The notes under the pieces are model-generated. The model had not been told where the DNA came from and searched no databases. It worked only from the letters and a program-made list of their open reading frames with translations. From Sideroxydans lithotrophicus ES-1 (GTDB lineage: Bacteria > Pseudomonadota > Gammaproteobacteria > Burkholderiales > Gallionellaceae), in the NCBI RefSeq assembly GCF_000025705.1, contig NC_013959.1, positions 2,674,001 to 2,738,000 on the forward strand: a stretch of 64,000 nucleotides of DNA. The letters are read 5' to 3'. Below are positions 1 to 64,000 of the stretch, in pieces; the first letter of the stretch is position 1, and each line of letters starts with the position of its first letter. The position numbers were made by a program, and so were the translations under genes.

Positions 1-1984
<1,984 letters not shown>

Positions 1985-2050
1985 ACGACTCCCCTTTAAT
2001 TGCTTGAGGCGGGAACAATAAAACCACCAAGTCCCGCCAGAAAAACAGAA

Positions 2051-2099
2051 ACCACTATATCTAGTGGTGCGCCAGCGAATTTTCACTAATTCTAGTGCA
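2051..2099 (-). promoter_or_regulatory. Tandem NrdR boxes upstream of nrdA
   Basis: Two near-palindromes, CACTATATCTAGTG at 2053-2066 and CACTAATTCTAGTG at 2084-2097, start exactly 31 bp apart. Paired boxes about three helical turns apart are the known arrangement for the repressor NrdR, which controls ribonucleotide reductase operons. They lie about 65-115 bp upstream of the nrdA start, where they would overlap the promoter. The palindromes and spacing are seen directly; the regulator is inferred from the motif and the gene. Confidence 0.85.
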
Positions 2100-2201
2100 T
2101 CACTGAATTTATGCAAGCAGAATTTTGGCCTATATCTTTTCTTTTTTAACCTATGACTAAATTTATTTACTGGCTAGCAAGCTTGATCCGGGGGAATCGG
2201 A

Positions 2202-2738
2202 TTATTCCAGTCTAGCCAAGTAGAGATTCCAGTCAAAAAAAGGGCCTGGATCGGTCTTTCGCCCTGGCGCGATATCGCAGTGCCCCACGATGTCCATAAT
2301 CGGGTATGTTCGTTTGAGATGCCTGGTCAGTCGTACCAGCGTGTCATATTGGCATTCGACAAAAGGCTCGAAATCGCTGCCTTCCATTTCTATTCCGATA
2401 GAGAAGTCATTGCAGCGCGAACGACCATGCCAGTTCGAGACACCCGCATGCCATGCTCTTTTATTGCACGGAACGAACTGCACAATTTGCCCATTGCGCC
2501 GAATCAGGAAATGTGAGGAGACTTTCAAATCCTTGAGCTGCTCAAAGTAAGCATGCTCGGTATGGTCCAACGTATTGGTAAAAAATCTTTTGATCGCATC
2601 TCCGCCATACTCGTTAGGCGGCAGGCTGATATTATGAATAACCAACAGATTGATAGTTGCGCGTGGCGGACGAGCATCACAATTGGGGGAAACTATTTTG
2701 AGCACACCGCTCATCCAGCCCAGCGAGTCCGGCTTCAA
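2202..2738 (-). CDS. ampD: 1,6-anhydro-N-acetylmuramyl-L-alanine amidase AmpD
   Basis: Cytoplasmic zinc amidase that removes the peptide from anhydro-muropeptides during cell-wall recycling. The 178-residue length is typical. The amidase_2 fold is recognisable: zinc ligands His35 (VIHNIS), His153 (VGHCDIAPGRK) and Asp163 (TDPGP), plus SSHFLIRRNG, WHAG and the IGIEMEG strand. There is no signal peptide, which favours cytoplasmic AmpD over periplasmic AmiD. Its start overlaps the pilR stop by 4 bp, so the two are probably translated from one message. No ampC or ampR is visible nearby, so a role in beta-lactamase induction is not implied. Confidence 0.93.
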   Translation of the reverse strand: MKPDSLGWMSGVLKIVSPNCDARPPRATINLLVIHNISLPPNEYGGDAIKRFFTNTLDHTEHAYFEQLKDLKVSSHFLIRRNGQIVQFVPCNKRAWHAGVSNWHGRSRCNDFSIGIEMEGSDFEPFVECQYDTLVRLTRHLKRTYPIMDIVGHCDIAPGRKTDPGPFFDWNLYLARLE

Positions 2739-4099
2739 TCGACTTTATCCTTGTCGGTAATGGATAGCCGTTCCATGCGGTAACGCAATGCACGAAACGT
2801 CACTCCCAGTATTTTGGCTGCAGATGTACGGTTAAAATGGGTCTGATGCAGCGCTTCCAGAATGATTTCGCGTTCGATTCGATCCAGATAGTCGGTAAGC
2901 GGATACTTGCCAGCCCCCTCACTCCTATCCTCCACTTGCGCCGACTGCACTGGCATCAACTGCAAGTCTGCGGGTGTAATGACATCGTTCTGGCACAACG
3001 CCAATGCTCGTTCGATAACATTCTCCAACTCGCGCACATTTCCGGGGAAATCGTATCGCGCAAGCTCATTCAATGCCTGCGCTGAAAATTTGGCATTCGA
3101 GCTTCCTCGCAACCGCTCCAATATTCGGCATGCAATCTCCGGTATATCCTCGCGCATCTCCCGCAAAGACGGCATCTGCAATGAAATGACATTCAAGCGA
3201 TAGTACAGATCTTGCCTGAACTCACCTTGCTGGACGCATTTAGCCAAATCATGGTGGGTGGCACTGAGAATTCGAACATCCACCGGCTCTTCCTGAGTTG
3301 CACCGATGCGGCGCACTTTCTTTTCCTGGATTGCTCGTAATAATTTGACCTGCATCATCATCGGCAGATCTGCCACTTCGTCCAGAAACAACGTGCCCTG
3401 ATTCGCAGCCTGAAAGAACCCCTCCTTGTCCTTGTCCGCACCGGTAAACGCCCCTTTGCGATAGCCAAAAAACTCGCTTTCCATCAAATTCTCGGGAATC
3501 GCCCCGCAGTTCACTGCAATAAACGGCTGATCGCGACGCGCACTCTTCTCAACAATCAAACATGCGGCCAATTCCTTGCCGCTGCCGGATTCACCGCTAA
3601 TATGAACCGGCGCCTGACTGCGCGCCACGCGCCCAATCAGCTCGCGTGCCTGCACCATGGCTGGAGAACTCCCCAGCAAAGTGTTTTCCCCCTCCTTTAT
3701 CGCGACATTGGACGCAGGCAATCTGAGCGCAGATGTGACCAGCGTGCGCAACTGATCCAATGCTACCGGCTTGGAAAGATAATCAAATGCCCCCGCCTTG
3801 AGAACAGCTACTGCATTTTCGAGATTGCCATGGGCAGTGATCACGGCCACCGGCACATCCAAACCACGCTCGGAGATATAACGAACAACCTCCAGCCCTT
3901 CTCCGTCTGGCATCCGCATATCAGTGAGACAAAGATCGAAACTTCCGCTGTCCAAGCATTCTTTGGCTTGCCTTACATTGCTTGCACGCACAACCTCCAG
4001 ACCCATACGCACCAGAGCCAACTCCAGCAATTCCAATATATCCGCCTCATCATCCACAACCAGTACGCGAGGGACATTTACTATTCTAAGAGTCATCAT
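2735..4099 (-). CDS. pilR: Sigma-54-dependent response regulator, PilR type
   Basis: NtrC-family activator of 454 residues. Domains in order: receiver (about 10-125; acidic pocket VVDDEAD, phosphorylation site LTDMRMPD), central AAA+ domain (about 145-375; Walker A GESGSGKE, the sigma-54 contact loop GAFTGA, Walker B LFLDEVADLP) and a C-terminal Fis-type helix-turn-helix (SAAKILGVTFRALRYRM). I chose the Met-Met start at 4099/4096, which overlaps the pilS stop by about 14 bp; a start at 4156 would extend deep into pilS and adds unrelated residues. It is the cognate regulator of the adjacent PilS and probably activates pilin transcription with RpoN; pilA is not in the window. Confidence 0.92.
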   Translation of the reverse strand: MMTLRIVNVPRVLVVDDEADILELLELALVRMGLEVVRASNVRQAKECLDSGSFDLCLTDMRMPDGEGLEVVRYISERGLDVPVAVITAHGNLENAVAVLKAGAFDYLSKPVALDQLRTLVTSALRLPASNVAIKEGENTLLGSSPAMVQARELIGRVARSQAPVHISGESGSGKELAACLIVEKSARRDQPFIAVNCGAIPENLMESEFFGYRKGAFTGADKDKEGFFQAANQGTLFLDEVADLPMMMQVKLLRAIQEKKVRRIGATQEEPVDVRILSATHHDLAKCVQQGEFRQDLYYRLNVISLQMPSLREMREDIPEIACRILERLRGSSNAKFSAQALNELARYDFPGNVRELENVIERALALCQNDVITPADLQLMPVQSAQVEDRSEGAGKYPLTDYLDRIEREIILEALHQTHFNRTSAAKILGVTFRALRYRMERLSITDKDKVD

Positions 4100-5711
4100 T
4101 GCTCCCAAACGTGATTCGAAAACATGCGCCGCCGTCAAGGGCTCGCCTGTATTCAATCATCGCACCGTTCGCATCACAGAGTTCCCGCGCAATGTATAGC
4201 CCCAAACCCGTACCACCGGCATCCGTAGTGAAAAAGGGCTCGAATAACTTCTGTGATGCCTCGCCCGACACGCCCCCCCCATCATCTGACACCTCCAATA
4301 CCGCATTCCCATCTTCAGCTGTGAATGCGCGCAGGCGAACACTGCCCACTCGTTTTTGACTATAACGCAAAGCATTGCGGCACAGATTCCATAATACTTG
4401 CTCAAAATGTCCGCGATCGAAACGAACTCTGCATGATGGATCAACCTGCAACTCAAACACCGATCGTGAAACCTTTTCGGCCTGACATACGCTCTCGATC
4501 AATTCCTCAAGTCGTGTTGCCAGCTCGAGGCTCTCCGCCTGCACACGGTCCCGGCGATTAACCAGCATCACATCTTGCACTATCCGGTTCAAGCGAGAAG
4601 TATTGTCCAGAATGATCTGAAACAATCTTGCTTGCGCGGGATCATGCCTCTGCTCTTTAAGCAATTCGGTTGCATAGCTGATGGACGATAGCGGATTGCG
4701 CACCTCATGTGCAATATTTGCGGTCAATCTTCCCAGTGCTGCTAGCTTAACCTGTTGCGCCTGCTCTTGCGCCCGCTGCATATCTTCAAGTACCACCACC
4801 ACCCCCCAGAATCCCTCCCGCTGAACCGGCAAAAAACGCACTCGCACCGTTTTGTTAGTCCCCGGCAAACGCAATACTTCATGCCCCAGCGCCTTGTTCT
4901 GGCGCCAAGCGGCGAACATCGCCTCCAGCAAAGGCGAACACTCTGCCAATTGTGTCTTGCCTCCCGATGGAAACACATAGCCTAGCAGCCGTTCCGCACC
5001 AGGATTGGATTGACGCACCACACCACGCTCATCGACGACCAGCACTCCATCCGGCATGTCCTGAATCATCAGACGGTTGGCTTCGGCCATGTTGGACAGA
5101 TCTACGCCCCGCCGGAATGCCAGCCTCTCGCTGGCAACTGCATATTTTGAAAGCGTATGCGCCAACCAGGCCACTGCAAAATATGACGTACTCAGGATAC
5201 CGACCTGAAAGAACTGCGCCCCAACCCCATCTTTGACTAGCACTGCATACCCATGCTCCAGCAGCATTGCGATGCTGGCAAGCGCGGCAAAAAGCAGGGT
5301 AATGCGGCCACGCCCGATCATCCCGGCCAACGCCAGCGATACCAGTAACAGCATACCGAGATTACTCTGAATCCCGCCGCCAAAATAAGTGAGACTCGCT
5401 ATCGCGGCGATATCGGTGCATATTTGGAACGCCAACTGTAAATTGGCACTCAGCCTCCTAAATGCTATTGTCAGAACCGAAACCAATACCAGTAACGTAT
5501 ATGCGGTAGCAACCCAATAAAACTCTGTCTGGCTGAGTGCATTCAACAAGAACAACTCGCCGAATATTGTCGGGACGAGCAATAACACACCACCAAGTAT
5601 CAGGCGGTAGAGGTTGAACAGACTTAAGGATCGCCACAGATTCTCTTGCGATAACGGCGCAGCCGTTTGCAAGGATGGGAATATTCCGGTGAGGGATTGG
5701 CTATCCCGCAT
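4086..5711 (-). CDS. pilS: Sensor histidine kinase, PilS type
   Basis: Membrane sensor kinase of 541 residues. The N-terminal 190 residues hold about six hydrophobic segments, as in Pseudomonas PilS. A PAS domain follows (about 210-310; LMIQDMPDGVLVVDERG), then the HisKA helix with phospho-acceptor His in NIAHEVRNPLSS (about 345), then the HATPase domain with N box (WNLCRNALRYS), G1 box (SDDGGGV) and G2 box (GTGLGLYI). The 3' end overlaps pilR, so the pair is co-translated. In the Pseudomonas system PilS senses pilin in the membrane. The ligand here cannot be read from sequence. Confidence 0.92.
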   Translation of the reverse strand: MRDSQSLTGIFPSLQTAAPLSQENLWRSLSLFNLYRLILGGVLLLVPTIFGELFLLNALSQTEFYWVATAYTLLVLVSVLTIAFRRLSANLQLAFQICTDIAAIASLTYFGGGIQSNLGMLLLVSLALAGMIGRGRITLLFAALASIAMLLEHGYAVLVKDGVGAQFFQVGILSTSYFAVAWLAHTLSKYAVASERLAFRRGVDLSNMAEANRLMIQDMPDGVLVVDERGVVRQSNPGAERLLGYVFPSGGKTQLAECSPLLEAMFAAWRQNKALGHEVLRLPGTNKTVRVRFLPVQREGFWGVVVVLEDMQRAQEQAQQVKLAALGRLTANIAHEVRNPLSSISYATELLKEQRHDPAQARLFQIILDNTSRLNRIVQDVMLVNRRDRVQAESLELATRLEELIESVCQAEKVSRSVFELQVDPSCRVRFDRGHFEQVLWNLCRNALRYSQKRVGSVRLRAFTAEDGNAVLEVSDDGGGVSGEASQKLFEPFFTTDAGGTGLGLYIARELCDANGAMIEYRRALDGGACFRITFGSNDDS

Positions 5712-5716
5712 CGAAT

Positions 5717-5935
5717 CTATTTGGAGCTATGTTTGCGGCGATGCTCATCGCTGCAATAATAATCACCGCCAGCCATAATGCTTTCACTTTTGGGCAGGTG
5801 CACCCCGCACTGAGCGCAACGCACCATTTCTTCTGGCGGAAAGGTTAAGTCATTCTTGGCAGCCCGCCCGCGCAGAGACTTTAGCAGCAGGTAAACAACT
5901 ATGATGATGGCCAGAAAGAATAACAAACGGCTCAT
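5717..5935 (-). CDS. PP0621-type small membrane protein with zinc-ribbon-like Cys motif
   Basis: Protein of 72 residues with one N-terminal membrane helix (LLFFLAIIIVVYLLL, about residues 4-18), a basic linker and a C-terminal domain with CAQCG and a further Cys in DYYCSDEHR, resembling a small zinc site. It matches the PP0621 family often found next to pilS in proteobacteria. It ends 5 bp before the pilS start, so it is likely the first gene of this operon. Function unknown. Confidence 0.8.
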   Translation of the reverse strand: MSRLLFFLAIIIVVYLLLKSLRGRAAKNDLTFPPEEMVRCAQCGVHLPKSESIMAGGDYYCSDEHRRKHSSK

Positions 5936-6060
5936 AAGCCAGTCTCCGCAAATTGAGGTACTTCGACAGTTCTAAATATTAGCTATATATGGATTCCATG
6001 CCGGTATAAATGAAAGCATCTACGCATAGGATGTCCGCTTATAATCATACCAGTCCAAGT

Positions 6061-6090
6061 AAAAAGGCCAGCATCTCTGCCGGCCTTTTT
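6061..6090. terminator. Bidirectional rho-independent terminator
   Basis: AAAAAGGCC and GGCCTTTTT flank a short inner stem GC..GC with loop ATCTCT. The A-run/T-run symmetry lets it work in both directions, although the flanking genes are both on the minus strand. It lies downstream of the gene ending at 6139 and upstream of the PP0621/pilS/pilR operon. Confidence 0.85.
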
Positions 6091-6138
6091 ACCAACTTAG
6101 CAATTCACTACTTTTTTGCGTATCTCAAAAAGCGTCAA

Positions 6139-6357
6139 TCAAAGACTGGCGGCTATACTTGCTATTGTTACCGACAACGCAGTGAGCCAGCCAAGATCGC
6201 CAATGAACTTAGTGTCATCCACTGAAAGCTTCTCATTGTTTTTGATTTTAGTGTTTATTCGTTCCAATTCGGCTTGCAACTCTTTCAGTTTAGCCTGTTG
6301 AGCCTGCAACTCTTTCAGTTTAGCCTGTTGATTTTCTTTTAAGTTTTTTGTTTCCAT
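6139..6357 (-). CDS. Hypothetical small coiled-coil protein with C-terminal membrane helix
   Basis: Protein of 72 residues from an ATG at 6357; an upstream in-frame Met at 6402 is less likely because it adds a segment outside the repeat pattern. Residues 1-45 are a Lys/Glu/Gln-rich heptad region (KLKELQAQQAKLKELQAELE), and the last 20 residues (LTALSVTIASIAASL) form a probable membrane anchor. A 30-bp DNA duplication encodes the repeated QQAKLKELQA unit. No family recognised. It resembles small anchored coiled-coil proteins in general design only. Confidence 0.55.
   Translation of the reverse strand: METKNLKENQQAKLKELQAQQAKLKELQAELERINTKIKNNEKLSVDDTKFIGDLGWLTALSVTIASIAASL
6275..6331. repeat. 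30-bp direct duplication inside the coiled-coil gene
   Basis: The 27-base segment at 6275-6301 is repeated exactly at 6305-6331, giving a 30-bp period in frame. It adds ten residues to the coiled coil and is the kind of change that slippage produces. Confidence 0.85.
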
Positions 6358-6706
6358 GTCTGCTACCCCATAACGATATGTTTGATAACGATGAAATGGC
6401 AATATTGTTCAAGCCACATTTTTGAGATGCTTTTTCATACTATGCGTAGAGCTGCCAATTGTCAATTGATTATGCACCCTTGAAAATCGCGCTTAATTGC
6501 TCATTGCTCGCTTTCTGACATTATTTTCTGGATAGCAATAGATTGCGTTCCACCAATTCAAACTGCCAGTTTCAAACCATACCTGCGCGAAGGCTTTACC
6601 CCTAATGCTCTCAAGGAAAGAATCAATTGATATTTGATTCAATAGTAGTACTGCGGTGCAATATTGTAGTATTCGTATTATTTCTCCGACGGGCCTCCGC
6701 TTAATA
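6358..6706. other. Intergenic region, AT-rich, no gene supported
   Basis: Divergent leader between the small coiled-coil gene (minus) and the membrane protein gene (plus). It holds a short palindrome CAATTGTCAATTG near 6460 and no convincing promoter by eye. A 101-codon minus-strand reading frame overlaps it and the next gene, but nothing supports it. Confidence 0.5.
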
Positions 6707-8164
6707 ATGAATAATTTGTTAACTCGAATTCCCAATAGGTATTGGGCATATCTCGCCTTTGCACTTTGGGGCGTCATAAGTTTCACACTATTGCACAAAA
6801 CATCTTATGGGCTTGATGAAGGTGCCGCACATGCCTTGTTGTTGGTGTGGTCTGTTTCAGACAATGTCGTCAGCCCGATCCTGACATTGGGATTTCCAGA
6901 TCTTCGCACTGTGTTTCTGGCGCCTGCCGGTATTTTATGGACCGGGAATGTGCTTGCCGCAAAGATAACGACAATTCTGGCAATGTCTATCACAGCCTGG
7001 GCTCTTCATGCATGGAAAAGTCGCGAAGGGGACACTGAAGGCGCATTACTGGCCACAGGTTTGCTGCTGCTTTCACCACTGTTTCTGGATCAAATCGACA
7101 CTATTTCCGTCTCACCATATCTTCTCCTGGTATTTGTGCTTGGGGCGTGGTCAAACCAAATCTATCGAGAATCAAAACGAGCCTTCGGCGGAATGTATTT
7201 TGCTCAGATTTTTTTATGTTTAGCGAGCGTTACCCTCCACCCGGCCGGGTTCGCTTACCCGTTAGCGCTTCTCTGGACCTGGCACAAAAAACCCATTGAC
7301 CAGAATCATCGCAACTACATTTTTAGCGGAATCATCTCGGCAACCTTGGTTGCTTTAGTTTTAACGTCAGGATGGAGCCATATTGAATGGTTCTCCAATC
7401 CAATCCGGAGTTTGTCCAGCATATTGTTGGGGCCGGCAACAGGCGAAGATTTCGGCACCTTCCATTGGCTGTGCGGAATCGGCACCTTATTCATCCTGAT
7501 ACTGGTGCTCTGGAAACAAGCAAAGAATTTATTTGCGGATTTTCTTGGGCTCGCTCTCTTGTTCGCCCTCATGATCAGCGCATTTACTGGAGATGATTTT
7601 TTTGCCCTGGCTGCACTTGCAACTTGCCTGTACTGGGGCATACCGTTGATGCTGCGTAAAACAGCAAGCCCACATAGCGGCTTTTGGGAACAACGCGGAA
7701 TGGTTTTATTACTTATCTTCGTTGTAGCAACAACTTTCATGGTGGCCAACAAAGCGCGTTTTGAGATGCTACAGTCGGGCAATCTGTCTCCGCGAGACAG
7801 TATTATTAAGGTCATGGCAGAAGATAGCGGCCTATTTTTAAATGATGAGAACAGCCAGAATGCCACTGAGAAGAAGACGATACGAATTGCAAGCCAATGG
7901 CCCGCTCTTACGATGTTAGCCTGTCGATGCGATGCACTCCCACTCCCCCCCAATGCGAAGGACAGCGCGGCATTATTTGCAATGTTGCACGGAATTGACT
8001 ATCTGGTATTTGATCCGCACGACCCTATGAATGATTCACTTTCTCACAATCTTGCCAATATGGATGCTGGCAAAGTCGAAACAGTGACTTTGCAGCGTGG
8101 CGGGGTGATTGTCGCGGTAAAGAAGTCCATCCCACCAGACCTCCCGGCAAAAAAACATGATTGA
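6707..8164 (+). CDS. Polytopic membrane protein, mannosyltransferase-like architecture
   Basis: Protein of 485 residues from ATG 6707; an upstream GTG at 6656 is possible but adds a non-hydrophobic tail. There are about ten hydrophobic segments up to residue 365 (for example WAYLAFALWGVISFTLL and MVLLLIFVVATTFMVA), then a soluble C-terminal domain of about 120 residues. SYGLDEGAAH after the first helix resembles the acidic first-loop motif of GT-C/GT39 enzymes, which transfer sugars from polyprenyl carriers outside the inner membrane. That assignment is an inference from design and one motif. The stop overlaps the next small gene by 8 bp. Confidence 0.6.
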   Translation: MNNLLTRIPNRYWAYLAFALWGVISFTLLHKTSYGLDEGAAHALLLVWSVSDNVVSPILTLGFPDLRTVFLAPAGILWTGNVLAAKITTILAMSITAWALHAWKSREGDTEGALLATGLLLLSPLFLDQIDTISVSPYLLLVFVLGAWSNQIYRESKRAFGGMYFAQIFLCLASVTLHPAGFAYPLALLWTWHKKPIDQNHRNYIFSGIISATLVALVLTSGWSHIEWFSNPIRSLSSILLGPATGEDFGTFHWLCGIGTLFILILVLWKQAKNLFADFLGLALLFALMISAFTGDDFFALAALATCLYWGIPLMLRKTASPHSGFWEQRGMVLLLIFVVATTFMVANKARFEMLQSGNLSPRDSIIKVMAEDSGLFLNDENSQNATEKKTIRIASQWPALTMLACRCDALPLPPNAKDSAALFAMLHGIDYLVFDPHDPMNDSLSHNLANMDAGKVETVTLQRGGVIVAVKKSIPPDLPAKKHD

Positions 8165-8354
8165 GATATTGATTTATATACTTGCCGCAATCAGTGGCTT
8201 GGTCATAGCAGGGTTTGCGGTACACATGTTTATCGGGGGGCTGGTTGCTCCAAATACCGAATATCAGCTTATCGCATTGGTTTGCTTCCTGATTGCCTGC
8301 GCTATTGGGTATATGGTTTGGGATGTAGTCGAAAGGCGCAAAGGAACAAAATAA
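8157..8354 (+). CDS. Small two-helix membrane protein
   Basis: Protein of 65 residues starting inside the last codons of the preceding membrane protein, so the two are translationally coupled. Two hydrophobic segments (about 4-28 and 39-57) are followed by a basic tail VERRKGTK. No family recognised. The coupling suggests it works with the 485-residue protein or starts the respiratory island that follows. Confidence 0.65.
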   Translation: MIEILIYILAAISGLVIAGFAVHMFIGGLVAPNTEYQLIALVCFLIACAIGYMVWDVVERRKGTK

Positions 8355-8450
8355 GCAGTCCGGCAGCTTCACTATGCCGAGCCAACAATCATTCGAAAAT
8401 CGCTTATTTCGTTTGTCCCAAAACCAGTCAACGTGAAAGATTATTCATTC

Positions 8451-8472
8451 AATTTAAGTTAAATTTAGGTTA
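8451..8472 (+). promoter_or_regulatory. 11-bp tandem direct repeats (candidate response-regulator site A)
   Basis: AATTTAAGTTA (8451-8461) is followed without a gap by AATTTAGGTTA (8462-8472) and a weaker third unit to 8483. Abutting 11-bp direct repeats are the binding geometry of PhoB/OmpR-family regulators. The site lies about 130-150 bp upstream of the 36-residue peptide gene at 8602, and the same motif sits at a like distance upstream of the peptide gene at 21919. Confidence 0.5.
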
Positions 8473-8601
8473 AAGTTTGCCTGTATCAACTTGAGTTGCG
8501 TGAGTGGTTTGTTTCCGCTAGACTGGCAATGAGAGGTGAGCAGGGTTAATTGTTTTCCTTTTACGATACTATTTTAACGGGTTAACGGGAGAGTACGAGC
8601 T

Positions 8602-8712
8602 ATGCCAATTGAACTATTAGTGCCGATTACAATTTTCCTTTTGGGTGTCGTGGTAGCAGTTTATCTCGGCGGGATGGGGATTGAGCGCATCGTTGAAGTA
8701 AACAAGAAGTAA
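8602..8712 (+). CDS. 36-residue single-helix membrane peptide
   Basis: ATG at 8602 behind a GGGAGAG ribosome site (8587-8593). The 36 residues begin MPIELLVPITIFLLGV, form one hydrophobic helix (about 5-23) and end in a charged tail IERIVEVNKK. It resembles the tiny accessory subunits (CcoQ/CcoH-like) of cbb3 oxidases in size and topology only. A strong terminator follows directly, so it may be its own short transcript. Similar peptides occur at 17814, 21054 and 21919 in the same island. Confidence 0.6.
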   Translation: MPIELLVPITIFLLGVVVAVYLGGMGIERIVEVNKK

Positions 8713-8735
8713 AAACACCTGTTTCGACTTACACT

Positions 8736-8786
8736 AAACATCAGAAAATTCTGGAAATTTCTGGATTTTTTCTGATGTTTTATTTT
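8736..8786 (+). terminator. Rho-independent terminator after the 36-residue peptide
   Basis: AAACATCAGAAAA (8736-8748) pairs with TTTTTTCTGATGTTT (8766-8780), followed by TATTTTG. It separates the peptide gene from the four-helix protein at 8864. Confidence 0.8.
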
Positions 8787-8863
8787 GCTAATTCGCGGTC
8801 AGACACCTAATCACTCAGATCTATGTCGTCCAAGGGCCCGTTTATGTACTTTAACATCCTACG

Positions 8864-9391
8864 ATGACCACCAACATACTGCATAAGCATCTTCTGAAAT
8901 TCCTGCTGCTTTCTGCCCTTTCGTTCTTTATTGGCACTATTCATGGCATGTTTCAGGTAATGCCCCCCGTTCGAGCATGGCTGGATTCTATTGGCAGTCC
9001 ATATGGCGGACCTGGTCACATGATTGACCCTTTGGCTCATGCACACATGAATCTGGTTGGAGGCGTAGTGTTATTGGCTATGTGCGTGACTTATTATCTA
9101 TTGCCGATATTTACGGGAAAAAATATATATTCCATAAAATTGGTGCAACACACCTTTTGGTGGGTCAGCATAGGCGTATATAGTTTTTACATAATACAAA
9201 TGGTCTTTGGCATCTGGGAAGGCATCTTAATCAGCTCCCCTGTTGAAATGTCGGCGGTACATCGGTTTTATGGTCCTGTCATGGCACTTTCAGGCACCAC
9301 GATGGCGATTGGCTTTTGTACTTATCTAGCCAACGTCATTTTGACCATTAAGTCCCCAGCAAGTGACTCAACCAATACTTCTGGCCATTAA
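8864..9391 (+). CDS. Stand-alone four-helix heme-copper-oxidase-like membrane protein (HxH motif)
   Basis: Protein of 175 residues with about four membrane helices. LAHAHMNLVGG (about residue 63) followed by a helix, ITYYLLP-like turn, YSIKLVQHTFWW and a further helix matches the last part of CcoN, where an HxH pair ligates the two b hemes. The CuB-binding helices are absent, so it cannot be an oxidase alone. A paralog lies at 23611 with the same HxHxN motif. Only this ATG is available because a stop lies 12 bases upstream; no good ribosome site is seen. The 3' end overlaps the convergent lipoprotein gene by 4 bp. It may be a heme b carrier, a partner subunit or a gas sensor. Confidence 0.65.
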   Translation: MTTNILHKHLLKFLLLSALSFFIGTIHGMFQVMPPVRAWLDSIGSPYGGPGHMIDPLAHAHMNLVGGVVLLAMCVTYYLLPIFTGKNIYSIKLVQHTFWWVSIGVYSFYIIQMVFGIWEGILISSPVEMSAVHRFYGPVMALSGTTMAIGFCTYLANVILTIKSPASDSTNTSGH

Positions 9392-9777
9392 TCCGCCGTC
9401 AGCTTAAGTGGGAAGCGCAGTATCGTTTCATCCGTACCGCGCTGAAGACGAACTTGTAGTACTGCAGTTTCGCCATCTCCCAAGTCTATAGCGCGGCGAT
9501 ACACTCCAATCAGCCCATCCTGGATTGCTTGCACCCAAGGCATTGCGGAGCTACCTCTTAGTGACACTATTAAGTCCTGAACGGGCCTGCCATGCACTCC
9601 TGTCGCGATCACCACTATCTCCGACATCCCGGCAACCGGCGGACTGGGGTGAGTTTCAATTCGCACATTCGTCTCTCCCCAATGCTGAGAAGGAATCAAA
9701 GCCTGTTCATTATCTTTGCCACAACCAGCAAGGCTAGTTAAAACTATCAATAGTGCCAAGGACGGGAATGTTTTCAT
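9388..9777 (-). CDS. FixH/YtkA-like periplasmic lipoprotein
   Basis: Protein of 129 residues with a lipoprotein signal (lipobox LAGC, Cys19). The rest is a small beta-rich domain (MSEIVVIATGVHGRPVQDLIVSLRG ... GVYRRAIDLGDGETAVLQVRL) of the YtkA/FixH kind, in which FixH assists cbb3 oxidase assembly. No membrane helix follows the lipobox, unlike classical FixH. It is the last gene of the minus-strand operon that also carries CcoG, which supports an assembly role. Confidence 0.6.
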   Translation of the reverse strand: MKTFPSLALLIVLTSLAGCGKDNEQALIPSQHWGETNVRIETHPSPPVAGMSEIVVIATGVHGRPVQDLIVSLRGSSAMPWVQAIQDGLIGVYRRAIDLGDGETAVLQVRLQRGTDETILRFPLKLTAD

Positions 9778-9813
9778 TATTTAGATATATCTGGTGCAAT
9801 CGGCTGGTTTAAA

Positions 9814-10242
9814 TTAATGCTGCCTATCATCTTCTGGTTCGTCTTGTTTCTCTTTATCGGAATCTAATCTGCCACCCGCAGAAGAGCCATACAAATGCAC
9901 CATGTAATATACGAACGCCGCTGCTGCCGCGATATACAGCAAAGAGCCCAGGAAACCCGGGTCCTTTATCCAGTCTGTCCACTTCACCACGACCCCGGGT
10001 CGCAATCCCCAGAATGGAAAACTGAGGCCAACACCTACCAGCAATACGATCACAACCACTGCCGTGAACCAATAAGGCACTTTCAGTTGCGATTCCGGTA
10101 TCTTCTCTACCAACTCCCAATCTTCCATCCCGCGTTTGTCCAGGCGCTCCTGGTCAGATGCATAGCCAAAATGATCTTCGCGAACCTCACCCCACTTAGA
10201 TGCATCTTTTGTCAATTCCAATTTTTTATCCGGCTGTTCCAT
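9814..10242 (-). CDS. CcoP-like membrane subunit without heme motif (short paralog)
   Basis: Protein of 142 residues with a charged N-terminal half, a helix at about 55-75 (YWFTAVVVIVLLVGVGL) ending in SFPFWGLRPG, a second helix near 98-118 and an acidic C-terminus. FPFWGLRPG is shared with FPLWGQRPT in the 204-residue protein at 17994, so the two are paralogs related to the membrane part of CcoP/FixP. There is no CxxCH. Ribosome site GGAGGATGCA precedes the ATG; it follows CcoG by 9 bp. Confidence 0.6.
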   Translation of the reverse strand: MEQPDKKLELTKDASKWGEVREDHFGYASDQERLDKRGMEDWELVEKIPESQLKVPYWFTAVVVIVLLVGVGLSFPFWGLRPGVVVKWTDWIKDPGFLGSLLYIAAAAAFVYYMVHLYGSSAGGRLDSDKEKQDEPEDDRQH

Positions 10243-10251
10243 TGCATCCTC

Positions 10252-11568
10252 CTATTCAACAAAATGCTGAAATTTAAAGCGCCCCGTCCATCCATCACTC
10301 GAGTGAACCACAACTGCCAATGGATAGAGGCCTCGCTGCAATTTCGGTGATACGGAAAGGAAAATTGATGTTCGGCCGACGGATTCCATGTTTACCTTTC
10401 GTCCGCTCAGAGTGAAATCATCCTGTGGCAAGCCCTCTACCGCAACATCCAATTCAGTTGGGCGATATCGTTTGCTCGAAATTTCAATACGATAATCCCG
10501 TTCCGATTGACTGTGTTTCGCTTCAGAAAATCCTACAGATATGTGGTAAGGCTGGTATGACCAGACGCCCCATGCAAACATTGCCATTCCCAATATGGCA
10601 AATGGGATGATCCAGCGGAACCTGGACAGCAAGAGCATCGAATTGTCGCGCAACCTGCGGATTTTTCCATTTGTGCGTTGACCCAACTCGAATTTCAATA
10701 GCCCTACGCCACCTTTCTTTGCGTGCAATGTATTGCATGCATCAATGCAGTCACCGCAATTTATGCAGCTGTCATACATCTCGGTCTTGCGGGGATCCAG
10801 CTCAATAAAGCAGGTTGTCACGCAGTAATTACATTTTTCACACTCATCAGCCCGGCTTGAATCATAAAGTACATGCAGGGTTTCTTTGGTTTTGAACGAA
10901 TGCTGCCAGACCTTGTACACGCAAGCAAAGCGGCACCAGAAATGCCGGAGCACTGCGATATCCAGAAGGATAATCAGCACCCATACGAAATATATCCAGT
11001 ACAAAGACCCGGCCAATCTTGTGTCATCTTTGAAACTCAGGAATGACCAGACCACGTCAGGCGGATAGAAATACAACAAAGGCAGCAACGCAAAAAACAT
11101 CGCCGCAACCAGAAACGACAGACCGAGCATCGTCCAGTTCAGCGCCTTGTTCTTCGCCGCCGCCACCTTGGGCGCCTCACCGGTCAGGCTGACTTCAGCA
11201 CGCTTGCCCAGCAGCTTGTGCGTCATGTAATTAGCCCATTCCGCAAGGCTATTCTGCGGACACGCCCATCCGCAGAATACCGTTCCGGCAATTGAATAAA
11301 GTGCCACCAATGAGGTGGCTATCATTATCCACAAGCCGGTAACCAGGAAAAAGTCTGCGAACCATATTTGCCAGCCCAGCACCACCAGTGCCCCATTTTC
11401 CGGATCGATCCTGAAGAGTCCGGAAACCGGAATCAGCACCAGCAATATCAGGATTACGATTTGCAGGGCACGCCTTCTCCAGCGGTAGCTGCTAGCTCCT
11501 TTTTTCATCCCCAGATCGACAATCTTGATCGGTATGCTGGATAGAGTTTTGTTAATGCCGGAAGACAT
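10252..11568 (-). CDS. ccoG: Cytochrome oxidase accessory protein CcoG (RdxA/FixG), polyferredoxin
   Basis: Membrane iron-sulfur protein of 438 residues, which in other bacteria supports copper delivery to cbb3 oxidases. It has about five membrane helices, the conserved FCGWACPQN motif (about 100), a two-cluster ferredoxin domain with CEKCNYCVTTC and CINCGDCIDAC (about 245-285), and a C-terminal Ig-like FixG domain (about 340-438). Ribosome site AAGGACCTC precedes ATG 11568. Its presence ties this operon to heme-copper oxidase assembly. A second, divergent CcoG lies at 44370. Confidence 0.9.
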   Translation of the reverse strand: MSSGINKTLSSIPIKIVDLGMKKGASSYRWRRRALQIVILILLVLIPVSGLFRIDPENGALVVLGWQIWFADFFLVTGLWIMIATSLVALYSIAGTVFCGWACPQNSLAEWANYMTHKLLGKRAEVSLTGEAPKVAAAKNKALNWTMLGLSFLVAAMFFALLPLLYFYPPDVVWSFLSFKDDTRLAGSLYWIYFVWVLIILLDIAVLRHFWCRFACVYKVWQHSFKTKETLHVLYDSSRADECEKCNYCVTTCFIELDPRKTEMYDSCINCGDCIDACNTLHAKKGGVGLLKFELGQRTNGKIRRLRDNSMLLLSRFRWIIPFAILGMAMFAWGVWSYQPYHISVGFSEAKHSQSERDYRIEISSKRYRPTELDVAVEGLPQDDFTLSGRKVNMESVGRTSIFLSVSPKLQRGLYPLAVVVHSSDGWTGRFKFQHFVE

Positions 11569-11597
11569 GAGGTCCTTTTAATACAGTACTTGTTGGA

Positions 11598-14237
11598 TCA
11601 GGGAGCTGTACTTGTTTCCGCATCCAGAGGCGATATTCCATGCAGGCGCAAACGATACGATTCAGCCAGCTTTACATTGCCTGCTGATTCCTCTAGATGC
11701 CAGAGTGAGCGTAGCGCATTCACATGATTCGGAAATATTTTCAGAACCCGCTGCAATGCATCTCCTTCGCTCAATCCCTGCTGGGTAGCCTGCATACGTG
11801 ACTGCATCATGCTATCAGCTAGCGCACTGGCAATCCAGTGGTCCTGGGGATTCGCCTGATAGGCCAACCAGATCAGATTGGTCGCCTTTTCCACGTCACC
11901 CTGAACGGATGTCGCCCATGCGCGTACCGTAAGTTCGGTTGAAACATAGGCACGACCGAATTTCCCCTTGTCACTCTCGCTTATTCCCAATATCTTCATC
12001 GCCTCTTCGGGGGCGGGGTGACGCTGCAACAGCCACAGCATCAATGAAGCCAAATTCACGCTTCCATCGTAGCGCGCTCGCGGCAATTTGAATTCGACAT
12101 ACGGAACCCACTCGTCTTGCAGCGGTCCTTTTGTTTCAACAATCGGGCCCCAATAACGTCCAAGCCATGTCCATGCACCTTCGCCACCAGTGCTCTGGCT
12201 TTGCAATTCTGCAGGCATCCTGCTCAAATTTTCCAGCAATGCTGATGCTCCGGCAAACTGCCCATTTGGACCAACCAATGCCAGGTGCATACCGTCCATG
12301 AATATCTGCGCATTGGGAAACACGCGCTGAAAACTGCGCATGACAACATTTAGTGATTGAATATCGAACTGGTTAAGCGCCAACCACTGGACAAATATGC
12401 CATCTGGATTAAGGTGGTCCCGAGCTCTTTTGAATTGCTGAACTGACAATAAAGAACCCATACCCGCCAAATCCGGGTGGAAAAGATCTCCCACTATGAC
12501 GTCATACTGGCGCTGCGTTGTGTTTAGGTAATGCCGGGCATCGTCCCTCTGGACCTGGAGTTGATCCATGATGTTGTCATTTACTGGCGCAAACCAATGT
12601 TTCGCAGCGTAAATCGAGCCTCTGGATAATTCAACCGCACTGCGAACAAGTCCAGGAAATGGCTTTGATCCTGCCGCCGATATTCCGGTGCCCAAGCCGA
12701 GAAATAATATGCTGCGCGGATTCCGATGCAGCAACAATGCCAGTCTGGCTTGATCCATCTGGATCTCAACTGCAGCTGGATCGCTGGAGGCATCCATCCG
12801 CTGCAAATCGCTTAGCAATACGCGCTGCCCATCCTGCTGTTGCACCACGTGCGTTTGGGCTATCGCATCTTCATAATGGTAAATATCCTGGCTGCCGGCT
12901 TCGATTTTAGGCATCAGCTCATGCACCGGCGGCATGCTGCGCAAATACCAGGCCGCTATCAGCATGCATGGGAATATCAACCAGGGCCAGCGTGGCTTGA
13001 CCCAGATTAGCCCCAGGCAGGCTATGGCAAGCCCTGCCAATGCAACCATGCCAAAACTGCCCACCACAGGTATCAAGACCAGACATCCGACGACAGCCCC
13101 GAAAGCCCCTCCCAGACAGTTTGCACCATAGAACCAGACTCCGCTTGGTTCAGCACTGCCGTAGCGATTTGCCAATATTGGCAGCCATGCTCCCAATGCC
13201 AAAGTGATGGGCAAGGTGAATACCCCGAGTATCAGTGCTTGTGAGGTGAGTGCACCAAAAAACGATTGGTAGTCGCTACGTTCCACCCATGCGGAAGTCG
13301 CTGGAAGTAGCCATAGGCCTATCAGAACGCCGATCCCGATGACTAGCGGTATCAGTTCTGTCATCGAGTGTTTCTTCAGACTTGGTAATAGCAGGCTGCC
13401 TAGCGCAATTCCGAGCAGGAATACAGCCAGAATCACCCCAAGGACATATTCGGTGCGAAGCATGACCATACCGTACAAACGAATCCAGCCGATCTCCAGC
13501 ATTATGCTTCCGGCTCCAATGCCGGCATATATCAGCAATGCTTGCAGCGGGGGCCGTTGCAATCTGATTTCCGACTTGCTTGTCGCACCGGCAGTGAGTC
13601 GTGCACGTTTTGATATGACAAGCGCTGCACTGCCTGCAATCAATCCCAAAGCGGCTACAATTCTTATTGAGTCAGTCCAACCTAACGCAGGCAAGCTCCA
13701 CAGGGGAAACAGCGCGCCGAAAACACCGCCTATCGTGTTGAAGCCATAGATTTTTGCTAGCGATATGGGCGTTTCTTCGACGAATTTGAGTATTAAAGCA
13801 AAGCCAACTCCCATTGCAAATGCGGGAATTACCAACAGACATAGCGCCTCAATTCCCTGCAACAGATACCATTGAACCAGCGATAGCTGAGCTGCCCAGC
13901 CCTCCATCCACCCGCTGGTAACATGCATCAGACCAGGCAACAGCAAAGCATATAGTGCAATTGCCATTTCCAGAATGGCGAAGATGTACAGCGGTTTCCC
14001 CCATCGTGGCGCCCACCGTGCGCCAGCCAGGCTTCCTGAACCCAGTCCGATCATATATGCCGTAACTGTCAGAACCACGCCGAATATGCTAACTCCAAAC
14101 TGCATGGACAACATGCGGGACCATAGCACCTCGAGTGCCAGACTCGTTGCACCCGATAGGCAATACACGATCACCACCGACCAGCAAGCACCGAAAGAAT
14201 TTCGGTGATTCTCACTAGGCAGGCTGACATGTGACAT
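11598..14237 (-). CDS. Fused membrane transporter-like/spermidine-synthase-like protein with TPR-like tail
   Basis: Protein of 879 residues. Residues 1-430 hold about 13 membrane helices of the fused MFS/spermidine synthase type (CLSGATSLALEVLWSRMLS). Residues 450-680 form a Rossmann methyltransferase-like domain with SAM-site-like LFLGLGTGIS, acidic VEL, DDARHYL and DVIVGDLFHPD. The C-terminal 130 residues look like helical TPR-type repeats (AWATSVQGDVEKATNLIWLAYQANP). True polyamine synthesis is doubtful: such fusions are poorly characterised. It sits inside the oxidase-assembly operon between a small membrane protein and ccoG, which is unexpected. Confidence 0.75.
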   Translation of the reverse strand: MSHVSLPSENHRNSFGACWSVVIVYCLSGATSLALEVLWSRMLSMQFGVSIFGVVLTVTAYMIGLGSGSLAGARWAPRWGKPLYIFAILEMAIALYALLLPGLMHVTSGWMEGWAAQLSLVQWYLLQGIEALCLLVIPAFAMGVGFALILKFVEETPISLAKIYGFNTIGGVFGALFPLWSLPALGWTDSIRIVAALGLIAGSAALVISKRARLTAGATSKSEIRLQRPPLQALLIYAGIGAGSIMLEIGWIRLYGMVMLRTEYVLGVILAVFLLGIALGSLLLPSLKKHSMTELIPLVIGIGVLIGLWLLPATSAWVERSDYQSFFGALTSQALILGVFTLPITLALGAWLPILANRYGSAEPSGVWFYGANCLGGAFGAVVGCLVLIPVVGSFGMVALAGLAIACLGLIWVKPRWPWLIFPCMLIAAWYLRSMPPVHELMPKIEAGSQDIYHYEDAIAQTHVVQQQDGQRVLLSDLQRMDASSDPAAVEIQMDQARLALLLHRNPRSILFLGLGTGISAAGSKPFPGLVRSAVELSRGSIYAAKHWFAPVNDNIMDQLQVQRDDARHYLNTTQRQYDVIVGDLFHPDLAGMGSLLSVQQFKRARDHLNPDGIFVQWLALNQFDIQSLNVVMRSFQRVFPNAQIFMDGMHLALVGPNGQFAGASALLENLSRMPAELQSQSTGGEGAWTWLGRYWGPIVETKGPLQDEWVPYVEFKLPRARYDGSVNLASLMLWLLQRHPAPEEAMKILGISESDKGKFGRAYVSTELTVRAWATSVQGDVEKATNLIWLAYQANPQDHWIASALADSMMQSRMQATQQGLSEGDALQRVLKIFPNHVNALRSLWHLEESAGNVKLAESYRLRLHGISPLDAETSTAP

Positions 14238-14335
14238 AAGTTAATTTGGTTATTTGAGTGCCAGATAATTTCAGGGCCTAGATGAACCGGCCCGGCACTT
14301 ATAGTTTGTGCTCAGTTGAAATCAGAAAGGCCAGA

Positions 14336-14716
14336 CTAGAATGGAAAGAACCATACGATTCCAACAACTGCATGAACTACTGCCAGTGTCATGCTGAGGC
14401 CAGCAAATATCATGTGCGCAGCAAATACCTGTTTTCCATACAGCCCCATTGCGATTCCCAGGCCGCCAGTGATCATTACCAAAGTAATCAGCACCACACC
14501 CAGCAAGAACATGATTCGCTGCTTGTCCTTGTCGGTGATCGCTTTTGCGCGCTCCGTATCCCTGTGCTGCTTGTTGAATTCCTGCAAGATCTGCGCTCCC
14601 TCGCCAGATTGGGAGCTTTCATCTGCTTGTGCAGCAGGTATGGTGCAAAACAACAGCATTGATATTGACAGAGCCGCTGCAAATAAGCGAAGAAAGGAAA
14701 TATTGGAAATTGTCAT
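14336..14716 (-). CDS. Secreted/membrane protein with signal peptide and two helices, unknown
   Basis: Protein of 126 residues from ATG 14716, chosen because it gives a clean signal peptide ending at AAQA; a longer start at 14794 would bury it. A charged periplasmic stretch (QEFNKQHRDTERAKAITDKDKQR) leads into two helices, the second with two histidines in AAHMIFAGLSMTLAVVHAVVG. The paired helices with histidines could hold a heme, but this is a guess. No family recognised. Confidence 0.55.
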   Translation of the reverse strand: MTISNISFLRLFAAALSISMLLFCTIPAAQADESSQSGEGAQILQEFNKQHRDTERAKAITDKDKQRIMFLLGVVLITLVMITGGLGIAMGLYGKQVFAAHMIFAGLSMTLAVVHAVVGIVWFFPF

Positions 14717-14741
14717 TGTAGTTTGCTGCTTTGAATTTGAT

Positions 14742-14984
14742 TTAATGATTGCGATCCGTCTCTGAACTATCGGAAGCATTCTCTCGACCCGCATTGCGCC
14801 ATGCCAAGATAACCATTAGCACGAATGGCGCGAACACACCCATCAGCAGAAATATAAATATATACCATGGCGTTGAAATAGTGACATGCGCGAATCTGTA
14901 ACTATCCACTTGCGCCTGCACGGATGATGTTCCAGCCATACCAAGAAACATCAATATTGCCCTTGCCCACATTTGATTCATCAT
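14742..14984 (-). CDS. Small membrane protein with signal sequence, unknown
   Basis: Protein of 80 residues: an N-terminal signal ending near VQAQ, a short periplasmic stretch, one helix (TPWYIFIFLLMGVFAPFVLMVILAW) and an acidic cytoplasmic tail. A GGGG ribosome site precedes the ATG. Lies between the SUMF1-like gene and the 126-residue protein in one operon. No family recognised. Confidence 0.6.
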   Translation of the reverse strand: MMNQMWARAILMFLGMAGTSSVQAQVDSYRFAHVTISTPWYIFIFLLMGVFAPFVLMVILAWRNAGRENASDSSETDRNH

Positions 14985-15002
14985 AATTCCCCGATGCGTC
15001 GT

Positions 15003-16061
15003 TTATTTTTCCGCGCTTGATGCACAGCGAAATCCGTAGAAATCCGAAGCATAGTTAGGCCACGAATAATCTCGATGGTAAGTGGCCGTAGAGAATGGGT
15101 CTCCTTTCCAGGAGCCCCCCCTTAATACTTTATAGTTTCTGTTGACCGCTATCTGCTCTGATAGTTTCATTGCTCGATCTTGCTCGTTCTCTACCCGCGC
15201 AATCTTCCCCTTGAAGACTTCTTTCTCTGCGTCAGTGCCTTTGTATGGCAGGAAATCATCCTCCACCCATTCATCGACATTGCCAGCCATGTCATAGACG
15301 CCGTACGGACTGACGCCTTTGTTATAGGTGTTTACATTCGTTGCCGAACCGACATTGTAGTAAGTGTTCAATCGAGCCGGATCCATTTCATTTCCCCACG
15401 GCCAACGTCTGCCATCAGTCCCTCGTGCCGCCTTTTCCCATTCAGCCTCAGTTGGCAACCGCTTACCTGCCCATTTTGCATAGGCCGATGCGTCATACCA
15501 GTTGACCATGGTCACTGGATATTGCAAAGCATCTGTCGGTATCTTCCCGTCTTTCCAGTCCAGGGGTGGCCGATGACCTGTTGCAGCGATAAATCTTGCA
15601 TACTGTGCATTGGTCACCAGATATTTGTCGATACGGAATGCTGGCAGTTCGACTACGTGCTGCGGATGCGAGGCTGCGTCGGCATTCTTGAGATTGGTAC
15701 CCATCAGGAATTTGCCTGCCGGAATGGTCACCATGCTATCCAGCTCTTGCCACTGCTCTTTGGTCAGCAATGACTCAGCCTCTGCCGCTGAATATCCGAC
15801 TGCTTCGTTTTTCCTTTTCTCATTTTCCTCATGCAAGGCTATATCTTCCCCTGCTGCGCGGATACGGGCAGATTCTTCCTTCAGATCATAAGTTGCCAAG
15901 GCGCGCATCTCGCCCATGCGTATCGAACCCAGTTTGACAACGTGCAAACTTCCGCCCACCACCACCAGCGTTATGCATGTGACGATGGTAGCTGTTAGAT
16001 ATCTCTTCTTTCGTTGCAAGTCCGCCGGATTTTGTTCGGCTTGTTTCTTCATAAAGGGCAT
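15003..16061 (-). CDS. Membrane-anchored SUMF1/FGE-fold protein lacking the FGE cysteines
   Basis: Protein of 352 residues. A single helix (about 20-42) anchors it, leaving a periplasmic domain. Residues 110-350 show the formylglycine-generating-enzyme (SUMF1) fold: IPAGKFLMGT, VTNAQYARF, PVTMVNWYDASAYAKWAGKRLPTEAEWE (in two parts), YDMAGNVDEWV and KVLRGGSW. The final segment STATYHRDYSWPNYASDFYGFRC lacks the cysteine pair used by true FGE, so sulfatase activation is unlikely. NirV-type SUMF1 proteins occur with denitrification genes; here the neighbours are cytochromes and CcoS/CcoG-like factors. The start overlaps the previous stop as TAATG. Confidence 0.85.
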   Translation of the reverse strand: MPFMKKQAEQNPADLQRKKRYLTATIVTCITLVVVGGSLHVVKLGSIRMGEMRALATYDLKEESARIRAAGEDIALHEENEKRKNEAVGYSAAEAESLLTKEQWQELDSMVTIPAGKFLMGTNLKNADAASHPQHVVELPAFRIDKYLVTNAQYARFIAATGHRPPLDWKDGKIPTDALQYPVTMVNWYDASAYAKWAGKRLPTEAEWEKAARGTDGRRWPWGNEMDPARLNTYYNVGSATNVNTYNKGVSPYGVYDMAGNVDEWVEDDFLPYKGTDAEKEVFKGKIARVENEQDRAMKLSEQIAVNRNYKVLRGGSWKGDPFSTATYHRDYSWPNYASDFYGFRCASSAEK

Positions 16062-16507
16062 TACGATTCCCTTTCAGTTGCAGGCCGCCTGTCTTCTTGC
16101 GAGACTTTTGCTGAGCGACCGTACACTCCCTTGATCATCACTTCGCCGAGAATGCCGCCCATAGCCGCAGATTCGATTGCAAGGATTACATACAAACCCC
16201 ACCAACCTACAGGGTTCAAAATGCTGCCATGCGGGATACCGGTGACATACGCTATTTCTGCGTAACTTATGCTTCGCACTATCAATGGCGGGAGATAGCA
16301 CAGCCATTTCCCACCCATACCGAAGATTCTGGTTACCAACAGGCCGGAAAGGAATGGGACCACAAACAGATCCACACCCCATGCAAAACTGAATGTGGAC
16401 AATCCAGAAAATAATTCTATTTTTACGCCAAGCAGCTTATCGGCAATATGAATAAATGCCACTCCCGCCAGTAGCGCCACCATGCCAGTAAGGTATTTGT
16501 GCCTCAT
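16061..16507 (-). CDS. Polytopic membrane protein of the oxidase island, unknown
   Basis: Protein of 148 residues with about four helices (for example YLTGMVALLAGVAFIHIADKL's first half and GWWGLYVILAIESAAMGGILGEV). Overlaps the upstream cytochrome gene by ATGA and the downstream SUMF1 gene by TAATG, so all three are co-translated. No Cys-heme motif. No family recognised; a structural membrane subunit is the simplest reading. Confidence 0.6.
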   Translation of the reverse strand: MRHKYLTGMVALLAGVAFIHIADKLLGVKIELFSGLSTFSFAWGVDLFVVPFLSGLLVTRIFGMGGKWLCYLPPLIVRSISYAEIAYVTGIPHGSILNPVGWWGLYVILAIESAAMGGILGEVMIKGVYGRSAKVSQEDRRPATERES

Positions 16508-16986
16508 TTTCCCGGTTCCTTGCCTGTCAGCTTTTCGTACTCCATTTTCCTGGTTTGCTCAAGATACCAATCTTTGACTTTCAAACTAGCCAAATATTTG
16601 GCCAGCACACGTCGCTCCTCGTCAGGCAAAGCGGCATAGGATGGCATTTGATATTCTTTTTTCAGTCGTGAAGGTATGACTGACTGAGGATTGCGAGATG
16701 ACAGGTAATCATATAGCCAAGACTCGGTGCGCAGCGTACCAATGCCATCCAGTATGGGAGCCGGCACGGACTCCATCATGTTTTTTAAAGTCCAGAGGCT
16801 GTGGCAGTTTTTGCAATCCTGGCTGCGATATATATCCATCGCCTTTTCTGCGACTTCCTGCGTTGCCGTACTGTAATATGGAATTTCCCGATCATGCGGG
16901 CCTTCCACATGCAGGATCGAGTGCAACATTCCGCCAGCGACGACCAGGCCGATCAGGGCCAGAACGGCTTTTTCTCCCCGCCTCAT
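16504..16986 (-). CDS. Membrane-anchored mono-heme cytochrome c
   Basis: Protein of 160 residues: one N-terminal helix (about 7-23), a class I cytochrome c domain with CKNCH (about 58-62), the probable axial Met in YQMPSYAALPDEE, and a C-terminal Lys/Glu-rich helix. The layout, including GEKxxxxxIGxxV at the N-terminus and the LPDEERRVLAKYL helix, is shared with the 195-residue cytochrome at 23040; the two are paralogs. It overlaps both neighbours by ATGA, so expression is tightly coupled. Confidence 0.85.
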   Translation of the reverse strand: MRRGEKAVLALIGLVVAGGMLHSILHVEGPHDREIPYYSTATQEVAEKAMDIYRSQDCKNCHSLWTLKNMMESVPAPILDGIGTLRTESWLYDYLSSRNPQSVIPSRLKKEYQMPSYAALPDEERRVLAKYLASLKVKDWYLEQTRKMEYEKLTGKEPGK

Positions 16987-17261
16987 GCCTTTAACTTATG
17001 GTCTTGCGCTTCTTGCGCCAGGAAACGATTGCGGCTCTCAATTTGAGCTTTAATCACTGTACGGCTCTTTGCAAATTCTTCAGGCGTCATTTTGTCCTGG
17101 TCTTTTTCATCAAAGAGAACGTATTTGATATCCTCATCGAATTGCTCGTTATTCATGCCCCAGCGTATCCAGTACACCACTGCCATGATAATCACCGCTC
17201 CGATGATCAGCCACAGGTAGATGGTCCAGCCATCCGGAAGATTTTCAATGAAGTTCGCCAT
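16983..17261 (-). CDS. CcoS/FixS-like small membrane protein
   Basis: Protein of 92 residues with one helix (YLWLIIGAVIIMAVVYWI) followed by WGMNNEQFDEDIKYVLFDEKD. CcoS proteins have the pattern helix-AVRSGQFDDLEGPAHRILFDDD, so this is a plausible divergent homolog carrying an extra C-terminal charged helix of about 35 residues. CcoS is needed for cofactor insertion into cbb3 oxidases. Overlaps the next cytochrome gene by ATGA. Confidence 0.55.
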   Translation of the reverse strand: MANFIENLPDGWTIYLWLIIGAVIIMAVVYWIRWGMNNEQFDEDIKYVLFDEKDQDKMTPEEFAKSRTVIKAQIESRNRFLAQEAQDHKLKA

Positions 17262-17283
17262 AATATACTCCCACCATAATTAA

Positions 17284-17496
17284 TCAGAAAAGGTAACCGC
17301 CCAGCATTTGTACCGCGCCCATCACTATCGCGGCGACCACGCCTACGATAATAGCTGAAAACATAAAACGCTCTCCCGTTCTCATTTTTTGTGGGCGGTT
17401 CTTGCTAAACATAAATGCTATGACAATCGCAGAGAACACCACTATGCCAATCAGCAAAAAAACGAATATCCACTCACTGAATTGCTGGCTACGCAT
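17284..17496 (-). CDS. Small two-helix membrane protein, unknown
   Basis: Protein of 70 residues with two helices (about 8-29 and 45-66) separated by a basic loop SKNRPQKMRTGER. First gene of the second minus-strand operon of the island (17.5-9.4 kb). No family recognised. Confidence 0.6.
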   Translation of the reverse strand: MRSQQFSEWIFVFLLIGIVVFSAIVIAFMFSKNRPQKMRTGERFMFSAIIVGVVAAIVMGAVQMLGGYLF

Positions 17497-17618
17497 CCCC
17501 TCGATGCTGAGATCGAGCTTTGGGGAGATTTCAGAGCTTACTTGGGATGTTTGCAGGTGTGAGACCTGAAAATTAGAGATTGAAATCGCTGACTCCTAAA
17601 CTAATTGAATTTTAGCTT

Positions 17619-17656
17619 AACAGTATACCCCGGCCAAGACCGGGGCGCTTACTGTT
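17619..17656. terminator. Long hairpin between the oxidase core operon and the accessory operon
   Basis: AACAGTA and TACTGTT form the outer arms, and CCCCGG with CCGGGG the inner stem around a short loop. There is no clear T-run on the minus strand, so it may be a weak terminator, an RNA processing or stabilising stem, or an operator. It lies in the 317-bp gap 17497-17813, where I see only this stem and a smaller CAGGT/ACCTG inverted repeat at 17554-17568. Confidence 0.5.
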
Positions 17657-17813
17657 ACGAATTCAAAAGGAGTTATTTCTTCTATGGCAAACGGCAACGG
17701 TTAGCAAGCTAGTACGCACCTACACCATGGTCCAAATGCTGCCTTCTTGAAGTAGTCGAGATTCCTTTAGCGCAGCAAATCTTATTGCAGCCGCTTTTGA
17801 CCAGTTATTGCTA

Positions 17814-17918
17814 TTACTTCTTTATCTTGTCAATAAAGAAACTGTAAAAAGTCGGGGCCAAAAGAGCCACGAGAATTATTCCAAAAAGCACGCCTGGGCC
17901 GTAGTCGATTTCTATCAT
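17814..17918 (-). CDS. 34-residue single-helix membrane peptide
   Basis: ATG at 17918 with ribosome site GGAGAAAAGA directly upstream, stop at 17814. The sequence begins MIEIDYGPGVLFGIILVALL, crosses the membrane once and ends in FIDKIKK. Size, topology and place after the CcoP-like gene suggest a CcoQ-like accessory subunit. It is too short for most gene callers. Confidence 0.6.
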   Translation of the reverse strand: MIEIDYGPGVLFGIILVALLAPTFYSFFIDKIKK

Positions 17919-17993
17919 TCTTTTCTCCGAAATTTGGGTTAACAAAACCGGATTGGCGAATACGTACGCCAATCCGATACTAGTTAATCATCA

Positions 17994-18608
17994 TTAGTGA
18001 TGCTTGGGCTGCCAAGTTGATGGAGGCAATCTCTTGATCAGGATGATCACCATCGTGAAGAAATATATTACATAGAATATATCGATGGTGTAACCCTTGT
18101 CCCACCAAGGCTGCTTTCTTTCCGGCGTTCCGTCGGCTTTTAAATTGCCTTCAAAGTTTGCCATAACAACATGATCACCCACCACGTTGTACTCTTCCAA
18201 GTCAGCGCCTTTGGCTTCCAGAGCTTCGATTTCCGGCTTGATGAGGCGCAGGTCGTTCATTGTCAAAGGGTGACGCTCTAGCAGAGCATCATATTTACCC
18301 CCAACATTCATCTGAACGATCTTCTTCATCGCAGCTTCGTCATCCTGAATAGCCATGACTTCAGGCGTATTCATTGCCTTGACATAACCCGCATAGATAG
18401 CCGCTGTCGGGCGCTGTCCCCACAATGGGAATGTGATCGCAAATGCGGTCAACACGGTCAGCGCAACCAGCAATACCACCGGCATGGGCATACGATGATT
18501 ATCTTCCGTTATTCCGCCGAGGTCCTCTTTCTCCCACAGCGCTTTGTCTGCCTCATTCGTCGCCGCATCAACCATCGTGACTAAGGGACTATTAAAATTC
18601 CATGACAT
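17994..18608 (-). CDS. CcoP-like oxidase subunit without CxxCH
   Basis: Protein of 204 residues in the position of CcoP, after CcoN- and CcoO-like genes. The N-terminus (EDLGGITEDNHRMPMPVVLL) and the first helix ending in FPLWGQRPT recall the membrane part of CcoP, where EYDGIxExNNPLPRWW leads into the helix. Instead of two c-type heme domains there is a soluble stretch of about 100 residues with no Cys at all, then a second helix (YVIYFFTMVIILI) and a basic tail. Electron entry must therefore use other cytochromes. A shorter paralog lies at 9814. Confidence 0.7.
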   Translation of the reverse strand: MSWNFNSPLVTMVDAATNEADKALWEKEDLGGITEDNHRMPMPVVLLVALTVLTAFAITFPLWGQRPTAAIYAGYVKAMNTPEVMAIQDDEAAMKKIVQMNVGGKYDALLERHPLTMNDLRLIKPEIEALEAKGADLEEYNVVGDHVVMANFEGNLKADGTPERKQPWWDKGYTIDIFYVIYFFTMVIILIKRLPPSTWQPKHH

Positions 18609-18622
18609 TTGGTATCTCCTCG

Positions 18623-19579
18623 TTACTTAAGACTCAACATGAAGTCGATCAGGCTGCGGATATCGGAATCGCTCGCATAGCTAGGAACCTCCGGCGGATT
18701 CACACTCTTGCCTTCACGGTAATCGTTGTAATCAGCACGCCATTTGTCATAGTCGATCTTCTTGCCCGAAGCATCCTTCTCGCCCCACAGGTAGTCAAAA
18801 CGCGGCATGATGGAATGCGGCTGAACCAGGCGCGGATTGAAGAAGTGCATCATCATCCACTCTTTGGAAGAGTTGCGCGATCCTACATGCAGCAAGTCCG
18901 GAGCCTTGCGGTCAGAACCGAATGCAGTTGGCGATTCACCGTTGAAGTCACCCAGCATCGGTGGTGCGCCAAAGACTTGCCAGTCCTGCGTTTCTTCTGG
19001 AAGCAGTGTATGACACCACCAGCAGCCTTCACGCACGAACATCGTCTTGCCCTTACCAGCCTCAGAGATGTCTTCATCCTTGGATACACGCATCACATCA
19101 GCAGGAGTCCAGCCCTTGGTTGTAGTCAGGTCTTCAATGTAATCCAGTTCCTTCCCATTGAAAGATCCCTTGTTCAAGGCAAAGACCGCGCCCTGATCCT
19201 TCTTGGCATCTGTGATATGCCCCTGCTCGACGCTCAACTCCTGTACGCCTTCACCCAGAATGCGAGGATGCAGGATACCCGCCGGGAACGGCGTTCCCGG
19301 TTGGTACACGTACACAGACATTGCTGCCGGCAAAGGCTTGCCCGATTTCGGATCGACTCTCAGAGTGATCTCATCCGGCTTGTTTTTCCCCTGCAGAAAC
19401 GGGTCGTCCAGGTTGAAGCCGGTCTCATGTCCAACGGACAATTGCTTGGCAAGTGCGATTTGCGTCGATGCCACGCTGGCGATATTGATACTTGGCCACA
19501 ACAATGTAATACACATCGAGCCGGCCAGCGCACCAGCGAATAGCCTCGATCCGATCTTATACTCCCTAAATCCAGCCAT
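18623..19579 (-). CDS. CcoO-like mono-heme cytochrome c subunit with large insertion
   Basis: Protein of 318 residues against about 200 for typical CcoO. One N-terminal helix (about 12-35) precedes the heme domain with CWWCH (Cys186-His190), KAPDLLHVGSR, FNPRLVQPHSIMPRFDYLW with probable axial Met258, and a C-terminal DIRSLIDFMLSL helix. These blocks follow CcoO order closely (VREGCxxCH, GPDLxRVGGR, NPRxVxPxSxMP). The stretch of about 120 residues between helix and heme (40-170) is extra and has no recognised motif. Lies directly after the CcoN-like gene. Confidence 0.85.
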   Translation of the reverse strand: MAGFREYKIGSRLFAGALAGSMCITLLWPSINIASVASTQIALAKQLSVGHETGFNLDDPFLQGKNKPDEITLRVDPKSGKPLPAAMSVYVYQPGTPFPAGILHPRILGEGVQELSVEQGHITDAKKDQGAVFALNKGSFNGKELDYIEDLTTTKGWTPADVMRVSKDEDISEAGKGKTMFVREGCWWCHTLLPEETQDWQVFGAPPMLGDFNGESPTAFGSDRKAPDLLHVGSRNSSKEWMMMHFFNPRLVQPHSIMPRFDYLWGEKDASGKKIDYDKWRADYNDYREGKSVNPPEVPSYASDSDIRSLIDFMLSLK

Positions 19580-19612
19580 GCTTAATCTCCCTAAATTTTA
19601 CACAGGCTAATA

Positions 19613-21019
19613 TTAGCGCTCGTATCCCAGTTCATGAGGCATACGACCCTCAGGAACAACGGTTCCTTTACGCGCTGTCATCCACATGTTGTACAGCCAC
19701 AGTATGTTGCCCACGAACACCAAGGTACCGCCGATCCAGCGGGCGATCATGTATGGGTGCTCAGCAATTACCACGTCGATGTACGGAACTTCGTAGATCT
19801 TGCCTGCGCCTTGAATCAGGCCGGCAATGGTCATGGAAACCCAGTAGATGGTGAAGCCGATCAACAGCAGCCAGAAATGCATATTGGCCAGTGTCAGGGA
19901 GTAAAGTTTGCGCTTCATGATGGTCTGCAGACCCAGATAAACCGCAGCAGACTCCAGGAATGTCGAGAAACCAAGCAATGCGAGGTGCGCGTGAGCCACG
20001 ATCCAGCCCGTACCATGGATATACCAGTTAATCGCACGGGTTTGCTGGAAGCCGCCTTGCATGTTCAATGGAATAGCCATCAAGCAGCCCGTAATGGTGA
20101 AGCGAACTTCGATGTTCTCGACGAACATGTACCATTTACCCTTCATCGTCAGCATGATGTTCGAAACGAATGCGATGGCAGGCACCAGAATCAGCACACC
20201 TTCAACCGAGGCAAACGATTTCAACCACTCAGGCAGCGGAGCGGACATCAGATGGTGAGCAGCAGGTGTCGAATAGAACACAACCACGGACCAGAAGTGC
20301 AAGTGGCCGATACGGTGTGAGTACAGCGGATTGCCGGTAACTTTCGGAATGGTGTAGTAAGCGATCGCAGCAGCCACCGGAGTGATCCAGAGACCCAGAA
20401 CGTTGTGCGCGAACCACCAAGTCAGATATGCCTCGGTCAGACCAGTCAAGTGGAAGAACTCGGGAGAGTTACCCACCAGGAACACGATGATCACCATGAA
20501 AACCGCTGCCGCAAAGAACCAGTTGGTTGTGTAGATACCCTGCGTGCGGCGATTCAGGATCGTCATCCAGACGTTGGTTGCAAGAGGAATAAACACAAAG
20601 AAGGCCAGATACAAGTCAACCGGCCACGGGAAGTCAGAGTATTCGCGACCGGATGTGATCCCCGCCCACAAAACCGTCAGACCAAGCGTCAGCCCCAGGT
20701 TCCAGAACAGGCAATTCCACAAACCGAGCTTCTCAGACCACAGCTTGGTATTTCCGAGCGCTGGCGTGATGTACATCATGGCCATCGCGAACGCCATTGA
20801 GATCCAACCGAAAATAACGGCCATCACGTGCACCTGACGCATATGACCGAAGGCGAAATAGATATTTCCAGTCACAAAGTCCGGGAACGCAAGCTTGGCA
20901 GCATTGAACGAACCCAGTCCGGTACCGATGACGAACCAGATAATTGAAGAAAATCCGAAGAACACCGCCGCCGAACCGGCCGGTATGTCTTCGTTCTTGG
21001 CAAACAGATATTTCAACAT
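19613..21019 (-). CDS. ccoN: cbb3-type heme-copper oxidase catalytic subunit (CcoN-like)
   Basis: Protein of 468 residues from ATG 21019 (ribosome site GGGGGAGAAGC), about 12 helices. His64 (RQVHVMAVIF) and His345 fit the low-spin heme b ligands, His343 (AHAH) heme b3, and His205 (AHNV), His255 and His256 (AAHHL) CuB. Tyr249 (FYSTPAAHH) fits the cross-linked active-site tyrosine. These sit two residues from the Pseudomonas stutzeri CcoN numbers (60, 207, 251, 257, 258, 345, 347), so the core is complete. The tyrosine argues for oxygen reduction rather than NO reduction. Sequence elsewhere is clearly divergent from classical CcoN. It would act in the inner membrane as terminal oxidase. Confidence 0.88.
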   Translation of the reverse strand: MLKYLFAKNEDIPAGSAAVFFGFSSIIWFVIGTGLGSFNAAKLAFPDFVTGNIYFAFGHMRQVHVMAVIFGWISMAFAMAMMYITPALGNTKLWSEKLGLWNCLFWNLGLTLGLTVLWAGITSGREYSDFPWPVDLYLAFFVFIPLATNVWMTILNRRTQGIYTTNWFFAAAVFMVIIVFLVGNSPEFFHLTGLTEAYLTWWFAHNVLGLWITPVAAAIAYYTIPKVTGNPLYSHRIGHLHFWSVVVFYSTPAAHHLMSAPLPEWLKSFASVEGVLILVPAIAFVSNIMLTMKGKWYMFVENIEVRFTITGCLMAIPLNMQGGFQQTRAINWYIHGTGWIVAHAHLALLGFSTFLESAAVYLGLQTIMKRKLYSLTLANMHFWLLLIGFTIYWVSMTIAGLIQGAGKIYEVPYIDVVIAEHPYMIARWIGGTLVFVGNILWLYNMWMTARKGTVVPEGRMPHELGYER

Positions 21020-21053
21020 GCTTCTCCCCCTCAACTCAAATGAACACTATAAA

Positions 21054-21164
21054 TTAGTGACGATCACCACCATCGCTGTCTTCATGTGGGACAAGTATGT
21101 ACCACGATAGCAACATGCTCGAAAACGCCAACAGCACCCCCAGTGATCCCGCAATCAAAGCCAT
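21054..21164 (-). CDS. 36-residue single-helix membrane peptide
   Basis: ATG at 21164 with a G-rich ribosome site, stop at 21054. One hydrophobic helix (MALIAGSLGVLLAFSSMLLS, then WYI) is followed by a polar tail rich in Asp and His (HEDSDGGDRH). It lies immediately upstream of the CcoN-like gene in the same operon, where a small subunit would be expected. Too short for most gene callers. Confidence 0.6.
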   Translation of the reverse strand: MALIAGSLGVLLAFSSMLLSWYILVPHEDSDGGDRH

Positions 21165-21224
21165 AGCCAACCCCCTATTAATTAATGTCTATACCGAAAG
21201 TATCTTGACGGACCGCGCTTCAGC

Positions 21225-21506
21225 TCAGGCAGCGCCAGTCTCAAGCTTGTAATGACGATTCAAGCCTACGTAGAGAATTCCACAGAAAGCAATTCCGAAT
21301 ACGATCATCGCCCAATCAATAAACCCGGTAAAAGTCGACGGATCATAAGCAGTCCAAGCCGCACCGCCCCAGTTTGCAAAACCCCCACGCCCCATCAGAC
21401 ACATCAAAGCCGCACCAAACACGCTGCCATTCCCCATTCCCGTCAACATCCCGCTTACGAGAATTAGCCAGATGGATAGAGATTTCGTCTCGTTCTTTGT
21501 ACTCAT
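21225..21506 (-). CDS. Small membrane protein heading the oxidase core operon
   Basis: Protein of 93 residues from ATG 21506 (G-run ribosome site); a start at 21536 would add an unlikely hydrophobic leader. Two helices (about 10-38 with Gly-rich GSVFGAALMCLMGRGG, and 62-80) are separated by an aromatic loop FANWGGAAWTAYDPSTF. First gene of the minus-strand operon that continues with the 36-residue peptide, CcoN, CcoO and CcoP-like genes. No family recognised. Confidence 0.6.
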   Translation of the reverse strand: MSTKNETKSLSIWLILVSGMLTGMGNGSVFGAALMCLMGRGGFANWGGAAWTAYDPSTFTGFIDWAMIVFGIAFCGILYVGLNRHYKLETGAA

Positions 21507-21918
21507 GACCCCCCCTAAGTTTATGAAAAACAACACTTCGATTCACAAAACAAATTCAATACTTCTTTCGCAACACAATTTGGACGCCATCACCTAGCGC
21601 CCTTAACAATTCACAAGCAAACTAATCTATAAAAACAATGGCTTAGTTTAAATCGGCCAGCAACGGTTCTTACATGCATAGTTACTTTTGCCGGATGTTA
21701 AATAGCATTCCCTCTACTTGTCAAGGGAATTGTAGCCACACCAAGCCTTTTAGTGAGATTTACTCGAAATTGACGATAATTTAACGTAAATTTAACGTAA
21801 ATTAGGACTAATAACACTATTGCCTCAGGGATTTCTTGGTGCTACTATCGCGCCGTCCTGAAAGGTTGTTTTTGCAGACGGATTGGATCTATAACCATAA
21901 TTGACCAAGGAGAAACAA
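21507..21918. other. Divergent regulatory region of the oxidase island
   Basis: This AT-rich stretch of 412 bp separates the leftward oxidase core operon from the rightward cytochrome operon, so it should hold both promoters. The only clear structure is a set of 11-bp tandem repeats at 21767-21810. No coding frame is supported. Confidence 0.7.
21767..21810 (+). promoter_or_regulatory. Four 11-bp tandem direct repeats (candidate response-regulator site B)
   Basis: AAATTGACGAT, AATTTAACGTA, AATTTAACGTA and AATTAGGACTA abut exactly, two of them identical. Such head-to-tail 11-bp repeats fit a PhoB/OmpR-family regulator. The site lies about 110-150 bp upstream of the peptide gene at 21919 and matches the repeats at 8451-8472, which also precede a small peptide gene. 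Confidence 0.6.
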
Positions 21919-22023
21919 ATGCTTGAACCAGATACAACAACTGCCGAAGTTATTTATATGTACGTTGGCATATTCGTGTTTTTATTCGGCTTGGCTTTTA
22001 TCGTTTTGAAAAAACATTCCTGA
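21919..22023 (+). CDS. 34-residue single-helix membrane peptide
   Basis: ATG at 21919 behind AAGGAGAAACAA, a strong ribosome site; stop at 22021-22023. The peptide starts MLEPDTTTAEVIYMYVGIFV, has one helix and ends in VLKKHS. It is the first gene of the rightward cytochrome operon and mirrors the 36-residue peptide at 8602 in size, topology and upstream repeats. Confidence 0.65.
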   Translation: MLEPDTTTAEVIYMYVGIFVFLFGLAFIVLKKHS

Positions 22024-22105
22024 AATGTAACTTGCGGTACAGGGGATGAATTGGTTTTGGCCTGCAGCAAGTGTGGGTATTTAATAATCTAGGGGGGAGG
22101 AGCAC

Positions 22106-22885
22106 ATGCGTATGTTATCGAAATTGGCAATGGCGTGCTGGGGTGCGGTCGCCATGCTGGCTTTTTCAGGAGCGAGTTTTGCTGAAGCTGGTGGAGTCAC
22201 CGTTAATGTAACAAATGGTAAGAACATTTACGAAAATGGCAAACCAGGTGTCAATGGCCAGCCGGACGTTCCTGCATGTGCCGTATGTCATGGCGACAAG
22301 GCAATGGGCAATGACGGGATGGGCGCCCCAAGATTGGCCAATATCGGATACGTATATATCGTCAAGCAGCTGACGAACTTCGCTGAAGACAAGCGCATGG
22401 ACGTAACAATGATGCAGATGAACGGCATCGCAAAATCATTGACCGAACAGGATCGTCGCGACCTGGCTGCATATGAGAACAGCTTCCCGCATCAAACCGA
22501 ACTTTCCGACCTCAAACAACTTAAGGCCGATGGCACAAAAGTTGGTGAGATATACAAGGGCGAGAAGCTGGTTCAATATGGCGAAGAAGGCAGAATTTCC
22601 GCATGCGTAACCTGCCATGGTTATAATGGTCGTGGTGCCGATCCCGTTTATCCCAAGATCGGTGAGCAGAAATATGTATACTTGGTCAATCAGCTGACGC
22701 ACTGGCGCGATGCTTCCAGAACAAATGATCCAATGGGTCAAATGCGCGCAATTGCAAAGAACCTGACTGACGACGACATACAAAACGTTGCAGCCTACTT
22801 GTCGCAAGCACCCGACAGCTCTGCAGGGGACGGCATGCAAATTGGCAACCAGACAGTTTTGAAAAATATTAAAGTCGTAAAGTAA
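22106..22885 (+). CDS. Periplasmic diheme cytochrome c, c4 type
   Basis: Protein of 259 residues with a signal peptide (cleavage near SFAEA) and two cytochrome c domains carrying CAVCH (about 57-61) and CVTCH (about 171-175). Each domain ends in an AxNLTxxDxxxxAAYL-type helix and has a probable Met ligand (MQMNGIAK, MGQMRAIAK). Cytochrome c4 is a known electron donor to cbb3 oxidases, which fits the neighbouring oxidase with no heme-bearing CcoP. Ribosome site GGGGGAGGAGC precedes ATG 22106. A terminator follows. Confidence 0.88.
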   Translation: MRMLSKLAMACWGAVAMLAFSGASFAEAGGVTVNVTNGKNIYENGKPGVNGQPDVPACAVCHGDKAMGNDGMGAPRLANIGYVYIVKQLTNFAEDKRMDVTMMQMNGIAKSLTEQDRRDLAAYENSFPHQTELSDLKQLKADGTKVGEIYKGEKLVQYGEEGRISACVTCHGYNGRGADPVYPKIGEQKYVYLVNQLTHWRDASRTNDPMGQMRAIAKNLTDDDIQNVAAYLSQAPDSSAGDGMQIGNQTVLKNIKVVK

Positions 22886-22945
22886 GCATTCTGTTGTAAT
22901 TTGATTCTTTCAGCGTCAGAAATCCTGGCGCTGAAAACCAAAGGG

Positions 22946-22978
22946 GTACTGATCGTCATTGATCAGTACTTTTTATTT
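22946..22978 (+). terminator. Rho-independent terminator after cytochrome c4
   Basis: GTACTGATC and GATCAGTAC flank the loop GTCATT and are followed by TTTTTATTTT. A weaker stem TTTCAGCG/CGCTGAAA lies just before it. Expression of the genes from 23040 on must come from read-through or a local promoter. Confidence 0.85.
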
Positions 22979-23039
22979 TGAATTTTCGTAAAGCATTGCG
23001 TCGCATATTCATTTCATACAGCGGTAGGATTGGAGATAA

Positions 23040-23627
23040 ATGAAAAATGGCATGAAAAAAGGAGAAAAGATCCTTTTTGGCTTCATTGGATTTCTTGTGG
23101 TCGTTACCGTCATCAACTTTACCGTGCTCGAGTCGATCAGGCGGCATTCTGCCAGACCGATGTTTCCAATCCTGACGCATTTCGAATTCACCCAGGAAGG
23201 CAAACAGGGTTACGAGATATATCAGCACAGTGAATGCTACACCTGTCACCGGGCCGTCGGCAGCGGTACCAGCATGGGCGTGAGCCTGGACGGGCTTGGC
23301 TCCAAGCATGATGTCAATTACTTTTACAATTTCCTGAAAACGCCGGAAGCGGTGTATGGCGCCAAAACCATGGATCACGGCGCTCCACCCAAGGATGCCG
23401 CATATGTATCTGCTCTTCCGGATTCGGACTTGCGTGCGATGGCAGTATTCTTGTCTGAGCTGAAGGCTGATCAAGGATCGTCTTCGTCTTTCGAGCCGCC
23501 CCAGGGTGATTCGAGTTTTATTGATTCTATGGTTGATATGTGGACGCCAGACGGCTGGAGGACACAGTTCAAGGATATTCGCGATTGGATGAAATCAAAA
23601 GAGGAGCAACATGAAGGAAAGCATTGA
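23040..23627 (+). CDS. Membrane-anchored mono-heme cytochrome c (paralog of the 16504 gene)
   Basis: Protein of 195 residues: one N-terminal helix (ILFGFIGFLVVVTVINF), a class I heme c domain with CYTCH (about 66-70), DGLG and SALPDSDLRAMAVFLSEL, then a C-terminal extension of about 55 residues rich in Ser, Asp and Trp. Domain order and N-terminal GEK motif match the 160-residue cytochrome at 16504. It overlaps the following four-helix gene by 17 bp, so the two proteins are probably made together as a cytochrome b/c pair. Confidence 0.85.
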   Translation: MKNGMKKGEKILFGFIGFLVVVTVINFTVLESIRRHSARPMFPILTHFEFTQEGKQGYEIYQHSECYTCHRAVGSGTSMGVSLDGLGSKHDVNYFYNFLKTPEAVYGAKTMDHGAPPKDAAYVSALPDSDLRAMAVFLSELKADQGSSSSFEPPQGDSSFIDSMVDMWTPDGWRTQFKDIRDWMKSKEEQHEGKH

Positions 23628-24129
23628 ACACAGCGCAGCTGAGCGCGAAGATTTTACCCGCTACGTTTTATGGTTCGTCTATGCCTGCATCATATACAGC
23701 ATCATCGGCTTTTCCTGGGGCGCGATCATGGGTGGGGTTCCGGCTTTCCGGTATTTTGTGGATTACAGCGCGCACGGTCGTTTGATCACTCTGGCACATG
23801 GACACATCAACCTGCTGGGATGGGTCGAGATGGCGATCTTCGCCGCTTTGTACTACGTCGTGCCAACGGTTTCCCGCCGTCAGATATACAGCCTGCGCCT
23901 GGTGAAGATCCATTTCTGGATGCATAACTTCGGCCTGATCGGCATGGTAGTCTTTTTCCTTGCAGCCGGTCTGATCGGCGGCCTCAGCACAGGCGACAAT
24001 ACGGAAAGCGTAGTCAAGCATTTGATGGCCTTCGTCGGCATATTCGGGATGCTGGTGCTCACGGCCAATATCATCTGGGGCTACAACCTCTACAAGACGA
24101 CCAAGGCCGGGTGGCAAAAGAAGGCATGA
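23611..24129 (+). CDS. Stand-alone four-helix heme-copper-oxidase-like membrane protein (HxH motif)
   Basis: Protein of 172 residues with about four helices. LAHGHINLLGWVEMAIFAALYYVVP, split here as the HxH helix and its continuation, then RRQIYSLRLVKIHFWMHNFG closely follow the end of CcoN (HxHAGALGW, YxxP, YSxxLVxIHFWLH). Only this C-terminal third is present, so the CuB site is missing. A paralog lies at 8864. Located between a membrane cytochrome c and a thioredoxin-like lipoprotein with overlapping ends. It could carry one or two b hemes and pass electrons from the adjacent cytochrome c. Confidence 0.72.
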   Translation: MKESIEHSAAEREDFTRYVLWFVYACIIYSIIGFSWGAIMGGVPAFRYFVDYSAHGRLITLAHGHINLLGWVEMAIFAALYYVVPTVSRRQIYSLRLVKIHFWMHNFGLIGMVVFFLAAGLIGGLSTGDNTESVVKHLMAFVGIFGMLVLTANIIWGYNLYKTTKAGWQKKA

Positions 24130-24614
24130 AGATGCGGAAGTTCCTGTCGATATGCTTCGGGATAGCGCTGTTAAGCGGTTGCGAACAGCATCTGTCAGCC
24201 GGCTTTGAAGTTGGCATGAAGGCACCGAGTCTGCCTACCAAAACCTTGGCCGACGGAGATGGGAACTTCAGCAAAGTCACAACATACCGCCAGCCCGATT
24301 CCCGCATGTACCAATATTCCGTTGACAAGGCACTGTTGATGGGAAAACCGATCGTGCTGGAGTTCGCCACGCCCGGTCATTGCACCAATTGCGACCAGCA
24401 GCTGCAAATGCTGAAAGGTGTCATGGATGAATATCAGGACCGGATGATATTCATCCACATTGACCAATATGCCAATCCCCAGGCATATAAAGCCTACAGG
24501 GTCATGGGTGACCCGTGGACCTTCATCATCGACAAACACGGTGTCGTTCAATTCGAACAGGCCGGAAGGATGTTGCTTGGCGAGATGAACAGTGCGATAC
24601 AGCATGTCTTGTAG
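24126..24614 (+). CDS. Thioredoxin-fold lipoprotein (ResA/SCO-like)
   Basis: Protein of 162 residues from the ATG at 24126, which overlaps the previous stop as ATGA. A lipobox LLSGC gives a lipidated Cys; the mature domain has the redox motif CTNC in PGHCTNCDQQL (about 90) and the cis-Pro region GDPWTFIIDKHG. The CxxC is of thioredoxin type rather than the SCO CxxxC copper motif. A role in reducing heme-c or copper-site cysteines during assembly of the adjacent complex is inferred from context. Confidence 0.75.
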   Translation: MKMRKFLSICFGIALLSGCEQHLSAGFEVGMKAPSLPTKTLADGDGNFSKVTTYRQPDSRMYQYSVDKALLMGKPIVLEFATPGHCTNCDQQLQMLKGVMDEYQDRMIFIHIDQYANPQAYKAYRVMGDPWTFIIDKHGVVQFEQAGRMLLGEMNSAIQHVL

Positions 24615-24652
24615 GGCGGGCAGCAAATCGACAAGAATATGGCAGGAAAGTT

Positions 24653-25114
24653 ATGACAGATAAGATGCAATTCGATCTGGTACAGGATCGTAAAGGGATG
24701 TTGTGGGATCTGATGCTTTATGTTCCAACGGTGGTTGCGCTTGCATCGATAGCAGCAAGTTTCTGGTATGGCGATGACCACAATATGGGTTATTTGTTTT
24801 TCTTCCTGACCTGCTTCTTCTTTATCGCCGGATTCAATCGGATATTCAAGACCAGATTGATGCTTTTGCCTTCCGCACCGGTAACTCTCAAGATAGGCGA
24901 CCAAACTCTCGGTTTGATCCAGAAGAACGGGGAGCAAGTGAATCTGGTAAAGGAGCTGCGCTACTACGCCGATTACTCGGGGAAATCCTTTGGTATTACC
25001 GGCCTGGATGGCGGCGGCAAACGTTTGCAGTTCGTATTCCACAAAGGGCAGTTTCCGACAGCCGAAAAATTCGACTCCGTGCAAAAGATATTCAAGACCC
25101 AGCTCGGCAATTAA
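24653..25114 (+). CDS. Two-helix membrane protein, unknown
   Basis: Protein of 153 residues from ATG 24653 (ribosome site AGGAAAG). Two adjacent helices (about 15-35 and 42-60) and a soluble beta-rich C-terminal half (VTLKIGDQTLGLIQKNGEQ..., KRLQFVFHKGQFP), resembling a PH-like domain. Last gene of the rightward cytochrome operon. No family recognised with confidence. Confidence 0.6.
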   Translation: MTDKMQFDLVQDRKGMLWDLMLYVPTVVALASIAASFWYGDDHNMGYLFFFLTCFFFIAGFNRIFKTRLMLLPSAPVTLKIGDQTLGLIQKNGEQVNLVKELRYYADYSGKSFGITGLDGGGKRLQFVFHKGQFPTAEKFDSVQKIFKTQLGN

Positions 25115-25173
25115 GCACCGCTGTCGGCTTTCTCAACGACAGCAAGGGCTGTCGACCCACTCTCTACCTGCTG

Positions 25174-25716
25174 TTATTTCCGGCTTTTTGCGTGCGCCGG
25201 ACGGAATGCCTTGCACTGTTCCGGATCGGATTCCAGATATGCACCTTCGATCAGGTCGATGCAATAGGGAATGGCCGGAAACACCGCATTCAGGCAATCG
25301 TCGATGGCGGACGGCTTGCCGGGCAGATTCACGATCAGGCTTTTGCCGCGTATGCCTGCGGTCTGCCGCGACAGGATCGCGGTGGGCACGAACTTCAGCG
25401 AAGCGGTCCGCATCAGCTCGCCGAATCCCGGCATCATCTTCTCGCACACTGCCTCGGTCGCTTCCGGCGTGACGTCGCGCAATGCCGGACCGGTGCCGCC
25501 GGTGGTGACGATGAGGCTGCAGCCTTCCTCGTCGCTTAACCGACATAACGCCGCTTCGATTTCTGCCTGTTCGTCAGGGATCACCAACGGCACCGCCTCC
25601 CACGGACTGCTCAGCACGCGCGTGAACCATGCCTGGATCGCCGGGCCGCCCTTGTCTTCGTATTCCCCGCGACTGGCGCGGTCGGAAACCGTCACGATAC
25701 CGATGCGTGCTTTCAT
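25174..25716 (-). CDS. mog: Molybdopterin adenylyltransferase
   Basis: Protein of 180 residues that adenylates molybdopterin before metal insertion. MogA/MoaB fold: IGIVTVSDRASRG, TTGGTGPALRDVTPEAT, MPGFGELMR and LPGKPSAI. I chose ATG 25716, which overlaps the moeA stop as TGATG and is about 7 bases from GGAG; ATG 25722 is too close to that site. Last gene of the molybdenum cofactor operon. Confidence 0.92.
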   Translation of the reverse strand: MKARIGIVTVSDRASRGEYEDKGGPAIQAWFTRVLSSPWEAVPLVIPDEQAEIEAALCRLSDEEGCSLIVTTGGTGPALRDVTPEATEAVCEKMMPGFGELMRTASLKFVPTAILSRQTAGIRGKSLIVNLPGKPSAIDDCLNAVFPAIPYCIDLIEGAYLESDPEQCKAFRPAHAKSRK

Positions 25717-26954
25717 CACCATTCTCCGCCTGCTTCCTGTTGATATGCCGTACCGTCCAGCAACTGCACCGTCACCAAACTGCCCGCAGCCAGCCCCTTG
25801 CTCTGCGGCGGAACGACCAGCAGACCTTCCGCTTTGGACATGGACGCCAATATGCCGCTTCCCTGTGCACCCGTTGAAGTCGCCGTATAGCCCCCCTCTT
25901 CCCGGCTCAACATCACCCGGACGAATTCGGTGCGACTATGCTTGTGCTTCACCTCATGCGTCAGCCGCGCCTCGACAGTGCGACGATAGATCGATGCATG
26001 CCCCATCATGCGGCGCAGCGCGGGCAATACGAATTGCTCGAAGCACACCATGCTCGAAACCGGATTGCCCGGCAAGCCAAAAACAAATGACTCAGCCGTG
26101 GCGCCGAACGCCATCGGGTGCCCCGGCTTCATCTCCACTCGCCAGAATCTCATCTGCACACCCAGCGCCTCCAGCGTCGGGCGCACATAGTCATGCACGC
26201 CGACCGAGGTGCCGCCGGAGACCAACAACGCATCGAACTGCAAGCCTTCCTGCAGGTAGAGGCGCAATTCTTCCGGCTTGTCGCGTGCGATGCCGAGCAG
26301 CGTGGGCTGCACGCCCAGCGCCTGCACTTGCGCCATCAGCGCGTAGCTGTTTGCGTCGGGAATCTTGTTGGCGTCAAACGGATCGTTCAGCCCTTCCAGT
26401 TCGTCACCGGTGGAAAGGATCGCCACGCGCGGCTGGCGATACACCTGTACCGAACTGCGTTTCACCATCGCCAGCATGCCAACGGCACCCGGCGTGAGTT
26501 CCGTTCCCTTCACCAGCACCACCTCGCCATTGCGCATGCCTTCGCCTTTAGGACGGATGTCATTGTCGGGCTTGACCGGTACATTGATCTGCACCCGCGC
26601 ATCCGACACTGACTGTGTATCCTCGACACGTATCACCGCATCCGCTCCCGGTGGCACCGGCGCGCCGGTCATGATGCGCGTGCACTGCCCTGCCTGGACA
26701 GTCTTGCGCGGCATATCGCCCGCCTTGATATCCTCGATGATCTCCAGTGTGGCTGGAGCTTTCGCCACATCCGCACTGCGCAAGGCAAAACCATCCATCG
26801 CCGACACGTCATAAGGTGGCTGGTCGCGGTTGGCCCGCACGTCTTCCGCAAGCACCCGCCCCAGACATTGCTCCAGAGCGACATTTTCCGTGCCCAATTG
26901 TCCTACCGCTTCGATGACGCATCGCTGCGCTGCTGTCACTGTCAGATGCTCCAC
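25716..26954 (-). CDS. moeA: Molybdopterin molybdenumtransferase MoeA
   Basis: Protein of 412 residues that inserts molybdate into adenylated molybdopterin. Signatures: QPPYDVSAMDGFALR, IMTGAPVPPGADAVI, RVAILSTGDEL, LVSGGTSVGVHDYV and FGLPGNPVSSMV, followed by the C-terminal domain IV. The start is taken as GTG 26954 because AGGAG lies five bases upstream and the length then equals typical MoeA; the open frame extends upstream without conserved sequence. Followed directly by mog. Confidence 0.93.
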   Translation of the reverse strand: MEHLTVTAAQRCVIEAVGQLGTENVALEQCLGRVLAEDVRANRDQPPYDVSAMDGFALRSADVAKAPATLEIIEDIKAGDMPRKTVQAGQCTRIMTGAPVPPGADAVIRVEDTQSVSDARVQINVPVKPDNDIRPKGEGMRNGEVVLVKGTELTPGAVGMLAMVKRSSVQVYRQPRVAILSTGDELEGLNDPFDANKIPDANSYALMAQVQALGVQPTLLGIARDKPEELRLYLQEGLQFDALLVSGGTSVGVHDYVRPTLEALGVQMRFWRVEMKPGHPMAFGATAESFVFGLPGNPVSSMVCFEQFVLPALRRMMGHASIYRRTVEARLTHEVKHKHSRTEFVRVMLSREEGGYTATSTGAQGSGILASMSKAEGLLVVPPQSKGLAAGSLVTVQLLDGTAYQQEAGGEW

Positions 26955-26989
26955 CTGCACTCCTGTACCGTTCGTCGAAAAATCAATGA

Positions 26990-27136
26990 TCAGAATACAA
27001 CCTTGCCTGCAAGCCAACAGATACGGACACCTTCAAATACATACATTGCAGATCGGCGATATTCGGCCTTCTTCATGCATACACCTTGAAGATCGCCTAT
27101 CGACGGCAATTGTAAGGTATGCATCTTGAAAGTCAT
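26990..27136 (-). CDS. Possible 48-residue ORF between mobA and moeA
   Basis: An ATG at 27136 overlaps the mobA stop as ATGA, the same coupling seen elsewhere in this operon, and the frame runs 48 codons to 26990. The product begins MTFKMHTLQLPSIGDLQ and ends RICWLAGKVVF, without membrane helix, Cys pair or known motif. The DNA holds two related segments (GCATACACCTTGAAGAT, GCATCTTGAAAG), so it could instead be a spacer. Low confidence. Confidence 0.3.
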   Translation of the reverse strand: MTFKMHTLQLPSIGDLQGVCMKKAEYRRSAMYVFEGVRICWLAGKVVF

Positions 27137-27708
27137 TTCTGCGCCGCCTGAAAATCCTCCGGCGTATCCAGGTCGAAGAAACTGCGCAGCTGCGGATCGG
27201 CACCACGCAATTCCGCCTCGCTCACATAACGCACATCCAGCTTCTCCAACGAGCCACGCAGACTCCTGTCTCCTGCCGCAAGATTTGCGCGCATCGTCTG
27301 CAACGTATTCGTCGCATAAAATGCAGCCAGCGGCTGGGGATGGCCAGCGACCATCGGCACGACCGCCTGATGCCCGGCACGATGACCCGCAAGCTGCAAA
27401 ACCACTGCCGGCGTCACGAACGGCATGTCGCATGCCACCGCAAATATCCACTGCGTCTGGGCCTGCGCCAGCCCAGCGATCAACCCGGCCAGCGGCCCGC
27501 CCGCCTCTTGTTCGTCGCAGACCTGCTGCACTGCCACACCGGTGCGCGGCTGGCGCACGCTGAGAATCACCTTGGGAAATACCTGCTGCATGGTTGCAGT
27601 CACGCGATCCAGCAGTGTCTTGCCATCCAGTTGCAGCGCCGCCTTGTCCTGCCCCATGCGGCGCGAATCGCCGCCGGCGAGGATCAGCGCGGTGCAATCC
27701 TCGATCAT
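27133..27708 (-). CDS. mobA: Molybdenum cofactor guanylyltransferase MobA
   Basis: Protein of 191 residues that attaches GMP to molybdenum cofactor to form the bis-MGD form used by DMSO-reductase-family enzymes. N-terminal nucleotide-binding motif LILAGGDSRRMGQDKAAL, then VACDMPFVTP and a C-terminal LDTPEDFQ. ATG 27708 overlaps the mobB stop. Presence of mobA and mobB implies at least one bis-MGD enzyme elsewhere in the genome. Confidence 0.93.
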   Translation of the reverse strand: MIEDCTALILAGGDSRRMGQDKAALQLDGKTLLDRVTATMQQVFPKVILSVRQPRTGVAVQQVCDEQEAGGPLAGLIAGLAQAQTQWIFAVACDMPFVTPAVVLQLAGHRAGHQAVVPMVAGHPQPLAAFYATNTLQTMRANLAAGDRSLRGSLEKLDVRYVSEAELRGADPQLRSFFDLDTPEDFQAAQK

Positions 27709-28220
27709 TGTGCCGCCCGGCGCAGGATGAAATCGACGATGCCGCCCACATCCTCCAACCCAAAATGCGGCAGTTGCGGATACACCTCGTCCATATCGGT
27801 GACCATGGCGATCAGCCCGTCCTCGATGGCGCAACGCGGCGGCTGGTCGCAAGCACGACGCAGCACTTCGATCTTCGCACCCGGTGCATGCGAAAAACCT
27901 TCCGCCAGTACCAGGTCAGCCTCACCCAGAAAGCGTTGTGCCAACTGTTCCGGTTCGCGCCGTACCTTGGCATCCGCCACCAGTTGCAGCGCATCGCGTG
28001 TGAGCAGCATGCTCATCACCGCCCCGGCCTCCTTGTAACGGAAACTGTCCTTGCCCGGCGTATCCAGCTCGACCTTGTGATGCGCATGCTTGATGGTGGC
28101 GACCTTGACGCCGCGCAAACACAGCTCGCGGATGAGTTTTTCCAGCAGAGTGGTTTTGCCGGAGCCGGAATGACCGACGATGCTGAACACCTTTGGCGCT
28201 GGTTTCGATACGGCACTCAT
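27705..28220 (-). CDS. mobB: Molybdopterin-guanine dinucleotide biosynthesis adaptor MobB
   Basis: P-loop GTPase of 171 residues with Walker A GHSGSGKTTLLEKL, VATIKHAHH and VLAEGFSHAPGAKIEVLR, all typical of MobB. Start at 28220 overlaps the moaE stop by 4 bp. It assists MobA in cofactor nucleotide attachment but is not strictly required in model organisms. Confidence 0.92.
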   Translation of the reverse strand: MSAVSKPAPKVFSIVGHSGSGKTTLLEKLIRELCLRGVKVATIKHAHHKVELDTPGKDSFRYKEAGAVMSMLLTRDALQLVADAKVRREPEQLAQRFLGEADLVLAEGFSHAPGAKIEVLRRACDQPPRCAIEDGLIAMVTDMDEVYPQLPHFGLEDVGGIVDFILRRAAQ

Positions 28221-28642
28221 GGATGCGGCGTCACCCAGGAATCGCCCTGCGGCGTGATCTCTTTCTTCCAGATCGGCACGCGCTGCTTCAGTTCGTCTAT
28301 CATCCAGCGGCAACCATCGAATGCGGCAGCACGATGTTCTGCTCCCGCAGCAATGAACACGATGTTGTCACCGCCTTTTACCGTGCCGATGCGATGCACG
28401 ATGCGCGCATCGAGCAGCTTGAATCTTTCAATGGCCTCACTGCGCAACTTGTTCATCTCGGCCAGTGCCATGCTGCCGTAGGCGTCGAAGCTGATCTCAC
28501 TGACGCTGCGGCCTTCGGAGAAATCGCGCGCGCAGCCGAGGAAGGTGGCGATGCCGCCCATGCGTTTCGAGCTGGCTTTCAAAGCCCTGATCTCTTCGTC
28601 CTGCGAGAAGTCGGCTGCCTGGATACGGACCGGTTCGGTCAT
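28217..28642 (-). CDS. moaE: Molybdopterin synthase catalytic subunit MoaE
   Basis: Protein of 141 residues forming molybdopterin synthase with MoaD, turning cyclic pyranopterin monophosphate into molybdopterin. Motifs: GGIATFLGCARDFSEG, YGSMALAEM, RIVHRIGTVKGGDNIVFIAAGAEHR and the C-terminal PIWKKE with the active-site lysines. It lies 3 bp after moaD. Confidence 0.93.
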   Translation of the reverse strand: MTEPVRIQAADFSQDEEIRALKASSKRMGGIATFLGCARDFSEGRSVSEISFDAYGSMALAEMNKLRSEAIERFKLLDARIVHRIGTVKGGDNIVFIAAGAEHRAAAFDGCRWMIDELKQRVPIWKKEITPQGDSWVTPHP

Positions 28643-28645
28643 CGC

Positions 28646-28885
28646 TTAACCCCCGGAGAATTTCGCCATGAAGGCGATCTCGTCGTTGTCTTGCAGTGCC
28701 ATCTGTTTGTCGTGAACCTGGTTCTGGTTCACGGCAATGAAGCTGACGATGCTGAATGCACCCGGATTCTGGGCACCGAGGTGAGCGATGACGTCATGCA
28801 AGGTCATGCCCTGGGTGAATTCGACTTGCGTCTCGCGAGTCTGCATGCGGTCCGCGACCGGGCCGAAGAACAGCACCGTGATCAT
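28646..28885 (-). CDS. moaD: Molybdopterin synthase sulfur carrier MoaD
   Basis: Protein of 79 residues with ubiquitin-like fold from ATG 28885 ([14 protein letters not shown]). It ends in FSGG; the C-terminal Gly-Gly is the site adenylated by MoeB and thiocarboxylated. The start overlaps the moaC stop by 4 bp. Conserved LHDVIAHL and NDEIAFM also fit. Confidence 0.92.
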
Positions 28886-29385
28886 TTGGTATCTCCGCGT
28901 TTCCATACGCCGCTTTTGCCGCCGCGCTTCTCTTCCAGTTGCACGCACTCGATGCGCATGCCACGGTCGATGGCCTTGCACATGTCATAGATGGTGAGCA
29001 GCGCCACATTGGCAGCGGTCAGCGCTTCCATCTCGACACCGGTCTGGCCGACGCAACTGGTGGTGGCAAGCACCTTGATGCCGACGCAACCCTGCGCATC
29101 CGGCTCGTTGATCTCGCCGAACTCGATCTCCACGCCGGACAGCGCGATGGAGTGGCACATCGGGATGATGTCCGGCGTGCGCTTGGCCGCCATCACCGCG
29201 CCGACATCGGCCACCGTCAATACATCGCCCTTGGCGATCTGGCCACTGCGGATGCGCTGCAGTGTGGCAGCCTGCATGCGCAGCACGCCGCTGGCGATGG
29301 CGACGCGCCGGGTGTCGGATTTGGCCGACACATCCACCATGCGCGCGCGGCCTGAGTCGGAGAAGTGGGTCAGTTTGTCTGTCAT
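28882..29385 (-). CDS. moaC: Cyclic pyranopterin monophosphate synthase MoaC
   Basis: Protein of 167 residues that completes the first step of cofactor synthesis with MoaA. Signatures: [58 protein letters not shown] (in parts) and a C-terminal KRGGKSGVW. Overlaps both neighbours by 4 bp. Confidence 0.95.
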
Positions 29386-30155
29386 GAGTTCACCCGCCTT
29401 TCCGCAGTTATATCACCACAAGTCCGGCAGGCCGGATCTTTGCTCAGCGAGCTGCGCAGGATGTTCATGTCCAGTGCGTTGATGGACAGCAGCTTGCCGC
29501 TCAGGCCACGATCGATTCCCATCAGCAGCTTTAGTGCCTCTGCGGCCTGCAGCGTACCGATGATGCCGACCAGCGGCGCGAAAACGCCAGTGGTGGCGCA
29601 GCGCAGCTCTTCCGCTTCGCTGTCTTCGGGAAACAGGCAGTTGTAACAAGGTGCGTCGTCATTCCGGTAGTCGAACACGGCGACCTGGCCGTGGAACTGG
29701 ATGGCCGCGCCCGATACCAGCGGCTTGCGCTGCGCCAGGCACGCGCGGTTGACCGCGTACCTTGTTTCAAAGTTGTCGCTGCAATCCAGCACCACGTCGG
29801 CCTGTGCAATCAATTCGCCCAACTGCGCTTCGTCGGCGCGGATCGCCAGCGCGACGCACTCCACCTCGGGATTGATCTCGTGCAGTGCGCTTTGCGCCGA
29901 AACGACCTTGGGCTGGCCGACCGTGCCGGTGCGGTGGATGATCTGGCGCTGCAGGTTGCTGAAGTCCACGCTGTCGTGGTCGCACAGGGTGAGCTTGCCG
30001 ACACCGCTGGACGCCAGATACAGCGCGGCAGGCGAACCCAGCCCGCCGACTCCGATGATCAGCGCGCAGCTGCCGAGCAGGCGCTGTTGCCCTTCGATGC
30101 CGATCTCCTGCAGCAGGATGTGGCGGCTGTAGCGGAGGAGTTGTTGGTCGTCCAT
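29382..30155 (-). CDS. moeB: Molybdopterin-synthase adenylyltransferase MoeB (ThiF/HesA family)
   Basis: E1-like enzyme of 257 residues that adenylates the MoaD C-terminus. Nucleotide site [46 protein letters not shown], and zinc cysteines in CYNC and CRTC. It could also serve thiamine (ThiF role) because such enzymes are shared in many proteobacteria; the operon favours MoeB. It overlaps moaC by 4 bp. Confidence 0.92.
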
Positions 30156-30167
30156 ATGAGTTGGTTG

Positions 30168-31277
30168 TTATCCGCCGATATACGACATTTCGACTTTTCC
30201 GACATGCCCGGTCGCCTCGTGGCGCAGCAGCGAATAGCGGTCGGTGCGCCGGCCCCAGCGGTCCGCGATCAGATCGGCAAGAACCCGGTCTCCGGCTCCC
30301 CGGCGCAGCGGAGTGCGCAAATCGAGTCCTTCATTGGCGAACAGGCAGGTATACAGCTTGCCGTCGGTGGATAGCCGGGCGCGGGTGCATTCCTGGCAAA
30401 ATGCCTGTGTGACCGAAGCGATCACGCCGATCTCGCCGCCGCCATCCGCATAGCGCCAGCGTTCCGCCACTTCACCGCTGTAAGCGGGATCGATCTGCTC
30501 CAGCGGATACGCCTGCACCAGACGGTCGAGTATCTCCTGCGCGGGAACGACATCGTCCATGCGCCAGCCGTTGGTGCAGCCGACATCCATGAATTCGATG
30601 TAGCGCAACACGATGCCGGCATGACGAAAATGTGCGGCCATCGGCACGATCTCATGCTCGTTCACGCCGCGCTTGACCACCATGTTGATCTTGAGCTGGC
30701 CCAGACCGGCAGCCTGTGCCGCTTCGATCCCCTCCAGCACGACGCCCACGGCGACATCCGTGTCGCTCATGCGGCGGAAGGTGGCATCGCTCAAACTGTC
30801 GAGGCTGACCGTCACGCGGCTCAGTCCGGCTGTTTTCAGGTCCTTTGCCTTGCGCGCCAGCAGAACGGCATTGGTGGTCAGCGCGATCTCCAGCGGCTCG
30901 CCCGTTAGGGTTTGCAGACCGGCGAGCTTCTCGATGAGTCGTTCGATGCCGCGCCGCAGCAGAGGTTCGCCGCCGGTCAGGCGGATCTTTTTCACACCCA
31001 GCTTGATGAACTGGCGCACGACGCGTTCGATCTCTTCGAAAGTCAGCAATTCCGCTCGCGGCAGGAACGTGTGGCTCTCGTCGAATATCTCGCGCGGCAT
31101 GCAGTAGGTGCAGCGGAGATTGCAACGGTCCGTCACGGAGATGCGCAAGTCGCGCAACGGGCGCTGCAGGCTGTCCAGCGATGTGGACGAATGATCGCGG
31201 GCATCGTTCATGGCGCGGTCATCCAGCAGCGCCGGTTGCCGCCCCACAGTGACGATGCGAATGATGCGATTGCTCAT
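30168..31277 (-). CDS. moaA: GTP 3',8-cyclase MoaA
   Basis: Radical SAM enzyme of 369 residues that starts molybdenum cofactor synthesis from GTP. N-terminal cluster motif [10 protein letters not shown] (about 53-62), [11 protein letters not shown], and a C-terminal cluster with [20 protein letters not shown]. It ends in the conserved-type MSYIGG tail with terminal Gly-Gly. The start may be the ATG at 31277 or the internal Met 22 codons later; the extra N-terminus is not conserved in my judgement. Confidence 0.95.
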
Positions 31278-31344
31278 GGTGATCTGGATACGGCTGGCCA
31301 GACTGTCAGACGTGCGGATCTGGCCGTTACTTGAATGCCGTTCT

Positions 31345-31512
31345 CTATCCTCTATCGTTCAACTGCCCGGGAGGATCTGACTTCATCCCGTCCTTGAAGC
31401 CCTTGACCGCCCCGCCCAGATCGCTGCCGACGCTGCGCAGTTTCTTGGTCCCGAAGATCAGCACCACTGCCAACAATACGATCAACCAATGCCAAATGCT
31501 GAATGAACCCAT
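31345..31512 (-). CDS. tatA: Twin-arginine translocase subunit TatA
   Basis: Protein of 55 residues from ATG 31512 (ribosome site AGGAGAGAG). Short N-terminal helix ([16 protein letters not shown]), the [20 protein letters not shown] amphipathic helix and a short polar tail are diagnostic for TatA/E. It is shorter than usual TatA (about 75-90), and tatB/tatC are not adjacent, so it may be an extra TatE-like copy. Its place with molybdenum cofactor genes makes sense because folded molybdoenzymes use Tat. Confidence 0.88.
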
Positions 31513-31566
31513 CTCTCTCTCCTGGCAAACCACTCTGTAACCAACTTGACCGCAACTTTCCCTGAA

Positions 31567-32661
31567 TCAGGTGTTCTGCACCACGATCTTGGGGAAAGCC
31601 GCACTATGATCCTGCGCCATTTCGGCGACCTTGACCGCGACGCGCCGTGCGATCTGCTTATAAGACTTGGCGAGGTTGCCCTCGGGATCGGCCACCACTG
31701 TCGGCCTGCCGGAATCGGCCTGTTCGCGGATGCGGATATCCAGCGGCAAGCCGCCGAGGAACTCCACGTTGTAATCGGCACACATCTTCTCGCCGCCGCC
31801 CGCGCCGAAGATGTGTTCTTCGTGTCCGCACTTGGAGCAGATATGCGTGCTCATGTTCTCCACGATGCCGATGATCTTCACGTCCACCTTCTCGAACATC
31901 TTCAGGCCTTTTTTCGCATCCAGCAAAGCGATGTCCTGCGGCGTAGTGACGATCACCGCGCCCGTGACCGGCACTTTTTGCGCCAAGGTGAGCTGGATGT
32001 CGCCCGTGCCCGGCGGCAGGTCGATCACCAGATAATCCAGATTGTCCCAGCGGGTCTGGCGCAGCAACTGTTCCAGTGCCTGTGTCACCATGGGACCGCG
32101 CCAGACCATCGGCGCATCGTCGCCTTCGATCATGAAGCCGATGGACATGGCCTGTATCCCATGTCCTTCCATGGCCTCCATCGACTTGCCATCCTTGGAG
32201 ACCGGACGGCCGCTGATTCCCAGCATGGTTGGCTGTGACGGCCCATAGATGTCGGCATCCAGGATACCCACACGGGCACCTTCGGCCGCCAGCGCCAATG
32301 CCAGATTCACTGCAGTGGTGCTCTTGCCCACGCCGCCCTTGCCGCTCGCCACGGCGATGATGTTCTTGACGCCATCGACCAGCTTGACTCCGCGCTGCAC
32401 GGCATGCGGCACCACCTTGCTGCTCACGTTGACGCTGATCTTGCCGCTCCCTGGCAGGACAGACCTGAGATGCGTCTCCACCATGCCCCTGATGTCTTCC
32501 CACACACTTTTCGCCGGATAGCCGAGCAATATGTCCAGCGATACGTCGGAGCCGTTGATCTTGATATTCTTCACAGACTTGCTGCTGACGAAGTCCCTTT
32601 TCGTGTTGGGATCGGTCAGACTCTTCAATGCGCCCTGCACGTCGGCCTCAGTAAAACTCAT
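31567..32661 (-). CDS. apbC: Iron-sulfur cluster carrier ATPase ApbC/Mrp
   Basis: P-loop ATPase of 364 residues that binds and passes 4Fe-4S clusters. An N-terminal MIP18/DUF59-like domain (about 1-90) precedes the deviant Walker A ASGKGGVGKSTTAVNLA, DADIYGPSQPTMLG, DLPPGTGD, and the cluster cysteines CSKC in MSTHICSKCGHEE. It lies at the upstream end of the moaA-mog run and may help maturing MoaA and other cluster enzymes. Confidence 0.93.
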   Translation of the reverse strand: MSFTEADVQGALKSLTDPNTKRDFVSSKSVKNIKINGSDVSLDILLGYPAKSVWEDIRGMVETHLRSVLPGSGKISVNVSSKVVPHAVQRGVKLVDGVKNIIAVASGKGGVGKSTTAVNLALALAAEGARVGILDADIYGPSQPTMLGISGRPVSKDGKSMEAMEGHGIQAMSIGFMIEGDDAPMVWRGPMVTQALEQLLRQTRWDNLDYLVIDLPPGTGDIQLTLAQKVPVTGAVIVTTPQDIALLDAKKGLKMFEKVDVKIIGIVENMSTHICSKCGHEEHIFGAGGGEKMCADYNVEFLGGLPLDIRIREQADSGRPTVVADPEGNLAKSYKQIARRVAVKVAEMAQDHSAAFPKIVVQNT

Positions 32662-32857
32662 TGTCTGCTCCTGCGAATATTGAAAGCGATAATTCTATAC
32701 CAGAGTGGTTAACCATAGCCCCGACTTGGGGTGCGGTCAATTCTCCCCCATAAGGGGTATCGACATCCCGGACACGCTGCTTCCGTACCATCTCAAGCGT
32801 CGATTCTCAATCAGCCTCCACTTTACAGTCCATAGCGGACTGACTTACATTGCGCCC

Positions 32858-33319
32858 ATGAAAAGATTGCTGCTCCTCTCCATTTCGTTCCTGCTCGCCG
32901 CCTGCGCCACGACGCCATCCCGGCAATACACGGCCTCCGATGGCCAGGTGAACGATCTGGTGATGTATGCGATCAGTCTGGCTGACACCCCCTATCGCTA
33001 TGGCGGCAACTCCGCCAGCACCGGCTTCGATTGCAGCGGCTTCGTCGACCATGTCTATCGTCATTCGCTGGGCATCAGATTGCCGCGCACCAGCCATGAC
33101 ATCAGCCGGGTTGGCAAACCGGTAAACCAGAGTGACCTGAGTCCCGGCGATCTGGTCTTCTACAACACGCAACATGCATCTTTCTCGCATGTCGGCATAT
33201 ATATCGGCGACGGGAAATTCGTGCACTCACCCAGAAGCGGAGAAAGCGTGCGCACGGAGAATATGCAGATGCGCTATTGGCTGACGCGCTACGACGGTGC
33301 GCGCCGCATCCTGCAGTAG
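32858..33319 (+). CDS. NlpC/P60 cysteine peptidase lipoprotein
   Basis: Protein of 153 residues from ATG 32858; longer upstream frames lack a signal. Lipobox LAAC gives a lipidated Cys, then an NlpC/P60 domain with catalytic Cys in GFDCSGFVDHVY, His in SFSHVGIYIGDG and a third polar residue at FVHSP. Likely cuts peptidoglycan stem peptides (Spr/MepS type). Transcribed apart from the minus-strand apbC gene. Confidence 0.88.
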   Translation: MKRLLLLSISFLLAACATTPSRQYTASDGQVNDLVMYAISLADTPYRYGGNSASTGFDCSGFVDHVYRHSLGIRLPRTSHDISRVGKPVNQSDLSPGDLVFYNTQHASFSHVGIYIGDGKFVHSPRSGESVRTENMQMRYWLTRYDGARRILQ

Positions 33320-33328
33320 CAGACCGCC

Positions 33329-34279
33329 TCAGTAACGCGCGTCATGGAGCGCTTCGGCCAGCTGAAAGACCGACATCGCATAGAAGTTGCTGTTGTTGTA
33401 ACGCATGATGACGTTGAAGTTGCTGAACACCAGCCAATACTCCTTGCCCGACTCGACCGTAAAATCCAGCAACCACGCCGGCGGCAGGTAACCTGAGGCC
33501 TTTTTCAGCGGCGTCACCCCCGCATCGCGCCAAGCGATGACCGGACGCGCATCTCCGACGACGCCAAGACGCTTTTCATCATCGACCTTGCAGGGCAGCG
33601 CAACCGGCTCACCGTTGCGCCAGCCGAATTGCTTGAGATAATTGGCTACGCTGCCGATGGCGTCTTCAGGCTCATTCAGCAGGTCGATCTTGCCGTTACG
33701 GTTGAAATCCACGGCATAACGGCGATAGCTGCTGGGCATGAACTGGGGTATACCCAGCGCACCTGCATAGGAAGCCTGAATGGACAGCAGATCGAACCGC
33801 TGTTCACGCGCCAGCAGCAGGTATTGTTCCAGTTCGTCGCGGAAGAAGTCGGCTCGGCGCGGGTAATTGAAAGCCAGCGTCGTCAATGCATCCAGCGCCC
33901 GAAAATGCCCGGTGTTGCGACCATACGCCGTCTCGACTCCGATGATACCGAGTATGATCTCCTGCGGCACGCCATACTGTTTCTCTGCGCGCTTCAGGGC
34001 TCTCGAATATTTCAACCAGAACTGCAACCCGCTATCGATGCGCTGCTGATTGATGAAGTTCGGGCGGTACTCGATCCAGGGCTTGAGGATGGCGGGCTGG
34101 TTGATGGAGTCGATGACGTCCTGGCGGTATTCGGCATGAACGAACGCCTGTTCCAGCTCTTCGCGCTTGAACTGATGTTTGACCACCATCTCGTCTATGA
34201 AAGCCGGAATGCCCGGCAGATCGGCCGCTTGTGCGGTGCATTGAACGAACAAAAGAAACAGGAATAATTGTTTTTTCAT
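33329..34279 (-). CDS. mltB: Membrane-associated lytic murein transglycosylase B
   Basis: Protein of 316 residues with an N-terminal signal peptide (LFLFLLFVQCTAQA). SLT-type family 103 domain: YGVPQEIILGIIGVETAYGRNTG contains the catalytic Glu, and ALGIPQFMPSSYRRYAVDFNRNGKIDL is the family hallmark. The Cys near the signal end is not in a clear lipobox, so it may be the soluble form. Cleaves glycan strands to anhydro-muropeptides, the substrates of AmpD. Confidence 0.92.
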   Translation of the reverse strand: MKKQLFLFLLFVQCTAQAADLPGIPAFIDEMVVKHQFKREELEQAFVHAEYRQDVIDSINQPAILKPWIEYRPNFINQQRIDSGLQFWLKYSRALKRAEKQYGVPQEIILGIIGVETAYGRNTGHFRALDALTTLAFNYPRRADFFRDELEQYLLLAREQRFDLLSIQASYAGALGIPQFMPSSYRRYAVDFNRNGKIDLLNEPEDAIGSVANYLKQFGWRNGEPVALPCKVDDEKRLGVVGDARPVIAWRDAGVTPLKKASGYLPPAWLLDFTVESGKEYWLVFSNFNVIMRYNNSNFYAMSVFQLAEALHDARY

Positions 34280-34344
34280 GGTGCATCGAGCTTAATGGTT
34301 GGCGCATTTTACTCGACAGTACGCCGTGTCACTGTTAAATTTGA

Positions 34345-35337
<993 letters not shown>

Positions 35338-35340
35338 GCC

Positions 35341-35856
35341 TTGAAAGAAAAACCGGAACAGGATGCTGACTTGTTCCGGCAAGCGCTGAAAGATGTGACG
35401 CCGCTGCCTCCCGGCAACCGCATCGCACCGGCTGCCAAGCCCCGCAAACCTGTCTCATCTGCGGCTCTTAACTCATCCGTCATTGACAACCTGTCCGATC
35501 ATGGCGCAGGTGATATCGCAGCCTCGGAGTTCCTGCGTCCGGACCTGAATCGCATGACGCTACGCAAGTTGCGCCGGGGTGAATGGCCCCCGCAGGATGA
35601 GATCGATTTGCATGGCCTCAGCACAGACGGAGCAAGAAAGTCACTTGTAGAGTTTCTGCATGCGGCCACATTACGCAAGCTACGTTGTGTCAACGTGATA
35701 CACGGCAAAGGCTGGCGCAGCGAAGGACGCGACGGAACACTGAAAGTCCACACCCGCCACTGGTTGACCCAACATGCGCAGGTACTGGCATTCTGCGAAG
35801 CTCCACCCAATGCTGGCGGCGGCGGCGCGGTATGGGTGCTGCTGAAAAGCAGTTAG
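35341..35856 (+). CDS. Smr-domain protein (YdaL/SmrA-like)
   Basis: Protein of 171 residues beginning with a TTG codon at 35341. The N-terminal 80 residues are polar and probably disordered; the C-terminal Smr domain (about 85-170) has DLHGLSTDGARKSLVEFL, VIHGKGWRS and a final GAVWVLLK strand. Smr domains bind or nick branched DNA or cleave RNA. The exact substrate of this short form is unknown. Follows trxB by 3 bp. Confidence 0.85.
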   Translation: MKEKPEQDADLFRQALKDVTPLPPGNRIAPAAKPRKPVSSAALNSSVIDNLSDHGAGDIAASEFLRPDLNRMTLRKLRRGEWPPQDEIDLHGLSTDGARKSLVEFLHAATLRKLRCVNVIHGKGWRSEGRDGTLKVHTRHWLTQHAQVLAFCEAPPNAGGGGAVWVLLKSS

Positions 35857-35879
35857 CTCGATATTGCAGCAATACAAAC

Positions 35880-35906
35880 AACAAAGGCTCCATTGGGAGC
35901 CTTTGT
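35880..35906. terminator. Bidirectional terminator between smr gene and ahpC
   Basis: AACAAAGGCTCC and GGAGCCTTTGTT flank loop ATTGG (stem partly overlapping it). It lies in the short convergent gap between the plus-strand Smr gene and minus-strand ahpC, serving both. Confidence 0.85.
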
Positions 35907-35924
35907 TGATATGTGGCGAACCTC

Positions 35925-36527
35925 TTACAGTTCTTTTGCGTGTGAAGCCAGATACTTCGCCACGCCATCCGGCGAAGCATTCATGCCGGCCTTACCTTTG
36001 CTCCAGCCGGCAGGACAGACTTCGCCGTGCTCTTCGGTAAATTGCAGTGCATCCACCATGCGCAGCATTTCGTCGATGTTGCGGCCCAGCGGCAGGTTGT
36101 TCACCACCTGGTGCTGCACCACGCCGGCACGGTCGATCAGGAAAGAGCCACGGTATGCCACGCCGCCTTCGGCTTCGACGTCATAGGCTTTGCAGATCTC
36201 ATGTTTGATGTCTGCAACCAGTGTGTAGCGCACCTGGCCGATACCGCCCTTATCCACCGGAGTGTTCTTCCAGGCAAGGTGGGTGAAGTGCGAGTCGATG
36301 GAAACGCCGATCACTTCCACATTGCGCTTCTTGAATTCTTCCAGACGGTGATCGAAGGCGATGATCTCGGATGGACAAACAAAGGTGAAATCCAGCGGAT
36401 AGAAATACACCACGGCGTATTTGCCGGCGATCTGCTTCTTCAAATTGAAAGTTTCATTGATTTCGTTGTTGCCCATGACGGCAACGGCGTTGAAATCGGG
36501 AGCTTGCTTGCCTACGAGTACTGCCAT
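35925..36527 (-). CDS. ahpC: Peroxiredoxin AhpC (typical 2-Cys)
   Basis: Protein of 200 residues that reduces H2O2 and organic peroxides. Peroxidatic Cys in FTFVCPSEI (about 51), resolving Cys in HGEVCPAGW (about 172), and the C-terminal YL region. Sequence is of the Prx1/Tsa kind rather than E. coli AhpC, so reduction by thioredoxin via the nearby TrxB is likely. No OxyR site could be recognised by eye upstream. Confidence 0.94.
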   Translation of the reverse strand: MAVLVGKQAPDFNAVAVMGNNEINETFNLKKQIAGKYAVVYFYPLDFTFVCPSEIIAFDHRLEEFKKRNVEVIGVSIDSHFTHLAWKNTPVDKGGIGQVRYTLVADIKHEICKAYDVEAEGGVAYRGSFLIDRAGVVQHQVVNNLPLGRNIDEMLRMVDALQFTEEHGEVCPAGWSKGKAGMNASPDGVAKYLASHAKEL

Positions 36528-36862
36528 GATGTTCTCCTAAAGGGTGGTTGGAATAGCGGGCGCGTTATCTTGAGTGAATCGCTGGGATTTGAAATTTACC
36601 AGATACGTTAACAGTGTCAACCTGCGAATGATAAATCTATTCTTCGATTGTGCTGATTTATTCAAACGTTCAACGTCAACCCGCCTGATGTTCTATTCCT
36701 TACAACCAAGCAGCGAAAAAGCATCAAACGCATGACTTTCGAAAATCGCAATTATGCCAACCGCATAATTTTGTTAAAGAATCCATATCAAACAATTTGG
36801 CATGCTGTTTGCTGAACGTTATTCACGAACCAAATGGCTGAATTATTTTTGGAGGTACCAGA
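36528..36862. other. Divergent regulatory region between ahpC and hemerythrin
   Basis: AT-rich gap of 335 bp. It contains a perfect inverted repeat AATTATGC-CAACC-GCATAATT at 36750-36770 followed by TTGTT, which could be a terminator-like stem or an operator, and the sigma-54 promoter at 36798. No gene is supported. Confidence 0.6.
36798..36813 (+). promoter_or_regulatory. Sigma-54 promoter for the hemerythrin gene
   Basis: TGGCATGCTGTTTGCT matches TGGCAYRNNNNTTGCW at all fixed positions, with GG at -24 and GC at -12. It lies about 50 bp upstream of the hemerythrin GTG start. The inverted repeat at 36750-36770 sits close upstream and could bind an activator. Confidence 0.75.
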
Positions 36863-37366
36863 GTGTCAAATAATGAGGTTTTCTTCAAATGGTCTGGCGA
36901 CTACAGCGTCAATATCAAAACCATCGACGATCAACATCGTGAACTGGTCAACATCCTCAACCGCCTGTTCGTCGCGGTATCCAGACGCGAAGGCGACAAG
37001 GTCATCGCAGGAATTCTTGATGCGCTGATGAGCTACACCCAGACTCACTTTGCCCTGGAAGAGCGCCTGATGCGTCAGGCAAAGTACAAAGACATAGAAC
37101 CACACATGGAAGAACACGGGAAACTGCTCGATCAGCTCGACCAGTTATGCAAAAAACATCTGCTTGAGGAAAAGCCGATCTACTTCGAGATGCTGAGCTT
37201 CCTGAAAACCTGGCTCAAGGAACACATCCAGGGTGTGGACACGAGATACAGCGCGGCGCTGCAACAAGCCGGCTTTTCCGTTGCGGCATGGGAACGCGAA
37301 GCCACTGCAGAGTTCGCCCTGATGTCCAACTCGAAAAAATGGTGGGAGGTGTGGAAGGCTGCCTGA
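36863..37366 (+). CDS. Bacteriohemerythrin
   Basis: Protein of 167 residues, GTG start with GGAGG seven bases upstream. A hemerythrin four-helix bundle with the di-iron ligands in IDDQHRELVNILN, THFALEERLM, MEEHGKLLDQL and LKEHIQGVD. It has a C-terminal tail of about 35 residues past the usual end. Such proteins bind O2 for storage, delivery to oxidases or sensing; the sigma-54 promoter suggests controlled expression. Stop is adjacent to the convergent msbA stop. Confidence 0.92.
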   Translation: MSNNEVFFKWSGDYSVNIKTIDDQHRELVNILNRLFVAVSRREGDKVIAGILDALMSYTQTHFALEERLMRQAKYKDIEPHMEEHGKLLDQLDQLCKKHLLEEKPIYFEMLSFLKTWLKEHIQGVDTRYSAALQQAGFSVAAWEREATAEFALMSNSKKWWEVWKAA

Positions 37367-39118
37367 TCAGGCGTCTTCCAGCATCGCTGTCGACGCAAAC
37401 TGGATGCGGTGCAGTTGCGCATACGCGCCGCCCTTCGCCAGCAGCTCGGCATGGGTCCCGCTTTCGACGATTCGGCCCTTTTGCAGCACCACGATGCGAT
37501 CCGCTTTCTCGATGGTGGAGAGGCGGTGAGCGATGACCAGTGTAGTGCGCCCCTGCATCAACGTTTCCAGCGCAGCTTGTACATGGCGCTCGGACTCGCT
37601 GTCCAGCGCGGAAGTGGCCTCGTCAAGAATCAGGATCGGCGCGTTCTTGAGAATGGCTCGCGCGATCGCGATGCGCTGGCGCTGCCCGCCGGACAGGCGC
37701 ACGCCCTTCTCGCCCACCAGTGTCTCCAGCCCCTGCGGCATCTCGCGGATGAACTCCATGGCATGCGCAGCCGTTGCCGCCGCCACGATCTCGTCCTCCG
37801 GGACTTCCCTCATCTGGCCGTAGCCGATGTTGGCAGCGACGGTGTCGTTGAACAGCACCACCTCCTGGCTGACCAGGGCGATATTGGAACGCAAGCTGGC
37901 CAGCGACAGGTCATGGATATCGTACCCGTCCAGCGTGATGCGCCCGCCAGTCGGGGTGTAAAAGCGCGGCACCAGATTGGCCAGGGTACTCTTGCCGCTG
38001 CCAGATGCTCCGACCAGCGCTACCGATTGCCCGGCTGGAATATCCAGATCGATATCGTGCAATGCCAGGCGTCCGTCAGCGTGATAGGAAAAATCCAGAT
38101 GCTCGAAGGCAAGATGCCCGGTAGCACGTCCTATATGAGTCTTGCCGTCATCCACTTCGCTTGGACTATCGAGCAACTCGAATATGCTTTCTGCCGCTGC
38201 CAGGCCGCGTTGCGTGAATTCGCTCACACTGGTGATCCGCTTCAGCGGCGCAGTCAGCATCAGCATGGCTGCGACAAAGGAAAGAAAGCCGCCTACCGTA
38301 TTGGCATCGCTCTTGGCCTGCATGGTTGCAAGATAGATGATGACCGCCAGGGCGATCGCGGCGACCATCTGTACGATGGGCACGTTGGCTAGCGCTGCAG
38401 CAGCCTGCCGCATCATATGTCGGCGCACACCGTTGATCTCTTCGGCGAACCGTTCGGATTCGTAGCGCTGGCCGCCGAACAGCTTGACCACCTTGTGCGC
38501 GGTCACGCTCTCCTCGATCACCTGGGTGATGCTGCCCATCGCTCGCTGCGAGTCGCGGCTGGACGAACGCAGGCGACGATTGATGGTGCTGATCACCCAG
38601 GCCACCACGGGCGCCACCAGCAGCGACAGCAGCGTGAGCTTCCAGTCCAGATAGAACAGCCAGCCGAGCAAGCCGACGATGATGATGGAATCGCGCACGG
38701 TGATCGTCACCACACTGGTCGCCGCACCTGTCACCTGCGTCACATCGTAGGTGAGCTTGGAGATCAGCGAGCCTGTGGCATGATCGTCGTAGAAGCGCGT
38801 TGGCAACGCGAGCAGCTTGCCGAACATCTCCGCCCGCAGGTCCATCACCAGTTTGTTGCCAACCCAGTGGATGGCATAGGAGCCAAAAAAACCGGCAACG
38901 CCGCGCACGAAGAAGATCACCAGGATCAGCACCGGCGCCCAGCGCATCACCATATCGTCCTTGTGCACGAAAGTGCCATCGAGAAACGGCTTGAGCAATG
39001 CCGGCAACAGCGGCTCGGTCGCGGCTGCGACCACCATGCCGAGTATCGAGACCGCGAATGCGCGCCAGTAGGGGCGCACATATCCCATCAGGCGCAGATA
39101 GAGTTGAGTGGTGGTCAT
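37367..39118 (-). CDS. msbA: Lipid A export ABC transporter MsbA
   Basis: Half-transporter of 583 residues flipping lipid A-core across the inner membrane. Six helices in residues 1-310 and an ABC domain with Walker A GASGSGKSTLAN, signature LSGGQRQRIAIARAIL, Walker B ILILDEATSALD and the H-loop VIAHRLST. Length and order match MsbA. Convergent with the hemerythrin gene with no spacer. Confidence 0.94.
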   Translation of the reverse strand: MTTTQLYLRLMGYVRPYWRAFAVSILGMVVAAATEPLLPALLKPFLDGTFVHKDDMVMRWAPVLILVIFFVRGVAGFFGSYAIHWVGNKLVMDLRAEMFGKLLALPTRFYDDHATGSLISKLTYDVTQVTGAATSVVTITVRDSIIIVGLLGWLFYLDWKLTLLSLLVAPVVAWVISTINRRLRSSSRDSQRAMGSITQVIEESVTAHKVVKLFGGQRYESERFAEEINGVRRHMMRQAAAALANVPIVQMVAAIALAVIIYLATMQAKSDANTVGGFLSFVAAMLMLTAPLKRITSVSEFTQRGLAAAESIFELLDSPSEVDDGKTHIGRATGHLAFEHLDFSYHADGRLALHDIDLDIPAGQSVALVGASGSGKSTLANLVPRFYTPTGGRITLDGYDIHDLSLASLRSNIALVSQEVVLFNDTVAANIGYGQMREVPEDEIVAAATAAHAMEFIREMPQGLETLVGEKGVRLSGGQRQRIAIARAILKNAPILILDEATSALDSESERHVQAALETLMQGRTTLVIAHRLSTIEKADRIVVLQKGRIVESGTHAELLAKGGAYAQLHRIQFASTAMLEDA

Positions 39119-39155
39119 TTACTGACAGCTGCGCACTGCGTGTTCAATTTTGGTT

Positions 39156-39740
39156 TCAAAACGCCTTTGCGCCGTGCTGCTTGCCCGTCAGGATCGCGTA
39201 CATCATTTGCAGGATGATGGCGCCGCCGATGTACATCACCGCCACTGCGATGTACGGAACAAAGTATTGAGCCACGCGCGCGGAATATTCCATGGCGCTC
39301 ATGTTGCCGAAATAGCCCGCCAGCAAATAGAAACTCACGTTAGCGATGACAAAGGCCAGGCTTGCTGCCGCCACTGCCGTCACCGACAATCCGAGCAGGC
39401 CTTTGCCGGTCAGATCGTGACGAGGCGCATACCAGCGGCCGATGAACCACAGACCGGCGTAGGCAAGCAGAAGGAAGCCATAAGCCGAAGTCACGCACCA
39501 TCCGCTGACGTCGCGGAAATTGATCACATAGTAGTCCACCAGTGCTGCTTCGATCATCAGGAACGCCAGCAACGCCATCGCAAAGCGGGTCCGGCCAAGG
39601 TACACCCCCCCCAGGAAGAACACGGCATAGGATGCATCAGGCAACATCGTCGCCGAACCAAAGTGGTTGAAGCGCGTCACGCCCATCAGCAGCGCCAAAG
39701 CGGTGGCGATCCATATCGATTTGTTTTGCATGATATTCAT
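39156..39740 (-). CDS. btuM: Solitary cobalamin S-component transporter BtuM
   Basis: Protein of 194 residues with about six helices, from ATG 39740 (AAGGAGTCATC). RFNHFGSATMLPDASYAVFFLGG and the Cys in DVSGWCVTSAYG (Cys82 here) fit betaproteobacterial BtuM, where a conserved cysteine near residue 80 contacts the cobalt of the substrate. BtuM works without the ECF energising module in some species. It is downstream of a B12 riboswitch and btuB on the same strand, which supports cobalamin uptake across the inner membrane. Confidence 0.78.
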   Translation of the reverse strand: MNIMQNKSIWIATALALLMGVTRFNHFGSATMLPDASYAVFFLGGVYLGRTRFAMALLAFLMIEAALVDYYVINFRDVSGWCVTSAYGFLLLAYAGLWFIGRWYAPRHDLTGKGLLGLSVTAVAAASLAFVIANVSFYLLAGYFGNMSAMEYSARVAQYFVPYIAVAVMYIGGAIILQMMYAILTGKQHGAKAF

Positions 39741-39784
39741 GATGACTCCTTGTTTGTTCACGCCAATCCGGAATTGACGTGAAC

Positions 39785-39828
39785 TTTAACAGAAAAGGCA
39801 GGGGCAAGCGACAGCCGCCTGCCCCTGC
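39785..39828 (-). terminator. Terminator or attenuator between btuB and btuM
   Basis: GCAGGGGCA and TGCCCCTGC flank a 13-base loop, and on the minus strand the stem is followed by CTTTTCTGTT. It would reduce read-through from btuB into btuM. Confidence 0.7.
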
Positions 39829-39859
39829 TTCCGGAAGCCGAACTACCGCAGCACAGTGA

Positions 39860-41872
39860 CTAGAACTGGTAGTTCGCGTTCACCGAGACACTGCGGCCCT
39901 GCATCGGATAGGCGTTATATTTTCCCGGCGTGAAATTGCTGGCCACGCCATAAGTGAAATATTGCCGATCGAACAGATTGTTGACTGCTGCCGCCAGCAG
40001 CCATGGGCCTTCGCGGTGCGCGAGCTTCATGTCCACCGTGGTATAGGCAGGCATCTGCTGATTGAAGGTATTCGCCTGGTCATTGTCGAAATACTGCTTC
40101 CCGACGTAATCGGCATTGCCACTCAAAGTGGTCTGCTCGGACACCTTCCAGGAAGAAGCAAGCGTGAGTCGATGCCGCGGCACCAGCGGGATATTGTTTC
40201 CCGCCACATTGATGCCGCCATAGACGCCCTCGCGGAATTTCGCCACTGTATAGCTGTAGGAGACAGAGACTTCGAACGCCTCGCTGTAGTCATGCGAACC
40301 TTCCAGCTCCAGTCCGTAGCGGCGTGTCGGCGACAGATTCATGTTGGTGAAGGTGATCGCGTTGTAATGGATCTCGTTGTTCAGATTCATCTGGAACAGT
40401 GCCACATGCACCTTGCTGCCCGTGCTCTTGTAGTCGACCCCCACTTCGCTGTCCTGAGACGTCTGCGGCTCCAGCAGGGTGATCATCGAATCGAACAACG
40501 GGCCTCCATACTGGGCGAATATCTCATCGACAGTCGCGATCCTGAAACTGCGACCGAGGCGGCCGTACACCGCCCAGTCCTGATCCAGGCCCTGGCGCAG
40601 CCCGACCTCGTATGCATTTGCAGTGCGGCCCTGGCTGGCTGCCGCGTAGGCGGCGGGATTGACCGTATCCCTGGCCTGGTAATTGACATGTTGCGAACGG
40701 GCACCCAGGGTCAGTTTCGTATTTGTGCCGAGCTGTGCAGTGTCTTGTACATACAGCGCGCGGTCAGACTGCTTCGCGATCAGGTGCACAGCCGGGGTGC
40801 CAACGGTAGCCGGGCTGCTTGAGCGGCGCGAGTCGTAATCCCAATTGGCAAGGTCAGCCCCCACGACCAGCTCATTGTCCGCACCGCCAAGCTGGTAGGG
40901 CACCCTCATGCGCGGGGTAAAAGAAAGCAGATTGAGCCCGGTGTCCAGATAGCTGCCCCCGAACGCCGCAAAATAAGCCTGCTGATTCTTGTTTCGATAT
41001 GAAAGCTCACCGGCCAGCTGGCCAAAATCGAACTGCTGCGTAGTGCCCAGGCTGACATGACTCCCATCGCGGTTGCCATAATCCAGCGGGGTCGCAGTGC
41101 CTCTTGGATCTGTTGCCAGCTGATTCAAGCCGATCGTCGGGTCGACCGTTCGCGTACCGGGGTAACGAAGATTCTGGGTATCCGCGCCGAATTTCAGGAT
41201 GGCTTCGCCTTGCCCCGCATCGGCACGCAGATCCGCTTCCAGATTCTTTTGCGAGATGTTGTTATTGGCGCGATAGTTGTCCGAGTCCAGGCCACTGGCC
41301 GTCACGCGCATTCCGGCATGATCACCTGCATTGGCAAGGGCCAGTTGCCACTCCCTGCTGTTATAGCTGCCGTACCCCGCATCAATGTTGCCTCCCGCCT
41401 TCTTGCCGGGACGTTTGGTGACGATATTGATCGTACCACCCGTGGCTCCGCCGCCGTACAACACAGCGCCACTGCCATTCATGATCTCGATGCGCTCGAT
41501 CGAAGCAAGCGGGATCGCCGACCAGCGGATCGACGTCAGGTCGATATCGTTAAGCGGCTGCCCATCCAGCAACACCAGCGTGTTCTGGTTGCCGGTCATG
41601 CCAAAGCCGCGCATGTCGATCGCCATGTCCGGGGTACCGTCACTGCTGCGCACCTGTATCCCGGCATGCTGTGCCAATAATGCAGGTAATGTCTTGGCCG
41701 CACTTTTTTCAATATCCGCTGCGGTGATCACGGTGACATTCACCGGGGAGGTTTCCGGAGCAGCCGAGAACCTCGTCGCAGTGACCACCACCTCGTCCAG
41801 CGAGTCAGTAGCAGCATAGGCAAAAGGAGTGGCCGCGCAGAGCAATGCGGCGAGAAGTCTATTCAATTTCAT
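39860..41872 (-). CDS. btuB: TonB-dependent vitamin B12 receptor BtuB
   Basis: Outer-membrane protein of 670 residues. Signal peptide ending at AYAA, TonB box DEVVVTATR (about 25-35), plug domain (LPALLAQHAGIQVRS, GNQNTLVLLDGQPLNDIDL, IERIEIMNGSGAVLYGGGATGG) and a 22-strand barrel ending in the Phe-terminated VNANYQF. A cobalamin riboswitch lies upstream, which fixes the substrate as a corrinoid. Ribosome site AGGAAAATCAA precedes the ATG. Confidence 0.93.
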   Translation of the reverse strand: MKLNRLLAALLCAATPFAYAATDSLDEVVVTATRFSAAPETSPVNVTVITAADIEKSAAKTLPALLAQHAGIQVRSSDGTPDMAIDMRGFGMTGNQNTLVLLDGQPLNDIDLTSIRWSAIPLASIERIEIMNGSGAVLYGGGATGGTINIVTKRPGKKAGGNIDAGYGSYNSREWQLALANAGDHAGMRVTASGLDSDNYRANNNISQKNLEADLRADAGQGEAILKFGADTQNLRYPGTRTVDPTIGLNQLATDPRGTATPLDYGNRDGSHVSLGTTQQFDFGQLAGELSYRNKNQQAYFAAFGGSYLDTGLNLLSFTPRMRVPYQLGGADNELVVGADLANWDYDSRRSSSPATVGTPAVHLIAKQSDRALYVQDTAQLGTNTKLTLGARSQHVNYQARDTVNPAAYAAASQGRTANAYEVGLRQGLDQDWAVYGRLGRSFRIATVDEIFAQYGGPLFDSMITLLEPQTSQDSEVGVDYKSTGSKVHVALFQMNLNNEIHYNAITFTNMNLSPTRRYGLELEGSHDYSEAFEVSVSYSYTVAKFREGVYGGINVAGNNIPLVPRHRLTLASSWKVSEQTTLSGNADYVGKQYFDNDQANTFNQQMPAYTTVDMKLAHREGPWLLAAAVNNLFDRQYFTYGVASNFTPGKYNAYPMQGRSVSVNANYQF

Positions 41873-42002
41873 TTGATTTTCCTGAGTTGCGTTCCAAGCG
41901 TCCCCGTTGGAACATTGAACAAAATCAGGAGTTGCGGCGAGAAGTAGGAATGATCATTGCGACGAGCACCCATGCGCCTCCCGCGCACTTCCTGAACCTC
42001 GC

Positions 42003-42179
42003 TCAAGGCCGGTATCCGGGCTCACAAGTTTTGATTCGCCGCCTTCCCATGCTTGCGCACAGTGGCATTTCGACGGACCCACACTTGCTTACCGTTGCGG
42101 GGGCAGCACAGGCTTTGGAGTTAATGCTTCCTTACCTGTTTCCCGTTTAACTGAAAGGCTTACGCCCTTCTGCACCTTG
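42003..42179 (-). ncRNA. Cobalamin (B12) riboswitch
   Basis: Read on the minus strand, the leader of btuB shows the conserved order: AAACGGGAAACAGGT, then GCTGCCCCCGCAACGGTAA, then the B12 box GAGCCCGGATACCGGCC (complement of 42007-42023). It ends about 130 bp upstream of the btuB start, leaving room for an expression platform. Adenosylcobalamin binding is expected to turn off btuB and probably btuM. Confidence 0.95.
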
Positions 42180-42297
42180 AAGCAGACCGGATTCTACCAG
42201 AGCTTTACACAAAGTTAACTCATGAAAATTCCAAAGCACTTGCAAAACACCTTGTTACCGATTGACTTAACAGGCTTTTTAAATTTATAGTTCGCTA

Positions 42298-42498
42298 ATG
42301 CATAGCGAACTCGACGCCCTCGACCAAAAACTGGCCCAACTGGTGCAGCTCACCCAGCGCCTGCGCGCCGAGAATTTGCAACTGCGCCAGGAAGTCGCTG
42401 CTGCCGTCAGCCAGCAACGCAAAAGTCAGGACAAAGTGAACGAAGCGGCACAACGGCTGGAAAAACTCCTCTCCCAACTTCCCGAGGATGCGCAATGA
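42298..42498 (+). CDS. ZapB-like small coiled-coil protein (TIGR02449 type)
   Basis: Protein of 66 residues made of one coiled coil (LDALDQKLAQLVQLTQRLRAE...). It matches the TIGR02449 group found directly upstream of zapA in proteobacteria, and the stop overlaps the zapA start as ATGA. A role at the division ring like ZapB is inferred from structure and position. Confidence 0.8.
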   Translation: MHSELDALDQKLAQLVQLTQRLRAENLQLRQEVAAAVSQQRKSQDKVNEAAQRLEKLLSQLPEDAQ

Positions 42499-42803
42499 GC
42501 AAGATCAGCTCTCTTGATGTGACCATCCTCGACCGCGAATTGCGCGTCGCCTGCCCGGAAGACGAACGCGCCGAACTGCTCGACGCCGTTGCCTATCTGG
42601 ACAAGAAGATGCGCGAGATACGCGATGCCGGCAAGATCGCCTCGATCGAACGCATCGCCATCATGGCCGCCCTCAACATCACCCACGAACTGCTCACCAC
42701 GCGTATCGGCGGCGGGTTTGACCTCGCCGAATTCAAGCGTAGAATGGAAGCCATGCAGGCAACCATCGATGAGACCTTAGCGGAACAGGATGAGTTGTTC
42801 TAG
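42495..42803 (+). CDS. zapA: Cell division protein ZapA
   Basis: Protein of 102 residues that bundles FtsZ filaments. N-terminal ZapA fold (VTILDRELRVACPEDERAELLDAVAYLDKKM) and C-terminal coiled coil (RMEAMQATIDETLAEQDELF). Followed at once by 6S RNA, the usual arrangement in proteobacteria. Confidence 0.92.
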   Translation: MSKISSLDVTILDRELRVACPEDERAELLDAVAYLDKKMREIRDAGKIASIERIAIMAALNITHELLTTRIGGGFDLAEFKRRMEAMQATIDETLAEQDELF

Positions 42804-42804
42804 T

Positions 42805-42985
42805 TTGTCCCCTGCGGTGTTCGTCAGATTCATAATTCTTTGAACCAATGAGCTAATGCTTAGGTTGCGCCCCATCAAAGTTACTGTTGTGAGCGTCCCC
42901 TGCGGACGCACCTGATGTAACCGGGAACCGACCCTCTTGAACCCCGGTTCAAGATATTGAGTCAACGGCACAGGCGGGGGACTCC
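42805..42985 (+). ncRNA. ssrS: 6S RNA
   Basis: Directly downstream of zapA. The ends pair (GTCCCC at 42807-42812 with GGGGAC at 42977-42982), the 5' strand has GCGGTGTTCGTCAG and the 3' strand CTTGAACC...GGTTCAAG and CGGCACAGGCGGGG, as in proteobacterial 6S RNA. It mimics an open promoter and binds sigma-70 polymerase in stationary phase. Exact ends are estimates. The usual next gene, a 5-formyl-THF cyclo-ligase, is absent; an EVE protein follows. Confidence 0.88.
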
Positions 42986-42989
42986 ATTC

Positions 42990-43015
42990 AAAATGCGGCG
43001 CAAGCCGCATTTTCT
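42990..43015 (+). terminator. Hairpin terminator after 6S RNA
   Basis: AAAATGCGGC and GCCGCATTTT flank the loop GCAA, followed by CTTTTC. It ends 6S RNA transcription and lies 17 bp before the EVE gene. Confidence 0.8.
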
Positions 43016-43031
43016 TTTCAGCGAGATCGAC

Positions 43032-43495
<464 letters not shown>

Positions 43496-43496
<1 letters not shown>

Positions 43497-44293
43497 TGGA
43501 GTGGTACGCGGCCTATCTGGCGTCCGGCGTGGTCGCCGGATTCCTTGCCGGACTGTTCGGTGTCGGCGGCGGACTGGTGTTGGTGCCCGTGCTGTTGCTG
43601 ATGTTCGATGCGCAACATTTCTCCGCTGAGCATTCCATGCATCTCGCCCTCGGCACCGCCATGGCGACCATCGTATTCACCTCGATCTCCAGCATGCGCA
43701 AACACCACCAGCACGACGCCGTGAACTGGCAAGTCGTGCGCCGCATCACCCCGGGCATACTGCTTGGCACTGCACTGGGCGCACTGTCCGCCTCGCACAT
43801 CCCGGCACGCGAATTGGGGATATTCTTCACACTGTTCGTCTATTTTGCGGCAGCGCAGATCCTGGTCGACAAACGTCCGCACGCCTCGCGCCAATTGCCC
43901 GGAGCTGCCGGCATGACGTTCACCGGCACACTCACCGGATGGCTCAGCAGCATGGTCTCCATCGGCGGCGGCACCATCGTTGTGCCTTTTCTCATCTGGT
44001 GCAATGTGCCGATACGCAATGCCATCGGTACTGCATCCGCCATCGGCTTCCCCATCGCTGTCGGCGGCACACTGGGATACATCGCCGTCGGTTCGCACAT
44101 CGATGCCTTACCGGAGCCACACCTGGGTTATGTCTACCTGCCCGCCCTGTTCTGGATCGCATCCGCCAGCGTGCTCACCGCACCGTTCGGCGCAAAGGCC
44201 GCGCATCGCATGAAAGTGGAATTGCTGCGCAAACTGTTTGCAGTTCTGCTGATCGTGCTGGCGACGAAATTGCTGTGGAAGGTATTGAGCTGA
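43496..44293 (+). CDS. TauE/SafE-family sulfite/organosulfur exporter
   Basis: Membrane protein of 265 residues, about eight helices in two repeats. GLFGVGGGLVLVPVLL and its counterpart MVSIGGGTIVVPFLIW are the paired Gly-rich family motifs. Proposed to export sulfite or other small anions. Translationally coupled to the EVE gene, though the two probably have unrelated roles. Confidence 0.87.
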
Positions 44294-44369
44294 CCCAAGG
44301 CAGATGGCAAACAGCGTCCGCTTTCGCCTGCAATTGCCGCCCCCGGCCGCTCCCCATCGCAATCAAGCC

Positions 44370-45581
44370 TTAATGCAAGTCCCCACTCAACGCTTGCGCA
44401 TGGGCTGAACTGTTCTGGACGCATTGCCGCAGTGCATCACCGGACGGACTGGTTGGGTCCTGCTGCAGCTTGCATGTGCACACACATGCAGAGGCTCGGT
44501 AACATCCTGCCATGTTCTTGCTGCTGCAGGTAGCTTGCAGCTCGGCGCATTGCCGGTTGCAAACGTCGGCGATTCGCTGAATCTTCCGATCCTCCTGCTG
44601 CAACTTTTCCTTGTCTGATATCTTTTGCGAGGCGACTTCCCCTCCCCATACCATCAGGGCGCATCCCAGCAGGAAAAATGCGCCCACCAGCCATCTGGAT
44701 CGTGCGAAGACCCTGCCAAGCATCTTGCTCCAGGTCATCCGGCTCTCGCTCTCTCCGACCTTGAACCGCAGCAACCCGATCGTCCCGGATTTCGCATGCA
44801 AGCGGTCGCATGCATCGATGCATTCACCGCAATCGACACAGGTATCGGTGATCCGGATGTTGGTGGGTTCGATATCGGTGATGCAGGTGGTCGCGCAGTA
44901 ATTGCATTTTTCGCATTCCGCTGCACGCGAAGCATCGTAGGACACATGCAGCGCATCCCGGCTCCTGAACAGCCGGAGGCCGACACGATACAGGCATGGA
45001 TAATCGCAATACAGGTAACGCACCGTGGCAATATCGATGAAGATGAAAAATGTCGTCATCCAGTACATCACGATCATGCTCGGCTGTCGGCTCGACGCGC
45101 CGGTGACGAAATCCCACATGTCGCTGCGCGTATAGAAGAACATCAGGAAGAAAAATGCCAGAACCGCAGAGGCCAGGAGAAAAGCCAACCCCAGGGTCAG
45201 CCAGTTGACTGCCTTGTTCTTGGAGGCCGCCACGATCAGGCCCGGGCCGTCCACACGGACATCGGCCCGTTTTCCCAGCAGTTTATGGGTCAGCCCGTTT
45301 GCGAATTCCGAGAACAGGTTCTGCGGGCATGCCCATCCGCAAAAAACGGAACCGACTGTCATATAAGTGATTATGGGAGCCGTGACAAACACGATGGTCA
45401 ATCCGAACAGAAAGGGATAATTCGTCCACTCCACCTGAAGGTTCCTGATGTAGAAACTTGCGGAAGCAAAATCGATCCGGAACAGTCCAAGGGTGGGCAC
45501 CAGGACGACCAGCAGCAACATGCCAAGTTGCGTACTTCTTCTTATCCAGTGGTATCGAGGTTGAAATTGCGGCGCGTCCAT
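44370..45581 (-). CDS. Second CcoG-like polyferredoxin with Cys-rich C-terminal tail
   Basis: Protein of 403 residues homologous to CcoG at 10252: five helices, FCGWACPQN, CDYPC, and two ferredoxin motifs CEKCNYCATTC and CVDCGECIDAC. The Ig-like FixG domain is missing. Instead, after a last helix there is a periplasmic-side tail of about 75 residues with nine cysteines (CNRQC, CSSKNMAGC, CVCTC and a final Cys). This tail has no family I recognise and might bind copper or a cluster. Ribosome site AAAGGAAAAGC precedes ATG 45581. Confidence 0.82.
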   Translation of the reverse strand: MDAPQFQPRYHWIRRSTQLGMLLLVVLVPTLGLFRIDFASASFYIRNLQVEWTNYPFLFGLTIVFVTAPIITYMTVGSVFCGWACPQNLFSEFANGLTHKLLGKRADVRVDGPGLIVAASKNKAVNWLTLGLAFLLASAVLAFFFLMFFYTRSDMWDFVTGASSRQPSMIVMYWMTTFFIFIDIATVRYLYCDYPCLYRVGLRLFRSRDALHVSYDASRAAECEKCNYCATTCITDIEPTNIRITDTCVDCGECIDACDRLHAKSGTIGLLRFKVGESESRMTWSKMLGRVFARSRWLVGAFFLLGCALMVWGGEVASQKISDKEKLQQEDRKIQRIADVCNRQCAELQATCSSKNMAGCYRASACVCTCKLQQDPTSPSGDALRQCVQNSSAHAQALSGDLH

Positions 45582-45632
45582 CTGCTTTTCCTTTTATGCC
45601 ATTCCTATCAAGGGGAGTTTTGAATTTGCCCG

Positions 45633-46343
45633 CTAAGCGCCAAGATATGCGCGTTGCACCGCATCGCTTCCCAGCAATTCGCTTGCCGTACCGGACAGCG
45701 TGATCGCACCGCTCTCCAGCACATAGCCGCGTTGTGCAGCCTCCAGAGCGAGTTTGGCGTTCTGTTCGACCAGCAGGATGGTGACGCCCTGGGCCGAGAT
45801 GCCGAGTATGGTTTCGAATATCTTTGCCACCATCAACGGAGCGAGGCCCATGCTGGGCTCGTCCAGCATCAGCAGGGTCGGGCGGCTCATCAACGCTCGC
45901 GCCATGGCGACCATCTGCTGCTCGCCGCCGGAGAGGGTGCCTGCCAGTTGCGTACGGCGTTCGGCCAGTCTTGGAAATAGAGCGTACTGACTTTCGAGGT
46001 CCACTGCGGTTTCGGTTTTGTCGTTGCGCGCATACGCACCCATCAGCAGGTTCTCTTCCACGGTCAACCGTGCAAAAATACCGCGACCTTCCGGCACCAG
46101 CGCGATGCCATGTTCAACGCGTCGATGTGCCGGGACATGCAGCAGCGGTTGTTCCCGATAATGAAGTTTGCCGGCGGCCGGTTGCAGCAGTCCTGCCAGT
46201 GTTTTCAGGGTGGTGGTTTTGCCGGCGCCGTTACTGCCGATCAGTGTGACCAGTTCACCTTGGGCGATGTTGAGGCTGATGCCCTTGAGCGCCTGAATGC
46301 CGCCATAGGAAACTTTGAGGTTTTCGACTTCGAGCAAATTCAT
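45633..46343 (-). CDS. livF: Branched-chain amino acid ABC transporter ATPase LivF
   Basis: ATPase of 236 residues. Walker A GSNGAGKTTTLKTL, Liv-type VPEGRGIFARLTVEENL, signature LSGGEQQMVAMARAL, Walker B LLMLDEPSMGLAP. Last gene of the transporter. It is separated from livG by 241 bp containing a minisatellite, so it may be translated less or from its own signal. Confidence 0.92.
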   Translation of the reverse strand: MNLLEVENLKVSYGGIQALKGISLNIAQGELVTLIGSNGAGKTTTLKTLAGLLQPAAGKLHYREQPLLHVPAHRRVEHGIALVPEGRGIFARLTVEENLLMGAYARNDKTETAVDLESQYALFPRLAERRTQLAGTLSGGEQQMVAMARALMSRPTLLMLDEPSMGLAPLMVAKIFETILGISAQGVTILLVEQNAKLALEAAQRGYVLESGAITLSGTASELLGSDAVQRAYLGA

Positions 46344-46441
46344 TTAAAACCCCAATTCAAGCCACAGAGATCACAGAGCACGCAGAGAAAGGCCTGAGAA
46401 TCTGTAGGTTCGGCGAAAATTGGATTCGCACCTCCGTACTT

Positions 46442-46567
46442 CTCTGTGGCCTCTGTGGCCTCTGTGGCCTCTGTGGCCTCTGTGGCCTCTGTGGCCTCTG
46501 TGGCCTCTGTGGCCTCTGTGGCCTCTGTGGCCTCTGTGTACTCTGTGTACTCTGTGTACTCTGTGGC
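46442..46567. repeat. 9-bp minisatellite, 14 units
   Basis: Ten copies of CTCTGTGGC (46442-46531), three of CTCTGTGTA (46532-46558) and one CTCTGTGGC (46559-46567), with no interruptions. The left flank at 46361-46388 has the complementary type CACAGAGATCACAGAGCACGCAGAG, so the locus looks like an inverted intergenic element with one arm expanded. It lies between livG and livF. Copy number probably varies by slippage. Confidence 0.95.
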
Positions 46568-46584
46568 AAATTGGTTCTGATTGC

Positions 46585-47367
46585 TCACGTGGACTCTCCC
46601 CCACCGAGATAAGCCGCGATCACTGCCGGATCGCGACGCACCTCCTCCGGCACGCCTTCGGCGATCTTCTTGCCGTAATCCAGCACCGCGACACGGTCAC
46701 ACAGGCCCATGATAAGTTTGACATCGTGTTCGATAAGCAGCACGGTGATGCCGCTGGCGCGGATCTTTTGCAGCAGCGCCTTCAGCGCGACGGTCTCGGT
46801 CGCATTCATGCCTGCGGCAGGTTCATCCAGCGCAAGCAGCTTCGGCTCGGTAGCGAGTGCGCGCGCGATCTCCAGGCGGCGCTGTTCGCCGTAAGAAAGA
46901 TGCTTCGCCAGGGTCTGATGCGGACATTCGATGCCGACATAGTCCAGCAATTCGCGCGCACGCTGCACGGTGTCGCGTTCTTCGGCACGGGCGGCGGCAT
47001 GCCGCGTCAGCGCCCCCCAGATACCGGTACGAGTGCGCGGATGGCGACCGACCATGATGTTTTCCAGCGCACTCATGTTGGCAAACAGGCGGATGTTCTG
47101 GAAGGTACGCGCGATGCCGGCTTGCGCCAGCAAGTGCGGCTTGCAGCGCATGTAGCGCTGGCCAGCGAAATCGAAGGACCCGCTGTCCAGTTGATACAGC
47201 CCGGTGACGACGTTGAACAGCGTGGTCTTGCCGGCACCGTTGGGGCCGATCAGGCCATAGATCTCGCCTTGCCTGATGTGCAGCGAAACGTCGGCCAGCG
47301 CGGTCACTCCGCCGAAATGTTTGCCGACGCTTGTGAGTTCCAACAAGTGGTCACTTGGAGGCGTCAT
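46585..47367 (-). CDS. livG: Branched-chain amino acid ABC transporter ATPase LivG
   Basis: ATPase of 260 residues from ATG 47367 with AGGAGACGGTGT upstream. Walker A GPNGAGKTTLFNVV, Liv-type GIARTFQNIRLFANMSALENIMVG, signature LSYGEQRRLEIARAL, Walker B LLALDEPAAGMN. The start lies 17 bp inside the end of livM. Confidence 0.93.
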   Translation of the reverse strand: MTPPSDHLLELTSVGKHFGGVTALADVSLHIRQGEIYGLIGPNGAGKTTLFNVVTGLYQLDSGSFDFAGQRYMRCKPHLLAQAGIARTFQNIRLFANMSALENIMVGRHPRTRTGIWGALTRHAAARAEERDTVQRARELLDYVGIECPHQTLAKHLSYGEQRRLEIARALATEPKLLALDEPAAGMNATETVALKALLQKIRASGITVLLIEHDVKLIMGLCDRVAVLDYGKKIAEGVPEEVRRDPAVIAAYLGGGEST

Positions 47368-48448
47368 ACACCGTCTCCTGTTCCTGATGCAATATGCTTT
47401 CATCGGCGGCAAATTCGCGACGGCGCTGAGTCGAGGGCCACAATCCGGCAGGCCGCCACAGCATCACCAGGATCAGCGCCAGGCCGAACATCAGCATGCG
47501 CAGACTTTCCGGATCGAGCACAACCTTCCCCAGCAGTGCCTGTTGCACCGGTCCGGCTGCATTGCGGAACAGTTCCGGCAACGCCACCAGCAATACTCCG
47601 CCCAGCACCACGCCACCGACATTGCCCATACCGCCCAGCACCACCATGCACAGCACCATGATGGATTCCATCAGGCTGAAACTTTCCGGGCTGACGAAAC
47701 CCTGAAAGCCCGCGAACAGCCCCCCCGAGATGCCGCCAAAGGTCGCCCCCATGGCAAAGGCGAGCAACTTGATGTTGCGCGTGTTGATGCCCATCGCCGA
47801 GGCGGCGACTTCGTCCTCTCGTATCGCCACCCAGGCGCGGCCGATGCGCGAATTTTCCAGGCGGCGCGAGACGAAGATAACCAGCAGGGTAAAGGCAAGG
47901 AACAGGTAGTAATGCAGATGCACATCGTCCACACGGATGCCCATCCACTCGTATGAACTGCCGAACGAAAAACCGCCGACCTGCAACGGATCAATGCCGG
48001 TGATGCCTTGCGGTCCGTTGGTGATATTGACTGGCGCATTCAGGTTGTTGAGGAAGATGCGGATGATCTCGCCGAACCCGAGCGTGACGATGGCGAGATA
48101 ATCTCCACGCAACTTGAGCGTAGGTGCGCCGAGCAGCACGCCGAACACACAGGCGATCAGCGCACCCAGCGGCAGCACTACATATATCGGCCAGTGCAGG
48201 CCAAACTGCGGCGAGCCAAGCAAGGCATAGGTGTAGGCTCCCACTGCATAGAACGCGATGTACCCCAGATCGAGCAGGCCCGCGTAGCCGACCACGATGT
48301 TCAGCCCCAGCGCGAGCATGATGTAGAGCAGGGCAAAGTCGGTGATGCGTACCCAGCCGTGGCCGAACAATGCATCGATGATGAACGGCAAGGCCAGCAA
48401 AGCAACGGCAAGCGCAAAGTGCCGCGTCAAAAACCGATTCAATCTCAT
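47351..48448 (-). CDS. livM: Branched-chain amino acid ABC transporter permease LivM
   Basis: Permease of 365 residues with about ten helices; ALGLNIVVGYAGLLDLGYIAFYAVGAYTYALL is the family hallmark (given in part), and VAIREDEVAASAMGINTRNIKLLAFAMGA is the cytoplasmic loop that meets the ATPase. ATG overlaps the livH stop by 4 bp. Confidence 0.93.
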   Translation of the reverse strand: MRLNRFLTRHFALAVALLALPFIIDALFGHGWVRITDFALLYIMLALGLNIVVGYAGLLDLGYIAFYAVGAYTYALLGSPQFGLHWPIYVVLPLGALIACVFGVLLGAPTLKLRGDYLAIVTLGFGEIIRIFLNNLNAPVNITNGPQGITGIDPLQVGGFSFGSSYEWMGIRVDDVHLHYYLFLAFTLLVIFVSRRLENSRIGRAWVAIREDEVAASAMGINTRNIKLLAFAMGATFGGISGGLFAGFQGFVSPESFSLMESIMVLCMVVLGGMGNVGGVVLGGVLLVALPELFRNAAGPVQQALLGKVVLDPESLRMLMFGLALILVMLWRPAGLWPSTQRRREFAADESILHQEQETVYDASK

Positions 48449-49368
48449 GCGCGCTCCGCCAACTTCTCGCCGAGCAATCCGGACGGACGGAAGATCAGCA
48501 CCGCGATCAGCACGAAGAACGCGAACACGTCCTGGTAGTTGCTGCCGAGAAAGCCGCCGGTGAGGTCGCCGATGTAACCAGCTCCCAGGCTTTCGATCAG
48601 GCCCAGCAGTACGCCGCCCACCATCGCGCCGCGCAGATTGCCGATACCGCCGAGCACAGCAGCAGTAAACGCCTTGAGGCCGAGCATGAAGCCCATGTAG
48701 TAATGCACGATACCGTAGTTGGCGCTGACCATGAAGCCCGCAATGGCGGCGAGTGCCGAACCGAGCATGAAGGTAAAGGAGATGACGCTGTTGATGTCAA
48801 CACCCATCAGGGTGGCCGCGGCAGGATTCTCGGCCACGGCGCGCATCGCCCTGCCCATGCGCGTTTGATGCACCAGCCACATCAAGCCTGCCATGATGAC
48901 GAGCGCAATGACGACGATACCGATCTGCACGTCGTTCACAATCGCTCCGCCGAGCTGATGCGAGGCGTTGTCGAATGGCAGGGGGAAGGAATGATATTCG
49001 CGCCCCCAGATCATCATCGCCAGATTCTGCAGCACGATGGAGACGCCGATGGCTGTGATGAGCGGCGCCAGGCGCGGCGCATTGCGCAGCGGCCGATAGG
49101 CGACCCGCTCAATGGTGTAGCCCAGCGCCATGCACACCGCCATCGCCGCCAGCAGACTGACCAGCACCGCCAGCACGGGCGCCACTGCCGTAGCCAGCAA
49201 AGACTGCAACACGGTGAGCGCGATCATCGCGCCTATCATCACCACTTCGCCATGCGCGAAGTTGATGAGGCCGAGGATGCCGTACACCATGGTGTAGCCG
49301 AGTGCCACCAAGGCATAGACGCTGCCCTGCACCAGACCGTTGATGATTTGCTGAAAAAGAATATCCAC
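48445..49368 (-). CDS. livH: Branched-chain amino acid ABC transporter permease LivH
   Basis: Permease of 307 residues. I place the start at GTG 49368 (VDILFQQIINGLVQGSVYAL), which matches LivH N-termini and length; the open frame extends to 49572 but its extra sequence is not conserved. INFAHGEVVMIGAM and VAENPAAATLMGVDIN fit the family. The ribosome site is weak. Confidence 0.9.
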   Translation of the reverse strand: MDILFQQIINGLVQGSVYALVALGYTMVYGILGLINFAHGEVVMIGAMIALTVLQSLLATAVAPVLAVLVSLLAAMAVCMALGYTIERVAYRPLRNAPRLAPLITAIGVSIVLQNLAMMIWGREYHSFPLPFDNASHQLGGAIVNDVQIGIVVIALVIMAGLMWLVHQTRMGRAMRAVAENPAAATLMGVDINSVISFTFMLGSALAAIAGFMVSANYGIVHYYMGFMLGLKAFTAAVLGGIGNLRGAMVGGVLLGLIESLGAGYIGDLTGGFLGSNYQDVFAFFVLIAVLIFRPSGLLGEKLAERA

Positions 49369-49394
49369 GTTTATCTGATCGATCTCGACAAAGA

Positions 49395-49419
49395 AAAAGC
49401 GACACATGCAGTGTCGCTT
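49395..49419. terminator. Hairpin between livJ-like gene and livH
   Basis: AAAGCGACA and TGTCGCTTT-type arms flank a short loop (minus-strand order GCGACACTGCATGTGTCGC), with A/T-rich ends. It lies in the 70-bp gap, where it may let the binding-protein gene be expressed more than the membrane genes. Confidence 0.7.
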
Positions 49420-49438
49420 TCCATGACTTTGAACCGTA

Positions 49439-50620
49439 TCACAATTTGGCTGCGGGCTCGCCGCCCATCGTCTGCACGGCGTGCCATTGATCCTTGTGCA
49501 CCTGGTAAACGGTGACCGCGCCACCCTTGATGTCGCCTTTCTCGTCGAATGCGATCTTGGCGGTGACGCCATTCAACTCCACCTTGCCGATCTCCGGCAA
49601 ATATTTGGCCGGCTCGGCAGAACCCGCTTTCTGCATCGCGGCAATCATCACGTTGACCGCATCATAGCAATATGGCGCATAGAGCTGGATGGGTTGATGG
49701 AAGCGCTCTTCATAACGTTTGGCGAAATCGCGTCCGCTCGGCATGCTGTCCAGCGGCACGCCAGGCAAGGAAGCATAGGTACCTTCCGCTGCGCCGCCGG
49801 CCAGTTCGATCAGCTTCGGGGTATAGCCACCGTCGCCCATCATGAATTGCGTCTTCATGTCCAGCGCACGCAATTGCTTGACCATCGGTACACCTTGAGG
49901 ATCCATGCCGCCGAAGAACAGCAGGTCGGGCTGTTTGCCCTTGATCGAGGTCAGCACCGCGGTGAAATCCACCGAATGGTCGGTGGTGTATTCGCGCGCG
50001 ATGATCTGCGCGCCATTCGCTTCGGCCGATTTGACGAACTCATCTGCCAACCCCTGCCCGTATGCTGTGCGGTCGTCTATCACTGCGATCTTCTTCGCTT
50101 TTACCACTTTGGCGGCAAACTCGCCCAGCGCCTTGCCTTGCTGCGCATCGTTGGTCATCACACGAAACGCGGTGTTGTAGCCTTGCGCGGTGAATTTGAC
50201 TGCAGTGGCAGATGGGGAGATTTGCGGAATTCCATTTTTGAAATAAATCGCAGATGCCGGGATGCTGGTACCGGAATTCAGGTGGCCGATCACGCCGTTC
50301 ACTTTGTCGTCGACCAGTTTTTGCGCCACGATGGTCGCCGTCTTCGGGTCGGTCTGGTCGTCCTCGCTGAGCAATTCAAAATGCGCCTTCTTGCCGCCAA
50401 TCATGACGCCTCTGGCATTGGCATCATCAATCGCCATGCGCGTGCCGTTCTCGTTGTCCTTGCCGATGTGAGCCTGCGGTCCGGTGAGAGGGCCCGCTGC
50501 GCCGATCTTGACCGTTATCTCGTCTGAATTTGCTGCCTGGCTCGACGGCGATTCGGTTTTTCCACACCCGACGAACGCAACGCAAAGCACGACAGCCAAG
50601 GGAAACTTATTGATCAGCAT
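49439..50620 (-). CDS. ABC transporter substrate-binding lipoprotein, LivJ/LivK type
   Basis: Protein of 393 residues. Lipobox FVGC gives a lipid-anchored Cys near residue 19; the rest is a type I periplasmic binding fold (IKIGAAGPLTGPQAHIGKDNENG, VNGVIGHLNSGTSIPAS, KKIAVIDDRTAYGQGLADEF, YCYDAVNVMIAAM). First gene of the transporter operon. Likely substrate is branched-chain or another amino acid or amide; not readable from sequence. Confidence 0.9.
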   Translation of the reverse strand: MLINKFPLAVVLCVAFVGCGKTESPSSQAANSDEITVKIGAAGPLTGPQAHIGKDNENGTRMAIDDANARGVMIGGKKAHFELLSEDDQTDPKTATIVAQKLVDDKVNGVIGHLNSGTSIPASAIYFKNGIPQISPSATAVKFTAQGYNTAFRVMTNDAQQGKALGEFAAKVVKAKKIAVIDDRTAYGQGLADEFVKSAEANGAQIIAREYTTDHSVDFTAVLTSIKGKQPDLLFFGGMDPQGVPMVKQLRALDMKTQFMMGDGGYTPKLIELAGGAAEGTYASLPGVPLDSMPSGRDFAKRYEERFHQPIQLYAPYCYDAVNVMIAAMQKAGSAEPAKYLPEIGKVELNGVTAKIAFDEKGDIKGGAVTVYQVHKDQWHAVQTMGGEPAAKL

Positions 50621-50701
50621 ATTGAATTCCAGCGAATGGACCGAGTGTCTGGATTATGCGGAGCCCCCTATTCCTTGTCAATTCAACATGTCCGGGCAAC
50701 A

Positions 50702-50727
50702 ATAAAGCCGGCGTTAGCCGGCTTTAT
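50702..50727. terminator. Bidirectional terminator
   Basis: ATAAAGCCGGC and GCCGGCTTTAT flank the loop GTTA. It separates the cytochrome c gene (minus, ending 50751) from the transporter operon. Confidence 0.85.
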
Positions 50728-50750
50728 CAGGTTGATGCTGTGAAATTCAC

Positions 50751-51068
50751 TTACAGTTTCAGGATGAATTTCACCAAAGTCTTGATGTCTGCATCCGAAA
50801 CCTTGGGAGAGTTGGGAGGCATCGGCATAGCACCCCACACACCGCCGCCACCCTTGGCAACCTTGGTGACCAGCTTGGCTTCAGCACCCTTATCGCCCTT
50901 GTACTTCTTGGCGATCTCCATCCAGCCCGGCCCAACCAGTTTCTTGTCGATGGCATGACATGCAACGCAGCCGCTCTTCTTGGCCAGTTCAGGCATTTCA
51001 GCAGCCATTGCGGAAGCGGCAGTCATCAGCCCTGCTGCTGCAATCATACTTGCGATGATGGTCTTCAT
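50751..51068 (-). CDS. Periplasmic cytochrome c, c551/c552 type
   Basis: Protein of 105 residues with a signal peptide (cleaved near AMAA), heme motif CVACH (about 34-38), KKLVGPGW and axial Met in GAMPMPPNSPKV, ending in VKFILKL. This is the short class I cytochrome c551/552 layout, a soluble electron carrier to terminal oxidases or nitrite reductase. A close paralog lies 60 bp upstream. Confidence 0.92.
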   Translation of the reverse strand: MKTIIASMIAAAGLMTAASAMAAEMPELAKKSGCVACHAIDKKLVGPGWMEIAKKYKGDKGAEAKLVTKVAKGGGGVWGAMPMPPNSPKVSDADIKTLVKFILKL

Positions 51069-51131
51069 ATTCTCTCCTTTTTCAGATTGGACTTCATTTA
51101 CCTGGATACAACGATTTGCAGTGCGACAAAT

Positions 51132-51482
51132 TTATTTCGCCAAGTTCAATATGAATTTCACCAGTTGCCTGATGTCTGCATCCTTCACAGCGGGCGCATT
51201 ACCGGGCATAGGAATGGAACCCCAATGGCCGGAGCCTCCATGGGAAACCTTCTGCACCAGCCCTTCGAACAATGGGTATTCCTTATCCCTGTATACGAAA
51301 ACAGTCGCATTCTTATACTGTTTGGAAACATCCATCCAGGCAGGTCCAACCACTTTATGGTCGATCGCATGACAGGCATTGCAACTGTTCTTCTTGGCCA
51401 GGGGCGGCATATCGGTTGCCAGCGCAGAGCCTGCGGCCATCAGGCCAGCTGCTGTGATCATGCTTACGATGATGGATTTCAT
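51132..51482 (-). CDS. Periplasmic cytochrome c, c551/c552 type, longer paralog
   Basis: Protein of 116 residues from ATG 51482. Signal peptide, CNACH (about 34-38), HKVVGPAW and axial Met in GSIPMPGNAPAV. Compared with the 105-residue neighbour it has an extra aromatic segment ATVFVYRDKEYPLFEG between the heme-side helix and the Met loop. The pair arose by tandem duplication and are probably co-transcribed. Confidence 0.9.
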   Translation of the reverse strand: MKSIIVSMITAAGLMAAGSALATDMPPLAKKNSCNACHAIDHKVVGPAWMDVSKQYKNATVFVYRDKEYPLFEGLVQKVSHGGSGHWGSIPMPGNAPAVKDADIRQLVKFILNLAK

Positions 51483-51633
51483 ATGAGTTTCCCGATCTTC
51501 AGATTTGATTACGGTTGGCGGCCCGTTTTGCACGGTCTGGCGGCATTCTAAACAACCATGACAAAATTACAAACCGCCTTGATAGTGAAAGTAACGCAAC
51601 ACTCCCTGCAACGTTGACAACAGCCGCGCAGGG

Positions 51634-52254
51634 TTACTCTTCCGCATGTTCCAGCCAATTGAGCAGATAAGCCCATTGCTCAAGTTCCCGTCCGGCCAGC
51701 GAGGGCGGCAGATCGAACAAGGTCTTGCCTTCGAAGGCAGCATTGACGTAAACCTGTGCCTCGCGCAGATAGGCAAGGACCTGTAGATCCAGCCCCTTGA
51801 GGAATTGCTCCAGCGTCAGCGCGGCGCGGGTCCGCGGGTCCATGCGCATCCCCACGACACCGACGAATATCCTGCCTTTGCGTACGGTCTTTTCGTGATG
51901 CAGCACTTCCAGAAAGTCGCGGCTGGCATGGATGTCGAACGCCGAAGGGGCGATAGGCACGATCACTTTATGCACCAGCTTCAGGGCATGTTCAAGATTC
52001 TTGCCGTGTAATCCCGCGGGGGAGTCGATCACCAGCCAGTCCACCGGCATGTTTTTTTCCACATCGGATTGCATCAGCTCGATGGCCGGAAGTTGCACCG
52101 GGCGATTCGACAGCCATTGCGTCGCCGATTTCTGCCTATCCATGTCGAGGACCGCCACTCGCTGACCGCGCGAGGCCAGATAACCGGCAACATTGGTCGA
52201 CAGAGTGGTCTTGCCACTGCCGCCCTTTGGATTTGCAATCAGTATGGCTTTCAT
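51634..52254 (-). CDS. Orphan ParA-family ATPase
   Basis: Protein of 206 residues with the deviant Walker A KGGSGKTTLSTNVAGYL and VAVLDMDRQKSATQW, DWLVIDSPAG. It lacks an N-terminal DNA-binding extension, so it is the short MipZ/ParC/PpfA-like kind that positions protein clusters. No parB is adjacent. It lies 30 bp from ilvD on the same strand. Confidence 0.85.
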   Translation of the reverse strand: MKAILIANPKGGSGKTTLSTNVAGYLASRGQRVAVLDMDRQKSATQWLSNRPVQLPAIELMQSDVEKNMPVDWLVIDSPAGLHGKNLEHALKLVHKVIVPIAPSAFDIHASRDFLEVLHHEKTVRKGRIFVGVVGMRMDPRTRAALTLEQFLKGLDLQVLAYLREAQVYVNAAFEGKTLFDLPPSLAGRELEQWAYLLNWLEHAEE

Positions 52255-52284
52255 GCCCCGCCCATTAGGTTTCGTAATCGCCGG

Positions 52285-54135
52285 TTATTTTTCCACTTGC
52301 GAAACGTCTCTGACTGCGCCTTTGTCCGCACTGGTCACCATGGCGGCGTAGGCCCTGAGTGCTGCCGATATCTTGCGCGGTCGCTCAGCGGCAGGTTTCC
52401 ACGCTTGCCTGCCTTTTGCATCCATCGTTGCACGGCGTTGTGCCAGCTCGGCATCGGAGACCGCCAGACTAATGCTGCGATTCGGAATGTCGATCTCGAT
52501 GCGGTCGCCTTCCTGTACCAGTCCGATCGCACCGCCACTGGCTGCTTCCGGCGAAACGTGGCCGATGCTCAGACCCGAGGTCCCGCCGGAAAACCGCCCA
52601 TCAGTGAGCAAGGCACACGCCTTGCCCAAGCCTTTCGATTTCAGGTACGACGTCGGGTACAGCATCTCCTGCATGCCGGGACCGCCCTTGGGGCCTTCGT
52701 AGCGAATCACCACCACATCGCCAGCGACGATCTGGTCGGCGAGGATGCCTGCCGACGCCGCATCCTGGCTCTCGAACACGCGAGCGCGTCCGCTGAACTT
52801 CAGGATGCTCTCATCCACGCCCGCCGTCTTGACGATGCAGCCGTCCAGCGCGATGTTGCCGTGCAGCACCGCCAATCCGCCGTCTCTGGAATAGGCATGC
52901 ATATTGTCGCGGATGCAACCCTTGACACGATCCGTATCCAGCTCCGGATACAGCATGGACTGCGAAAAAGCGATGGTGGTGACGACCCCCCCGGGTGCGG
53001 CACGGAAGAATTTCTGCACCGCCTCGTCCTTGCTCTGCGCGATATCCCACTGTTCGAGCCCGTCGCGCAAGGTCTTGCTGTGCACGGTACCAACTTCTCC
53101 ATGCAACAACCCAGCTCTGTCCAGTTCGCCCAAGATCGCAGCGATGCCGCCGGCGCGATGCACATCTTCCAGGTGAAATTCGGACGATGGCGCGACCTTG
53201 CACAGGGTCGGCACATGGCGCGACAGCCGATCCATATCCTTCATGGTGAAATCCACTTCAGCTTCGCGCGCGATGGCCAGCAAATGCAGCACGGTGTTGG
53301 TCGAACCGCCCATGGCAATATCCAGGGTCATCGCGTTCTCGAAGGCATCGAAGGTCGCGATGCTGCGCGGCAGCACCGCGGCATCGTCCTGTTCGTAATA
53401 GCGCTTGGCAAGTTCAACGATCAGGCGCCCGGCGCGCAGGAACAGCTGCTTGCGCTCGGCATGAGTCGCCACCAGCGAGCCGTTGCCCGGCAAGCTCAAG
53501 CCCAAAGCCTCTGTAAGACAGTTCATCGAATTGGCAGTGAACATGCCGGAACACGAGCCACAGGTAGGGCATGCGGAACGTTCGATGGCATCCACTTCTG
53601 CATCGCTCACACGATTGTCGGCGGCAGCAACCATCGCATCCACCAGATCCAGCCCTTTCACTTTTCCTTGCCAGTTGACCTTGCCTGCTTCCATCGGTCC
53701 GCCGGAAACGAATACCACCGGGATGTTCAGGCGCATCGCGGCCATCAACATGCCGGGCGTGATCTTGTCGCAATTGGAGATGCACACCAGCGCGTCGGCA
53801 CAATGCGCATTGACCATGTATTCCACGCTGTCTGCGATCAGGTCGCGGCTGGGGAGCGAATACAGCATGCCGTCGTGTCCCATGGCGATGCCGTCGTCGA
53901 CAGCGATGGTATTGAACTCCTTGGCGATGCCGCCTGCCTTCTCGATCTCGCGCGCGACCAGCTGCCCCATATCCTTGAGGTGAACGTGACCGGGCACGAA
54001 CTGCGTGAACGAATTGGCAATGGCGATGATGGGCTTGCCGAAGTCGCCATCGATCATGCCGGTGGCGCGCCACAGCGCGCGTGCGCCGGCCATGTTGCGA
54101 CCGTGGGTGGAAGTGCGGGAACGGTATTGCGGCAT
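52285..54135 (-). CDS. ilvD: Dihydroxy-acid dehydratase
   Basis: Enzyme of 616 residues in valine, isoleucine and pantothenate synthesis. Cluster-binding cysteines lie in [12 protein letters not shown] and [41 protein letters not shown] is the C-terminal signature. Length fits the long IlvD type. It is divergent from lgt. Confidence 0.96.
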
Positions 54136-54200
54136 GATGTCTCTCTAATGTAAAAATTAAGCACGTATAATCCGGTCACCAATTCTAACCCATTCGCCCT

Positions 54201-55004
54201 ATGCTCGTTCACCCGCAATTCGACCCCGTCGCCATCCATCTTGGGCCTTTCGGCATTCACTGGTACGGATTGATGTACCTGCTCGGCTTCATGACTTTCC
54301 TCTGGCTGGGCAGGAAGCGCCTGCGCACAGTGAACCGCCCCGGCTGGGACGACAAGTTTCTCGATGACCTGCTGTTCTACGGCGTGCTCGGGGTGGTGCT
54401 GGGCGGACGTCTGGGCGAAGTGCTGTTCTACAACCCCGGCTATTATTTCTCTCACCCGCTGAAGATCGTCGCGGTATGGGAAGGCGGCATGTCGTTCCAT
54501 GGCGGTTTCCTCGGCGTGATGGCGGCGATGATACTGTTCGCGCGTGGCCGCAACATCCGGTGGCTGGCACTGATGGATTTCATCGCCCCCCTGGTGCCTC
54601 CGGGCCTGGCATTCGGACGGCTCGGCAATTTCATCAATGGCGAGCTATGGGGACGCCCGACCGACGTGCCCTGGGCCATGATCTTTCCGCAAGTGGACAA
54701 TATCCCGCGCCATCCTTCGCAACTGTACGAGTTCGCACTGGAAGGGGTCGCACTGTTCGCATTGCTCTGGTGGTATTCCGGCAAGGCGCGCCCGCAGGGC
54801 GCCATATCCGGGCTGTTCCTCATCGGCTACGGCAGCTTCCGATTCATCTGCGAATTCACGCGCAATCCAGACGACGGCATCTTCGGCCTGATGACCTTTG
54901 GAGTCAGTATGGGTCAATGGTTGAGCCTGCCGATGGTGCTCGCGGGCATCGCCCTGATGTATTGGTCATACAGAAGGGAATCCGGCTCGGGGATACGGGC
55001 CTGA
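54201..55004 (+). CDS. lgt: Prolipoprotein diacylglyceryl transferase
   Basis: Inner-membrane enzyme of 267 residues that adds diacylglycerol to lipobox cysteines. Seven helices; [10 protein letters not shown] with its essential His, and the Lgt signature [20 protein letters not shown], followed by RHPSQLYE. Needed for all the lipoproteins noted in this window. Confidence 0.95.
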
Positions 55005-55032
55005 GGCATGCATGCGTGCTGCAGCATGCCTC
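55003..55032 (+). terminator. Hairpin after lgt
   Basis: GAGGCATGC (55003-55011) pairs with GCATGCCTC (55024-55032), overlapping the lgt stop. No long T-run follows, so it may be a weak terminator or a stabilising 3' stem. Confidence 0.55.
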
Positions 55033-55100
55033 CCGCTTTCTTGACACTCCCTGCACCCTCCCAGATACTCCATGCATCCCATTAATCGAGGCCGCGCGTT

Positions 55101-56393
55101 TTGGACGATTTTTCGCTGAACACGCTGTTCACCGTTCTACTCATCTTTCTGGTCCTGGCGGGTTTCTTCTCGGCCTCGGAGACCAGCATGATGGCGATCA
55201 ACCGCTATCGTCTCAGCCATCTGGTGCGCAAAGGCAACAAAAGCGCAAAACTCACCACCCGATTGCTGGCCCAAACCGACAAGCTGCTCGGCTCCATCCT
55301 GCTCGGCAGCACGTTGCTCAACGTTGCGGCTGCGACGCTGGCCGAGATCATCGTCCTGCGACTGTTTGGCCACGGTAACAACACTGCGGTACTGCTCGGT
55401 TCGCTGACCATCACTTTCGTGATCCTGATCTTCAGCGAGATCATGCCCAAGGTCATTGCAGCCAGCCATGCGGAACGCGTGGCCCTGCCTTCCAGTTATA
55501 TCCTGGCCGTCATCATCAAGCTGTTCTATCCGGTCGTATCCATCGCCACCGCGATGGTGCGCGGGATGTTGTGGTTATTGAGAATCAAGGTGCAGGCCGA
55601 CCACAGCCACCACAAACTGAGCCTGGAAGAATTACGCTCACTGGTATTGGAAGCAGGGAATTTCCTGCCGCGCAAGCATCAAAAGATGCTGCTGAACCTC
55701 GTCGATCTGGAACGCATCACGGTGAATGATGTGATGGTTCCGCGCAACCAGATCGAGGCGCTGGATATCGACACAGACCCGGCCGAATTGCGGCAACAGA
55801 TCATCACCTGCCACCACACGCTGTTGCCGGTGTATACGGAAACACCCAGCAATGTCATCGGTGTCTTGCACGTAAAGCGTGTATTGCCCCTGTTACTGGA
55901 AGCCGCGCTGGATATTTCGCAATTCCGGAACATCCTGCACGATCCCTATTTCATACCTTCCGACACACCCCTGCTTAAGCAGCTGCAACAATTCCAGGAA
56001 CGGCAGACGCGCATGGGGCTGGTGGTGGATGAATACGGCGAATTGCTCGGTCTGGTGACGCTGGAAAATATCCTGGAGGAGATCGTCGGCGATTTCACCA
56101 CGCAGTCTCCTGCACAGACCGGAAAATTCCTGCGCCAGGATGACGGCAGCCTGTTGCTGGAAGGAAGCACCAGCCTGCGGGAATTGAATCGCAAGCTGGG
56201 TCTGCATCTGCCTCTGGGGGAAGCCAAAACACTCAATGGGCTGATTCTCGAACACCTGCAGGACATACCCGAGGCTGGAACCAGCCTTAAAATTGGCGAC
56301 TATCCCATCGAGATCATCCAGACCCAGGATAGGGCGGTCAAAGTGGCGCGCCTGTTTCCCGCACAGAAACACCAGCCTTTACAAAGCGGGTAA
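55101..56393 (+). CDS. CNNM/CBS-domain transporter-associated protein (HlyC/CorC family)
   Basis: Protein of 430 residues starting at TTG 55101. An N-terminal CNNM (DUF21) domain with about four helices (GFFSASETSMMAINRYRL), two CBS domains (about 205-330; VNDVMVPRNQIEALD, RMGLVVDEYGELLGLVTLENILEEIVG) and a C-terminal CorC_HlyC domain. Probably involved in Mg2+ or other cation transport. The start codon is inferred from frame and family N-terminus. Confidence 0.88.
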   Translation: MDDFSLNTLFTVLLIFLVLAGFFSASETSMMAINRYRLSHLVRKGNKSAKLTTRLLAQTDKLLGSILLGSTLLNVAAATLAEIIVLRLFGHGNNTAVLLGSLTITFVILIFSEIMPKVIAASHAERVALPSSYILAVIIKLFYPVVSIATAMVRGMLWLLRIKVQADHSHHKLSLEELRSLVLEAGNFLPRKHQKMLLNLVDLERITVNDVMVPRNQIEALDIDTDPAELRQQIITCHHTLLPVYTETPSNVIGVLHVKRVLPLLLEAALDISQFRNILHDPYFIPSDTPLLKQLQQFQERQTRMGLVVDEYGELLGLVTLENILEEIVGDFTTQSPAQTGKFLRQDDGSLLLEGSTSLRELNRKLGLHLPLGEAKTLNGLILEHLQDIPEAGTSLKIGDYPIEIIQTQDRAVKVARLFPAQKHQPLQSG

Positions 56394-56497
56394 AGCCATG
56401 CATCATGCAAAAGCCCTTAATAATCTGAAGCATTGCGCATAAATTTTCATTTTTGGCAGGCAATTCGCCATGACGGCATCTGAATCGAGGTCACAGG

Positions 56498-57715
56498 ATG
56501 GCTACAGCAAGATCTGAAAAAACTAAAGAACAACAATATACCTGGGAAGGCAAGGATAAGGCTGGTAAAGCCGTCAAAGGCGAGATGCGCGGTGCGGGCG
56601 AGGCAAGCGTTTCCGCACACCTGCGCCGCCAGGGCATCACCGTCACCAAGATCAAGAAGAGTTCCACTGGCCGCGGCAAAGTCACCGAGAAAGATATCAC
56701 ACTGTTCACACGCCAACTGGCCACCATGCTGAAGTCGGGCGTACCCCTGCTGCAAGCCTTCGATATCGTCGGCAAAGGTCATGACAATCCTGCCGTCTCA
56801 CGCTTGCTGTTCGACATCAAAACCGACGTGGAGACCGGCAGCAGTCTGGAACAGTCGTTCCGCAAATTCCCGCTGTATTTTGACGACCTGTATTGCAATT
56901 TGCTCGGCGCTGGCGAAGCAGCCGGTATCCTGGACAGCCTGCTTGACCGCCTGGCGACCTACAAGGAAAAGATCCTTGCCATCAAGAGCAAGATCAAGTC
57001 CGCGCTGTTCTATCCGATCTCCATCATCGTCATCGCTTTTGTGATTACCGCAGTCATCATGATCTTCGTGATTCCGGCGTTCAAAGATCTTTTCTCCAAT
57101 TTTGGCGCAGACCTTCCCGGTCCTACGCTGGTCGTGATGGCCATTTCCGATTTCTTCGTGGCTTGGTGGTGGGCGATATTCGGCGGGGTCGGCGGAGCCG
57201 TGTACGGATTTTTCTACGCCTGGAAGCGCAACAAGACCATGCAACGGCGCATGGATCAGTTGATGCTCAAGATCCCGGTGTTCGGCCCGCTGGTACGCAA
57301 GGCTTCCATCGCACGCTGGTCGCGCACCCTGGCCACCATGTTTGCAGCTGGCGTGCCATTGGTCGAAGCGTTTGATTCGGTAGCAGGCGCCGCAGGTAAT
57401 GCGGTCTATTACGACGCGACCAAGGCCATTCAGCGTGAGGTGACTTCAGGTACCAGCCTCACTGTCGCCATGCAAAATACCGATGCCTTCCCCAGCATGG
57501 TGTTGCAGATGGTGGCCATCGGCGAAGAATCCGGCGCGCTGGACGCGATGCTCGGCAAGGTGGCCGATTTCTTCGAGGCGGAAGTCGACGATGCAGTCGA
57601 AGCGCTGTCCAGCCTGATGGAGCCAGTCATCATGGTGGTACTGGGCACGCTGATTGGCGGCATGGTGGTAGCCATGTATTTGCCGATCTTCAAAATGGGC
57701 CAGGCCGTCGGCTAA
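56498..57715 (+). CDS. pilC: Type IV pilus inner-membrane platform protein PilC
   Basis: GspF-family protein of 405 residues. Two homologous GspF domains (about 70-195 and 273-395), each followed by membrane helices; LFTRQLATMLKSGVPLLQAFDIV and WSRTLATMFAAGVPLVEAFDSVA (each given in part as family motifs) are the repeat. ATG 56498 follows AGGTCACAGG. pilB, normally upstream, is not in the window, so pilC is not in the complete pilBCD order. Confidence 0.94.
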   Translation: MATARSEKTKEQQYTWEGKDKAGKAVKGEMRGAGEASVSAHLRRQGITVTKIKKSSTGRGKVTEKDITLFTRQLATMLKSGVPLLQAFDIVGKGHDNPAVSRLLFDIKTDVETGSSLEQSFRKFPLYFDDLYCNLLGAGEAAGILDSLLDRLATYKEKILAIKSKIKSALFYPISIIVIAFVITAVIMIFVIPAFKDLFSNFGADLPGPTLVVMAISDFFVAWWWAIFGGVGGAVYGFFYAWKRNKTMQRRMDQLMLKIPVFGPLVRKASIARWSRTLATMFAAGVPLVEAFDSVAGAAGNAVYYDATKAIQREVTSGTSLTVAMQNTDAFPSMVLQMVAIGEESGALDAMLGKVADFFEAEVDDAVEALSSLMEPVIMVVLGTLIGGMVVAMYLPIFKMGQAVG

Positions 57716-57733
57716 GCAAATGACTCGTCAACT

Positions 57734-57759
57734 GGCGCGGCGCTGTCCGCGCCTTTTTT
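57734..57759 (+). terminator. Rho-independent terminator between pilC and pilD
   Basis: GGCGCGG and CCGCGCC flank loop CGCTGT and are followed by TTTTTT. It lies only 20 bp before the pilD start, so pilD needs its own promoter or read-through. Confidence 0.88.
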
Positions 57760-57778
57760 GTATATACAAGGTGATTCG

Positions 57779-58639
57779 ATGCTATTAATGCTGCAATCCT
57801 CCCCCATGGTTTTTGCCTTATTCGCCGGCATCATTGGATTGCTTGTAGGCAGTTTTCTCAACGTCGTCATCCATCGCCTGCCCAAGATGATGGAACGTGA
57901 CTGGCGCGCGCAATGCGCGGAGCTCAATGAGCAACCGGAGGAAAACGTTTCGCGCTACAACCTGCTGGTGCCGCGCTCTGCTTGTCCGCATTGCGGCCAC
58001 GCCATCGGTGCCACCGAAAATATACCGATACTGAGCTACCTGCTCCTGCGCGGCAAATGCAAAGGGTGCGGTGCCGCCATCTCTCCCCGCTATCCCATTG
58101 TCGAGGCGATCAGCGCGATCCTGAGCGCCTATGCCGCCTGGCATTTCGGCTTCGGCATGGCCGGGATCGCCGCCATCGTTTTCGTCTGGGCACTGATCGC
58201 ACTCACCTTCATCGACTTCGATACACAGCTGCTGCCGGACGACATCACGTTGCCGCTGCTATGGCTGGGCCTGCTGCTCAATCTCAATGGTGCTTTCACT
58301 TCGCTGCAGAATGCCGTCGTCGGTGCAACCCTGGGCTACCTCGCCTTGTGGGGCGTGTACTGGCTGTTCAAGCTTACTACCGGCAAGGAAGGCATGGGCT
58401 ATGGAGATTTCAAGCTGCTTGCCACCATAGGTGCATGGCTGGGCTGGACGATGCTGCCGCTGGTCATCCTGTTGTCCTCGCTGGTCGGTGCCGCGGTCGG
58501 CATCTCTCTCATCGTCTTCGCCAAACATGGCCGCCACATCCCGATCCCCTTCGGCCCTTACCTTGCTGGCGGCGGCCTGATCGCGCTGTTCTGGGGGCAG
58601 GCATTGACCCAAAGCTATCTGCAACTGCTGGCTCCGTGA
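57779..58639 (+). CDS. pilD: Prepilin leader peptidase/N-methyltransferase PilD
   Basis: Membrane enzyme of 286 residues from ATG 57779 (AAGGTG upstream). Zinc-site cysteines CPHCG and CKGCG (about 66-95), eight helices, and the catalytic aspartates in FIDFDTQLLPD and GMGYGDFKLLA. Processes pilins and type II secretion pseudopilins. Stop overlaps the coaE start. Confidence 0.95.
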   Translation: MLLMLQSSPMVFALFAGIIGLLVGSFLNVVIHRLPKMMERDWRAQCAELNEQPEENVSRYNLLVPRSACPHCGHAIGATENIPILSYLLLRGKCKGCGAAISPRYPIVEAISAILSAYAAWHFGFGMAGIAAIVFVWALIALTFIDFDTQLLPDDITLPLLWLGLLLNLNGAFTSLQNAVVGATLGYLALWGVYWLFKLTTGKEGMGYGDFKLLATIGAWLGWTMLPLVILLSSLVGAAVGISLIVFAKHGRHIPIPFGPYLAGGGLIALFWGQALTQSYLQLLAP

Positions 58640-59247
58640 ACTATCTGGTCGGATTGACTGGCGGCATCGGCAGCGGCAAAAGCACCGTCGCCGGCATGTT
58701 CGCCGAACTCGGTGCGCGTACCATCGACACCGACCTCATCGCCCACCAGCTGACCAAAGCTGACGGGGAGGCGATCGATGCGATACGCGCCTGCTTTGGG
58801 GAGCACTATATCGCCGCCGACGGCAGTCTGGATCGGGGAGCTATGCGCAAGCTGGTCTTCGCCAACCCGGAAGAAAAGCAGCGCCTGGAAACCATCCTGC
58901 ATCCGCTCATCCTCGCACAGGCCAGGCAGCAGGCAGCATCACCCACCGACGCGCCTTACACACTGGTCGTCGTCCCCCTGCTGTTCGAAAGCGGACGTTA
59001 CCGCGACTGGTTGCAACGCATCATTACCGTGGATTGTTCCGAGGAAGCCCAGATATCCCGCGCCATGCAGCGCAGCAGCCTGGACGAAGCCGCGATCCGG
59101 GCGATCATGGCGCAACAGGTCCGCCGTTCCGAGCGAACGAAGCTTGCCGATGAAGTCATCCACAACGATGGCAGCCTGGACGACCTGAAATTGCAGGTCG
59201 TCGGAATACATCGCCGTTTGTCGTCAATGGCCGATGAAAGCGATTGA
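58636..59247 (+). CDS. coaE: Dephospho-CoA kinase
   Basis: Protein of 203 residues from GTG 58636, which overlaps the pilD stop. Walker A GLTGGIGSGKSTVAGMF, then DTDLIAHQLT, VVPLLFESG and the lid region QRSSLDEAAIRAIMAQQ. Final step of coenzyme A synthesis. The pilD-coaE-zapD-yacG order is common in proteobacteria. Confidence 0.94.
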   Translation: MNYLVGLTGGIGSGKSTVAGMFAELGARTIDTDLIAHQLTKADGEAIDAIRACFGEHYIAADGSLDRGAMRKLVFANPEEKQRLETILHPLILAQARQQAASPTDAPYTLVVVPLLFESGRYRDWLQRIITVDCSEEAQISRAMQRSSLDEAAIRAIMAQQVRRSERTKLADEVIHNDGSLDDLKLQVVGIHRRLSSMADESD

Positions 59248-59308
59248 CGATACGCTGCGCTGCCTTTAATCTTTCGCATCCGATAAATCCAGTCCCGGAC
59301 AGGCGAAT

Positions 59309-60067
59309 GTGATCAGTTACGAGTTTCCTCTCAACGAACGAGTTCGTACCCTGCTGCGTCTGGAGGACCTCTTCTTCCGCATCAAGCGCTTCATCGATAG
59401 CGACGAGAGCCCGGATCATCATGCTGCTCTGGGCGTGCTTTTCGAGATACTGGAAGTCGCCTGTCGCGCCGATCTCAAATCCGACCTGTTACAGGAACTG
59501 GAACGCCAGAAAAAAGCGCTGAATGCGTTGCACAATAATCCGGAGATCCTCGAAGACGCGCTGGATGCAGTATTGAGCGAGATCGAGGGGGCCAGCACCC
59601 GGCTGCTCGGCATGAACGGCAAGATCGGCCAACACTTGCGCGATGACGAGTGGCTGATGGCGATCAAACAGCGCGCCTGCATCCCCGGCGGGGTATGCGA
59701 GTTCGACCTTCCCTCCTATCATTACTGGCAGCATCAGAGTGCCGAACACCGGCGCCAGAACCTGATTGCCTGGTTGAGCCCAATGCTGCCGTTACGTGAC
59801 GGCATCACCATTCTCCTCAAGCTACTGCGCGAAAACGGCAAAGTGCATCACTTCACGGCCTTTCACGGCAGCTTCCAGCAAATGCAAGGCGGTCGCGTAG
59901 CCCAGATGCTGCGCATATCGCTTGATTCCGAACTGCTCTGCATCCCCGAGGTCAGCGCCAACAAATACGCCCTCAACATCCGCTTTGTCGAAGCGAAATA
60001 CGCAGCCAAGACCGCGCTCTACAATCACGATGTCGCGTTCGACCTGACTTTCTGTTCGCTGCAATGA
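59309..60067 (+). CDS. zapD: Cell division protein ZapD
   Basis: Protein of 252 residues, GTG start at 59309. N-terminus [21 protein letters not shown] is diagnostic for ZapD (DUF1342), which cross-links FtsZ filaments at the division ring. Overlaps yacG by 4 bp. Confidence 0.93.
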
Positions 60068-60249
60068 GCAAACCGCCGATCGTCACCTGCCCGAACTGCG
60101 GCAAAGAAATGGTATGGGACACCAGCAACCGTTTCCGTCCTTTCTGCAGCGAACGCTGCAAACTCATCGATCTGGGAAAGTGGGCGAACGAGGAATATCG
60201 CGTTGAGCAACGCGAGCAGGATCCGCCAGGATCGGATCACCAAGCCTGA
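60064..60249 (+). CDS. yacG: DNA gyrase inhibitor YacG
   Basis: Zinc protein of 61 residues with CPNCG and CSERCK supplying the four cysteine ligands, and [14 protein letters not shown]. Binds GyrB and limits gyrase action. Its 3' end overlaps the convergent Nudix-ThiE gene by 13 bp. Confidence 0.92.
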
Positions 60250-61175
60250 CGCAGCAGGGATATCCCATGTGCACCGTGCTGCCATGCCATCTGCATGTCG
60301 GCTTGCGACAGGCCACCCAGGGCATACACCGGGATAGTCGAACCGCCGGCCAACGCGGCGAATCTTTCCCAGCCCAGATACGACGCACCAAGATGGGATC
60401 GGGTCGGCAGCACTGGCGAGAGCAATGCGAAATCGCAGCCCAATGCTTCCGCACGACGCAACTCTTCCGCATTGTGGCAGGAAGCCGCACACCAGTCGAT
60501 TGCCGGACGCAGCTTCAATGCCGCAAGCTGGGACGAAGTCAGTTGCACCCCGTCCGCGCCCACTTCCCGTGCCATCTCGATATCGCCGTTGAGCAGCACT
60601 CGCGCGCCCCGAGCGTGCGCCAGCGCCACCACTTTGAGTGCAAGTTCGCGCAATCGATCGCGGGAGAGGTCTTTTTCGCGCACCTGAATTAGCTGCAGCC
60701 CGTCATCCAGCCTGGCTTCCAGCTTCAGCAAAAATTGCTCCGTACCCAGCTCGGCGGCATTGCTGATGGCATATAACGCAGGCAATGTCAGGGCGCGCAG
60801 GATGGGTGTATTGGCTGGAAGGACAGGATCGACCAGGACCCCGGCCGGATGTTGCCAGGAAAATTGCTGGCCCTCATGCGGGTGCAGTTCGCCTGTCCAT
60901 GTCGTCACGCGGAAGAAATTCAGGTGCACCGTCGCATGCGGGTAGGTAAATACGCGGGTGAGCCATGGATAAGCGGTTTGGACTGTGATACCCAGTTCTT
61001 CATGCAGTTCGCGCACCAGTGCGTCATGTGCGGTTTCACCCGGTTCGATCTTGCCGCCGGGAAACTCCCAATAACCAGCCCAGATTTTACCGGGAGGACG
61101 TTGCGCAAGCAGGAAAGAACCATCCGGTCGCTGCAAAACTGCCGCCGAGACTTCTATACATTTATTTTCCGGCAT
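60237..61175 (-). CDS. Nudix (MutT-like) hydrolase fused to ThiE-like domain
   Basis: Protein of 312 residues. N-terminal Nudix domain (1-130) with a full Nudix box [24 protein letters not shown] (given in part; GKIEPGET...RELHEELG), as in 8-oxo-dGTP hydrolase MutT. The C-terminal half (about 145-312) resembles thiamine-phosphate synthase TenI/ThiE ([40 protein letters not shown]). This fusion recurs in proteobacteria; whether the ThiE half is active is uncertain. Overlaps the DUF815 gene by 14 bp. Confidence 0.88.
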
Positions 61176-62025
61176 GTCGTCCGCACCAGTCCCTCGCGAA
61201 CTGTCCCGCCACTCTTCCGCTCCGCGAACCTCGCATCAACGACCACTGCAGCGCCGCCGTCCGCACCTCATCAGTAAGCCCCTGCTTCCAGCCATGATGC
61301 GCCAGCCAATGCGTCGCCACCACCAGATACTCATCCTGCGTGAACGGATAGAACGAGATCCACAAACCGAACCGCTCCGACAGCGACACCTTCTCTTCCA
61401 CGCTTTCTGCAGGGTGCACTTCGTCGCCGACATATTGGGTAGCCAGATTGTCCTGCATGGATTGCGGCATCAGATGGCGACGGTTCGAGGTCGCGTAGAT
61501 GAGGAGATTGTCGGAAAAAGCCACGAGATCGCCGTCCAGCGCAGCTTTCAGCGATTGGTAACCGGGTTCGTCGGCATTGAAGGAGAGGTCGTCGCAATAG
61601 AGAAGGAAGCGTTCAGCGCGTCCCTGCACCAGCCCGACGATGTGCGACAGATCGATCAAACCCTGCTTGTCGATCTGGATCACGCGCAGGCCTTGTCCGG
61701 CGTATTCATTCAGCAGTGCCTTGACCAGCGACGACTTGCCCGTGCCGCGCGCGCCGGAGAGCAACACGTTGTTCGCCGTACCGCCGCGCACGAATTGCAG
61801 CGTGTTCTGCTGGATGCGCTGCTTCTGGTTGTCGATGCCGAACAGGTCGGAGAGAGCGATGCGCTGGAAATTGGGGACCGGATGCAGCGTGCGTTGCTGG
61901 TGGTCCCAGCGGAAAGCGGCGGCGGATTGCCAATCGGGTGCTTGCGGCTGCGCGCCGGGCAGGATGTTTTCCAGGCGGGAAAGCAGGCCTTCGCCGCGGG
62001 TGAGGAATTTGTCCAGCTTGTCCAT
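61162..62025 (-). CDS. DUF815-family AAA ATPase
   Basis: Protein of 287 residues with Walker A GARGTGKSSLVKALLNEY, Walker B FLLYCDDLSFN and a sensor region IYATSNRRHLMP. The family is widespread next to argJ/mutT in betaproteobacteria but has no firm function. An in-frame Met slightly downstream of 62025 is not needed. Confidence 0.88.
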   Translation of the reverse strand: MDKLDKFLTRGEGLLSRLENILPGAQPQAPDWQSAAAFRWDHQQRTLHPVPNFQRIALSDLFGIDNQKQRIQQNTLQFVRGGTANNVLLSGARGTGKSSLVKALLNEYAGQGLRVIQIDKQGLIDLSHIVGLVQGRAERFLLYCDDLSFNADEPGYQSLKAALDGDLVAFSDNLLIYATSNRRHLMPQSMQDNLATQYVGDEVHPAESVEEKVSLSERFGLWISFYPFTQDEYLVVATHWLAHHGWKQGLTDEVRTAALQWSLMRGSRSGRVAGQFARDWCGRHAGK

Positions 62026-62062
62026 AGAACCTCTTCAGCATCTCCCATGCGGGAGCTGTAAA

Positions 62063-63280
62063 TCAACTTCTATAGCTCGCGTTGATCTTCACGTAGTCGT
62101 AAGAAAAATCACAAGTCCATAATGTCGCGTTCACCGTCCCGCGATCCAGCACCACGCGGATGGTGATGTCGCTCTGCTGCATCACGCGTTGACCATCTTC
62201 CTCCCGGTAACTGTTCGCGCGCCCGCCGTTCTCGGCCACCAGCACTTCGTCGAGATACAGCTTCAATTTCTCCACGTCGAGGTCGCCTACGCCCGCATAA
62301 CCGATTGCCGCGAGGATACGGCCAAGGTTGGGGTCGGAGGCGAAGAAAGCGGTCTTGACCAGCGGAGAATGGGCGATGGCATAGCCGATCTTCTTGCATT
62401 CGGCTGCATCCTTGCCGCCTTCGATCTTGATGGTGATGAACTTGGTCGCCCCCTCGCCGTCGCGCACGATTGCTTGCGCCAACGCGGTGGCGACCTCGGT
62501 GACGGCGGCTTGCATGGCGGCGAGGTTCGCGGCATCGATGACTGCACCGCTCTTGCCGGTAGCGATCAGCATCAGCGCGTCGTTAGTGGAAGTGTCGCCG
62601 TCCACGGTGATGCAGTTGAATGAACGGTTGGCGGCCTCGCTCACCATCTGCTGCAGCAGCGGTTGTGCGATGGCCGCATCGGTGGCGATGTAGCCCAGCA
62701 TGGTGGCCATGTTGGGATGGATCATGCCGGAGCCCTTGGACATGCCGGTGACGGTAACCGTCTTGCCGCCGATCTGCACCTGCTTCGACACGGCCTTGGC
62801 AACAATATCGGTGGTCATGATGGCGTGTGCGGCATCGAACCAGTTGTCGGTCTTCAGACTGGCGATCGCTTGCGGCATGCCGGCGACGATCTTGCCGACC
62901 GGCAGCAGCTCCATGATGACGCCGGTGGAATACGGCAGCACCTGTTCGGGCAAACAGCCCAGCAATTTGGCCAGCTCGATGCAGGTGGTATGAGCGGCCT
63001 GCATGCCCTGTTCACCGGTGCCAGCATTGGCATTGCCGGTGTTGATCACCAGTGCCCGGATCCCCTTGCCGGCAGCAAGATGATTGCGTGCCACGGTGAC
63101 CGGGGCGGCACAGAAACGATTGGTAGTGAACACGCCCGCGACGGTCGCGCCTTCATCCAGCCTGATGACCAGCAGGTCCTTGCGGTCTGCACGCTTGACA
63201 CCCGCCTCAGCGGTACCTAGAGAAACGCCCGCAACAGGCAACAGTTGTGCCGCGACGGGCGCTGAGAGATTCACCGGCAT
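62063..63280 (-). CDS. argJ: Glutamate N-acetyltransferase/amino-acid N-acetyltransferase ArgJ
   Basis: Protein of 405 residues in arginine synthesis, moving the acetyl group from N-acetylornithine to glutamate. It is autocleaved before Thr in [20 protein letters not shown]. Other blocks: [15 protein letters not shown] and [13 protein letters not shown]. Ends with the conserved INASYRS tail. Confidence 0.95.
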
Positions 63281-63292
63281 TGCAGACTTCCT

Positions 63293-63790
63293 TTAGTAAC
63301 GGCCACCCGTTTGATGGATGTAGTTGGTCATCTCTACGGATTGCATGTTCATGCGGCGCACGATGCCATGCGTATGCCGGACGATACCGCGCATCACGTA
63401 ATACACGATGGCGGGCTGCGTGTTCAACAGGGATTCAAACTTGGAACGCTCCAGAACCAGCACCTTGCTATCCGTCTTGGCTATGGTCGTAGCACTGATT
63501 TGCGCGACATTCCCGCCCACGAAAGTGATGATCCCCGCCAAATCACCCGGCTGGAGCAGATGCAAGATCGCCTGTTCACCGCCGACGTTAGCAGTCGCCT
63601 CGACTTCGCCGCTGGCCAGGATGATCAATGCGTTCTTCAATCGGTCATTGCCGGGCTGTACCAGCACGTCGCCTGCCTTGTAATCCTTGACCTCGATGAT
63701 ACGCGCCAGCGATTCGATCTCGGCATCGCGCAATTCCTCCGTGAGCGTGGAGTTATGCAAGGTTTGTATGATCAAGTCTTCTTTTGTCAT
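63293..63790 (-). CDS. Cyclic-nucleotide-binding-domain protein without DNA-binding domain
   Basis: Protein of 165 residues from ATG 63790 (GGGGG site upstream). Residues 25-135 form a cNMP-binding fold (YKAGDVLVQPGNDRLKNALIILASGEVE, LLQPGDLAGIITF). No helix-turn-helix follows, so it is not a Crp-type regulator; the C-terminus is a short helix and polar tail. The phosphate-binding cassette RAA motif is not evident, so ligand binding is doubtful. Confidence 0.8.
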   Translation of the reverse strand: MTKEDLIIQTLHNSTLTEELRDAEIESLARIIEVKDYKAGDVLVQPGNDRLKNALIILASGEVEATANVGGEQAILHLLQPGDLAGIITFVGGNVAQISATTIAKTDSKVLVLERSKFESLLNTQPAIVYYVMRGIVRHTHGIVRRMNMQSVEMTNYIHQTGGRY

Positions 63791-63816
63791 TCTCGAATCC
63801 CCCGGAAGTTGGTGCA

Positions 63817-64000
63817 TCAGTTCAATCTGCCATGGCACTGCTTGTATTTTTTTCCCGAACCGCAAGGACAGGGGTCGTTACGCCCGATCTTTTCACTGCC
63901 GCGCACGAATGGTTTGTGTTCATCCGCCTGCTGTTCAGTTTGCCCCAGCGCCTCGTCATAATCCGCATGATGATACTGCACATTTTCCGGGGCGTGGGGC
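63817..64000 (-). CDS. secA: Preprotein translocase ATPase SecA, C-terminal end (partial)
   Basis: Only the last 60 codons are inside the window, running in from the right edge to the stop at 63817-63819. The residues [26 protein letters not shown] form the SecA C-terminal zinc-binding domain (CxCx8CH) that binds SecB. The ATPase core lies to the right. Confidence 0.95.

Follow-up and report, generated by a model that had tools for sequence, protein, structure and literature searches.

A block of about 20 genes in the freshwater iron oxidiser Sideroxydans lithotrophicus ES-1, at positions 8602-25114 of the window (the whole 64,000-nucleotide stretch of DNA that we analysed), probably encodes, judging from its sequence, a working O2-reducing oxidase of the C-family (cbb3-like) that serves lithotrophs with high-potential donors as their main terminal oxidase. 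The passage of electrons at high potential to O2 in iron and nitrite oxidisers is a long-standing gap. The genes of the block are real and belong together, all those claimed in the original prediction are present, and the island is also present in further bacteria that oxidise iron or nitrite. New here are the definition of the cluster as a single conserved multi-part oxidase, its distribution and its composition. Conservation was counted in 21 kb loci: 80 loci from named records gave 41 with full flanks, to which all counts out of 41 loci refer, and a further set comprised 34 loci, some incomplete and six lying on the same contigs as named-record loci.

Catalytic core and cytochromes c

The catalytic subunit is a CcoN of 468 aa (19613..21019, minus strand; Pfam COX1, 3.7e-76), whose gene most likely starts with the ATG at 21019. 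Its heme and CuB ligands and the helix-VII Tyr are intact in 102/102 rows (95 distinct sequences), bearing out the prediction of one CcoN with all ligands and the active-site Tyr. Identity to ordinary CcoN is 28-33%, and both equivalog scores fall below their cut-offs (ccoN, 222.9 versus 583.15 bits; ccoO, 64.2 versus 200.65 bits). In phylogeny, which had been proposed as a check, the island proteins form their own clade inside the C-family (100/98), a placement that holds apart from NOR-like rows. Glu323 is replaced by Gln in 102/102 island proteins, canonical CcoN having Glu (11/11) and fused CcoN Gln (2/2). The protein also carries K-channel-like residues, as in cbb3. The expected CcoO-like subunit was recovered as a monoheme cytochrome c (18623..19579, minus strand; FixO, 3.6e-17; 41/41) with a single CXXCH in 109/109. 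By the His ligands and helix-VII Tyr of CcoN and a monoheme CcoO, the enzyme qualifies as a member of the C-family.

Two membrane-anchored monoheme cytochromes c accompany this core and, as predicted, are paralogs (BLASTP, E 4e-12; hhalign prob 100): cytA (16504..16986, minus strand; 41/41), with one CXXCH in 108/108 orthologs, and cytB (23040..23627, plus strand; 37/41). A Cyc1-like diheme cytochrome of c4 type (22106..22885, plus strand; 38/41), related to cytochrome c-552 (PDB 1h1o) and cytochrome c4 (PDB 1etp), is likely to be the electron donor of the oxidase. This protein matches the ccoP model weakly (43 bits; cut-off 179.95) and is the sole diheme protein of the island, in which no gene for a membrane diheme CcoP was found.

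Heme-free, tail and accessory proteins

A 204-aa heme-free membrane protein with an FPxWGxRP motif (17994..18608, minus strand; 41/41; AlphaFold model, mean pLDDT 65) gave no match in a plasmid search. Its N-terminal part has a 142-aa heme-free paralog (9814..10242, minus strand; 38/41; hhalign prob 90, E 1.4e-6, 57 columns). A heme-free, CcoP-like subunit had been predicted; the heme-free protein exists, and its likeness to CcoP is unsupported (hhalign prob 1.1 against one canonical CcoP sequence).

The two anticipated CcoN-tail-like proteins are stand-alone equivalents of CcoN helices IX-XII with an HxH motif, match solely the C-terminal part of COX1 (Pfam) and are paralogous by alignment. 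The histidines are kept throughout, in tail1 (8864..9391, plus strand; 5/41) as H59 and H61 in 13/13 and in tail2 (23611..24129, plus strand; 29/41) as a pair in 80/80; the best fold match of the predicted tail2 model (pLDDT 91.8) is CcoN of 3mk7. Tail1 is rare inside the 21 kb loci, yet a second tail is present genome-wide, two stand-alone tails being found in 44/45 island genomes.

All three predicted paralog pairs thus hold, namely cytA/cytB, the two heme-free proteins and tail1/tail2, and they would suit an arrangement of two complexes, the oxidase and a second heme-b module made of the tails, cytB, the 142-aa paralog and mp152-type His proteins, for example for uphill electron transfer. 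The tails do keep both helix-X heme histidines, and mp152, a membrane protein (14336..14794, minus strand; 39/41), has H127 and H141, 14 residues apart and each conserved in 95% or more of 92 rows. However, the tails have neither a helix-II His nor CuB helices, their heme binding is a prediction, and a sister gene run in genome G075 with one tail beside oxidase genes equally fits a subunit of a single complex. We therefore regard two complexes as unlikely; the internally duplicated second complex of the original prediction is not supported beyond the paralog pairs. Less likely still is a new architecture, a supercomplex in which the cbb3-like oxidase would be joined to a second heme-b membrane unit of two 'half-CcoN' subunits, with the electrons of a high-potential cytochrome c going partly to O2 and partly along an uphill path driven by the pmf.

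Among the further genes are putative assembly factors. The predicted SUMF1-fold anchor was recovered as a membrane-anchored SUMF1/FGE-fold protein (15003..16061, minus strand; FGE-sulfatase, 1.7e-56; 39/41). The formylglycine-generating enzyme (SUMF1) has two catalytic Cys near the C-terminus; among the conserved Cys of the island protein, C346 alone lies near the C-terminus and C29 lies in the N-terminal part. A working formylglycine enzyme appears unlikely. The CcoG-like ferredoxin that had been foreseen is present (10252..11568, minus strand; 39/41), scoring 121.6 bits against TIGR02745, below the cut-off of 316.7. Also encoded are a fused MFS/spermidine-synthase-like protein (11598..14237, minus strand; NF037959, 8.7e-14; 39/41) and a thioredoxin-like CxxC lipoprotein (24111..24614, plus strand; AhpC-TSA/thioredoxin; 29/41), which is likely to be an assembly factor.

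At least four peptides under 40 residues had been claimed, and four single-helix peptides are present: one of 36 aa upstream of ccoN (21054..21164, minus strand), found on the same strand in 115/115 loci and adjoining ccoN in 114/115 (109/110 distinct loci); pepA36, also of 36 aa, beside tail1 (8602..8712, plus strand; 5/41 and 4/34 further loci); and two of 34 aa (17814..17918, minus strand, 40/41; 21919..22023, plus strand, 15/41). Larger membrane proteins on the minus strand are mp103, with two helices and a TGMGNGSVFG motif (21225..21506; 41/41), mp92, with an NEQFDEDIKY motif (16983..17261; 41/41), mp148 (16061..16507; 38/41), mp80 (14742..14984; 39/41) and a 70-aa protein (17284..17496; 39/41); mp150 lies on the plus strand (24641..25114; 29/41), and a small lipoprotein-like protein, lipo129, on the minus strand (9388..9777; 23/41). 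The likeness of mp92 to CcoS, previously remarked, is no more than a resemblance, no Pfam match being obtained at E ≤ 0.01.

What the genomes show directly is a conserved gene set, conserved ligands and, in 28/45, no match to another heme-copper oxidase; we infer O2 reduction, an electron route, subunit membership and accessory roles as follows. Electrons from Fe(II), nitrite or perhaps cathodes would pass through the diheme c4 cytochrome and on to cytA/cytB, the membrane-anchored monoheme proteins, which would stand in for the absent diheme CcoP as the point of electron entry. The electrons would then move through the heme c of CcoO and heme b to the heme b3-CuB centre of CcoN, with protons entering via the K-channel-like residues that CcoN retains. 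Around CcoN, mp103, the peptides, both tails and the FPxWGxRP proteins without heme may be packed as membrane subunits; assembly of the oxidase may involve CcoG and the thioredoxin-like lipoprotein, and perhaps also SUMF1.

Relation to described systems

Like the CcoNOP cbb3 of P. stutzeri (3mk7), the island enzyme has the CcoN ligands, the helix-VII Tyr and a monoheme CcoO. In contrast to it, the island is without a diheme CcoP gene, has Gln for Glu323 and 28-33% CcoN identity, encodes a CcoO with a longer N-terminal part, and carries additional cytochromes, SUMF1, peptides and the two tails.

The cluster is probably the 20-gene suite of unknown function that a section of Emerson 2013 (PMC3770913) gives as common to ES-1 and Mariprofundus PV-1, the two being alike in organism, heme proteins and conserved order; that section draws no tie to an oxidase, and it is our sole source for Leptospirillum, where 14 of the genes also occur. 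Passages of later papers name the cluster a cbb3. According to parts of Zhou 2022, the two cbb3 clusters of ES-1 fall into separate subtrees and have unlike subunit composition, and ccoN/ccoO of the distal one are up on thiosulfate, not on iron; the island may be the proximal or the distal cluster, and in the latter case this expression would count against our main reading. The ccoNOP set, including CcoP, that a passage of Singer 2011 reports for PV-1 may or may not be the island cluster. The prediction that no oxidase of this composition had been described is not upheld as worded, the cluster having been described in part (Emerson 2013; Zhou 2022, in the portions cited). Clusters of Ferrovum JA12 and Ca. 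Tenderia, as described in sections of PMC4725956 and PMC5371394, have subunits I and II and co-localised cytochromes c, no subunit III, and a Cyc1 region syntenic with Mariprofundus; tails, peptides and SUMF1 go unmentioned in those sections.

Conservation and distribution

Synteny extends over the 41 full-flank loci and the 34 further loci, and four loci from another class hold most of the gene set. That an ordinary cbb3 core (CcoN and CcoO) merely shares the island with unrelated respiratory genes is the least probable reading: some neighbours are indeed patchy (pepA36 and tail1 5/41 each, lipo129 23/41, GT502 24/41) and loci L116 and L119 have no match within their flanks for SUMF1, CcoG, mp152, mp80 or the spermidine-synthase-like gene, but six genes occur in 41/41 loci (CcoO, the 204-aa protein, cytA, mp92 and mp103 among those at that count) and eleven others in 37-40 (SUMF1 and CcoG in 39), the conserved set persists despite altered gene order at L116, L119 and L139, the two tails are present even on separate contigs (e.g. 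in G432 and G168), and the 204-aa profile matches genome-wide in 35/35 island genomes (weakly, 9e-5, in G075) versus 0/41 genomes without this CcoN. Likewise, mp103 was found in 33/35 and 0/41 respectively. The original prediction was to fall if the accessory genes were not found together with this CcoN elsewhere; in other genomes they do accompany it, and a divergent cbb3-like oxidase with duplicated extra parts is supported.

Iron oxidation as the sole role of the oxidase is unsupported. Cyc2 is present in 18/41 island-free genomes, 14 of them congeners (14/14 tested), and gave no match in 11/35 island genomes; the island is therefore neither required for nor confined to Cyc2-based iron oxidation. 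Outside the genus, Cyc2 occurs in 21/32 island versus 4/27 island-free genomes (Fisher, 1.5e-4, kinship ignored, many matches covering the N-terminal part only). In the divergent sister run of G075, ccoN, ccoO and a tail share one strand with a cyc2-like gene, several cytochromes c and other genes. The rus operon of Acidithiobacillus ferrooxidans has the order cyc2-cyc1-aa3; like the sister run it unites cyc2, cytochromes c and an oxidase, its oxidase being A-type and that of the island C-type. Not all such lithotrophs use the island oxidase, since published passages ascribe a fused cbb3 to Nitrospina; two Zetaproteobacteria strains are likewise said there to have aa3 instead.

The enzyme labelled 'cbb3' in some iron and nitrite oxidisers thus apparently has no CcoP and about 20 conserved partners, and values of oxygen affinity and pumping from ordinary cbb3 may therefore not apply to it. 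In 28/45 island genomes, no full-length heme-copper oxidase besides the island CcoN was found, indirect support for O2 reduction. These genomes include six Candidatus Nitrotoga, in five of which cytochrome bd was not found either, and Nitrotoga strains in which no oxidase other than the island enzyme was found would allow a direct test.

Gene layout and genomic setting

The island in Sideroxydans lithotrophicus ES-1 is genuine and conserved, and encodes a variant of the cbb3 oxidase family with many parts. The genome is a single contig of 3,003,656 bp (window, G000:C1:2674001-2738000), and GC content is 0.47-0.51 at 4 to 24 kb of the window versus 0.56-0.61 past 24 kb. A minus-strand run (21506 to 9388) encodes, in this order, the membrane protein mp103, a 36-aa membrane peptide, ccoN, ccoO, a 204-aa heme-free protein, a 34-aa peptide, a 70-aa protein, mp92, the monoheme cytochrome c cytA, mp148, SUMF1, mp80, mp152, an MFS/spermidine-synthase-like fusion (11598-14237, minus strand; present in 39/41 loci with full flanks), ccoG, a 142-aa heme-free protein and a lipoprotein-like gene. 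Intergenic gaps range from -53 to 98 bases, with a single exception of 317. The plus strand carries a 34-aa peptide, diheme c4, the cytA paralogue cytB, tail2, a thioredoxin-like lipoprotein and mp150 (21919-25114), as well as a 36-aa peptide and tail1 (8602-9391). Two 36-aa and two 34-aa frames were thus located, in agreement with the original prediction of at least four peptides under 40 residues.

The 36-aa frame that adjoins ccoN upstream (21054-21164, minus strand) was matched in 115/115 loci (110 distinct, five duplicating others), always on the ccoN strand (E up to 0.006); it lay just upstream of ccoN in 114 of these and ∼9.5 kb off in one, L139. The frame is so short that gene callers may overlook it. 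A 502-aa multi-helix membrane protein and its 65-aa partner (6656-8354, plus strand) often adjoin the island (24/41 and 21/41 loci respectively); neither gave a match in a Pfam search.

CcoN and the stand-alone tail proteins

The closest solved structure for the island CcoN is the cbb3 CcoN 3mk7 (1.8e-62). Over an alignment of 102 rows (95 distinct sequences), the six His ligands and the helix-VII Tyr were invariant, confirming that this CcoN has all expected ligands and the active-site Tyr. Also invariant were three K-channel-like residues, a Tyr, a Ser and an Asn. The Glu323 of canonical CcoN (11/11; Pseudomonas numbering) is replaced by Gln in 102/102 island-type rows and in 2/2 fused CcoN. 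In a 37-row phylogeny including canonical, fused and NOR-like sequences, in which the program flagged long branches, 19 island sequences formed one group (100/98) separate from the NOR-like rows, with canonical and fused CcoN adjoining it. The CcoN of genome G075 (60% identical) joined this group weakly (83/53).

Similarity of tail1 and tail2 to CcoN is limited to helices IX-XII. Both His aligned with the heme b3 and heme b ligands are kept (tail1, 13/13; tail2, 80/80), and the predicted fold of tail2 (pLDDT 91.8) best matched CcoN chains in the PDB (TM 0.78-0.80 of query). Two tails occurred in 24/24 island genomes of a first set and 20/21 of a second (G075 has one), compared with 0/17 control genomes; four second tails of the second set score under the family cut-off, and the second-tail matches in G282 (first set) and G350 (second set) cross stops. 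With neither the CuB helices nor the helix-II His, the tails would not be expected to reduce O2 by themselves. For the island oxidase, we infer O2 reduction, the electron route and subunit membership.

Distribution and gene neighbourhood

At E ≤ 1e-80, CcoN relatives were found in 32/369 genomes of the class and 42/398 of the phylum draw (ES-1 included), under 18 family labels, two of which come only from a 61% relative and from fragments. Within the genus, 4/25 genomes, some incomplete and ES-1 counted, have the island CcoN (96-100% identity). A named scan gave 236 relatives; the best 80, used for loci, comprise Sideroxydans, Gallionella, Ferrovum myxofaciens, nine Candidatus Nitrotoga records and many uncultured organisms.

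The accessory genes do co-occur with this CcoN elsewhere, contrary to what would have refuted the original claim. Among the 41 of these 80 loci with full flanks, ccoN, ccoO, cytA, mp92, mp103 and the gene for the 204-aa protein were present in all, eleven other genes in 37-40 and nine in 5-29, the low counts being at least partly due to flank length. Gene order is different in loci L116 and L119, which gave no match for SUMF1, CcoG, mp80, mp152 or the spermidine-synthase-like gene. Most of the gene set is also present in four loci that belong to a different class, probably Zetaproteobacteria. Across 76 genomes, kinship ignored, the 204-aa profile matched 35/35 with island CcoN (G075 weakly) and 0/41 without; mp103 matched 33/35 and 0/41, the misses being G075 and G500, whose contig ends there.

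Searching 45 island genomes with PF00115 revealed no further full-length subunit I in 28 (10/24 and 18/21), including 6/6 Nitrotoga genomes, for which completeness is not given. Cytochrome bd was not found in 5/6 Nitrotoga genomes, and was present in 3/14 genomes searched. According to the accessible parts of the sources, the predicted oxidase of Nitrotoga fabula is cbb3 (Kitzinger 2018), and Nitrospina and two pelagic Zetaproteobacteria use other oxidases. ES-1 also has an ordinary ccoNOP cluster (∼415 kb). The canonical CcoN of a congener (G024:C1:349417-350768) is split between two frames, either because the gene is broken or through misassembly.

Earlier accounts and electron donors

As far as the available text of each paper goes, ES-1 and Mariprofundus PV-1 share 20 genes of unknown function in conserved order, 14 of them also in Leptospirillum (Emerson 2013, PMC3770913); ES-1 has proximal and distal cbb3 clusters with different subunits (Zhou 2022); ccoNOP was attributed to PV-1 (Singer 2011); Ferrovum JA12 has only subunits I and II (PMC4725956); and in Ca. 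Tenderia the Cyc1 region is syntenic with Mariprofundus and complex IV-2 is strongly expressed (PMC5371394). In the open-access literature, no paper was found that joins cbb3 with SUMF1, or formylglycine with cbb3 and iron oxidation. The original claim that no oxidase of this composition had been described therefore stands in part: the gene suite was already reported, but its definition as an oxidase with these parts is new as far as our searches show.

ES-1 has three clustered cyc2-like genes at ∼264-269 kb; the accessible text of Emerson 2013 (PMC3770913) lists Slit_0263-0265 as three in a cluster. In the divergent G075 locus (L073, G075:C157, 404-10855), the genes on one strand run from a cyc2-like gene through diheme c, a heme-free protein, diheme c, monoheme c, a tail and an mp103-like gene to ccoN and a short ccoO; next come a heme-free protein with FPWG, a 70-aa-like protein, an mp92-like gene flanked by two cytA/cytB-type cytochromes, and finally a thioredoxin-like and an mp80-like gene. 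These were matched by BLAST on a single locus, which makes E-values lenient; the mp103-like gene (missed by its profile) and the FPWG protein (to the 204-aa profile) are weak matches. This gene run suggests that a core set exists and links the oxidase type with an iron oxidase. Across genomes the link between Cyc2 and the island is looser than in G075, with Cyc2 in 24/35 island genomes versus 18/41 others.
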